From contig QKMY01000026.1 of assembly GCA_003242895.1 (NCBI GenBank), forward strand, positions 1-36,533: 36,533 nt of DNA, read 5' to 3'. The translations under genes were made by a program, and so were the position numbers. Positions within the stretch are counted from its first letter, which is position 1. Every line of letters starts with the position of its first letter. Source of the DNA: Candidatus Margulisiibacteriota bacterium. GTDB taxonomy: Bacteria; Margulisbacteria; Riflemargulisbacteria; GWF2-39-127. The notes under the pieces were generated by a model. The model was not told the origin of the DNA. It ran no database searches and was given only the letters and a program-made list of their open reading frames with translations. Of this stretch, positions 1 to 36,533 are shown piece by piece.

Positions 1-22
1 ATAGGGAGCGACTCGTCCCTAT
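1..22. repeat. REP-like imperfect palindrome at window edge
   Basis: ATAGGGA and TCCCTAT form a 7-bp stem around an 8-base loop. A second small inverted repeat (ATCCC/GGGAT) follows at about 30-43. It resembles the other REP-like hairpins in the window but is less GC-rich. The element may continue to the left of the window. Confidence 0.45.
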
Positions 23-122
23 TATAATCATCCCAATAGGGATACTTTATTGCCTGAACTCAATGTTTATCAGCGCTAAAACTCATAATTAGAACTGCTG
101 CGAGTGGACCGCAGGGCAATCG

Positions 123-269
123 CATACTAACCGATCGTCATCCCTGAATGTCCTTATCAGGGATCCATAACTATAGCCTATTATAAATGTCACTCCAATA
201 TATAAAGTACCATTTTTCTTGCTAGCCAATATATAAACGTAAAAATATTTCTCCATAATAAAACTTATT
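123..269. repeat. Left copy of direct repeat flanking the R-M island
   Basis: This stretch recurs in the same orientation at 3580-3696 with only a few substitutions, starting CATACTAACCGATCGTCAT and ending in an A/T-rich ..ACTTATT. The left copy is 31 bp longer because a segment ending in CCAATATATAAA is present twice (about 201-211 and 226-237), as from a small tandem duplication. Inside it, TCCCTGA (140-146) pairs with TCAGGGA (156-162) to form a hairpin. The two copies bracket a 3.3-kb segment holding an intron remnant and a restriction-modification pair. They could be copies of a dispersed element, or the product of duplication during insertion. Confidence 0.85.
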
Positions 270-281
270 ATACTTGATTGT

Positions 282-505
282 AGAGTAGACTACCGACTAA
301 TCCATTTTCAGGCTTCGTCGGCAGCCCCTCGTCAAACCGTACGTGCGGTTTTCCCGCATACGGCTTACATAATCGATCATCTGGTACTTGACACATCTCC
401 TTACCTCCATGCACCCCAGAATCACTTCCAACCCGAATGACAAATTGGTCTCATGACCCTTTCATCCATTAGGTTCCATACGCTTGCTTTTCATACCCTG
501 TCAGG
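282..505 (-). mobile_element. Group II intron 3'-end remnant (domains V and VI)
   Basis: On the minus strand, bases 366-334 fold as a canonical domain V. The lower stem is AAGCCGT/ACGGTTT with the AGC triad, there is a two-base bulge, the upper stem is ATGCGG/CCGCACGT, and the loop is GAAA-type. Just 3' of it, CTGCCGAC (about 327-320) pairs with GTCGGTAG (about 297-290) as a domain VI-like stem, and the intron should end near 282 at CTACTCTAC. The next ~140 bases upstream (to about 505) are purine-rich and intron-like, but I cannot assign domains to them. No reverse transcriptase frame is present, so this is an ORF-less or truncated intron. The outer boundary is a guess; domain V itself is clear. 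Confidence 0.75.
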
Positions 506-645
506 TGCAAAAACAAAGAAATAAACAAACGATTAACTATCAAATAATGATAGTAACTATATAGTAAAATGGGAAAAGAATCAGAAATCTTGTCATTTAT
601 TAAATTAGCCTTTCAAGTTACAATATCTATTATAGAGGTAAAAGT
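506..645. other. A/T-rich leader before the R-M operon
   Basis: This short non-coding stretch lies between the intron remnant and the methyltransferase start. It contains A/T-rich hexamers such as TACAAT (619-624) and TATTAT (628-633) that could serve as a -10 element, but no convincingly spaced -35 partner. AGAGG at about 634-638 is the likely ribosome-binding site for the ATG at 646. Confidence 0.4.
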
Positions 646-2535
646 ATGATCCCAGAGCAAAAAAAGTTACCTATCAAATCCAAGCCAATTCTTAAATGGG
701 CTGGCGGCAAACAACAACTAATTAATTCTTTAGAAAAATATATCCCTAAAGAATATGGAACATATATTGAACCATTTATTGGAGGCGGCGCACTTTTTTT
801 CCACCTAAATCCTGAAAAATCAATAATAGCAGATTCAAATCCTGAATTAATAAATCTATATAGTATTATTAAAAACCAACTAAGTAGTCTTATTGTCGAA
901 CTTAAAAACTTTTATCCAGATAAAGACTTCTACTCTGCGGTTAGAGCCTGGAAATTTGAAGATCTTTCAAGCGTTAAAGCCGCAGCGAGAACACTATATT
1001 TGAATAAAACTTGCTTTAATGGTCTCTACAGAGTTAATAAAAATGGCCAATTCAATGTACCTTATGGTAATTATAAGAATCCAAATTTCATTGATGAAAA
1101 AAATTTAGCCGCTACGTCACAGGCGATGCAAAACACAAAAATAATATTAGGTGATTATAAAGAAATCTTATTAAAGAATGCAAAAGAAAATGATCTCATT
1201 TTTTTAGACCCTCCTTATTTACCTATATCTGACTTCTCTGATTTTAAAAGATATACTAAAGAGCAATTTTATGAAGAAGATCATGTTGAACTATTCTATG
1301 AAATCACACGACTGCATGAATTAGGTTGCCACATAATTTTAACAAACTCCAACCATCCATTAGTGTACGATTATTTAAGTGGTTTTGATATAGAAGTCGT
1401 AAAAACTAAACGATACATTAATTGTAAAGGCAATAAAAGAACAGGGGAAGATATTATTGTTAATATCCCTCCTAAAAAGAAAATCTTTTTTCAACTCGTC
1501 CCGGATCCTTTGCCAAAGCAAATTGAAAAATTCCCAGCCACAAGATATATGGGAGGAAAAACAGCAATACTTCCGCATATATGGAACATTGCATCCAACT
1601 TCAAATTCAACACAGTTTTGGATTTATTCAGTGGTAGCGGAATAGTTTCATATATGTTCAAGGCTCAGGGAAAAAGCGTTATTACTAATGATTACATGAC
1701 GATGAATCACTGCATAGCCAAGGCTCTCATTGAAAACAACGATGTTACATTAACCGAAGAAGACATTTATTTTTTAATAAGTTCAAGTAGTGATAATGAC
1801 CATTTTGTATCAGAAACTTTTAAAGATTTATATTTCCCAGATGAAGATAATTTATTAATCGACAACATAAGGGCTAATATTCAAAAAATCACTAATGAAA
1901 AAAAGAAAGCAATAGCCACTACAGCATTAATCAGAGCATGCGTAAAAAAAAGACCTAGAGGCATCTTCACTTATGTTGGATATAAGTATGATGATGGCAG
2001 AAAAGATTTAAAGACATCATTCCAAGACCAATTTATAAATGCAATTAAAATCATTAATAAAGCGGTTTTTGATAATGGATTGAATAACTCAGCAAAAAAC
2101 TTTGATGCACTACAACTATCAGTAAAACCAGATTTAGTATATATGGATCCACCCTACTATAGCCCATTATCTGATAATGAATACGTAAGAAGATATCATT
2201 TCGTTGAAGGTATTGCCAGGGATTGGAAAAACGTGGAAATGCAATGGCATACTAAAACAAAAAAATTCAAAAGCTATCCTACTCCTTTTAGTTCCAGAAC
2301 TGGCGCATTTGAAGCATTTGATAAACTATTTAAAAAATACAAAGACTCAATACTCCTAGTATCATATTCATCAAATTCATTTCCCACACAAACTGAAATC
2401 GTAGAGTTACTAGCAAAATACAAAAAACAAGTACACGTTGAAGCAATTGATCATAAATACTGCTTTGGAACACATGGTCATAAAGCAGGAGAAAATCGAA
2501 ACAACGTTAAAGAATACATCTTCGTGGGGTATTAA
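646..2535 (+). CDS. Fused two-domain D12-class DNA adenine-N6 methyltransferase
   Basis: This 629-residue protein is two Dam-like (D12 class) methyltransferase domains in tandem. The N-terminal domain has KWAGGK (17-22), the SAM-binding motif EPFIGGG (42-48) and catalytic DPPY (188-191). The C-terminal domain repeats the plan with RYMGGK (about 300), DLFSGSG (326-332) and DPPYY (501-505). Each should transfer a methyl group from SAM to adenine N6. Known fused D12 pairs such as M.FokI modify the two strands of an asymmetric site, one domain per strand, so a non-palindromic target is inferred here. The next gene starts 1 base after its stop and encodes a PD-(D/E)XK protein, so this is the protective half of a type II restriction-modification operon. 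AGAGG precedes the ATG at a good distance. The A/T-rich codons contrast with clpB and suggest horizontal acquisition. Confidence 0.92.
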   Translation: MIPEQKKLPIKSKPILKWAGGKQQLINSLEKYIPKEYGTYIEPFIGGGALFFHLNPEKSIIADSNPELINLYSIIKNQLSSLIVELKNFYPDKDFYSAVRAWKFEDLSSVKAAARTLYLNKTCFNGLYRVNKNGQFNVPYGNYKNPNFIDEKNLAATSQAMQNTKIILGDYKEILLKNAKENDLIFLDPPYLPISDFSDFKRYTKEQFYEEDHVELFYEITRLHELGCHIILTNSNHPLVYDYLSGFDIEVVKTKRYINCKGNKRTGEDIIVNIPPKKKIFFQLVPDPLPKQIEKFPATRYMGGKTAILPHIWNIASNFKFNTVLDLFSGSGIVSYMFKAQGKSVITNDYMTMNHCIAKALIENNDVTLTEEDIYFLISSSSDNDHFVSETFKDLYFPDEDNLLIDNIRANIQKITNEKKKAIATTALIRACVKKRPRGIFTYVGYKYDDGRKDLKTSFQDQFINAIKIINKAVFDNGLNNSAKNFDALQLSVKPDLVYMDPPYYSPLSDNEYVRRYHFVEGIARDWKNVEMQWHTKTKKFKSYPTPFSSRTGAFEAFDKLFKKYKDSILLVSYSSNSFPTQTEIVELLAKYKKQVHVEAIDHKYCFGTHGHKAGENRNNVKEYIFVGY

Positions 2536-2536
2536 T

Positions 2537-3565
2537 GTGAAAATATACAGTAAAAACATTCCGCAGGCAGATGTTTTATCAGAAGTTGTTAAAACTGTAG
2601 TAACGGTTGGGAATGGCGCCAAAAGCGATATTGAAATTGGGAATGCTTTAGGCAAAGTAGACCGCCAAGGTAGATATTATAGAAATGCTGCTGAACTATT
2701 GGGATTTATAAATAATAATAAGAACACCGCAGTTCTAACAACAATAGGCAAGCAATTTCTATTAGACCCTTCCATCAACAATCCTCTTTTACTCAAACAA
2801 GTTCTAAGTATCCAGATTTTTCAAAGATTCATTAGCTTTCTGGAATTACATCCAGAAGGAATTGATAGAAACAATATGATAAAGTGGTTACAAGAAGTAA
2901 CAGAAAATGCAAGCAAATCCATTTTACATAGAAGAATCAATTCTATTTCATCTTGGTTACAATCGCTTGAAATCATAAAAATAACAGCTGACAAATTGTC
3001 TTTAACAAATAAAATCACTGAAAAAATATCTATACTTGAGGTAACTGAACCCGACGAGCCTATTTTACCAAAGACTTCTGATTTAAATGAGTATTCAACA
3101 GTTCATCAACGTTTATCTAATGCAAATGAGGTTATTGCATACTATAAAGATTCTGCAAAAACTGATCGTGCAAATCTAGCACACATAAGTCTTGTGAATG
3201 ATATTGCAAAAAGAATTAGAGATATAAATTGCATACCAAAAGCAAATCAACTTATTGATCTAGCATCGAAAATATATAATATTGATTACATATTTGAAAT
3301 GAAATCAATCAATTTGGATAACGAAAGAAGTCAATTAAGAAAAGGTGTAAGCCAATTATTTGAATATCGCTATTTGCAAGATTTACCACAGGCTATATTA
3401 GTGCTTGTATTTGAAAAGCCACTATCAACTAAAAATATATGGATGCTCGATTATTTATCTTCAATTAGCATAATCCCTGTTTGGAATGAAACTGGGTCAT
3501 ATAATACGATTAATACATACAAAAACCAAATCAACTTCCTAATTCACAATCGGCAATCGTCCTAA
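2537..3565 (+). CDS. Type II restriction endonuclease, winged helix plus PD-(D/E)XK
   Basis: I start this 342-residue protein at GTG 2537, one base after the methyltransferase stop. The frame is open back to an ATG at 2438, but that would overlap the methyltransferase by about 100 bp. Residues 1-170 look like DNA-binding winged helices, including DRQGRYYRNAAELLGFI, a pattern seen in N-terminal domains of restriction enzymes. The C-terminal part carries a PD-(D/E)XK nuclease core: D241 (in QLIDL), then E254-M-K256, followed by QLRKGVSQLFEYRY, a conserved helix in this nuclease family. The expected role is Mg2+-dependent cleavage of unmethylated target DNA. Recognition sequence and cut position cannot be read from sequence. 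Tight coupling to the methyltransferase supports the assignment. Confidence 0.8.
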   Translation: MKIYSKNIPQADVLSEVVKTVVTVGNGAKSDIEIGNALGKVDRQGRYYRNAAELLGFINNNKNTAVLTTIGKQFLLDPSINNPLLLKQVLSIQIFQRFISFLELHPEGIDRNNMIKWLQEVTENASKSILHRRINSISSWLQSLEIIKITADKLSLTNKITEKISILEVTEPDEPILPKTSDLNEYSTVHQRLSNANEVIAYYKDSAKTDRANLAHISLVNDIAKRIRDINCIPKANQLIDLASKIYNIDYIFEMKSINLDNERSQLRKGVSQLFEYRYLQDLPQAILVLVFEKPLSTKNIWMLDYLSSISIIPVWNETGSYNTINTYKNQINFLIHNRQSS

Positions 3566-3579
3566 TTACTGGTTGCGGC

Positions 3580-3696
3580 CATACTAACCGATCGTCATTC
3601 CTGAATGTCCTTATCAGGGATCCATAACTATAGCCTATTATAAATATCACGCCAATATATAAACGTAAAAATATTTCTCCATAATTAAGACTTATT
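3580..3696. repeat. Right copy of direct repeat flanking the R-M island
   Basis: Direct-repeat partner of 123-269, beginning 14 bases after the endonuclease stop. It lacks the 31-bp internal duplication of the left copy, so it probably keeps the ancestral form. Its hairpin has one stem mismatch (TTCCTGA versus TCAGGGA). Near-identity of the copies argues for recent origin or homogenisation, and recombination between them would delete the whole R-M segment. Confidence 0.85.
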
Positions 3697-4034
3697 TTTC
3701 TTCTGTTTTTATATATCCTAATACCATGCTGTTTTGCTCTGCCCAGGCACTTACCATATGGATTGCACCCTTGCCATCTTCATGACTGTAGGACCGTCGG
3801 GCTGTATAAGATGGATCCCAGCTAAAAACATGCTGGGATGACGCGTTTATTTATTGTTCCCTATTTTTAGTATGCGTTTGACGAGTGACATGTGACCAGT
3901 GACGGGGCCATTATAGGCAAATCTGATACAATTAGAATTTCTTTATAAATAAAGTTAACGCGAGAATAAGAGGACTATAGTGAAAAGTTATGGAAATGAA
4001 TGACCCCGGACTAAAGTCCGAGGAATTCTCTCAA
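3697..4034. other. Intergenic region without a recognisable gene
   Basis: No credible coding frame was seen on either strand. It holds a perfect 8-bp stem hairpin, ATCCCAGC (3815-3822) with GCTGGGAT (3832-3839) and a 9-base loop, of the kind found in dispersed intergenic repeats. Near 3887-3911 there are three short degenerate direct repeats built on GTGAC. A further hairpin at 4004-4023 is listed separately. Confidence 0.5.
4004..4023 (-). terminator. Hairpin just downstream of the 290-residue protein gene
   Basis: CGGACT and AGTCCG form a 6-bp stem with a 2-base spacer, extendable outward by CC/GG pairs across one mismatch. It lies 12 bases beyond the stop of the minus-strand gene at 4035. 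There is no strong U-run on the minus strand, so it is a weak terminator candidate or another small palindromic repeat. Confidence 0.35.
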
Positions 4035-4907
4035 TTATGCCACGTTACTGTTGACCTTTGAAAGTTTATCCGCCAAGGTAATTGAACGTGTATAGATAAT
4101 ATCTCTCAAGTTCTTAACCTGATCTCTATAGGGGTCACCTTTTTCACCTTCGGGGATCTTTTTCTCAAACGCACAGAGTTTGGCTAATAAGCTTCCCTTA
4201 GCCTTCTCTTCATTATCAGATAAAATACCTTTATTTATATACTCAAGGGTTTTGTTTCTCTTATCATTATTTCTCATTTCCGTTAATTCCGGCCGGTCAT
4301 TAACAAATCTATTATAGTCGGTGAAAATGTTATCAAATTCTTTTTTGAGACTTGCTGCAGATGAGCCGGAAGAACCCTTTGTACCAAGTTTTGAAGGGTT
4401 ATCACTTCCTGATTGCATCACCTCAGCAAGCATTGATCTGACACTCTGGGCTACATAACTTGCGACGGTACTTTTAGCCGCACTAAACAATTCCGTGACA
4501 AAATTCACTGCACCTCCAATAACGCTTTTTGCAGTATCGATGACACGTTCAAATAAACTTTTTCCAGTTTTAACGATCCCTCCAAAAAAGCTCTTCCCCA
4601 TATCAACCATACCAACAAAGGCATTGTATAAATTCTCCGGGGCGCTCATAATTACGTCCTTGGCTTTTTCGACACCGTTAACAACTACTTTTTTAGCACC
4701 TGAATAAAACTTGCCTATTGAATCTGCACAGCCGCTCAGCGACCATCCTTTATCTTCTTTTGGGGCACTCTGGGATTTAGCTTCCTGGCTTATAGCTGCA
4801 CTGTCGCTACCATATCCGTTCGACGCAGAAATTCCTTTATTCTGCCCGCTTCCGGTGATGTTATGATAAATATTTACCGGGTTAAAATCTGATATTTTGA
4901 AAGACAT
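4035..4907 (-). CDS. Unknown protein with amphipathic helical repeats
   Basis: I do not recognise this 290-residue protein. It has no signal peptide and starts MSFKISDFNP. Residues 1-55 are polar and low-complexity. Residues 58-165 are a long amphipathic helical stretch of degenerate 11-15-residue repeats built on GK(S/V), AK and FFGG/VIGG elements (for example GMVDMGKSFFGGIVKTGKSLF). This resembles lipid-surface-binding or apolipoprotein/LEA-like helices more than a transmembrane bundle. Residues 185-290 are a charged helical domain. AGGAG at 4915-4919 sits 7 bases from the ATG. It is divergent from clpB, sharing a ~300-bp promoter region. Its helical, soluble character resembles the 176-residue protein on the other side of clpB, but no clear sequence similarity was seen. 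Function unknown; a membrane-surface or stress role is conjecture. Confidence 0.75.
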   Translation of the reverse strand: MSFKISDFNPVNIYHNITGSGQNKGISASNGYGSDSAAISQEAKSQSAPKEDKGWSLSGCADSIGKFYSGAKKVVVNGVEKAKDVIMSAPENLYNAFVGMVDMGKSFFGGIVKTGKSLFERVIDTAKSVIGGAVNFVTELFSAAKSTVASYVAQSVRSMLAEVMQSGSDNPSKLGTKGSSGSSAASLKKEFDNIFTDYNRFVNDRPELTEMRNNDKRNKTLEYINKGILSDNEEKAKGSLLAKLCAFEKKIPEGEKGDPYRDQVKNLRDIIYTRSITLADKLSKVNSNVA

Positions 4908-5127
4908 AAATAAACTCCTATTTTCTGCGAATCCTATCTGTACTTATTTATCGTAGATATTGATGTAAAATATTGCACCGATTTTTTCTGGTATATATTA
5001 TATTCTATTTATAATATCTTTATTATTCCCGCAAAATCTTTTTTTCAAACAAAACGCCTGGCGGGACGTTGTTGCGTTTTTTTAATCCAATATAGCTTAT
5101 ATCGCTTTTTTAAACTACAGCATATAA

Positions 5128-5156
5128 TTGGCATCAAAATTGTTAGGAAATAAAAA
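5128..5156 (+). promoter_or_regulatory. Candidate clpB promoter
   Basis: TTGGCA (5128-5133) is followed after 17 bases by TAAAAA (5151-5156), a sigma70-like arrangement. The same TTGGCA with TTGTT at 5140-5144 also has sigma54-like geometry: GG to the -12 dinucleotide is 12 bases, but the -12 position reads GT rather than GC. Which holifactor uses it cannot be decided from sequence. No CIRCE inverted repeat was seen upstream of clpB. Confidence 0.3.
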
Positions 5157-5206
5157 AGCTGACCGGAAGGCTAAAGGAATCAGTTCAATTTGAAAGGGGA
5201 AAAAGA

Positions 5207-7777
5207 ATGAATTTTGAAAAATTAACCGCAAAGATGCAGGAAGCCGTACAAAGTTCCAGTTTCATAGCTGAAGAATATGAAAACCAGCAGATAGAAACGG
5301 AACATCTGCTATTGGCACTGCTACAGCAAGAAGGCGGAATACTCCCGTCCATGCTTACGAAACTGGAAGTACCCATAAAGCAATTCGAATCCGACGTTAT
5401 TTCATTAGTTCAGAAATACCCGAAAGTTAGCGGCGGACAAAAATATCTATCAAGAAATGTTGAAAAGATTTTGAACAGTGCAGAAAAAGCAGCCAGAAAT
5501 TTGACAGATGAGTTCGTTAGCGTAGAACATGTATTATTAGCGATAGCCGATACAGGCAGCACCTCAATAAAGCAGGTATTTAACACATATAGTATTACAA
5601 AAGAGAAACTATTGGATGTTATCAAGCAAATACGCGGCTCTTCCAGAATTGAAGATCCTAATCCGGAAGCAAAAATGAATGTTATCGAAAGATTTACCAA
5701 AAACCTCAATGAACTCGCCAAAAACGGCAAGCTCGATCCGGTTATCGGCCGAGATGAAGAGATAAGAAGGATCATGCAGGTATTAACCCGAAGAACAAAA
5801 AACAATCCTGTCCTTATTGGAGAACCCGGAGTTGGAAAGACTGCGATTGTAGAAGGTGTTGCCCAGAGGATCGTAAATAAAGATGTCCCAGAAATCCTCA
5901 AAGACAAAATTATTATTGCGTTAGACCTTGGATCTTTGATTGCAGGCGCTAAGTATCGGGGAGAGTTCGAAGACAGGTTAAAAGCGTTGCTTAAAGAGAT
6001 CGAAAACTCAGATGGGAAAATAATACTCTTCATCGACGAGCTCCATACCCTTGTAGGCGCCGGTGCTGCTGAAGGCGCAATGGATGCCTCAAATATGCTC
6101 AAGCCCGCACTGGCACGAGGAGACCTCAGATGCATCGGAGCGACTACACTGGACGAGTACCGCAAACATATCGAAAAAGACGCTGCGCTTGCCCGGAGAT
6201 TCCAACCTCTCATTGTAAAAGAGCCTTCGGTTGAGGACACCATTTCGATACTTCGCGGACTAAAAGACAAGTATGAAGTGCATCACGGCGTCAGGATCAA
6301 AGATTCTGCACTTGTTGCTGCCGCGACACTGTCTAACCGGTACATTACCGATCGGTTCCTGCCGGACAAAGCCATCGATCTTATTGATGAAGCTGCTTCG
6401 AAGCTCCGGATTGAGCTTGACAGCATGCCGACCGAACTTGATCAATTCGAAAGAAGACGGTTAACCTTAGAAATCGAGCGACAGGCTTTGGTCAAAGAAA
6501 AAGATCCTGCCAGTCAGGAACGTCTTGAGAAAATCGAAGAAGAACTCAGAGAGCTCAATGAAAAAATCAAAACGCTTAAATTAAGTTGGGAAGCAGAAAA
6601 GAGCGTGCTTGCAAAAATAAGAGACCTGAAAGAAAAAATAGAGCAGAAAAAAACCGAGGAAGCGTATTATGAAAGATCCGGTGATTATGAAAAAGTTTCG
6701 CGGATCAGGTTTGGTGAACTCGTTGACCTGCAAGCCCGATTCAAGAAAGTGCAGGAAGAATTAGAACAATTAAAAGAAAAATCGCCGATACTCACAGAAG
6801 AGGTTAACGAAGAAGCAATTTGTGAAGTTATTTCTGCCTGGACTAAAATCCCGGTGTCAAAAATGCTGGAAAGCGAAATGGCGAAACTTTCTCAAATAGA
6901 AGAAATACTCGAAGAGCGAGTTGTCGGACAGAAAGAGGCAATCTCGCTTATAGCTAATGCGGTCCGCAGATCACGCGCCGGATTATCAGAGGAAAACAGG
7001 CCTATTGGCTCGTTTATCTTCATGGGCCCGACCGGAGTTGGAAAAACAGAACTGGCGAAGGCATTGGCCGGATACCTGTTCGATAGCGAAAAGGCATTGG
7101 TACGGATCGATATGTCAGAATACATGGAGAAGCATTCAGTTGCCCGTCTCATCGGATCGCCGCCGGGATATGTCGGCTATGAAGAGGGAGGACAATTGAC
7201 CGAAACAATACGTCGACAGCCATACTCCGTTATATTGTTCGACGAAATTGAAAAAGCTCATAGGGATGTCTTCAATATATTCCTGCAAATTCTTGATGAA
7301 GGCCGGCTTACTGATGGTCAGGGAAGAGTTGTCGATTTTAAAAATACGCTTATTATCATGACCTCTAACATCGCAAGTGATTATATATTGGAACTAGGTC
7401 CCGGACGAAGAGAAGAATTAGAGAAAAAAATTAAAGAGATACTGTTATCTACCTTCAGACCGGAGTTCATTAACCGGGTAGACGAAATAGTAGTCTTCAA
7501 CTCGTTAGGCCCTGATCAGATAAAGGATATTGTCAGAATACAGATCAATACACTCAAAAAAAGGCTGGAAGGCCGCAATCTGGAACTTGTCTATGATGAG
7601 CCGGTCATAGATTATCTTGCTCAAGCCGGGTTTGATCCGGCATTCGGCGCCCGGCCGTTGAAAAGAGTAATTCAGCGAGAAATCCAAGATCCGATCGCAG
7701 CAGAGATTATCAAAGGACATATCAGGGAAGGGAAAATAACCGTATCGGAAAAAAATGATAAACTTGTTTTTTCGTAA
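5207..7777 (+). CDS. clpB: ClpB protein disaggregase (Hsp100)
   Basis: This 856-residue Hsp100 AAA+ disaggregase threads aggregated proteins through a hexameric pore in cooperation with DnaK. All family parts are visible: two Clp N-repeats (1-145); NBD1 with Walker A GEPGVGKT (205-212), pore loop KYRGEFEDR and Walker B FIDELH; a long charged coiled-coil M-domain (about 400-525) that marks ClpB rather than ClpA/ClpX; and NBD2 with Walker A GPTGVGKT (607-614), pore loop GYVGYEEGG and the conserved [18 protein letters not shown] stretch. Length is typical of the family. AAAGGGGA lies 6 bases before the ATG. It is monocistronic, divergent from the 4035 gene and convergent with the 7839 gene, with a hairpin after its stop. 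The region is markedly richer in GC than the R-M island and looks like core genome. Confidence 0.98.
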
Positions 7778-7794
7778 GGCGTAAAGATGTAAAA

Positions 7795-7818
7795 GCTGCC
7801 CTTCCCCGGACGGGCGGC
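7795..7818. terminator. Bidirectional terminator-like hairpin between convergent genes
   Basis: GCTGCCC and GGGCGGC form a 7-bp stem with one G-U pair around a ~10-base loop. It lies between the clpB stop (7777) and the convergent minus-strand gene ending at 7839. On the minus strand the stem is followed by TTTTACATCTTT, a short U-rich tract, so it suits the minus gene better than clpB. Confidence 0.55.
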
Positions 7819-7838
7819 TAGCTTAATTATAGATGTGA

Positions 7839-8369
7839 TTATACTATTACCGGAATCGTTTCTATATTGCGTAATGATAAAAGATCTTTGATAAATTGAA
7901 TGCTTTTTTCTAAAAACATCAGTTTGTTCGTATCGTTAATATGGTTAACCTTTTCCTGTCGGCTTTTAAGCTCGTCTGCCATTTTTTCCAGTTCCTGCTT
8001 GGCCTTGGAGAGATGAGACAGCTCTGCTTCGGTTAGCGTGTTCATGTGATCCGCAATCTTTTTTTGTATAACAAGAGGATCAAGGTCGGCATCAGCTGCT
8101 TGATCCTGCCAATAATTTGAAGCGGATTCTTTAAAAGAATAGCCGGACTCCGGAAGTAAATCTTCTTCATCAGCTGTAAAATAATCATAAAGACTCGTCA
8201 CCCGCGATACCAAGGGATCTATTAACGACAAAACAGGATGCAAAAAGGGTGAGATCTGATTATAAATGTCTTTCACCTTGCTGATAAAAGCAATCGATTG
8301 AAAGTCCGGTCTCGATTTCTTGGGTCCTTGTTGAGCTATATGTTTTGTGGAATGATAATTATATGCCAT
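7839..8369 (-). CDS. Unknown helical protein, 176 residues
   Basis: I do not recognise this protein. It begins MAYNYHSTKHIAQQGPKK and has no signal peptide or transmembrane segment. Residues 30-65 have moderately hydrophobic helices (SPFLHPVLSLIDPLVSRV), residues 66-100 are acidic, and residues 100-150 form a predicted coiled coil rich in K/E/L (LSKAKQELEKMADELKSRQ). The start is chosen at ATG 8369 because GGAGG at 8376-8380 lies 6 bases upstream; the frame also extends to a TTG at 8375 that would sit on the Shine-Dalgarno. It is convergent with clpB. The helical, cytosolic look and polar N-terminus resemble the 290-residue protein at 4035, but no alignment is evident by eye. A coiled-coil partner or secreted-effector role cannot be told apart. 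Confidence 0.75.
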   Translation of the reverse strand: MAYNYHSTKHIAQQGPKKSRPDFQSIAFISKVKDIYNQISPFLHPVLSLIDPLVSRVTSLYDYFTADEEDLLPESGYSFKESASNYWQDQAADADLDPLVIQKKIADHMNTLTEAELSHLSKAKQELEKMADELKSRQEKVNHINDTNKLMFLEKSIQFIKDLLSLRNIETIPVIV

Positions 8370-8554
8370 AGACAACCTCCATTAATACAGCTAGTAATGT
8401 ATCGTATCTCCAGGGAAATCATCCATCTATTTTCTTTGTTATGTTTTACCTTAGCATTCCTATCATTAGGATTCAACTCTATTGATTTGCTTGAATACTT
8501 CAGCTATCTCCTTCAGGTAATCTTTGATGAACCTTGCCGGAAACATCGTTGGCG
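8370..8554. other. Gap between truncated RAYT and the 176-residue gene
   Basis: There is no convincing gene here. On the minus strand, a 26-codon frame (about 8543-8464, MFPARFIKDYLKEIAEV..) is helical-looking but has no start signal and may be chance or the tail of a deleted gene. The normal C-terminal third of the RAYT upstream is missing from this stretch. Confidence 0.35.
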
Positions 8555-8887
8555 TCAGCCTGTCAGGTGTGGCAAAAGGACACCGAAAAGGTTGTTTTGG
8601 TGGTGCAGGGAACGGTCGCGACCGTTCCCTACAATATGGATAATTGCATGTACATGGTCTGGTATTATAATGAATACATCCATTTTTAAATAACCATATT
8701 GATCAAATAACAAATGCCGTTGTTTATTTATAATTTGCCCTAATGTATTTTGAATCATTTCACCGTTATAGATCTCTCCAAAATACGGGATTCTGTTTTT
8801 TGCGTTTATGGTAATAAAATACGAATTAGGACAACCGTAATCATAGCCAGACAAAAGGTTTAATTTGCGCACAGGAAATCTTGTCAT
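8555..8887 (-). pseudogene. Truncated IS200-like REP-associated transposase (RAYT)
   Basis: The 110-residue product matches the N-terminal two thirds of Y1/RAYT transposases: YDYGCPNSYFITINAKNR near the N-terminus and the HUH metal-binding motif in IIPDHVHAIIHI. RAYTs are usually about 150-200 residues and need a catalytic tyrosine C-terminal to HUH. Here the frame stops soon after HUH, in LLPHLTG, and no continuation is found downstream, so I call it a remnant. The segment GNGRDRS after HUH is encoded by a perfect 22-bp palindrome (8608-8629), apparently the cognate REP element carried within the gene. Its ATG overlaps the stop of the preceding HEPN/HsdS remnant, probably by chance. Confidence 0.8.
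8608..8629. repeat. Perfect 22-bp palindrome inside RAYT remnant
   Basis: GGGAACGGTCG is followed directly by its exact reverse complement. It is read in frame as part of the loop after the HUH motif. REP-like palindromes in this loop are seen in RAYTs of several phyla; its sequence differs from the GGGCG-type family near 13.9-15.6 kb. Confidence 0.85.
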
Positions 8888-9469
8888 AATTTCACCCTGA
8901 TTTTTCCAGTCAATAAGACCTGCATTAAACCTTTTTTTTGTGTTTTTATAACGGCTCTTTTGGTATTAAGTTGTTCAAGTTCTTTATTTAACACAACAGC
9001 ACATTGAGCAATTTTGATTTGTTCATTAATATCAGGCACAGGAACTTTGATTACAGCTCTGACGTTGGAAGAAGGAAACGAACTCAGCAGGGATGCAATA
9101 ACCTCAAAACAATGGTCACCGTTATAGTGTACTGAGATGTCAAGGCAGTCAACAAGATACCGGACAAAAATATTCGTGAGTTCCTTAGTAGTCACGTATA
9201 TATCCATAAGAAAAGATGCATCGCGCAAAAAATCTGAAAAATCTTTTAATTGCGAGGCACATTTTATTAAGACTAACAAATCATGAATAAAAGGAAATTG
9301 TATGCTATTGATCATTAAATATCGTTTGATTATTTTCTCAATTGCCTGATGCGAATGATATGCGGATATAAAGATAATTTTGTGTGTTATTCAAAAGTAT
9401 TTCTGCTGAATCAAGATCAGCTTGCGCATAAAACAGCCATTCTTTAGGATCAAGGTTATTTTTCTTCAT
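8884..9469 (-). pseudogene. Frameshifted HEPN gene running into an HsdS C-terminus
   Basis: From ATG 9469 the frame reads MKKNNLDPKEWLFYAQADL, a typical HEPN start, but ends after 43 codons at 9338. One frame over, the HEPN core continues: FISAYHSHQAIEKIIKRYL, then the helical segment from MINSIQFPFIHDLLVLIK. The frameshift thus lies between about 9370 and 9410. Downstream in that frame, VPVPDINEQIKIAQ..., ending KKGLMQVLLTGKIRV, is the signature C-terminal helix of a type I restriction specificity subunit (HsdS). A HEPN toxin and an HsdS tail have therefore been joined, probably by deletion. The HEPN start overlaps the stop of the MNT gene (ATGA), the classic MNT-HEPN toxin-antitoxin order. 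Neither part should be functional. Confidence 0.75.
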
Positions 9470-9773
9470 GCAAGCCGTTTTCCTTTATGTGCAATTTCGT
9501 ATTGAACCGTTCCATATATAGATTGCTGTTTCTTGTATGATTTATCATCAAAAAGCACCAAATCCATTGGAATCCCAAAATTAAACAGCGCTTTGCGAAT
9601 TTCGTACAACTCCTTATGCTTATCCTGTACATTATTTTTAATTACTGCTATATCTAAATCACTATTTTCATGCGGAGAACCAGAAGCATAACTGCCAAAA
9701 AGATATATCGCCTTTGGCTTAGATATTTTTTTATTGTATTTACTATATTCTCTATTTGTTCCTGTGTAATCAT
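9466..9773 (-). pseudogene. Frameshifted MNT nucleotidyltransferase (antitoxin of MNT-HEPN pair)
   Basis: Starting at ATG 9773 (MITQEQIENIVNTIKK), the frame breaks at a run of seven A on the minus strand (9732-9726) and stops soon after. In the shifted frame the protein continues as KPKAIYLFGSYASGS, then HENSDLDIAVI, and further to the TGA at 9466. This contains the MNT nucleotidyltransferase signature GSxAxG..SDLD with its two metal-binding aspartates. With the frameshift repaired it would be about 102 residues, the usual size. In intact systems the MNT protein AMPylates the HEPN partner. A homopolymer indel may be a true mutation, phase variation or a sequencing/assembly error. TATAAT lies just upstream at about 9780-9785. 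Confidence 0.8.
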
Positions 9774-9780
9774 AAGTATA

Positions 9781-9876
9781 TTATAACACCTCCGAATAAC
9801 AATGGATCAAAACTATTCCCGCACCTGTGAGCAGGGTAATATCATCTTTGTTACTATCTACAATCAGTATATTCAT
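9781..9876 (-). pseudogene. Response-regulator N-terminal stub
   Basis: A 31-codon frame with a strong ribosome-binding site (AAGGAGG) reads MNILIVDSNKDDITLL, the first strand and acidic loop of a receiver domain, then departs from the family at LLTGAG and stops. The phospho-acceptor aspartate and the rest of the domain are missing. It directly follows a histidine kinase fragment, so a two-component operon probably stood here and was cut by a deletion. Confidence 0.6.
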
Positions 9877-9906
9877 GTGTCAGCCTCCTTATAATATTCC
9901 TAAATA

Positions 9907-10266
9907 TTATTCTACACGAATAAATTTGAGAATGAAACAGGCACCTTTATTTTCTTCTGATTTTACGCTAATAGTTGCATTATGCTTCTCAATTATAGAT
10001 TTCGTAATATGCAGCCCTAGCCCAGTCCCGCTGCCGGGTGATTTGGTTGTATAAAATGGGATAAATATTTGATCCTGAATTTCCTTGCTCATGCCTACTC
10101 CATGATCTTCTATTTCCAACGTTACATATTCCCCACTGTTGGCTAACCGGATATTAATAAGCTGATTCTCGAAACCGTCCATAGCATCTCTGGCATTACT
10201 CAGCAAATTAATGACAATTTGTTGCAACTCAGTTGGAGAACCTTTGATAAAAGCATCTTCTAATTT
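9907..10266 (-). pseudogene. Histidine kinase HATPase_c domain fragment
   Basis: The frame gives the complete ATP-binding end of a sensor kinase: N box LQQIVINLLSNARDA, G1 box DHGVGM, F-type segment IFIPFYTTK, G2 box GSGTGLGLHITKSIIE, and a normal C-terminus. The sensing part and the phospho-acceptor (DHp) histidine helix are missing. The kinase-like frame continues upstream only to about 10266 (KLEDAFIKGSPTE), where it abuts the dinG stop, so the gene was truncated by the join to dinG. No start codon with a ribosome-binding site exists except internal ones. It is followed 30 bases later by the receiver stub at 9876. Non-functional as a kinase. Confidence 0.8.
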
Positions 10267-10267
10267 G

Positions 10268-12808
10268 CTATGTAGATGGCGAGCTGCCCAGGAAGGTTTT
10301 GATTTTTTCGTAGATATTGAGCCTGGAGTCGATGACCGGTTTGGAAACGAAGAGCGAGCGAATAAACTTTTTGCCGTAAAACTTGGTGATGATCCGGCTG
10401 TCTAAGATGGTGATGATTCCCCGGTCGGTCTTGTGGCGGATAAGTCTTCCGATACCCTGACGGAACTTAAGGATCGCCAGAGGGATAGCGTAATCGGAAA
10501 ACGGATCTTTACCTCTGGACTTGAGCAGTTCTGCCCTGGCCTCCTGTACGGGATCAGTCGGGACTTTAAACGGGAGTTTTGTGATGATAACGGAACTCAG
10601 CGACTCGCCTACGACATCGACGCCTTCCCAGAAACTATCAGTTGCAAACAAGCACGAATGGACGTCCAGCTTAAACTGTTCCAATAAATGATGACGGTTC
10701 ATATCACCTTGCTTGAGCGGCGTTATACATCGCCCTTCCAGTTGAGGCTCAAGCTCTTCAAATATCTTGGTAAGGAGATAATACGACGTAAACAGGATGA
10801 AAGCTTTTCCATCGGTTAAGGACACGAGATCAAAAATTGCGTTCGAAAGTGCACCGTCGAACTTAGGCGAAACCGGTTCCGGCATGTCAAAGGGGATTGC
10901 CAGGAGTACTTGTTCATCGTAATTAAACGGGCTCTGAAGCAGCGCCGTTGACTTTCTCTCGGCTGGCAAGAGATTAAGTCCGACCCGTTCCTCGATAAAA
11001 TCAAATTTCTGTTCGATCGTCAGAGTCGCGCTTGTGAGGATGACGGTCTTATGGACGGAATAGAGTGACTCAACCAATAGTGGCGCTACATCCAGCGGGA
11101 TAACCTTATAGCTCAGCGCTCCGGACTTCCTGGTCCATTCGAACCACATTACGACGTTGTCAGATTCCGGCTCGATAAGAAACGCCAGTTTCTTGATATA
11201 TTCATCGTTCCTGCGGATCAGAGCCTTGATGGTAATGATATTGAATTCGATCTCTTTTTTGGTCGGAGTGTCAAAAAGCTCTAGTAATTTGGCAACTTCT
11301 TTGATTTTTTTGTTGAAGGTCGTCAGCTCTTTTTTGAGCGCTTCTATGACCGGCTTCACGGTGGTTTTCCATTCGGGGGAAGCCTGGATATCTTCATTGA
11401 TACGAAGCGTGTTCTCGCCTTTCGTCTTGCCATAATGCGAGGCGAGGGATTTGATGCTGTCTTCCAGTTCCTCAAAAAAGCTGTTGGTTGTGACTAATAC
11501 TTTGCTGCGATATGGCATAAGATCATTATTGATATGGTCAATCAACTTCTGGATAGTTACCTGTTCAGTCGAGGTCTTTCCGATGGACATAAGCTTCATT
11601 ACGGTTTCGGGCAGGACACCGCGGCCACGGTACTTGGAATGCTGAAGCCTACCCAGAAGCTTGATAAGCCCTGACTTGCTAAAAGAAAAACCGAAATACG
11701 CAGCGGCTATATCCTCGATATTATGAGCTTCATCAAGAATAATGTGTTTGAAAGGAGGAAGGATTGCGCCCATCGTGTCAGGCATATCCTGCTTAACGCT
11801 CAGGTCGGCAAAAAGAAGGTGATGATTAGCTACGATGATATCTGCCGTGTTTGCGCGTCTTCGGGCTTGATAATAAAAGCATTCGTTATAGTAGGGACAT
11901 CTCACTTTAAGGCATATATCGTTTTCGGCACAGAACTTTTCCCAGACATCGTCAGGGGGAACGAAATTAAGTTCGCTTAGCGATCCTTCTTTTGTTCGGG
12001 CTGCCCACTCGACGATGTGCGATTCACCTTTGAGGCGTTCGCTTTCGTCAAAGAGTTCCTGCTGGTGCATCGAAATTGTTTCGAACAGTTTACGTTTGCA
12101 GAGATAATTATGCTTTCCTTTGATCAGCTCGGCCTTGAACTCTAATGAAGAGTTGTTTTGCAGGAACGGGATATCTTTTTTGATGAGCTGTTCCTGGAGG
12201 TTGATGGTATTGGTTGATATGACTACTTTCTGGTTATTCTTCTTTGCCCACATAATAGCCGGAACGAGATAGGCAAGGCTCTTGCCAGTACCGGTGCCTG
12301 CTTCTACGGTCAGGATCTTCTCTTCGTTAAAAGCGGCGGCGACCAGTTTGGCCATTTCTATCTGTGCGTCACGTTTCTCGAAACCTTCCAGCTTCTGGGC
12401 GAGTTGCCCGGAATCACCGAAAAACATAGAAACATCTTCGATAGGGACCGGTTCGAGTTTCTCCGGGGCAAAAGGCTCTACCAGCACATAACAATCGGTC
12501 ATATCGTTATTGACGATGATCGAGCCGACGCTGTTGTTCCCGAACTGGGACGCTACCAGGACATCTGCATCTGAAGGCGTCAGGTTCCCGGAGGGATGGT
12601 TATGGACGATTATATTAAAGGCCTTAGCCGTGTTAAATAATGCGGCAACGGAATTGCTGTTCCCGCGCGCCAGCGGCTCTGCATTATTAATTATACTCTC
12701 GTCATTCTGTGTGCAGACGAAGAAGACCTCTTGCCCGTTCGCGTCAGCGACTACAGTCTTGATCGTTTCTACAGCGTCATCAGTGAAATAAAAATCTATC
12801 CGAGGAAT
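10268..12808 (-). CDS. JAB domain-DinG helicase fusion, ATT start proposed
   Basis: DinG/XPD-family superfamily 2 5'-3' DNA helicase with an N-terminal RadC/JAB-like domain. Residues 1-102 carry a JAMM-type signature, E27 with H69-N-H71 and S79-x-x-D82 (HNHPSGNLTPSDAD). The helicase follows: Walker A AGTGTGKS (170-177), four cysteines of the predicted iron-sulfur cluster (NYLCKRK; then C-x5-C-x5-C in CLKVRCPYYNECFY), DEAH (359-362), SATLT, and motif VI RQGIGRLIRH. The first in-frame ATG (12502) would cut off the JAB domain. No ATG, GTG or TTG exists between it and the stop at 12829-12827. ATT 12808, with GGGAG 7 bases upstream, is the best start, giving 846 residues. An alternative is a frameshift or sequence error. 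It is divergent from the EF-hand gene. Confidence 0.9.
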   Translation of the reverse strand: MPRIDFYFTDDAVETIKTVVADANGQEVFFVCTQNDESIINNAEPLARGNSNSVAALFNTAKAFNIIVHNHPSGNLTPSDADVLVASQFGNNSVGSIIVNNDMTDCYVLVEPFAPEKLEPVPIEDVSMFFGDSGQLAQKLEGFEKRDAQIEMAKLVAAAFNEEKILTVEAGTGTGKSLAYLVPAIMWAKKNNQKVVISTNTINLQEQLIKKDIPFLQNNSSLEFKAELIKGKHNYLCKRKLFETISMHQQELFDESERLKGESHIVEWAARTKEGSLSELNFVPPDDVWEKFCAENDICLKVRCPYYNECFYYQARRRANTADIIVANHHLLFADLSVKQDMPDTMGAILPPFKHIILDEAHNIEDIAAAYFGFSFSKSGLIKLLGRLQHSKYRGRGVLPETVMKLMSIGKTSTEQVTIQKLIDHINNDLMPYRSKVLVTTNSFFEELEDSIKSLASHYGKTKGENTLRINEDIQASPEWKTTVKPVIEALKKELTTFNKKIKEVAKLLELFDTPTKKEIEFNIITIKALIRRNDEYIKKLAFLIEPESDNVVMWFEWTRKSGALSYKVIPLDVAPLLVESLYSVHKTVILTSATLTIEQKFDFIEERVGLNLLPAERKSTALLQSPFNYDEQVLLAIPFDMPEPVSPKFDGALSNAIFDLVSLTDGKAFILFTSYYLLTKIFEELEPQLEGRCITPLKQGDMNRHHLLEQFKLDVHSCLFATDSFWEGVDVVGESLSSVIITKLPFKVPTDPVQEARAELLKSRGKDPFSDYAIPLAILKFRQGIGRLIRHKTDRGIITILDSRIITKFYGKKFIRSLFVSKPVIDSRLNIYEKIKTFLGSSPST

Positions 12809-12829
12809 GAATTGTCTCCCGTTTTGTTA

Positions 12830-13271
12830 AGGATATAGATGCCAACCCTTATCAGACCATAAAATTATATGGATTTTTTAACTAATATACAAGAACGAAT
12901 ATTTGGGGGATATGATAAATAATCCGGGAAGAACCTGACCATTAAATAAAAAACGATGGAACAAATAGAATTATGCCTTGTTATATTAAGCAACACTCTA
13001 TATTGGGTTAGATCCGAATACTATTAGTTCCGGCACTTTGACGGACTTACGTTCAATTAACAGAAAAAAAATACCGGATTGTTTCGGAACCGGGAAGAAA
13101 AAGCCGGACCGCTTGTCGGAAGCTTGGTCATTAGAGGCATACGTTCTCTAATCTTCTATCTTCCCCTAATAATAAAAAGCATGAATTTCTTTTTTGCAGA
13201 TGCATTGAGAAATAATCATGTTTTTATAGCTGAGTTTCTTGGCTAATAATAGAGTAAAAGGAGGGAAAAGG
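12830..13271. other. Divergent intergenic region, dinG / EF-hand gene
   Basis: There is no credible gene on either strand. The stretch is A/T-rich at both ends, with a short GC-rich patch around 13070-13125 containing several CCGG-centred words (ACCGG, GCCGG). It must hold the promoters of dinG (minus) and the EF-hand protein (plus), but I see no well-spaced -35/-10 pair. Confidence 0.4.
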
Positions 13272-13862
13272 ATGACAGGAATAGGTTCGGTCAGCAGTTC
13301 GTCGTATAATATCGACGATGTTTGGTCAAAAATTGACAGCAATTCAGACGGATCAGTAACTAAAGAGGAATTTACTGCTCAGCTAAAAGCTGCGATTAAG
13401 AAAAGAGATTCATTTGAGCTATCAAACAGCCAGGGACAGTCAGCCATGATGTACGGCATGCAGGGAAACAGGCCTCAGCCGCCATCGTTCAGTCAAATCC
13501 TGAAGAAGGATGACAGTGACAGCGACGGAAAGATAAGCGCAGAAGAGTTCTCTAATAAAAAAGCAGGCGGGCCTTCGAAAGGACCGAAGTTTGCTGACTT
13601 CGATACTGATAGCGATGGTTATATAACAGAAACCGAGTTCGAGGCGTCGGGTGAGAAACAAGCTGCTGCAAGAGGACCTTCTGCGACTGCTGCTTCTGAG
13701 GTTGATATATCCAGTATATTGAGCCAGCTTCTGGGAAACGATGATGATGATAATAGTAGTTCTATCAGCTCTATTAGCAGCTATTATCAATCGCAAATCG
13801 CTTCTTATGTACAGAATATGACTCAGTTCGATAGTAATTCATTATTCTCGGTGTCTGCTTAA
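13272..13862 (+). CDS. Small EF-hand calcium-binding protein
   Basis: The 196-residue protein has three canonical EF-hand loops: DSNSDGSVTKEE (22-33), DSDSDGKISAEE (81-92) and DTDSDGYITETE (111-122). Each has acidic or oxygen ligands at positions 1, 3, 5 and 12, so Ca2+ binding is expected. The C-terminal 60 residues are serine-rich with an acidic run (NDDDDN) and no hydrophobic anchor. There is no signal peptide (MTGIGSVSSSSYNIDD). ATG 13272 is chosen because AAGGAGGG (13258-13265) lies just upstream; the longer frame from TTG 13239 would run through that site. Similar Ca2+-binding proteins occur in many bacteria with unclear roles in buffering or signalling. REP-like palindromes start 9 bases after the stop and may act in 3'-end formation. 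Confidence 0.85.
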   Translation: MTGIGSVSSSSYNIDDVWSKIDSNSDGSVTKEEFTAQLKAAIKKRDSFELSNSQGQSAMMYGMQGNRPQPPSFSQILKKDDSDSDGKISAEEFSNKKAGGPSKGPKFADFDTDSDGYITETEFEASGEKQAAARGPSATAASEVDISSILSQLLGNDDDDNSSSISSISSYYQSQIASYVQNMTQFDSNSLFSVSA

Positions 13863-13871
13863 AAAGCTTCT

Positions 13872-13897
13872 GGGGCGTGCCACCGGCGCGCCCGTAC
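13872..13897 (+). repeat. REP-like hairpin, GGGCGTGCC type
   Basis: GGGCGTGCC pairs with GGCGCGCCC (9-bp stem with one wobble, 3-base loop ACC) and is flanked by GTAC. The same element occurs at 14101 (inverted), 14350, 15580 and 36028. It starts 9 bases after the EF-hand stop. Confidence 0.85.
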
Positions 13898-13912
13898 ATA
13901 AATATGGGGAAT

Positions 13913-13940
13913 GTAGGGGCGAAGGGCCCTTCGCCCCTAC
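13913..13940. repeat. REP-like perfect 28-bp palindrome
   Basis: GTAGGGGCGAAGGG is followed directly by its exact reverse complement. It shares the GTAGGGGCG...CGCCCCTAC ends with the neighbouring elements and is read through by the RAYT remnant. Confidence 0.9.
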
Positions 13941-14100
13941 GGAATCACAATTTATTTGCACGATCACATGAAGATGATTCGGCATAACAACAAAATCATG
14001 GATTATTATTTCGTTACGAATTACTTCCGATCTCTTCCATTCCAGTTCTACAATTACCCCCATATCCGACAAATTCATCTAGCGGATATTCGGGATTGCT

Positions 14101-14125
14101 GTACGGGCGCGCCGCTGGCACGCCC
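14101..14125 (-). repeat. REP-like hairpin inserted in RAYT remnant
   Basis: Inverted copy of the GGGCGTGCC type with AGC instead of ACC in the loop. It interrupts the RAYT frame at residues 45-53. Confidence 0.85.
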
Positions 14126-14292
14126 TTTATTTCTCCCAACAAATGACGTTTTTCATGGATACATATCGTGACATAATAGTATCCTGCCTGGCCGTAATCA
14201 TAATTCCGTAAGCGGATTGATCGCCGATGGTGAATTGCGGGATTATAGGTTGTGTTCATATCGTTATCCTGGTTTCATTTTATTATTCGTTG

Positions 14293-14319
14293 TAGGGGCG
14301 TGTCGGTGATACGCCCTAT
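14293..14319. repeat. REP-like hairpin, GGGCGT...ACGCCC
   Basis: TAGGGGCGT pairs with ACGCCCTA around a 9-base loop. This divergent member is in the gene-free stretch 14260-14634, which holds only palindromes between A/T-rich spacers. Confidence 0.75.
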
Positions 14320-14349
14320 GCAATAAATATGTCGTGGTTCGAAGCAATT

Positions 14350-14375
14350 GGGGCGTGCCACCGGCGCGCCCGTAC
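14350..14375 (+). repeat. REP-like hairpin, GGGCGTGCC type
   Basis: Identical to the element at 13872-13897 over 26 bases, including the terminal GTAC. Confidence 0.85.
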
Positions 14376-14475
14376 TATGATTATAAAGAAACATTTCCCT
14401 CTATTTTTCAAGTAATGGTAGGTTTATTATATATGCCTTCTTCATTATATGCAAATAAAAATTAATTAATATCCC

Positions 14476-14499
14476 GTAGGGGCGAACGGCCGTTCGCCC
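14476..14499. repeat. REP-like palindrome, GGGCGAACGG type
   Basis: GGGCGAACGG is followed by its exact reverse complement (14480-14499), preceded by GTAG at 14476. The ends match the other elements but the centre differs. Confidence 0.85.
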
Positions 14500-14587
14500 G
14501 GCATTTGATTACGTGTGCCGGTTATTTTTCTGATTCGTGCGATTGGGCATTCGTGCGAAGACGTGATTTAGCCACGGGGGCATATTT

Positions 14588-14613
14588 GGGCAGACACATT
14601 GGTCTGCCCCTAC
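14588..14613. repeat. REP-like hairpin downstream of porV-like gene
   Basis: GGGCAGAC (14588-14595) pairs exactly with GTCTGCCC (14602-14609), followed by CTAC. It lies 25-47 bases beyond the stop of the minus-strand porV-like gene and could stabilise or end its transcript, though no U-run follows. Confidence 0.8.
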
Positions 14614-14634
14614 GGAATGACATCAATATGGATA

Positions 14635-15555
14635 TCAGAACAAGACACCGACTGTTACCCGATGGGCGCTGGCCAGGTTGTACCGGTCCTCGCCGAGGTA
14701 CCCGTAGTCGAAATAGATGGCGTATATGCCGGCTGAAATACCAGCGGTCAATGTGCCGCTATCCAGCCCTGCCCTCACACGGAAACGATCAAACAGGTTG
14801 AGCTCGCTCCCCAGATGCCATATCGGATAATGACCGTTACCTAGTTGTTGTTCCAGATCAACTGCGTTAGTCAAGAAATCGAAGGGCTTCCATGAAATAC
14901 CTAGCCTCATGGTCGGGATGACAATCTCCGTCCGGGTGGTTGACCATCGTTGCCAGTTGACGATATCCTTCAAAACAAGTCCGTATTTGAACCCGTTTTC
15001 AGTGTCATAGAGCACACCAAGGCTCATGGTGAAGCCCGCACCTTTTCCCTGCGATATGCCTGCCATATCCTTATAGAACCCTACAGCACTCACCCCCAGA
15101 GACAAACTGCGGCTGACCTTGCAGCCATACCCGGCTATCAGCGCATTGGCATAATAATCGGCGAACCCTTCCGGCGTCACATCGCTATTAATCCCCGGGT
15201 CCGTTGTAGAGACCAGCGGGATATTCTGAACTGAAGCCTGAAGCCAGGATAGGACAAACGCGTTATTTGAGGCAGGGATGCCCAGAGCGATGTAATAATA
15301 GTCGACGACTTCAAGCAACTTAGTCTGCATCGTGGTCAGTTCGGTATGCTTGAGCTGAGAAAGTCCGGCGGGGTTGTAATAATGGGCATTAACATCATCA
15401 GCCACTGCACTAAAAGCGTTACCCATTGAAAGAGCTCTGGTACCGATGCCTGCTGAAAGGAACTCGATCTCGCGTCCGGCCTGGCCGATAGGAACAGCGT
15501 TAGCAAAGGATGATAAAAAGCATAGGAAAAAGAATAATACTGATTTCTTCAGCAT
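14635..15555 (-). CDS. PorV/PorQ-like outer-membrane beta-barrel protein
   Basis: This 306-residue protein has a clear signal peptide, MLKKSVLFFFLCFLSSFANA, followed by the diagnostic PorV/PorQ (UPF0164) start GIGTRALSMGNAFSAVADDVNAHYYNPAGL. The rest alternates aromatic and polar residues, ending LASAHRVTVGVLF with a terminal aromatic residue as in outer-membrane barrels. PorV in Bacteroidetes is the shuttle that carries type IX secretion substrates to the attachment complex; members in other phyla have unproven roles. The start at 15555 is chosen because AAGGAG lies 8 bases upstream and a signal peptide follows; the frame also extends to 15621 through a REP element, which is not credible coding. 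It lies 74 bp downstream of the giant surface-protein gene in the same direction, so co-transcription and a functional link are likely. Confidence 0.88.
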   Translation of the reverse strand: MLKKSVLFFFLCFLSSFANAVPIGQAGREIEFLSAGIGTRALSMGNAFSAVADDVNAHYYNPAGLSQLKHTELTTMQTKLLEVVDYYYIALGIPASNNAFVLSWLQASVQNIPLVSTTDPGINSDVTPEGFADYYANALIAGYGCKVSRSLSLGVSAVGFYKDMAGISQGKGAGFTMSLGVLYDTENGFKYGLVLKDIVNWQRWSTTRTEIVIPTMRLGISWKPFDFLTNAVDLEQQLGNGHYPIWHLGSELNLFDRFRVRAGLDSGTLTAGISAGIYAIYFDYGYLGEDRYNLASAHRVTVGVLF

Positions 15556-15579
15556 GGGAAATACTCCTTCTATGGTGCT

Positions 15580-15604
15580 GGGGCGTGCCAGCGGCGCGCC
15601 GTAC
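15580..15604 (+). repeat. REP-like hairpin between giant gene and porV-like gene
   Basis: GGGGCGTGCC, then AGC, then GGCGCGCC and GTAC: the GGGCGTGCC type with one C lost. It occupies most of the 74-bp gap between two co-directional genes, so it may act as a processing or attenuation hairpin in a shared transcript. Confidence 0.8.
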
Positions 15605-15629
15605 TTGAATACCCAGATCATTGTTTTAG

Positions 15630-18600
15630 TTATCTTAGCTTAATCATTTTGCCTTGCGCATTCGTTGCCCTGCCATTGATTTTTGCTTCGATCTTGTAGA
15701 TATACACTCCGTTGACAACTTCTTCTCCGAGATCATTTTCGCCGTTCCAGGCGGCGTCATTATATTCTTTGGCGGGAGAGGTCCCGTCGGTATCGCCGTC
15801 AAGAACTGTTACCAGTCGTCCGGCAATGGTAAATATATAGATCTTCACCCGATCAGCGTCTTGCGACAGCTTGTACCGGATAGTCGTTCGATGCTCAAAA
15901 GGGTTAGGATAGTTAATGCTCTGTTCGATCTCCGGAACGGCTAGTACCTGGAACACCTTCGAGTTCTTCGACCTGACATACCCTGCGTTATCCGAAGCAG
16001 TATCCATGTTCGCTTCGATCTGCCAGCGCCAGCGGCTCCCTTCCCTGCTCTCCGGCAAACTATCCTGCCAGCCTAAGGTATAATAATATAAAGAGGCTTC
16101 GTTCTTATAATCCCCTGTTCTGATATCGATCACATAATTAGCGCAGGCAGTCTCAAACGGTTCTTGAGAAAGCATATTCCCGGATTCTTCTATAATTGCC
16201 AGTTTGTAGGTTGAATCTACCGGAGTGAAGGCAGGCATTTGCCAGACAAAAGTCGGTTTCGTTGTTTTGACTATGCCTCCATTGTATAGTTCTTTATCTT
16301 TGAGAATTGAGGCAACTAATGAATCCAGGTCACCCGAGGCAGGGGGAGCTATAACGAATGGCCGAGAGTCGGCTGTTGGTACGCTTATTGTTAAAACAGG
16401 TTGTTTGACGGAGGAGTATCCTACCCCAGCTTGGGCCAGAGGGCGGAACTTGTTAGGGATCAGTTTGAGCTTGATACTATAATCGTTGGCAATATTTTTA
16501 TGTATATATGCTACATATACTCCTTTATAGGATGGAATCTCCACAATAACAGGATTGACCGTACAATAATTGTTTATTGTATTTAACACGATGCTATTCG
16601 ACCAATTGACGCCATCATTTGATCGTTTATACAAGATATTGCCTACACTATTGATACTCACTGAATGCCTATAATTGAAATGATCAGTTATATTCAGGTA
16701 ATCTCCGTTTGTTTTTATTCCAGAAGTCAATAAAGTCGAATTCTGAAGGCCTGGGATTAATAGCGTATTTCTCATTATTTTCTTTGCATATGCAGTTGTT
16801 GTCAGTGACCCGCTACTGCTACTCTTTCCTCGTATGCACGATGTTTTAATGGTATATACATTACGGGGCAGAGTAAGCGTAGTATTGTAAAAATTCCAAT
16901 CTAACAGGAAGTTTGTGCCATTATTATCAGTAATTTCTACATAACTATAGGCGATATCCGAATTAGAACTGTTGAAGTAAATCCGCTGGGTAGAATTAAG
17001 CGTAAACGACACTGTATCATAATCCCAATCACGATTTGTATCAAAGCTATAAACAGCGGCTATTAACGAAGGGAAATCAGCACCATATTCCGATTCAAAT
17101 ACAATATTGTCCGTAACACATCCGACAGATAAATGATCGAGTATATTGCCCGTAACATAAACATCCAGAACGTTATTCACGCTTATAGCGCTTATATTTT
17201 CGGTGGTATTCCCTGCGGCGTCGGTATCGACAATCCTGATGGTATACGTGCCATCATCGACATAATCTCCATTATCGTCCGTTCCATTCCAGGTAACGGC
17301 AATGTTCTGGTTACTAATGATAGCATTATTATAAAAGCTCTTAATTATATTATTGTTCACATCCAGGATCGAAAGCGTCACGTAATTGATACTATTGGCA
17401 TCATTAACATTAAAGGTTGCAGAGTAGAGATGATTATCGTAGAGAAAATTGTTGTAGACTGACGGCACATCTACCATGGTTATTGCCGGTTTGGTTGTAT
17501 CGAGAATAATAGTATCGCTTATCGACAAATAATTACCTGCATTGTCATAAATCCGTGAAAAAACTGTTTTAGTGCCGTCACCGCTACTCAAAATCCACTC
17601 TTTTGCAGAATCGTAGGTAAATGCTGAATAATTGCTTGCGTTTTCATTTTTTAATTCCATATTAGCCGATATTCCGGAGGCATCCATATTAGCAGCATTC
17701 AAGATGACATTAGCCGTTTTTGTATAAGGTTGTCCGTTATTAACCGCGAGGGTCCCGGCAGGTGAAGTCTTATCGTAGGTAATTGAGGCGCTGGTAACCG
17801 TCGAATTCCCTGCGTCATCGACGACTTTTACAAATACTGTCCTTAAGCCGTCTTGTCCCGAAGCTAGAGAACAAGCGCTGATTGCCGTGCCGGATGACTG
17901 AGTGGGATTAAGCGCTGTTTCTGTCCAATTGATATTGTCTTTTGATAAAAAGTACCTGGCCACGCCGGAATGCGTATCTGCGTAATTAAAGGCTGTAGAT
18001 ACATTCAAGGTATTGGTGTACTGACCAGCATTGCTATTGACGGACAGGTCCGTTACAGAAGGGGACGTCGCATCCCACTTGAAGGGGCCGAACGATGCGG
18101 GTGAACCTTTGTTGCCTGACACATTTCTTCCAACTATATGCAAGTAATATCCGGCTGCGCTTGTAAGATCGGTAAAGGTCAATTGACCTGAAGTCCAGGC
18201 GTTGTTAATCGCGTCTACCGGAACTGACGGACCCTCAGTTAAAAGATAATAATAGTCGTTTGAATTATCTATTCCAAAAATAGCAGAGAAAACCAAAGCT
18301 CCTCCGTTTGGGGGACCATACCACGTATTTGTTGCCGGGCATGTCACTCTTGGGTCACATGGCAAGGTGTATTGGCTCAATACCGGACTGGCAGCAGTTG
18401 TCTTTCCGTCGCTATTAATATATTGTATTTGATATCCGTATTGGCAATTCGAACGAAGCCCGGTATCAGTATAGCTTGAAGTATAAGGAACAGAAGACGA
18501 GCCATCACCTCCATTGCCGCCTCCCGGATAAATGATATTATATCTGATCAAGCTTTTGTTCTCGACGTTACTATCTTTTAAAGCCGGTTTAATCGTTATT

Positions 18601-21600
18601 GAAGTTGCGGTTTTCGTTTCGATAATAAGTTCATCTGCTGCCGGATCATGGATCAGGGTAGAACAACCCATCGAGAACCAGGGACTTCGGTTCCCGACGT
18701 CATCGACTGATCTTGCCCGCAAAGTATGGAGAGAGTTCTCCTTCAAATCGGCTGGGCTGTACTGATAAGTTGCGTTATATGGCCCAATGATCGGCCCATC
18801 ATCGAGTTCATATTCATAGTTGAGGGTGGCCGGGTCATTTGGTCTATTGTCATTGATTGCAACTGCATTAAAAACCATAGAGGTTGTGTTAATTGTACAG
18901 GATAAGTCAGTCGGTATGTTCGGAGAAACCGTGTCAACTTTAAATGATTTGCCATACCAGTCACCTATATTTCCCGCTTGGTCAACAGCCCTCACGTAGA
19001 AATAATTAATATGCTGTGTGCCATTACTCACGGTAAAAGAATAGCTGTCATTAGTTATGATATTGATTTCTTGCGGATTGATTTCCTGACTATTACCGGT
19101 ATTAATAACCGCTGTTTCGTAATGGTCGAAAGGACTAAATCCGTCGTTATCAACGCTGTACCGGACGGTGCAGTTTCTATTGCTGCTCCAGGTATCCGCA
19201 TGTGTCGGGGAAGTAATACCCGGAATAACAGGTTTTTGCGTATCGATATTACAAAAATAGCTTGCTTGCGCGCTGATATTACCAGCATTATCGACAGCGT
19301 TGACATAAACTGTCCATATGCCATTATCCAGTCCCTTACTAACCGTATCGGAATTCGTATATGCCATACCCGAAGCGGTGTCTTTTTGGAAACGATAATA
19401 ATATCCTGAGATGCCTGAAGTATCTGTTCCATTGAATTTCACGGTCACTGAGGTATTATTCGACCAGCTTACCTGGCTAGGATGAGTAGAGGAAGTAATC
19501 GACACATCAGGAGCTGTTTTATCGTATATGATACTCTGAGAAGTCGCTGGCGAAGATACATTTCCGGCTTTATCAACGGCTTTGAGGCTCATTGTCTGAA
19601 AACCTTCGGTCGACAGATTGACGGTAAAATTAGTGGTTGTCCCATTGTAGAGAACAGATTGCCAACTGCCGCCGTTTAAAGAATAGAGCAGATATCCGAT
19701 ACCGTTCATGTCAGTTGCGCCGGCGGCTATGCTCACATAATTCTGAGTAACGTATTTATTCCAATTGTTAATACTGAAGGTCGGAGTACCGTCGCATACC
19801 GTATCGACAACAATCCGGATAACATTCCCGGAAGCTATGTTGCCAGCTTTGTCCTGAGCGAATGCATTGATATCCCATTGCCCAAGCAAACCAAGATTAC
19901 CTGTCGCGCAGCTAAAAGGAATATCCTGCACTGACTGGGAAAGTGCCCCGGAAGAAAGTGTCACGGTACTATTGGCGGTTGTCGCGATAATCCAATAGTT
20001 CTTGAGATTAGTGTCGGAGCACGAAGCGTAGAACTGGATATTGCTACTCACCAGATAAAAGGGAGTAGTATTATTAACGAGCTTAATATAATTGAACGGA
20101 CCTTCTTTAAGCTGCACATCCGGCAACGTATTATCGACACAAATATCCTTATGTGACGATATTGTATTCTCCGCCTTGTCCGTAGCGCTAACCCTTATGT
20201 GATACCAGCCATCAGCAACATAACTCCGGTCATCCCGGCCGTCCCAGTTCACATTTATTGTATTACCGTTACTGCAACTGCCATCGAATATTCTTCTAAC
20301 CGGGCTATTGGTTGAAGTAAGAATGTCGACATTCACGGAGAGAGATGCTGACCACGTACTAACATCGGATGAACTGAACGATACTGTGGTACGGTCTTGA
20401 ACAGAAACACTAAGTGACGGAGAGATATAATCAGTATTGAGCGAGAGATTATAAATCCCCGGCATCGAGGTATCAACAATAAACGGCAGGTTCAAAGCGA
20501 ATTGTGATTTCTTATCAAAATAGTCTTTTCCTTCGACACAGAAAGCATAGGTCCCGTCCGTACCTCTTCCCTCACCGTTCCAGGTAACAGTCACAGCCCC
20601 AACAACAGTCGGATGCCAATCATGGAGCACCGCTACTATTTCTGACCGGTCATTCTCGACAAACTCCCTGACCAGCTTAATACGCATATTAGATGTACCG
20701 GGAACAGATAGCAGATCGATTTGACCGAACTTCAATGGTTTCACCGGATACAAGGTATTCTCATCGAATTTATAAACAAAGGTAATCAATTTCTGAACCA
20801 GCGGAGAAAAAGGATTATGGCTGATAGATTGCGAAGACACACTGACAGCTCCGGAATCTGGAATGTTAAAGGAACTCTCGACCTGCTCTATTTTGATCAG
20901 CTTCTCCGAGACTGTCCTTGCGTTATTACCGGCGAAATCGGCAGAATCAAGGACCAGCTTGTAATAGGCCTTTTCGTTACGGGTAATACCTTGATCGTCG
21001 GTACCATCCCAGACGAAATCGATACAACCGTTCAGGTCGGGACCTTTGTCAAAGACTTCGTCCCGGGCAATTGTTCTGATCAAGCGATCATTTTCATCAA
21101 AAACGGCGAGCGATCTGATGTAGGCAGATTCGGATATTTCGATAAAAATCCTGAGCGTATCATCCAATCCATCTCCATCAGGAGAGAAACAGTTGTTACC
21201 TGGCCGATCAGGATTATTAAAGGAAATTATTTCGGGCGGTGTTGTATCGATCTTAAGCTTATCAGGAACCCCATCCATCAGCGTATGGGTAAGCATTCCA
21301 TTACCAGCGGAATCAACGATCCCCGCGATTGTGATCGGGGTATCTTTTTCGCCATAATCTTCATCTATTCTGGCACGGGCCATTATTGTGTTTGGGTTAA
21401 CGGTGACGATATCACATGGGATATCATTATATATTTTAAAAAATGGAAGGAGAGAACAATCAATATCCTCCGAAAAGACCGCTTTCACCCAGAGATATCC
21501 CGAACGAACGAGATATTCGTTAATATCCAGCGGACTTACCTTAAGGTCCGAGGTATCAACGCCATTCGGGTCACTGCTGTACCAGACAGAATACGTTGTC

Positions 21601-24600
21601 AGTTCAGGGCGCAGCGTATCAATCAACAAGTGATTAAGAGAAATCGCCGAACCATTACCGCTAAAATCATTTGCGCTGCCGATACTCACTGAACATATTC
21701 CATCCATTCGTTCTTCAGGGATATCGAATGTGTACTCCAATTGTCCGCCATTATGCGCAACTGACTGACATCGAAGAACGGTGTTTACTGAAACGATGCT
21801 GATATCAGGGATATCAACTAAGGGCTCAGAATAAAGAGCTGTTATCTTTAGCTCGCCGGATTTAATTGGCGAACAAGGAGTATAGGTTAGTGAGAGTAAT
21901 TCCGGAGTAACTGTATCGATGATAATATTACACGAAACTGCGGACATGGAATTAACGGCAAAGTCTTTTCCATTCCTGATGACAAGGATGTTATTGCCTT
22001 CGAGGCCCCCTTCCTGGTTTATGGTTTGAGGAGTAAGGCTTGCGGGAATTATGAACCGACTGATAACTTTTTTACCGGACTTGCGAACTTCTATTGGTAG
22101 TAGTTCAAGGTTAGGTTTGACGATCCTGATATCCGGCAAAGCATTCAATTCTTCTGAAAAATTGATGGTAATAATGAGTTCTCCGGCTTTGACGGGGGTC
22201 TCGTCGCTATACTCGATCCCGACTATCTCAGGCGCTGCCGGATCATAGATAATGCTAACCGGATTGCTTGTCGCGCTCTCGTTCCCGGCGTTGTCGATTG
22301 ATGCAACACATATCGTGTTCTCGCCTTCGGTCAGATTGACAGTGATATGAAAATCATTTTCACAAAGAAGATATTGGGCCTCTTGCGAACCAGGAGAACT
22401 TAAGACCGAGCATCTGACAGTGCTGCCGGCTTCTGCTACTGCGCTGACCTGAACGACGTTTATGCTGGTAAAAGCATCGATAGCGCACAAGACCGGTTTC
22501 ATGGGTTTCACCGTGTCTACAATGATATTACTCACCAAACTGTTCATCTTATTCCCGAGAATATCTGCCACTTGCAGAATTACCTGGTACCGTCCGTCAG
22601 GCACGATGTTTCCATTATTTCCCCGGCCATTCCATAAAAATTCGTCATTCTTTTCATACGTCCTGGTCAGCGAATATACTACTTGGCGGGCTTCGTTCAC
22701 GATGCTGTAGTTCGCACTTACTCTATGCGACAGTCTGTCGCCCGCTGTTATTCCCGATGAAAGATCAACGGTCACAGCCATAGCATACAAGTCTTGTATT
22801 CCGTCACCATTGGGAGAAAACGCGATATTTTCTTCGCGAGTACTCACGGTCGGTATGGTGGAGGCTATTGTCATACTTTTGGTGATAAGCTGCTGCTCTC
22901 CGGTTATCAGATCAATGACTGACAGCTGTAAGGTATATTCCCCGTCAGCAACACCAGCTCCATTCCAAATAAAATTAAAACTCTGCGGTATGAGATTATC
23001 AGTGACTTGCTCTCCCCGGCAAAGCGAAACAATCCCGGAAAATTGATTTTCCGGACCTACTTTATTAACCAACTCAAGGGTTTGCCGATAATGTCCTGAC
23101 CCGGCAGTTATACTCCACGAAACCGAAACTTCGTCCAGCAGTCCGTCGCCGTTCGGAGTGAAATCATGACACGCAAGCCCGGCCTCCATTTTTTCATAAA
23201 TATTAAAAGTCGTAAGCTCCCCGGACCTATTTCCAGCTTGGTCTATTATCTGGAACTTAAAGGTATAAACTCCTGCCGGCAGCATGGCCCCATTAAATTT
23301 TCCATCAAATTGAAAGGATTTTTCTCCGTTAATCTCCTGACCACTTTGAATCGTGTTCAGGGTAACGACACCGAGAAGCAGCGTGACCAGTTCATTTACC
23401 GGCTCGCTTAGATTGTAGCTGACCGTCATTATCTCGCCCATATAAGGACGGATAAAAGTACGATGCCCCGCTATCATTATTCCAGGAGCTACCGGATCAT
23501 AGATAATAATTACCGGATTACTTGTCGCACTCTTGTTTCCGGCGTTGTCGACCGATACAATACTTACCGTGTTCACGCCTTCGGTCAGATTGACGGTAAT
23601 CTGAAAGCTATCGGCTCCCTCATCCCGGCCTTCTCCCGTAGGGCAAAAGATAACTGGAGAGACGTATTCCTTAGAACTATTAAAGCCAAGGACTGAACAC
23701 CTGACGGCAGTTCCGGTCTCTGCCTGTCCTGATATCTTCATTTTGTTCTTATTAGAATAATTATTCATACTGCTGATAAGAGGGGTTATCGGGCGCTCAG
23801 TATCCAAAATTACAGTGCGTTCGAGATCTATGACCGTTGTCCCCAGAATGTCCGTGCCAATTAAATTGATTGTATATTTACCGTCAGCGGCCTTCTTCCC
23901 CTCCGACGTTTCTCCGTTCCAAATAAAGCTATTGTTTTTTTCGAACTTGTAATAATTCTCATATACTGTTTGACCGGAACTATTGATGACGGTCAGATCA
24001 GCACTGACACTTACGGACAACCGTGAACTCTCTTCTATTCCGGCTGATAAGTTGACGTATATATCGAGTTGATATGCATCTTTCACGCCGTCGAGGTCAG
24101 GAGAAAATTCACTATTTTCTTCACTGAAACTTATTGTCGGCACTACTGACGCAACTGAAATGCTCCTGGTAACAACCTGTTGTTCCCCGGTTATGGTATC
24201 GGTAACTTGCACCATAAGCGTATACTCGCCATCATCGACGTGCGCACCATCCCAGATAAAGTGTGAAATTAGCGGCGTGCAGTTGTCATGGAGAAACACT
24301 CCTTGCCAGGGTGACGCAAATCTCCCGAATTCTTGATCTGTCTTTCCGGCTTTATTGAATAATTCCAGGGTTTGCCGATAGGTTCCTGAACCGCCCCGGA
24401 TAGACCACTGAATATTCATCGTGTCCAGCAGTCCGTCACCGTTGGGGGTAAAATCATGACAGCTAAGATCAGCTTCCAGTTTTTCATAGATTGAAAACGT
24501 GACCATTTTTTCTATCCGGTTCCCTGCCTGGTCAACATAACAAAAATTCAATCCATAGAGACCTATAGGCAATTCGTCTCCGTAACCGGACATGCCGTCA

Positions 24601-27600
24601 AAAGCTACCGTCTTTGTTCCCTGAACTTCTTTTTTGTTACTCAAAATAGAGAGATTCTTCCAGACTCCTCCACTGTTTCCCTGAAGGATTATTGTTTCTT
24701 CTACGGGTTCATTCACGTTATACGTTACGACTAAGACTTGATTTTTGTATGTCTGAATAAAAGACCGGTACCCGTCAACGACCACGATCGAAGGCGTCGT
24801 TGTATCAATAGTTATGCTCCCGGTACAGACATTCTGGATGTTTTGGGCATAATCTTTCCCATTTCGGATAACTACGGTATTGCTGCCTTCCAACGCTCCC
24901 AGCCGATTTATGGTTTGCGGGGCCAGGGTTGCCGGAATGATGAACCGGCTGGTAACTTCTTTCCCTGATTTACGGACTTCGAACGGCAGAAGCTCAAGCC
25001 TTGTGTTAACTATCTTGATCTCCGGAAGGATATTCAGCTCTTCGGAATAAGTGACGGTTATTATGAGTTCTCCGGCTTTAACCGGACTCTCGTCACTATA
25101 CTCGATCCTGGTAATTTCAGGAGCTACCGGATCATAGATAATGCTCTCCGTATTGCTTGTTGCGCTCACGTTCCCGGCACTGTCAATCGATACAACACTT
25201 ACCGTGTTCACGCCTTCGGTCAGATTGAGAGTAATCTGAAAAATGCCGTTGCCCTCATCCCGGCCTTCTCCCATAGGGCGAAGGAGCACTGGTGCGACGT
25301 ATTCCTGAGAACTATTAAAGCCAAGGACCAAACACCTGACAGTGTTTCCGGGTTCTGCCTGTCCATTTACCGGAACCACATTGAGACTTGTGCAGGCATC
25401 AATCGTGCTAACGACCGGAACAACCGGCTTCACAGTATCTACGATGATATTTCTCACCAGATTGTTCATCTTGTTCCCGAGAGTGTCGGTTGCTTCAACG
25501 ACCACCCGATATTGTCCGTCGCACGCTAATATGGAGTCATTGCCTCTGCCGTTCCAAGTGAAGCGGTCATTATTTTCATAAAATTCAGACTGTTCGTAAA
25601 CTACCTGACCGGAATTATTCTCTACCCGGTAGTTTGCACTGACTTTTTTCGAAAGCCGGCTACTTTCAGATATTCCAGCGGATAGTACGGCAGACACGTC
25701 AAGGGTATAGAAATCTCTTATCCCATCACCATTGGGAGAAAACGCGATATTTTCTTCGCGAGTACTCACGGTCGGTATGGTGGAAGCTATTGTCATACTT
25801 TTGGTTATAAGCTGCTGTTCTCCGGTTATTGTATCGATGACTGACAGCTGTAAAGAATATTCCCCATCAGCTGTTCCAGATCCATTCCACAGAGCATAAG
25901 CAGTTATGGAGATAGTGTCGCTGACCTCTACCTGGTAAGGAATGGCAAACTGAGCAAATGCACTTTCTGCTTCTCCTTCTTTATTTATCAATGTGAGGGT
26001 CTGCCGATAATGCCCTGATCCGGCAGTTATACTCCACGAAACCGAAACTTCGTCCAGCAGCCCATCGCCATTCGGCGTAAAATCGCGGCACAAAAGGCCA
26101 GCTTCCATTTTTTCGTAAATGTTAAAAGTCGTAAGCTTCCCGGACCTATTTCCAGCTTGGTCTATTACCTGGAACTTCAGGGCATATAATCCGGAAGGTA
26201 AGGTCGTAACTCCATCTTTTTTTCCATCAAATAAAAATATCCTATTCCCGGTAATCGTATGCGCCGGGACAAGTTCACAGCACTCTTGCCAGTTACCGGA
26301 GGCATTCGAAATAACCTGACCGTTACCAGAGGGTTCACCGGCAGATAAAAGAGTTATCACGCCTTCGGTTAATTCGTTGGTATTGTAACTGACGGTAAGC
26401 GTATCTCCCTTACAAGGTTGAATAAAAACATTATTTTCAGCTACTATCTTAGGAGGCGTGGTATCGAGAAAAAAGTCCCGGTTAAGAACGGTCGAGATAC
26501 TGCCAAGAGAATCACAAGCAGTGATCCTGGCAACGTACATTCCGTCAGGCACCGCATAGCCTTGGACATTGGTTCCATCCCAAGTAAATCGGGTATTACC
26601 CGGCGGCATATTTTCTTCGTAAGTACGTATCTCGTTCCCGGCATAATCTGCAATGACACACTTAATTCTTAGAACTGTCGAAAGGTCCCTGCATTCACGT
26701 ATCGAGGATGATCCGTCCATCCGGACATCAATATTGAACGTATCCTGATAACTGTCACCATTGGGAGAAAAATATTCTACTAACTCGTTACAATTGATTG
26801 TCGGAAGTTCGCTGACGAGTACAAACTGAACCTCTTTCCTGATATCTTCTTCAGAAACCGGATCGTTCAGTCTGACAACTAAGGTATACGCGCCGTCCTT
26901 TGCCTTGTTCCCGCTACTGTCAGCACCATACCAGCTACTATAATATTTCCTGCCGTCCAGGCCTTTTGCGTCAACGAACCTGACGAACTCTTTTCCGTCC
27001 CGTTCAATCCAGATAGAAGCTTTGGTCGTATCGCTACCGCCGGTATAAGAAACTTTGATCTCGCTTACGTCCCTGACATTATCATCATTCGGAGAGAAAC
27101 TATGGGCTATGACCTCTTTAATCTCGATTGGGGATACCGGAGCCAGACATTCAAAGGAAACCCGCTCTGTTACAGTATTCCCTGCTCTGTCTACAGCGGT
27201 TATTGCAAAGACATACCGGCCGGGAGCAAGCAAGGTTTTGCTGATATACCCTGAAAAGGTTACGTGCTGCTTGCCGACTTGTTTAGCGTCAAATATGGTA
27301 TCAAGTACTTTCAAGGAACTATCTTCGAGCTTAACCGTAAGTTGGGATTCTTCACTCAAATAGAAATCAACGCTGAATTCTTCGCCGGTTTGAGGTCTGA
27401 ACGCTGTATTCTTACAACTTATATTCGAGAGCTTAGGAGAAGTCACGTCCAGCTTCAGGATGCTGCTATATTCCTGCGACAATTTCCCCTGCTGGTTGCG
27501 GGCAATCAGAACAAGAATATACGTGCCGTCGTTAAGCCCGGTCAGAAGCTTATCAGGGAGCCGGCATTGGTTAGCTCCGGCCGTGAACTTAACGAACCCG

Positions 27601-30600
27601 GACTTTCGCTCAGAAATGCCGTCGCCTCTTAACACGAACTCAACTTCCGATTCTTCTGCCAGCGAAAACCGCAGATCAACGCCATTGCTGATTGAGCTGT
27701 ATTCGCGTGACGGTGAGATTCTGCTGATGAGTACATTACCTTTTTTTACATCAAGGGCCCTCGCGAGGGTTGCAGACGTGTTGCCCGCCCTGTCCATGAA
27801 CTTAAAGGTATAATTGTAGGTGCCGTTATCGGCGGTAGTCGTTTCTTTCATCCCGTTCCAAGAGAGTATCTTATTCCCGGAAACAAAGGTTTCGACTAAC
27901 TTTTTTAGTAATGAATTATCTTTATTATAAATATAGAGATATCCTGTCCCCGGCTCAGAAACGCTGATGTTCCAGATAATAGAATCCTTATCTCCGTCAA
28001 AATCCGGAGAAAACACTTCGTTTTCCACTTGAAAAGAATTGATAGACGGGGCAGAATTATCGATCTCAAAAGGGATATCCATCGAAACGGAATTCCCATT
28101 ACCATCTGTACAGTTAAGGATATAAGAATAAGTTCCATCAATGCCGGTTGTCGGAGAGTGTTCGATAACAATCCGCTTTGCCGACGTTACGCTCATCTTA
28201 GTGACGAGCTGTTCTTCCCTACCTTGAAGAGTAACAGCTACATCAATCGTAGGAGAAAAATTATCTTTTATGGAAACGGTCAAATTGTTGCTTTTATAAT
28301 TACGAGAAAAAAAAGAATGCTCAAGTAAGGGCTCAATAATCTGCGGTGACTCATTATCGACATAGAAACTGACATTTTCGTTCGTGGTGACGCCATATTC
28401 GTCTTCTGCGGCCATCTCAAAGTAAAAAAGTCCCGAAATATTCTTACCACCCATCATACCTTTGAGTTCGTTCAAGGAAACGGAGTAATTCCTAACGTTT
28501 TGAGCCCCTTCACCCTGACGATTATGTTGAACTCCCGGCTTAAGGTTACTGGTAGCGATCAGACCTTTCACGCTATCGTACAGATTGATTCCGACTGCAG
28601 AAATCGTGACACCTTCGGGTGACTTCACGCCAAACGTCAGCGCAAAATCCTGTATGCCCGATACAAACGACAGGCTTTCTCCCGTAAGATGTACGTTCAC
28701 GATCTGCGGCTTGTTATTTTTGATGGTTAAGCTGGTTGTCGTGAGCGATTCATTCCCGGCTTCGTCTTGTATCCTGACAATGACTAAGTAGCTGCCGTTC
28801 TCCATTGTCTGACCATTATCATCGAATCCCCGGAAAACTATCTCGTCACTTCCCGACACAACTTTTTCCTGAGAAAAAAGAACGTTCGAACTCGCCGTCG
28901 CCTGTCTTCGAAGGGAATACCATACATGTACCAACGACGAAAAATTATCAGCGGGGGCTATAAAAATCGAAACAGGTCCTTTCGCGAAATTGAACTCCCG
29001 GTCCGATAGGTTAATAGTTGGAATCCGAGGAGGAGTATTGTCCACAATAAATGAGTGGGTGACGATTGCCATGTTCCCTGCAAGGTCCCGGATTTCAGCG
29101 GTAATTGTATGTCCGCCTTCTGTCAGTCCTTTGAGCATATCAAAAACCTGGGCTGAACTATCTCCAAGTCCCAGTGCTACAGTCTTCTTGTTTCCCTCTA
29201 CGAAAAACCTACTATTGAAGGTAGTGCTAACCGCATCCCAAAGATTCCCGCTCCATTCAAAAAAGTTATTTGTCCGTTTCGATGAAATAATCCCGGTATT
29301 TAATTGAGCCCCTTTTATCTCCGGTGCGTGGTTATCAAGCATAAACGGCAATAGTCTTTCAGCCCGATTACCAGCTTTATCCTGAATGGAAATCCGAGCG
29401 TAATAGTTACCGTCTTTCCAGTCGTTCCCAACAAATCGGGAAGTTATGAAAAACTGAACCTCCCCCCTGCCTTCGTAATATCTTAATCCTTCAACGAAAT
29501 GTCCATTCTCATCAAGAATATTCACTGATATTGAGAGGTCGGCCGGGGATAAATTGTCACTGACTATGAATGATATCGCATTTTCTTTGTTGAGCTTGCT
29601 GCTATACCTGCCAGAGGTCAGATTAGGGCTGGAGATAACCGGAGCAGTGCTATCAACGAGTATTGTCCTGGTAACGATGAGCTCGTTGTCAGCCACGTCC
29701 CTAACCTTCAGGAATATTTCGTATTCCCCGTCAGGGATATTCGAGGTTGGAGCCCAAGTTATAGAAGTCTTTCCCTGAGGCACGCAGAACATGGTATTTA
29801 ATATGTTAATCATCTTTGCAATATTCGCTGCGCCCTTACCTGACGATCCCCTGATTAAAGAACCGACATAAACATCACATTGCTTAATAGGTTTGTTAAC
29901 ATTATCAGTCAGGTCAAAGGAGATAGTATTACGTGGATTACGGGCTACCGACCAGGGACTGAAGTCAAAGTCCAGATTGCTGATTTGGGGCGGGGCCCGG
30001 TCAAGGATAAGCGGAAGGACCTTATTCTCGCCGACGTTACCGGCTTTGTCGATAGCGAAGATGGTTATGGTACAAAGACCGTCAGGGAGAGCTTCAGCAG
30101 GGACCTGATTTATCACGCTCTTACCGGATTGTGCTGACTCCTTGTAATGCAACTGATTCTCGCCCAGCCATGAAAGAGCTAACATCTGGTACTGTGCCAA
30201 CTCTTTGACGTCATCGATAATGACCTTGCCAGAGGCGTCCATAAGCTTGACGAACAGTTTCACATTCTCGTCGTATCTGATATAAGCCTTAAAATCAGTA
30301 CTAGTTGCCGGATTAAAGACCGGCGAGTCATACGAAAATACCGAGAACGAGGGCGGTATGGTATCGACGGTTATTTTTTTTGTAGTTACAGGACGGTTGA
30401 TGATTTCGGTATTCCTGGTGGCATAGGTGATGAAAAGGTAGTTATCCCCCTCGCTCATAAGATGCACATTTTTCAGTTCAAAATTCTTTTTAATATAAGC
30501 TTCATTGATGTTATTAATGATTACTTTATCCGTTTTCGGATCGACTTTGGTCTGATACGGTGCATAGGTGATGATTTGATAATCTTTGTCTTTTTGAAGT

Positions 30601-33600
30601 AACTTCGCTGTATTCGGACTGAACCTTTCCCGGTCACCCATATACAGTTCCAGATCATAGTATCCGGTGAATTTCAGGATATCGTCTTCTATTTCTTTCT
30701 TAAAATCCTGAACCCCGAACAATGCGATATTGGTTGTATTTACCAGGTCGTTGCTTGTAAAAGCCTGGACCTTGTCCGGAATAGCACCCTGTAACATGCC
30801 GTAAGTAGAAAAATGGTCCAGTTCGGCGGATATCTTTAACCTGGTAGTCTCTTTATCCTTTAGCTTACTGGCGGCAACTCCGAACAGTGCGGAAGAATTG
30901 TTTATTCTGGTAGATTTGAGGTTGGCAGCGGTCGAGGAATCTTCAAGCTGTATCTGGCTTTTGGCAATAAACACCTCCCCGGAAGGATTGATGTAGTAGA
31001 TATTCAATTGCCCGACATCAACATGGTCCTGATCGATCATCTTCGCGGCTTCGGCCAGGGTATAATTATATTCGAGAGTTACCTTGTTATTACCATTGAA
31101 TGAGGCAATCGCCGGTTTGATCTCAACCAGCGGCCCGATCGGATGGATATCAAGGTTCCCGCTGATCTTCACCTCGTCAAAACCCAAGGGGGTCACGGTA
31201 ATAAGTGTATTCTTCGTAACCGCTTGCGGAGGAAAGTACAAATGCACCCGCTTGTATGGCGAGTATACATGTCCACCGGCAGAATCGATAGGGGTCCCGA
31301 CAGAAAACGGTACCGTATTTGATCCGCTAACGGTCCTGTCCTCATTATAGGTCCTGATCACTAATTTATAATCGCCATTGAGCCTGGCTGCATCGATATA
31401 ACCTAGACAGTGTTCTCTGTAATCAAACAGATTATCCTTAGTATCGACAGAGAATACATCCGCCACAGTTGTATCGTTAAAATAGTGGAGGGTGTATGGA
31501 GCACCAACTTTTCCCTGAATCGGGATCCAGCATTGCTCTTTGGCGTGTTCCTTAAGCTTGACCTGTAAAGACATATTGTAGTCTAAGCTCTCCGGCGGCA
31601 CAGGGTCGAGATAGTTATGAGGCTTTCCTCGCAGGTCGTACACGTGCGCACTATAGCTTTTAATATTTATAAAAGGATTCTTCTGAATAGTGCTATCGCC
31701 TTGATATCCGGAAAAGGGACTGCCTTTCCAGAAAAGGTCATTCAACCGGCTATTGACGTTACCGGTAATCTGCGGGGCGTAGACAGCTTTAAAAATATCC
31801 AGGGTATTAATACCTGAAGAAGAAAAGGCAACCGGGTTGAACGGAATTATCCCACTATCAATCAAGCCGTTTATATCCCGATACGAATGCGCAATACACG
31901 ACATGTCCATCGACGGGCTCCAGGGTATATGCCATGAGTCCATATTGTCGATTACAGACTTGATAGCGCTGCGATTATCATTCGTTTCGCCTGTACCATT
32001 AGAAAACTTGTAGCTGATAAGGTCGTTCGGATCATTGTCTGTCAGCTTGCAGGTGATACTATCCGTCACAAATCGCCATTCATATCCCTTATTCCGTCTA
32101 TCGCTGAACAGAGAAGTCCAGACATTATCAGCTATCTGGCAGCTATTATTGTTATCTTTATAATATATCGTGCCGGTAAAGTTTTTGGAAATGCTTTGGT
32201 CAGTCGCCCGTGAATCAGGAACAATATAAAAATGCATATTTCCGACGTTATTATCTAAACTAGTGATCCCGGTTTTCTTATGACTATTCGCAAAAGTATT
32301 ATCGACCAGCGTATCTACCCTGATGTTTTCCGCATCAATGTCTGACTTACTGGCAGGCCAGAGAAACGTATAGGCACTCACTTGATTCCGGGGATCGTAC
32401 TCGGTATTGGTTGATACCGAAAACCATAAGGAGTTAGCGGTATTGAGAGGATTAATCAAGGTATTTTCGTCATACGAGCGAAATATATTCCCATTTTTCT
32501 CATAGAGCTTTTTCTCTCCCGGCAACAAAATCGGGATCATATGGAATTCTTCGTCGGATAGATAACTATAATAGTCTGTGACCACTGATGAACCCCATGA
32601 ACCTTTAATCGCATCAATCGCATCGGCTACTTCCTGCGCATTATGGAAAGTACCGGCAGAAGTTGCAGCACCTTTCATAGTTCCGTCATCTACAGGATAG
32701 GCAATACTCAACGCATCGATATTATGTGATGCTTGTATATTAGGACCGGAAAAGAAGTCATTCCCCGGGAACCCCAGGAATGCCGGTTGATTAAACAGAG
32801 ACTTGAAATCGCGATCAAGCCGTCTCCCTTTCCGGACATACCCATACCAGGGAGCGAAGCGGTTCGTCAGCCGGGAGTATTCTATCGGCTGCTCCAACGT
32901 GATCATGAAAATCGTGTGTATATTCTGGTCCTCTTCGATATAAAGCACCAGGCCTTTGAATATCCCTTTATCACTTGTCTTGAGCTTATAATTGTTATAC
33001 TTCCGGATCTCACTCAGTAAGGTACCGCTTATAGCTGCATCCTTTCTTCTTTCGTATTCATTGCGAGCGGCAGACTGTCTTGCCACTTCGGCAGGATCAG
33101 GATTCTCATGATCAATAGGTGTAGGGTTCGCGGACGTCTGCTCCTGATATATTTCTTCGTAGCTTTGAAACGGATAGCTGATACGAATGGGTTCAATATC
33201 TATCGTATCTAAAGCAAATGAATTATGCTTGTCGCGGAACTCCAAGTGCACATTATCATAACCTACCCATCTCGGATCGTTGGTATAACGACCAAATTCC
33301 GTCGTGGCCCTAAATACGTTGAGAGGGCTATAATATGCCTGTTTATCACGCGTGAAATTCTGTGTATAGTTCTGGTCTTTAATAAAATCTTTATCATGCC
33401 ATTTTCCGTTCCAGACACCTTCCCAGCGCTTCCACCGTCCCTGATGGGTCCCCCGGGCGAAGATATTAACCTGGTTGAACCTTCGATGCGCAAGCAGCGC
33501 AAATGGCTCATACGGGTAGGCACGCACATATTGCCTGGCGGATATAAGTCCGAGATTATATGAATAGTTCAATGGTTCATAAAGATCACCTTCAATGTCC

Positions 33601-36533
33601 AGCTTCACGCTATACCAGGAATTAGGAGAAACAATATTCTGTTCGTTCACTGTTACCCCGTTGATTTTGGTGATTAGTGCGTTTCCTGCCACGGCAGTAT
33701 AGACAGTAAAAGGATTCGAGGTGACTATCCGGATGTTATTCACATTAAAATCCTCAGGCTCTCCAGCAACCTGTACTTCAAAATAATAGGTGCCGTTAGG
33801 GACCCGCTCAACACCGTGAGGAGTGCCAGAGTTGCCTCTCCAGATGACCTCATGTTCCCCGCTGTTCCAGGTGGTTGCGGTGCCCTCAATGATACAAACG
33901 ACCTCATGATTCTGCTTTTTCACGAATGATCGGATATAGGCTGTTTTGTTCAGCTTCACTCCGAACTGAGTATAATTGAGGCCACTTGAAGTCGGATCGA
34001 ACCCTGACGGTTGTTTGGTTACACTTTTCGATAAGGGAGTCGTCAGGTAGATAGGTTTGTTCATGGTAACTATATGCCGGTCATTCCCTTCAGCTCTCGC
34101 TTCAACAGTATAATCGCCGTTAGGTATATATTCGCCCGTAGGCAACCTGCCATTGAATACAATTTGCTGAACATTGCTATTGCTTTGATCAATAGTTGTC
34201 ATCGGCATAGTGAGCGGTTTCTTGTTCTTGCCAATAAACAGATATGGAGTGAAACTCGTAAAATGGTCAAAGGAGCCATCTACTTCCGACAGGATAACCG
34301 TCGTTTTCTTTGGGTTCCCTGAAATAAAAATCGACTTTTCGTTCGAGGAAGTGTTCACTTCGAAGTTAATAAGAGGTTCGCTGATACCGGGCCCTTCATT
34401 CATTATCATGCCCTTGTAATTATGGCCTTGAGCCCCCTTACGGAATTCTACATGAACACCGTCTTCATTCTTCCAGATAAAAATCCCCGAATCTTTATCC
34501 TCAAATGACGGGGTACCATAGTAATCGTTATTCACTATGTTAGAGTAAAGCCTATGGAATACTACCTGTCCGGACTGGTTATAGATATCGACATTAACGT
34601 TCGCAGGCTGGTTTATTATAAAAAATGAACAGGTCAAAGATGTTTCGTCAGTTATATTACAGTTCCCAGGTACATCCAGATCGATCGACGGGTAATCGGA
34701 AACCGATAACGCAGGTTCCGGGACTACGTTGATTACCTGGACATCCACCGTGCAGTTGCCATTGGTCTCTTCCACGACTACTGCGATCTGGTAGGCCTTA
34801 GGCGGTAGCAGAGAGGTATTAATGTACCCCAGCACTCCATAATTGCTGACCGGTCTGCCGGAAACATTCTCGGCTCCCAATCTATTCTCACGGGGCACCA
34901 TAACGACATTTCCACTCGTCTCTTTATCCCGCCAGCCACCGCCGAGTTGCGAGGAACGGAAGTCATTAACTGATACCTCGCAAAATGGTAAAGGTCGATA
35001 AAAAATTGAATATTTGGCGAAATCTGCGTTATTAGTCCAGTCAGGGTCCAGGGCACGGCCTTTGATCGCAGTGACTCCGCTCACTCCTGCCGGATGGGCT
35101 GATGTCCCCGTAGGATAAACTATCTCCGGCTTAATGCCGCCTTTCACAAACTCAGAGTATCCTCGCCCGCTGTTCCCGGCCACATCAGTCGCAGTTATAA
35201 CGTAGCGGTACGTGCCGTACGCATTTAATGGCGGGGTATACCTATAATTATTATCACTATTCACCGAGGTTACAGCTCCGGATTGCAAGTCCTCAACGTA
35301 GACCTCGACAACAACAGCCTGTGCATCTTCATAATTATCTCTGGTGATATTGAACGTAACTGTTGTGCTTGTACCATCTCTGAGCACATAAGGATTGGCA
35401 ACTGCATTAATGACAATGGGAGGACTCGTGTCATAGATAAAAGGACATGTTCCTAAAGCAGTGACGCTCTCATTCCCGGCCTGGTCTGCCAGGTGGATGG
35501 TTATATTATACGTTCCTGTTTCCAGCCCCATCGATTGCAAAGATTGACTGCCTGTGAATATATATCCGTCATTATTACGTGTGACGGCTAGAGGAAAGGT
35601 ATAGGTCTTCCCGTTCTTATTGCTGAGCAGGGTATAGCCTGCAGCCGGTTCATTACAGCGACCGGACAGCTCGATATTCGGATTCGACCGATTAGCGATC
35701 ATTGGAGAGACACCACATCCCGTAACTGAGGGCGGCGTGCTATCGATATTCACGGTAATTATGGTCTGGGCAACATTCCCGGCATGGTCTTGCGCTCTGA
35801 TACAGAAATAATAAGTCCCGTTCGGGGATACTGCGGAGTAATCCTCTAGTGTATCAAAAAGCTTGATGGTCTGCTCTACCCTGCCGAGCAGTTCCAGGTT
35901 GTTGGTTGGATAGGACAGAATCGCTTGCACGTCATCAGGATTTTTCTTTAGCGAAAAGGTAACGTTTTTGACGATTTCTGAGATGTTATCGGAGACGGTA
36001 TAGGTAATTCCGCTGGGTTGCGGTTCAGGGGCGTGCCACCGGCGCGCCCGTACATCTGATATCCACAATTCTTGTTTGTTGGTCTTGATTACCGGTGGGG
36101 TTGTGTCTACCCAGAATGGCCAGATGGCTTGCATGGTGTGACCGTAGGCGTCGTGGACTCGCGCGGTGACTTCGTGTCTGCCTTCGGATAGTCCACTGCC
36201 GTGCGTGCTTAGTGTAAACCCGTTAACCAGGTTGCTGGTTGTACCGTAGTCGTACGCAACTTGCAGCGGGGTGAAAGTGGGCGAACCGCCGTTCGCTTCG
36301 AAGCCGTCTACTATAAAATTGTCGACGAAATTGATGGTTGTCGGGTTGCTCTCGAATTGTATATTTTTGAATTGCACTGAGATCATTGGGCTGCAATTGC
36401 TTGTTGCCATATTCTCGACCGGGGTCATATTCTGGGGTAGCATGGGCGTACTGCTCTTGATGATGCGGAGAAACTGATTATTACTCATTCCCACCTTGTT
36501 CGCCAGCTTAAAGGTCAGAATGTTTTGCCCTTC
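15630..36533 (-). CDS. Giant Ig-like repeat surface protein, 5' end beyond window
   Basis: At least 6,967 codons without a stop. The frame is open to the right edge, where EGQNILTFKLANKVGMS continues an Ig-like strand, so the GTG at 36494 is internal and the signal peptide lies outside. Numbering from 36494: Ig-like modules joined by DTTPP-type linkers, about thirty in all (1-930 and 2000-6600); a non-Ig island (930-1735); a ZU5-like module (about 1740-1900, GGHVYSP... to HFSTYGML); ten FSPNGDG-type modules between about 2800 and 5150; fibronectin-like modules around 5850-6100; and a C-terminal FlgD-like/T9SS type A-like domain (YPNPFEHRTTIRYKL, WNGENDLGEEVVNGVYIYKI). The expected product is an exported cell-surface or adhesive fibre protein. 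The porV-like gene follows. Comparable giant genes are known in Omnitrophota and other candidate phyla. No catalytic domain is recognised. Confidence 0.92.
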   Translation of the reverse strand, partial: EGQNILTFKLANKVGMSNNQFLRIIKSSTPMLPQNMTPVENMATSNCSPMISVQFKNIQFESNPTTINFVDNFIVDGFEANGGSPTFTPLQVAYDYGTTSNLVNGFTLSTHGSGLSEGRHEVTARVHDAYGHTMQAIWPFWVDTTPPVIKTNKQELWISDVRARRWHAPEPQPSGITYTVSDNISEIVKNVTFSLKKNPDDVQAILSYPTNNLELLGRVEQTIKLFDTLEDYSAVSPNGTYYFCIRAQDHAGNVAQTIITVNIDSTPPSVTGCGVSPMIANRSNPNIELSGRCNEPAAGYTLLSNKNGKTYTFPLAVTRNNDGYIFTGSQSLQSMGLETGTYNITIHLADQAGNESVTALGTCPFIYDTSPPIVINAVANPYVLRDGTSTTVTFNITRDNYEDAQAVVVEVYVEDLQSGAVTSVNSDNNYRYTPPLNAYGTYRYVITATDVAGNSGRGYSEFVKGGIKPEIVYPTGTSAHPAGVSGVTAIKGRALDPDWTNNADFAKYSIFYRPLPFCEVSVNDFRSSQLGGGWRDKETSGNVVMVPRENRLGAENVSGRPVSNYGVLGYINTSLLPPKAYQIAVVVEETNGNCTVDVQVINVVPEPALSVSDYPSIDLDVPGNCNITDETSLTCSFFIINQPANVNVDIYNQSGQVVFHRLYSNIVNNDYYGTPSFEDKDSGIFIWKNEDGVHVEFRKGAQGHNYKGMIMNEGPGISEPLINFEVNTSSNEKSIFISGNPKKTTVILSEVDGSFDHFTSFTPYLFIGKNKKPLTMPMTTIDQSNSNVQQIVFNGRLPTGEYIPNGDYTVEARAEGNDRHIVTMNKPIYLTTPLSKSVTKQPSGFDPTSSGLNYTQFGVKLNKTAYIRSFVKKQNHEVVCIIEGTATTWNSGEHEVIWRGNSGTPHGVERVPNGTYYFEVQVAGEPEDFNVNNIRIVTSNPFTVYTAVAGNALITKINGVTVNEQNIVSPNSWYSVKLDIEGDLYEPLNYSYNLGLISARQYVRAYPYEPFALLAHRRFNQVNIFARGTHQGRWKRWEGVWNGKWHDKDFIKDQNYTQNFTRDKQAYYSPLNVFRATTEFGRYTNDPRWVGYDNVHLEFRDKHNSFALDTIDIEPIRISYPFQSYEEIYQEQTSANPTPIDHENPDPAEVARQSAARNEYERRKDAAISGTLLSEIRKYNNYKLKTSDKGIFKGLVLYIEEDQNIHTIFMITLEQPIEYSRLTNRFAPWYGYVRKGRRLDRDFKSLFNQPAFLGFPGNDFFSGPNIQASHNIDALSIAYPVDDGTMKGAATSAGTFHNAQEVADAIDAIKGSWGSSVVTDYYSYLSDEEFHMIPILLPGEKKLYEKNGNIFRSYDENTLINPLNTANSLWFSVSTNTEYDPRNQVSAYTFLWPASKSDIDAENIRVDTLVDNTFANSHKKTGITSLDNNVGNMHFYIVPDSRATDQSISKNFTGTIYYKDNNNSCQIADNVWTSLFSDRRNKGYEWRFVTDSITCKLTDNDPNDLISYKFSNGTGETNDNRSAIKSVIDNMDSWHIPWSPSMDMSCIAHSYRDINGLIDSGIIPFNPVAFSSSGINTLDIFKAVYAPQITGNVNSRLNDLFWKGSPFSGYQGDSTIQKNPFINIKSYSAHVYDLRGKPHNYLDPVPPESLDYNMSLQVKLKEHAKEQCWIPIQGKVGAPYTLHYFNDTTVADVFSVDTKDNLFDYREHCLGYIDAARLNGDYKLVIRTYNEDRTVSGSNTVPFSVGTPIDSAGGHVYSPYKRVHLYFPPQAVTKNTLITVTPLGFDEVKISGNLDIHPIGPLVEIKPAIASFNGNNKVTLEYNYTLAEAAKMIDQDHVDVGQLNIYYINPSGEVFIAKSQIQLEDSSTAANLKSTRINNSSALFGVAASKLKDKETTRLKISAELDHFSTYGMLQGAIPDKVQAFTSNDLVNTTNIALFGVQDFKKEIEDDILKFTGYYDLELYMGDRERFSPNTAKLLQKDKDYQIITYAPYQTKVDPKTDKVIINNINEAYIKKNFELKNVHLMSEGDNYLFITYATRNTEIINRPVTTKKITVDTIPPSFSVFSYDSPVFNPATSTDFKAYIRYDENVKLFVKLMDASGKVIIDDVKELAQYQMLALSWLGENQLHYKESAQSGKSVINQVPAEALPDGLCTITIFAIDKAGNVGENKVLPLILDRAPPQISNLDFDFSPWSVARNPRNTISFDLTDNVNKPIKQCDVYVGSLIRGSSGKGAANIAKMINILNTMFCVPQGKTSITWAPTSNIPDGEYEIFLKVRDVADNELIVTRTILVDSTAPVISSPNLTSGRYSSKLNKENAISFIVSDNLSPADLSISVNILDENGHFVEGLRYYEGRGEVQFFITSRFVGNDWKDGNYYARISIQDKAGNRAERLLPFMLDNHAPEIKGAQLNTGIISSKRTNNFFEWSGNLWDAVSTTFNSRFFVEGNKKTVALGLGDSSAQVFDMLKGLTEGGHTITAEIRDLAGNMAIVTHSFIVDNTPPRIPTINLSDREFNFAKGPVSIFIAPADNFSSLVHVWYSLRRQATASSNVLFSQEKVVSGSDEIVFRGFDDNGQTMENGSYLVIVRIQDEAGNESLTTTSLTIKNNKPQIVNVHLTGESLSFVSGIQDFALTFGVKSPEGVTISAVGINLYDSVKGLIATSNLKPGVQHNRQGEGAQNVRNYSVSLNELKGMMGGKNISGLFYFEMAAEDEYGVTTNENVSFYVDNESPQIIEPLLEHSFFSRNYKSNNLTVSIKDNFSPTIDVAVTLQGREEQLVTKMSVTSAKRIVIEHSPTTGIDGTYSYILNCTDGNGNSVSMDIPFEIDNSAPSINSFQVENEVFSPDFDGDKDSIIWNISVSEPGTGYLYIYNKDNSLLKKLVETFVSGNKILSWNGMKETTTADNGTYNYTFKFMDRAGNTSATLARALDVKKGNVLISRISPSREYSSISNGVDLRFSLAEESEVEFVLRGDGISERKSGFVKFTAGANQCRLPDKLLTGLNDGTYILVLIARNQQGKLSQEYSSILKLDVTSPKLSNISCKNTAFRPQTGEEFSVDFYLSEESQLTVKLEDSSLKVLDTIFDAKQVGKQHVTFSGYISKTLLAPGRYVFAITAVDRAGNTVTERVSFECLAPVSPIEIKEVIAHSFSPNDDNVRDVSEIKVSYTGGSDTTKASIWIERDGKEFVRFVDAKGLDGRKYYSSWYGADSSGNKAKDGAYTLVVRLNDPVSEEDIRKEVQFVLVSELPTINCNELVEYFSPNGDSYQDTFNIDVRMDGSSSIRECRDLSTVLRIKCVIADYAGNEIRTYEENMPPGNTRFTWDGTNVQGYAVPDGMYVARITACDSLGSISTVLNRDFFLDTTPPKIVAENNVFIQPCKGDTLTVSYNTNELTEGVITLLSAGEPSGNGQVISNASGNWQECCELVPAHTITGNRIFLFDGKKDGVTTLPSGLYALKFQVIDQAGNRSGKLTTFNIYEKMEAGLLCRDFTPNGDGLLDEVSVSWSITAGSGHYRQTLTLINKEGEAESAFAQFAIPYQVEVSDTISITAYALWNGSGTADGEYSLQLSVIDTITGEQQLITKSMTIASTIPTVSTREENIAFSPNGDGIRDFYTLDVSAVLSAGISESSRLSKKVSANYRVENNSGQVVYEQSEFYENNDRFTWNGRGNDSILACDGQYRVVVEATDTLGNKMNNLVRNIIVDTVKPVVPVVSTIDACTSLNVVPVNGQAEPGNTVRCLVLGFNSSQEYVAPVLLRPMGEGRDEGNGIFQITLNLTEGVNTVSVVSIDSAGNVSATSNTESIIYDPVAPEITRIEYSDESPVKAGELIITVTYSEELNILPEIKIVNTRLELLPFEVRKSGKEVTSRFIIPATLAPQTINRLGALEGSNTVVIRNGKDYAQNIQNVCTGSITIDTTTPSIVVVDGYRSFIQTYKNQVLVVTYNVNEPVEETIILQGNSGGVWKNLSILSNKKEVQGTKTVAFDGMSGYGDELPIGLYGLNFCYVDQAGNRIEKMVTFSIYEKLEADLSCHDFTPNGDGLLDTMNIQWSIRGGSGTYRQTLELFNKAGKTDQEFGRFASPWQGVFLHDNCTPLISHFIWDGAHVDDGEYTLMVQVTDTITGEQQVVTRSISVASVVPTISFSEENSEFSPDLDGVKDAYQLDIYVNLSAGIEESSRLSVSVSADLTVINSSGQTVYENYYKFEKNNSFIWNGETSEGKKAADGKYTINLIGTDILGTTVIDLERTVILDTERPITPLISSMNNYSNKNKMKISGQAETGTAVRCSVLGFNSSKEYVSPVIFCPTGEGRDEGADSFQITVNLTEGVNTVSIVSVDNAGNKSATSNPVIIIYDPVAPGIMIAGHRTFIRPYMGEIMTVSYNLSEPVNELVTLLLGVVTLNTIQSGQEINGEKSFQFDGKFNGAMLPAGVYTFKFQIIDQAGNRSGELTTFNIYEKMEAGLACHDFTPNGDGLLDEVSVSWSITAGSGHYRQTLELVNKVGPENQFSGIVSLCRGEQVTDNLIPQSFNFIWNGAGVADGEYTLQLSVIDLITGEQQLITKSMTIASTIPTVSTREENIAFSPNGDGIQDLYAMAVTVDLSSGITAGDRLSHRVSANYSIVNEARQVVYSLTRTYEKNDEFLWNGRGNNGNIVPDGRYQVILQVADILGNKMNSLVSNIIVDTVKPMKPVLCAIDAFTSINVVQVSAVAEAGSTVRCSVLSSPGSQEAQYLLCENDFHITVNLTEGENTICVASIDNAGNESATSNPVSIIYDPAAPEIVGIEYSDETPVKAGELIITINFSEELNALPDIRIVKPNLELLPIEVRKSGKKVISRFIIPASLTPQTINQEGGLEGNNILVIRNGKDFAVNSMSAVSCNIIIDTVTPELLSLTYTPCSPIKSGELKITALYSEPLVDIPDISIVSVNTVLRCQSVAHNGGQLEYTFDIPEERMDGICSVSIGSANDFSGNGSAISLNHLLIDTLRPELTTYSVWYSSDPNGVDTSDLKVSPLDINEYLVRSGYLWVKAVFSEDIDCSLLPFFKIYNDIPCDIVTVNPNTIMARARIDEDYGEKDTPITIAGIVDSAGNGMLTHTLMDGVPDKLKIDTTPPEIISFNNPDRPGNNCFSPDGDGLDDTLRIFIEISESAYIRSLAVFDENDRLIRTIARDEVFDKGPDLNGCIDFVWDGTDDQGITRNEKAYYKLVLDSADFAGNNARTVSEKLIKIEQVESSFNIPDSGAVSVSSQSISHNPFSPLVQKLITFVYKFDENTLYPVKPLKFGQIDLLSVPGTSNMRIKLVREFVENDRSEIVAVLHDWHPTVVGAVTVTWNGEGRGTDGTYAFCVEGKDYFDKKSQFALNLPFIVDTSMPGIYNLSLNTDYISPSLSVSVQDRTTVSFSSSDVSTWSASLSVNVDILTSTNSPVRRIFDGSCSNGNTINVNWDGRDDRSYVADGWYHIRVSATDKAENTISSHKDICVDNTLPDVQLKEGPFNYIKLVNNTTPFYLVSSNIQFYASCSDTNLKNYWIIATTANSTVTLSSGALSQSVQDIPFSCATGNLGLLGQWDINAFAQDKAGNIASGNVIRIVVDTVCDGTPTFSINNWNKYVTQNYVSIAAGATDMNGIGYLLYSLNGGSWQSVLYNGTTTNFTVNLSTEGFQTMSLKAVDKAGNVSSPATSQSIIYDKTAPDVSITSSTHPSQVSWSNNTSVTVKFNGTDTSGISGYYYRFQKDTASGMAYTNSDTVSKGLDNGIWTVYVNAVDNAGNISAQASYFCNIDTQKPVIPGITSPTHADTWSSNRNCTVRYSVDNDGFSPFDHYETAVINTGNSQEINPQEINIITNDSYSFTVSNGTQHINYFYVRAVDQAGNIGDWYGKSFKVDTVSPNIPTDLSCTINTTSMVFNAVAINDNRPNDPATLNYEYELDDGPIIGPYNATYQYSPADLKENSLHTLRARSVDDVGNRSPWFSMGCSTLIHDPAADELIIETKTATSITIKPALKDSNVENKSLIRYNIIYPGGGNGGDGSSSVPYTSSYTDTGLRSNCQYGYQIQYINSDGKTTAASPVLSQYTLPCDPRVTCPATNTWYGPPNGGALVFSAIFGIDNSNDYYYLLTEGPSVPVDAINNAWTSGQLTFTDLTSAAGYYLHIVGRNVSGNKGSPASFGPFKWDATSPSVTDLSVNSNAGQYTNTLNVSTAFNYADTHSGVARYFLSKDNINWTETALNPTQSSGTAISACSLASGQDGLRTVFVKVVDDAGNSTVTSASITYDKTSPAGTLAVNNGQPYTKTANVILNAANMDASGISANMELKNENASNYSAFTYDSAKEWILSSGDGTKTVFSRIYDNAGNYLSISDTIILDTTKPAITMVDVPSVYNNFLYDNHLYSATFNVNDANSINYVTLSILDVNNNIIKSFYNNAIISNQNIAVTWNGTDDNGDYVDDGTYTIRIVDTDAAGNTTENISAISVNNVLDVYVTGNILDHLSVGCVTDNIVFESEYGADFPSLIAAVYSFDTNRDWDYDTVSFTLNSTQRIYFNSSNSDIAYSYVEITDNNGTNFLLDWNFYNTTLTLPRNVYTIKTSCIRGKSSSSGSLTTTAYAKKIMRNTLLIPGLQNSTLLTSGIKTNGDYLNITDHFNYRHSVSINSVGNILYKRSNDGVNWSNSIVLNTINNYCTVNPVIVEIPSYKGVYVAYIHKNIANDYSIKLKLIPNKFRPLAQAGVGYSSVKQPVLTISVPTADSRPFVIAPPASGDLDSLVASILKDKELYNGGIVKTTKPTFVWQMPAFTPVDSTYKLAIIEESGNMLSQEPFETACANYVIDIRTGDYKNEASLYYYTLGWQDSLPESREGSRWRWQIEANMDTASDNAGYVRSKNSKVFQVLAVPEIEQSINYPNPFEHRTTIRYKLSQDADRVKIYIFTIAGRLVTVLDGDTDGTSPAKEYNDAAWNGENDLGEEVVNGVYIYKIEAKINGRATNAQGKMIKLR
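21900..26455 (-). repeat. Three tandem 1.3-1.7 kb coding repeats in the giant gene
   Basis: Units run about 26455-24790, 24790-23480 and 23480-21900. Each encodes, in order, an F(I)xPY..VTYN Ig-like module, FTPNGDGLLD, a GEQQ..T(K/R)S linker, FSPxxDG with RLSxxVSA and F(I/T)WNG, then a module with VRCxVLGFNSS or a variant and LTEGxNT. Units 1 and 3 also have a module starting IEYSDE(S/T)PVKAGEL that unit 2 lacks. Units 1 and 3 share 59 identical bases (25726-25784 and 22804-22862) and another exact 41-base run near 26020-26060 and 23090-23130, so duplication or gene conversion is recent. Confidence 0.88.
30800..31285 (-). other. ZU5-like module within the giant protein
   Basis: The encoded segment begins SAGGHVYSPYKRVHLYFPPQ, then AVTKNTLITVTPL, and ends AELDHFSTYGML. 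The GG..(V)..PPxAV..N TxITVTP start and the HFSTY end match ZU5-type beta modules common in large bacterial surface proteins. It separates the non-Ig island from the main Ig array. Confidence 0.55.
31290..33700 (-). other. Non-Ig island within the giant protein (about 800 residues)
   Basis: Roughly residues 930-1735 lack the DTTPP linkers and AGN/DG signatures that recur elsewhere. The stretch is rich in W, Y, F, N and basic residues (GRWKRWEGVWNGKWHDKD; RFAPWYGYVRKGRRLDRDF) with a short charged helical patch (PAEVARQSAARNEYERRKDA). I recognise no family. It could be a ligand-binding or enzymatic head carried by the Ig stalk. Confidence 0.6.
36028..36053 (+). repeat. REP-like hairpin in frame inside the giant gene
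   Basis: The sequence is identical over 26 bases to the intergenic elements at 13872 and 14350. It is read in frame as VRARRWHAPEP (residues 148-158) in the middle of an Ig-like module, between WISD and QPSGITYTVSDN, without breaking the reading frame. Confidence 0.9.

Follow-up and report, generated by a model that had tools for sequence, protein, structure and literature searches.

A 7,819-residue Margulisbacteria protein with a lipase-type head, an Ig-like stalk and a probable PorV-like partner

What kind of protein is encoded by a reading frame that runs without interruption to the very end of a contig? The window, a stretch of 36,533 nucleotides (contig C26) from a Margulisbacteria genome (82 contigs, 3.35 Mb, reported as 100% complete with 0.24% contamination), contains a minus-strand frame from 36533 to 15630 that has no internal stop over 6,967 residues and terminates at 15630-15632. 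In the same stretch, the other two minus-strand frames are interrupted by 376 and 626 stops; at the GC content of the window, a frame this long would stay open by chance with a probability of ~1e-182. The original prediction held that the gene extends beyond the window and that its missing N-terminus would reveal the signal for export, perhaps together with additional heads. This is what we find on contig C27 (3,238 bp) of the same genome, whose bases 1-100 are identical to the last 100 bases of the window and overlap with them in frame. The frame continues there for 852 further codons up to an ATG at L010:2656(-), so that the true start does not lie a few codons from 36533, the outcome that would have spoken against the prediction, and the GTG at 36494 lies inside the coding sequence. 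The encoded N-terminus (MKKILIILILILIMINVSFAT) is signal-peptide-like and precedes an alpha/beta-hydrolase head. After joining both contigs, the full protein measures 7,819 aa, with a computed mass of 862.6 kDa and pI of 4.9 (Table 1). The accompanying expectation that such giants cluster in poorly studied phyla agrees with the published survey that names Margulisbacteria as one of the bacterial phyla with the strongest enrichment in proteins of >5,000 aa, which are poorly characterised and have no COG assignments (PMC11573180).

The join between the two contigs is backed by homology in addition to the overlap, since five homologous proteins, encoded in other assemblies, give BLAST alignments that pass through residue 852 (for example, residues 780-1902 against residues 620-1659 of the Termititenax protein). 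That the gene is an assembly artefact or a decaying pseudogene, produced by the mis-joining of smaller genes or by a wrong C26-C27 join, might be suspected from its division between two contigs, the palindromic repeats inserted in it, and the in-frame TAA present in one homolog (G054). Nevertheless, one contig alone holds 20.9 kb of open frame, the 100-bp overlap is exact and in frame, homologs are collinear across the join, and independent assemblies yield versions of 3,187-10,107 aa, which makes this explanation extremely improbable; a frameshifted or pseudogene reading was rejected on the grounds of the continuous frame and the collinear homologs.

The repeats, located by a fuzzy pattern scan because a 15-mer count was too strict, belong to two short palindromic REP-like families that are dense beside the PorV-like gene and have three copies read in frame inside the giant gene, at residues ~829, ~931, and ~1014. 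The copy at residue 829 appears in the alignment as a clean insertion relative to five homologs, reminiscent of the in-frame palindromic elements known in Rickettsia. Pieces of REP-associated (Y1-type) transposase-like ORFs, recognised by eye, are found in the window at 8555-8887 and 14014-14259 (minus), with a longer ORF at L044:742-1287, and are possibly the mobiliser of these palindromes. The peptide GEGRDEG, which occurs twice in the stalk, matches neither family and was left as an internal duplication.

Table 1. Coordinates of the features of the giant gene, its surroundings and other loci (window positions unless a contig or locus is given).
Feature	Coordinates	Strand	Match
Giant gene, 3' 89% (codons 853-7819 plus stop)	15630..36533	(-)	
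Giant gene, 5' 852 codons	contig C27, L010:101-2656	(-)	
Conserved ~2,800-aa core, portion inside the window (aa 853-2818)	30636..36533	(-)	
ZU5-type domain and preceding beta-domain (aa 2478-2776)	30762..31658	(-)	Pfam, Foldseek
Candidate HF|S autocleavage site: HFS (aa 2759-2761) at the C-terminal end of the ZU5-type domain	30807..30815	(-)	
Variable-length Ig-like repeat stalk (~aa 2819-7715)	15945..30635	(-)	
C-terminal sorting domain, T9SS type-A-like	15630..15944	(-)	TIGR04183, PorU C-terminal region
PorV/PorQ-like outer-membrane barrel gene	14635..15621	(-)	NF033709
REP1 palindrome-type dispersed repeat inside the giant gene, in-frame RARRWHAPE (aa ~1014)	36028..36049	(+)	
REP2 palindromic repeat inside the giant gene, in-frame EANGGSP (aa ~931)	36279..36298	(+)	
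Further repeats grouped with 36028-36049	13872-13893, 14105-14126, 14350-14371, 15580-15601		
Further repeats grouped with 36279-36298	13917-13936, 14480-14499		
Further palindromic repeat	L010:152-171		
SprA-motif barrels	L032:15000-17999, L067:6547-9159, L077-L079		

The head, which spans residues ~30-700, contains the motifs MVHGVS at 37, THSYGN at 165 (Ser167), NGDGAV at 551 (Asp553), and LAHPAIR at 663 (His665), and the corresponding HG, HSxG, GD, and H columns are invariant in an alignment of nine homologous heads. Searched alone, it has no Pfam or NCBIfam match, and a head profile finds no match at E 0.01 among PDB sequences. Two homologs exceed the Pfam cut-off for Abhydrolase_6 (34.6 and 36.4 bits versus 26.3), and the fold matches of a homologous head modelled with AlphaFold (pLDDT 69.5, pTM 0.73) include Proteus mirabilis lipase (probability 0.93-0.94, E 2.5e-3 to 6e-3). 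The elbow, acid, and histidine found in this order, plus the fold, place the head among lipase-type alpha/beta-hydrolases.

In the conserved core, the head is followed by an Ig-like module of the EGQN kind, by several Ig domains of the Big_13/FlgD type, by a conserved but uncharacterised block (~aa 2040-2480, with the pattern YSRLTNR..W.GYVR) and, at the end, by a ZU5-type domain. The Pfam score of the latter, 19.6 bits, is just under the cut-off of 21, and a ZU5 profile run against PDB sequences retrieved only sub-threshold, chance-like matches. The structure model of the region is mediocre (pLDDT 66, pTM 0.57); its top seven Foldseek matches are all ankyrin ZU5 domains (probability 0.92-1.00, E 1.3e-3 to 9e-3). 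Ankyrin ZU5, which it resembles most in fold, is not known to be an autopeptidase. The tripeptide HFS occurs once per protein in six full-length members, always at the ZU5 end, and is kept in 20 of the 20 genomes with a full-length match to the ZU5-type domain; three distant paralogs do not have the HFS-bearing segment. The cleavage sequence of PIDD is HF/S and is located right after its ZU5 domain (PMC3210808), and processing at ZU5 has been proposed as a general feature of large surface proteins of bacteria that carry lipases and adhesion modules (PMC3482391), a proposal that the giant family seems to fit. We infer that the ZU5-type domain, placed at the core/stalk boundary, probably cleaves itself at HF|S. 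A purely structural or adhesive fibre, in which the hydrolase head would be a binding tip and the ZU5 domain with its HFS only a folding element, would be in line with the resemblance to ankyrin ZU5, with the divergence of the head between members (down to 24-30% identity, with large insertions), and with the fact that repeat-rich giant proteins are usually adhesins; it appears unlikely given that Ser, Asp, and His are invariant in nine of nine full heads while much of the head drifts, and that HFS is fixed in all 20 genomes.

The stalk is built of repeats of the Big_13, FlgD_ig, CHU_C, and Glucodextran_B families, and the whole protein contains 34 DxxGN motifs. From the number of residues and the typical dimensions of an Ig domain, the stalk is estimated to comprise ~45-50 Ig-like domains and to be ~200 nm long. 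A tandem-repeat finder detected none in the window DNA, from which it follows that the Ig repeats have diverged at the DNA level. An EF-hand calcium-binding protein is encoded at window positions 13239-13862 (+), convergent with the PorV/giant operon, and might relate to calcium-stabilised Ig repeats. The protein ends in a domain that scores 23.1 bits with TIGR04183, barely at the cut-off of 23, and 54 bits with the PorU C-terminal region; together with the Sec signal peptide, this C-terminal Ig-like sorting domain gives the protein, marginally, the make-up of a type-A T9SS substrate.

The barrel ORF begins 8 nt past the stop of the giant gene, and its signal-peptide Met is probably at 15555. 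We call it "PorV-like" only, since its NF033709 score (74 bits, E 1.5e-20) is below the NCBIfam cut-off of 90, exceeded by two paralogs in the source genome. On the other side, the stop of the upstream gene overlaps the giant-gene start codon as ATGA and, considering this overlap and the 8-nt spacing, the three genes look like one operon. Each of the six giants with an observed 3' end has a PorV-like gene after it. Moreover, a same-strand PorV-like gene is present within 1.5 kb of 10 of the 15 genes of the source genome that end in a C-terminal domain of this kind (CTD), downstream in nine of these cases, against an expectation of 0.9% for each (P ~1e-17). This genome encodes at least five other giant CTD frames on contigs C19, C58, and C12 (L068-L072; 5695, 3856, 3724, 3336, and 3144 aa), and each of the three on C19 has a PorV-like gene after it. 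Directly upstream of the giant lies, at ten loci, a gene for a small beta-propeller (PD40/TolB-like) lipoprotein, replaced at three further loci by a weakly LolA-like gene. Contig C56 (L044, G000:C56:1-648) begins inside a second propeller lipoprotein gene, 83% identical in DNA sequence to its truncated counterpart that precedes the giant gene (L010:3070-3238). This reflects either variation between strains or a paralogous cassette with a giant gene that the assembly lacks.

Which machinery could export these proteins? Among 74 genomes of the phylum, none has a SprA above the TIGR04189 cut-off, in a search run without a positive control, and none has a GldL match in a search whose controls gave no match either. 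Short matches to a SprA-like motif (GxxTQGPF..SE.V.VDG..Q.RG.DY.IDY) occur in 59 of the 74 genomes, in smaller outer-membrane-like barrels mostly of 700-1,800 aa, which on their sequences are candidates for a reduced translocon. Their identification as SprA was rejected, the barrel profile having no PDB match and the barrels no Pfam match to SprA. One such barrel is encoded shortly downstream of the giant-PorV cassette in G020. In the source genome, matches to PorU (NF033707) mostly concern the C-terminal domain and none passes the cut-off, including a C25-like PorU segment in the 3,856-aa giant at C19:23031.

The giant proteins define a previously unnamed family within the uncultured phylum Margulisbacteria; we found no description of this giant-stalk, PorV-linked family in the accessible literature. 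Its full-length members measure 10,107 (G020), 7,819 (the protein described here), 5,281 (G009), 3,410 (L060), 3,205 (G008), and 3,187 aa (Termititenax), with 23-34% identity in the core and C-terminus and with stalk length responsible for most of the size difference; a head-only form of 797 aa exists in G033. Relatives of the head were found with an alignment of distant relatives, its own sequence as query finding none, in WOR-1/Saganbacteria, Margulisiibacteriota, Candidatus Termititenax aidoneus, and one contig labelled Taylorbacteria. The latter (L056) carries a typical Saganbacteria-like propeller-giant cassette and is probably mis-binned. The named relatives point to Margulisbacteria as the host phylum. 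Across the phylum, the head profile matches 30 of 74 genomes, some of them weakly and possibly through other hydrolases, and the ZU5-region profile matches 28, of which 20 strongly. The homologous head gene with the in-frame TAA in G054 (L061:9806-12316) is shortened and looks decayed.

Considering the full-length gene, its domains, the conserved triad and HFS, and the pairing with PorV, the best reading is that of a giant adhesin tethered to the surface, tipped with a lipase and served by its own PorV shuttle, with an enzyme core possibly shed at HF|S; to this reading we assign a probability of about 0.6. The protein would be exported by Sec, and the PorV-family barrel encoded directly downstream would carry the T9SS type-A-like CTD across the outer membrane and anchor it there. 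The C-terminus would remain at the cell and the Ig-like stalk would hold the N-terminal core at a distance. The head, with its full Ser167-Asp553-His665 triad, is predicted to act as a hydrolase on ester lipids from a neighbour, a host, or a particle. Self-cleavage at HF|S by the ZU5-type domain would leave the enzyme core held non-covalently, so that it could be shed. Counted against this reading are the missing SprA/GldL matches, the sub-cut-off score of the PorV neighbour, the borderline CTD, and the sub-threshold ZU5. Alternatively, the distal enzyme head and the widely varying stalk size could suggest a ZU5-type polymorphic-toxin-like or predatory weapon, whose released lipase core would attack the membranes of competitors or prey with the stalk as delivery fibre, all the more as ZU5 autopeptidases have been described both from toxins and from large surface enzymes, lipases among them (PMC3482391). 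We consider this quite improbable, since no immunity-like gene was noticed adjoining the giant gene at the loci examined, the family has one conserved head instead of polymorphic tips, and there is no match to a toxin family.

With the tethered, lipase-tipped adhesin, an anonymous huge protein would become a family defined by its enzymatic head, a candidate site of self-cleavage, a stalk whose length can evolve, a sorting tag, and a barrel as partner. It opens to direct testing how the lineages that are siblings of Cyanobacteria bring very large proteins to their surface, as well as ZU5 HF|S autocleavage outside the cell in bacteria and the existence of cargo-dedicated PorV-type shuttles beyond the Bacteroidota scheme, in which a single PorV handles every type-A CTD. 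In Flavobacterium, adhesins with a type-B CTD have a cognate SprF shuttle whose gene lies directly downstream, whereas one PorV serves all type-A CTDs (PMC12618676, PMC9143113); as the canonical PorV has this general role, dedicated PorVs would be unusual. More speculatively, and with a rather low probability, Margulisbacteria might use a T9SS-resembling route without the canonical translocon and motor, with a PorV-type barrel for each giant type-A-like cargo, the cargo being a self-cleaving (ZU5, HF|S) lipase on a stalk that evolves from a few hundred to ~7,000 residues.

Giant exported repeat adhesins or enzymes with a dedicated outer-membrane barrel are already known, as are huge proteins in Margulisbacteria. 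A close parallel is SprB-SprF of Flavobacterium johnsoniae, in which the adhesin is likewise exported, repeat-rich and very large, ends in a sorting domain and has the gene for its dedicated outer-membrane barrel immediately downstream, and the giant/PorV-like pair is best read, by analogy, as functionally similar. However, SprB-SprF combines a type-B CTD with a PorP/SprF barrel, whereas the giant has a type-A-like CTD and a PorV-family barrel, bears an enzymatic head and a ZU5-type domain, and belongs to a non-Bacteroidota host, in whose phylum canonical SprA and GldL were not found with the models used (without a positive control). With Family I lipases (Proteus mirabilis lipase, PDB 4gw3/6jd9), the head shares the alpha/beta-hydrolase core, the nucleophile elbow, and the Ser-Asp-His order, but it has a long alpha-helical insertion between elbow and acid and is fused to an Ig-like domain and the stalk. 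The family, with its probable ZU5-type domain, also resembles the ZU5 surface proteins of Zhang et al. 2012 (PMC3482391), which are large and secreted, with adhesion modules, a lipase-type enzyme, and an N-terminal ZU5-type domain, although a CxH thiol motif was stressed in those proteins and the giants have HFS as in PIDD and Nup98. Finally, the protein, which exceeds 5,000 aa and comes from an uncultured phylum in which an enrichment of such giants had been noted, is comparable to the giant genes of Omnitrophota and other candidate phyla and to the huge Margulisbacteria proteins (PMC11573180, PMC10066038), and differs in that it belongs to a family of which the head, the candidate cleavage motif, the stalk, the sorting domain, and the partner gene are resolved.

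Follow-up and report, generated by a model that had tools for sequence, protein, structure and literature searches.

The locus and its contig limits

The window analysed here is one entire contig (C26) of a Candidatus Margulisiibacteriota bacterium, 36,533 bases in length, and its right half is filled by a single minus-strand frame (15630–36533) that stays open for 6,967 residues and runs off the contig end. This frame encodes a giant Ig-built protein of about 7,819 residues in total, the N-terminus of which lies on a second contig, C27. Residue i of the visible part starts at window position 36533-3(i-1). As read from the sequence, with the front supplied by C27, the order of parts is a signal peptide, an alpha/beta-hydrolase, Ig domains, a long stretch pointed out earlier as unrecognised (hereafter, the island), an Ig-like domain, a ZU5 domain with HFS at its end, a long Ig stalk, and a type IX (T9SS)-type sorting tail. 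Elsewhere in the window, a single frame at 646–2535 has matches to D12/Dam-type adenine methylases in two stretches, like fused methylase domains, and two short minus-strand frames (8555–8887 and 14014–14259) are, judging by eye, presumably REP-associated transposase fragments. A small EF-hand protein is encoded on the plus strand near the giant gene (13239–13862) and could bear on calcium-dependent surface proteins.

Because the giant frame is cut by the end of C26, the place of the island in the whole chain can only be given with the aid of the second contig. C27 comprises 3,238 bases, and its minus-strand frame of 889 amino acids leaves the contig at the C27 start. A comparison of the ends showed that the first 100 bases of C27 are identical to the last 100 of the window, and in frame. 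Such identical 100-base ends are a typical assembler product at a graph break. The overlap and the same order of parts in relatives support the join of C26 and C27, although they are not proof of it. Calculated from the contig ends, without building the joined sequence, the protein would have 885+6967-33 = 7,819 residues; the island would then span about 1797–2600, and the HFS tripeptide would start at 2759.

Upstream of the giant gene, a partial frame on C27 resembles the upstream genes in L036, L049, and L038 (E 7e-11, 1e-10, and 4e-8, respectively). From their PD40/TolB motif pattern we take these upstream genes to be propeller lipoproteins; Pfam gave propeller matches below threshold for those of L037 and L038, the C27 frame had no such match, and a propeller-like upstream gene was not seen in the Termititenax-type loci. 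Mutually alike frames also stand ahead of the giant locus in L036 (7657–8418), L038 (2890–3639), and L048 (4017–4763), and by eye they presumably resemble LolA-type carriers.

The N-terminal hydrolase

Several complete relatives of the giant start with a signal peptide (recognised by eye) followed by an alpha/beta-hydrolase with the motifs LVHGxG, HS(M/A)GG, and PHxGS. We take the HG to be the oxyanion region and the HSxG to be the nucleophile motif. Four of the seven hydrolase proteins scanned pass a Pfam cut-off, namely those of L038 (DUF676, 29.0 bits against a cut-off of 20.3), L029 (PGAP1, 29.8 against 24.3), L046 (Abhydrolase_6, 32.1 against 26.3), and L050 (PGAP1, 26.4 against 24.3), those of L037, L033, and L049 remaining below. 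The hydrolase of L037 alone gave no match as a query in the genome of the window. An 11-row hydrolase profile gave a single match there (E 3.6e-38), on contig C27. This domain matches no Pfam family at E≤0.01; its frame contains LTHSYGN and MVHGVS, and thus the elbow serine of HSxG and the HG of the oxyanion motif. The HG oxyanion region and the HSxG motif are shared with PGAP1, DUF676, and Abhydrolase_6 hydrolases; in contrast to these, the hydrolase of the giant is fused to the island and to thousands of residues of Ig stalk.

Island and hydrolase go together across genomes. At E<1e-20, both were found in 19 of 74 genomes, only the island in four, only the hydrolase in four, and neither in 47, which corresponds to a Fisher p of 2.7e-10 when shared ancestry is ignored. 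They stand in one open frame in 12 genomes, the genome of the window being the thirteenth by way of the contig overlap. There are exceptions to this fusion: the giants of L040 and L043 start without a hydrolase, and in the Cloacimonadota locus L050 the hydrolase is a separate frame.

The island

The island is preceded by an Ig-like region (33702–36533, minus strand) of 944 residues, with matches to Big_13 (63 bits), Big_3_3, and CHU_C and a sub-threshold one to FlgD_ig; after it, Pfam gives a weak ZU5 match and then Ig families again. The original prediction described an unrecognised stretch of about 800 residues at 31290–33700. Residues 945–1748 (31290–33701) indeed match no Pfam family at E≤1 and no NCBIfam family at E≤0.01, but the last 80 residues or so are Ig/fn3-like. 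Since this closing domain takes up residues ~1665–1745 (31299–31541, minus strand), the truly unrecognised part amounts to about 720 residues: a mostly beta module comprising residues 945–1664 (31542–33701, minus strand). Relatives of the closing domain are found in subtilase-like proteins with sorting tails.

The stretch had also been described as rich in aromatic residues and in Asn. The former is borne out, with F+W+Y amounting to 13.0% in the island and 9.2% in the rest of the protein (rank 63 among 6,163 windows, each 805 residues long; the peak window begins at residue 963), whereas Asn, at 8.8% against 8.1% elsewhere, ranks only 1,599 of 6,163. The predicted lack of Ig linkers is borne out too: when linker-like motifs were counted by an ad hoc pattern, the island had a single one of the 12, and this one belongs to the conserved NRFAPW. 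The motifs common to the aligned islands are YPYVPFAGLxHRGF, YSRLTNRFxPWYGFVN, LGFPGxxFF, YLSDEYFEFIPIT, NPNLxIxxWxVxVxD, and LAWWDVxRLNGxYTV, and in the alignment the top-conserved one is YSRLTNRFAPWYGYV (residues 1219–1233; 32835–32879, minus strand). The island alignment had 16 rows, 13 of which were kept in A1 after removing L027, L030, and L036 (two partial and one with masked stretches); alignments A2 and A4 were made without L041, which has runs of masked N, and L049 is in A4 and not in A2.

Two structure models were considered, both mostly strand. The model with the window sequence first (14 rows) reached a mean pLDDT of 58.9 and a pTM of 0.42, and that with the L037 sequence first (15 rows) reached 78.8 and 0.54. 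In the fold comparison of the window-first model, rows 1–7 are all ankyrin ZU5 domains (Z 9.1–8.0, rmsd 2.7–3.6, 117–130 residues), the next row with an unrelated fold having a Z of 7.9; Foldseek also ranks an ankyrin ZU5 first (prob 1.00, E 8.9e-3). The tightest range for this fold is residues 1746–1890. With the L037-first model, ZU5 is absent from the first 50 rows of the fold comparison and from the listed Foldseek matches. Small sandwiches, Ig-like and other, occupy the top rows; they cover about 90 residues up to around model residue 705, with Z up to 8.7, values that the tool's own note places near background. We take these sandwich matches to be the domain that also resembles the repeats of the subtilase-like proteins. 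No specific fold emerged from either model over the first ~600 residues and, because the models are long, this should be read as a fold not identified and not as a new one. Structure prediction and fold search of the island, modelled as one long chain, gave an Ig/fn3-like match over ~1665–1745 only. One strand of 27–30 residues and helices are present in the island models. The fold comparisons gave no prominent enzyme fold for the island, an absence which in that tool excludes nothing; a viral fold library gave only long, poor alignments of no use; and searches of PDB sequences with the island and ZU5 profiles returned nothing useful, the ZU5 profile matching no PDB chain.

Relatives and orthology of the giants

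Of 54 other genomes, 15 gave a match to the island in a single-sequence search, as partial matches in very long frames. In the genome contig collection, a single-sequence scan found no relative, but an alignment-based scan did. With the island profile, 32 of 74 genomes have a match at E≤0.001 and 23 of 74 at E<1e-20 (counted from the match table). The frames bearing it are ~1,000–10,000 residues long and, by the named records, belong to WOR-1/Saganbacteria, Margulisiibacteriota, and Termititenax, besides one Cloacimonadota genome and one unplaced bacterium. The weakest profile matches, at model positions ~630–698, were considered as extra copies of the island and rejected, since on reading the proteins they proved to be Ig-like repeats and thus cover the shared Ig-like part alone. 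The proteins of L083, L084, L086, L087, and L088, subtilase-like by eye, have a similar sorting tail and also contain the closing Ig-like domain of the island. All seven sampled genomes from the class of the window (G001–G007) lack island, hydrolase, and ZU5, which more distant genomes of the phylum have; thus, the gene has either been lost there or been gained by the lineage of the window from elsewhere.

When the L037 giant is compared with five relatives, the Ig region ahead of the island reaches the same level of identity as the island itself in four of them. Window residues 1–2187 align with 662–2810 of the L029 giant, and 1–2037 with 717–2824 of that of L051. Owing to these co-linear long matches and to flanks as similar as the island itself, the front part of the giants can be considered one orthologous protein, whereas the back part is rich in Ig repeats and variable in length. 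We are almost certain of this orthology and architecture. The claim of a new module therefore holds in part: the island is distinct and conserved and has no ordinary Ig or fibronectin match over its first ~720 residues, but it is not more conserved than its flanks.

The ZU5 domain and its HFS site

A ZU5-like module directly after the island had been proposed, and residues 1746–1923 (30765–31298, minus strand) do form one, weak by sequence and clear by fold. The Pfam family (PF00791) scores 16.4 bits, or 19.3 bits with the full domain (E 0.0014), under its cut-off of 21; a PF00791 search of the whole genome gave no match, the positive control being likewise silent. The domain ends as ...ISAELD-HFS-TYGMLQG, with HFS at residues 1907–1909 (30807–30815, minus strand) as the candidate self-cleavage site and the sole HFS in the 6,967 residues. 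We infer that the tripeptide, which falls outside both structure models, sits before the last strand of ZU5.

Among 16 giants scanned, some of them partial, 15 have HFS once each and always at the ZU5 end, and the Cloacimonadota protein is without it; from composition, 0.03–0.32 occurrences per giant protein would be expected. Alignment A5 is made up of 12 giants, with L024, L031, L033, L050, and others left out. The ZU5-HFS profile (12 rows) finds 23 of 74 genomes, with one copy each, the match of G046 being split by a masked stretch. A full or split match occurs in 21 genomes, and HFS is present in all 20 of these that were examined (G068 was left out, and profile rows are among those counted), and the two weak matches without it (G018 and G023) read SFS and GFS near the site. 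The domain thus has, towards its C-terminus, the [H/S]FS of the self-cleaving ZU5 superfamily (PIDD, CARD8, Nup98). PMC3210808 reports HFS in PIDD and Nup98 and SFS in CARD8, with the cut at the ZU5 C-terminus directly before the last strand. From the motif and its position, we consider cleavage at HFS an even question.

Export and the PorV neighbour

The giant ends in a T9SS type A-like C-terminal sorting tail (15666–15911, minus strand), which matches TIGR04183 with 29.6 bits (24.2 in another scan) over a cut-off of 23. Eight bases downstream of the giant frame, and on the same strand, begins a gene of the PorV/PorQ family of outer membrane proteins (14635–15621, minus strand; 74.1 bits, E 1.5e-20), which does not reach the NF033709 cut-off of 90. 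By eye, PorV-like frames also follow the giant gene in L037, L039, L040, L043, L045, L046, L048, and L031; the downstream frame of L037, the sole one of those scanned, has a weak Toluene_X match under the cut-off. The giant of L038 ends without a sorting tail.

The genome of the window has six type IX-like tails (on C19, C26, C4, C12, C60, and C65) and 17 PorV-family matches, two of them above the cut-off. Five of the six tails have a PorV-family match at most 2.6 kb away on the same strand, three of these within 330 bases, which suggests that cargo/shuttle pairs may exist in Margulisbacteria. In Flavobacterium, a type B cargo has its own paired shuttle gene (PMC12618676), and the sorting tail with an adjoining shuttle-family gene is what the giant shares with type IX cargo and shuttle systems such as PorV and SprB/SprF. 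For the core genes, no match reached the cut-off in this genome: the best SprA score is 26.1 bits against a cut-off of 200, from a short stretch in an 871-aa frame (G000:C72:17108-17347, L052), and GldM gave no match, with the control also silent. Margulisbacteria are outside the group described in PMC11285876 (2024), which reports T9SS genes to be absent beyond the FCB phyla; a full T9SS is thus unproven here. Nevertheless, judging from tail and neighbour, we think that export by a T9SS-like route is quite likely.

Interpretation and alternatives

The original prediction regarded the island as the functional head or an enzyme. This part is not supported, given that the enzyme-like domain is the separate N-terminal alpha/beta-hydrolase on C27 and that, as far as can be judged from the alignment, no conserved motif of the island resembles a catalytic set. 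The island may have an adhesin or partner-binding role. Rather than as an enzyme, it probably serves as a module for binding or spacing.

For the locus as a whole, we give a slight preference to the explanation in which the Margulisbacteria group has an orthologous giant surface hydrolase, with the island as one of its conserved beta-rich modules and a self-cutting ZU5 behind it. The giant chain would exit by Sec and then by a type IX-like route, and it would be held on the outer membrane through its sorting tail and its PorV partner. Within the ZU5 domain the chain would cut itself at HF|S, the products of ~2,760 and ~5,060 residues being kept together non-covalently, and the island, placed between enzyme and break, would provide rigidity or bind a partner. 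With fragments paired in this manner, hydrolase and island would constitute a detachable head on a stalk. The fold directly behind the island cuts itself in some animal proteins, so that a self-made break may be what keeps the lipase-like enzyme end attached to the cell. That the head is releasable is a tentative proposal, which we put below the explanation itself. More doubtful is a further extension, in which the giant is the counterpart of an animal self-cleaving tether: a giant outer-membrane hydrolase cut at HF|S, the head of which would be pulled off by force or by a partner, with the island, then a new domain, as trigger reader or lock of the break, in a one-copy device found across the phylum.

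A reading that we take seriously, although we lean against it, keeps the same giant surface hydrolase and makes the ZU5 purely structural, with HFS kept for folding and the chain uncleaved. H, F, and S are three among 18 invariant columns of the domain and no lone conserved spot, and the best fold matches are ankyrin ZU5 domains, which are binding domains and, to our knowledge, not self-cleaving. What argues for a cut instead is that the tripeptide is the same as in PIDD and Nup98 and stands at the position cut in CARD8 (PMC3210808), besides being retained in every genome examined with a full or split match.

It is unlikely that the island is made of divergent Ig or fibronectin modules like those elsewhere in the protein. 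In favour of this reading, strand predominates in both models, the Foldseek matches of the better one are rich in multi-Ig proteins, and the closing ~80 residues match Ig-like folds and the Ig repeats of the subtilase-like proteins. However, an Ig family within the island appears in none of the 13 members scanned, the first ~600 model residues are without a specific fold match, and the long strand, the helices, and unique motifs such as SRLTNRFxPW argue against it. The plain-Ig reading is thus unproven rather than refuted.

A second enzyme is quite improbable, even if the island is large and conserved and has Arg, Asn, Glu, and aromatic residues that are invariant or almost so. The protein already has a hydrolase, the island matches no enzyme family and no prominent enzyme fold, and its motifs, rich in aromatic residues, Pro, and Gly, would be nearer to a binding or packing surface; a new enzyme was therefore set aside for want of a catalytic pattern. 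That the giant is a contact-dependent weapon is very improbable, because the large ZU5-bearing polymorphic toxins reported in PMC3482391 have an N-terminal ZU5 and RHS repeats, a layout different from that found here, and the data favour an N-terminal hydrolase and a C-terminal tail constant across the phylum.

Relation to known systems and significance

The closest precedent for the self-cutting surface hydrolase that we favour is the combination of ZU5 and lipase in large surface proteins of bacteria, in print since 2012: PMC3482391 describes ZU5 as self-cleaving in PIDD and present in polymorphic toxins, reports related ZU5 domains alongside adhesion modules and enzymes, lipases among them, in these large proteins of the bacterial surface, and proposes self-processing as a general feature of such proteins. 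The giant likewise combines ZU5 with adhesion-type modules and a hydrolase, but the motif given there is CxH and here it is HFS, and the available text of that paper names no Margulisbacteria example, no module of ~720 residues, and no T9SS-type tail with a PorV neighbour. With PIDD, the FIIND of CARD8/NLRP1, and Nup98, it shares a ZU5-type fold (PIDD and CARD8) and, at the C-terminus of that domain, HFS (PIDD and Nup98; PMC3210808). These are intracellular animal proteins, whereas the giant is a bacterial surface protein in which neither a UPA nor a death domain was found and in which cleavage is putative. A search of the open-access literature, outside which most subscription journals fall, returned nothing on the island, on this family of Margulisbacteria proteins, or on its HFS site.

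A census places Margulisbacteria among the bacteria richest in huge proteins (PMC11573180). The huge proteins of candidate phyla are numerous and nearly unannotated, and the giant described here lends itself to a reading as a machine of ordered parts: enzyme, stalk, export tail, and possibly a self-made break. Its island, for which databases have no family, recurs across the phylum. Should the ZU5 domain cut, the giant would provide a bacterial, surface-exposed relative of the self-cleaving domain of PIDD and NLRP1 and, moreover, a direct test of the 2012 proposal that such surface proteins commonly process themselves.
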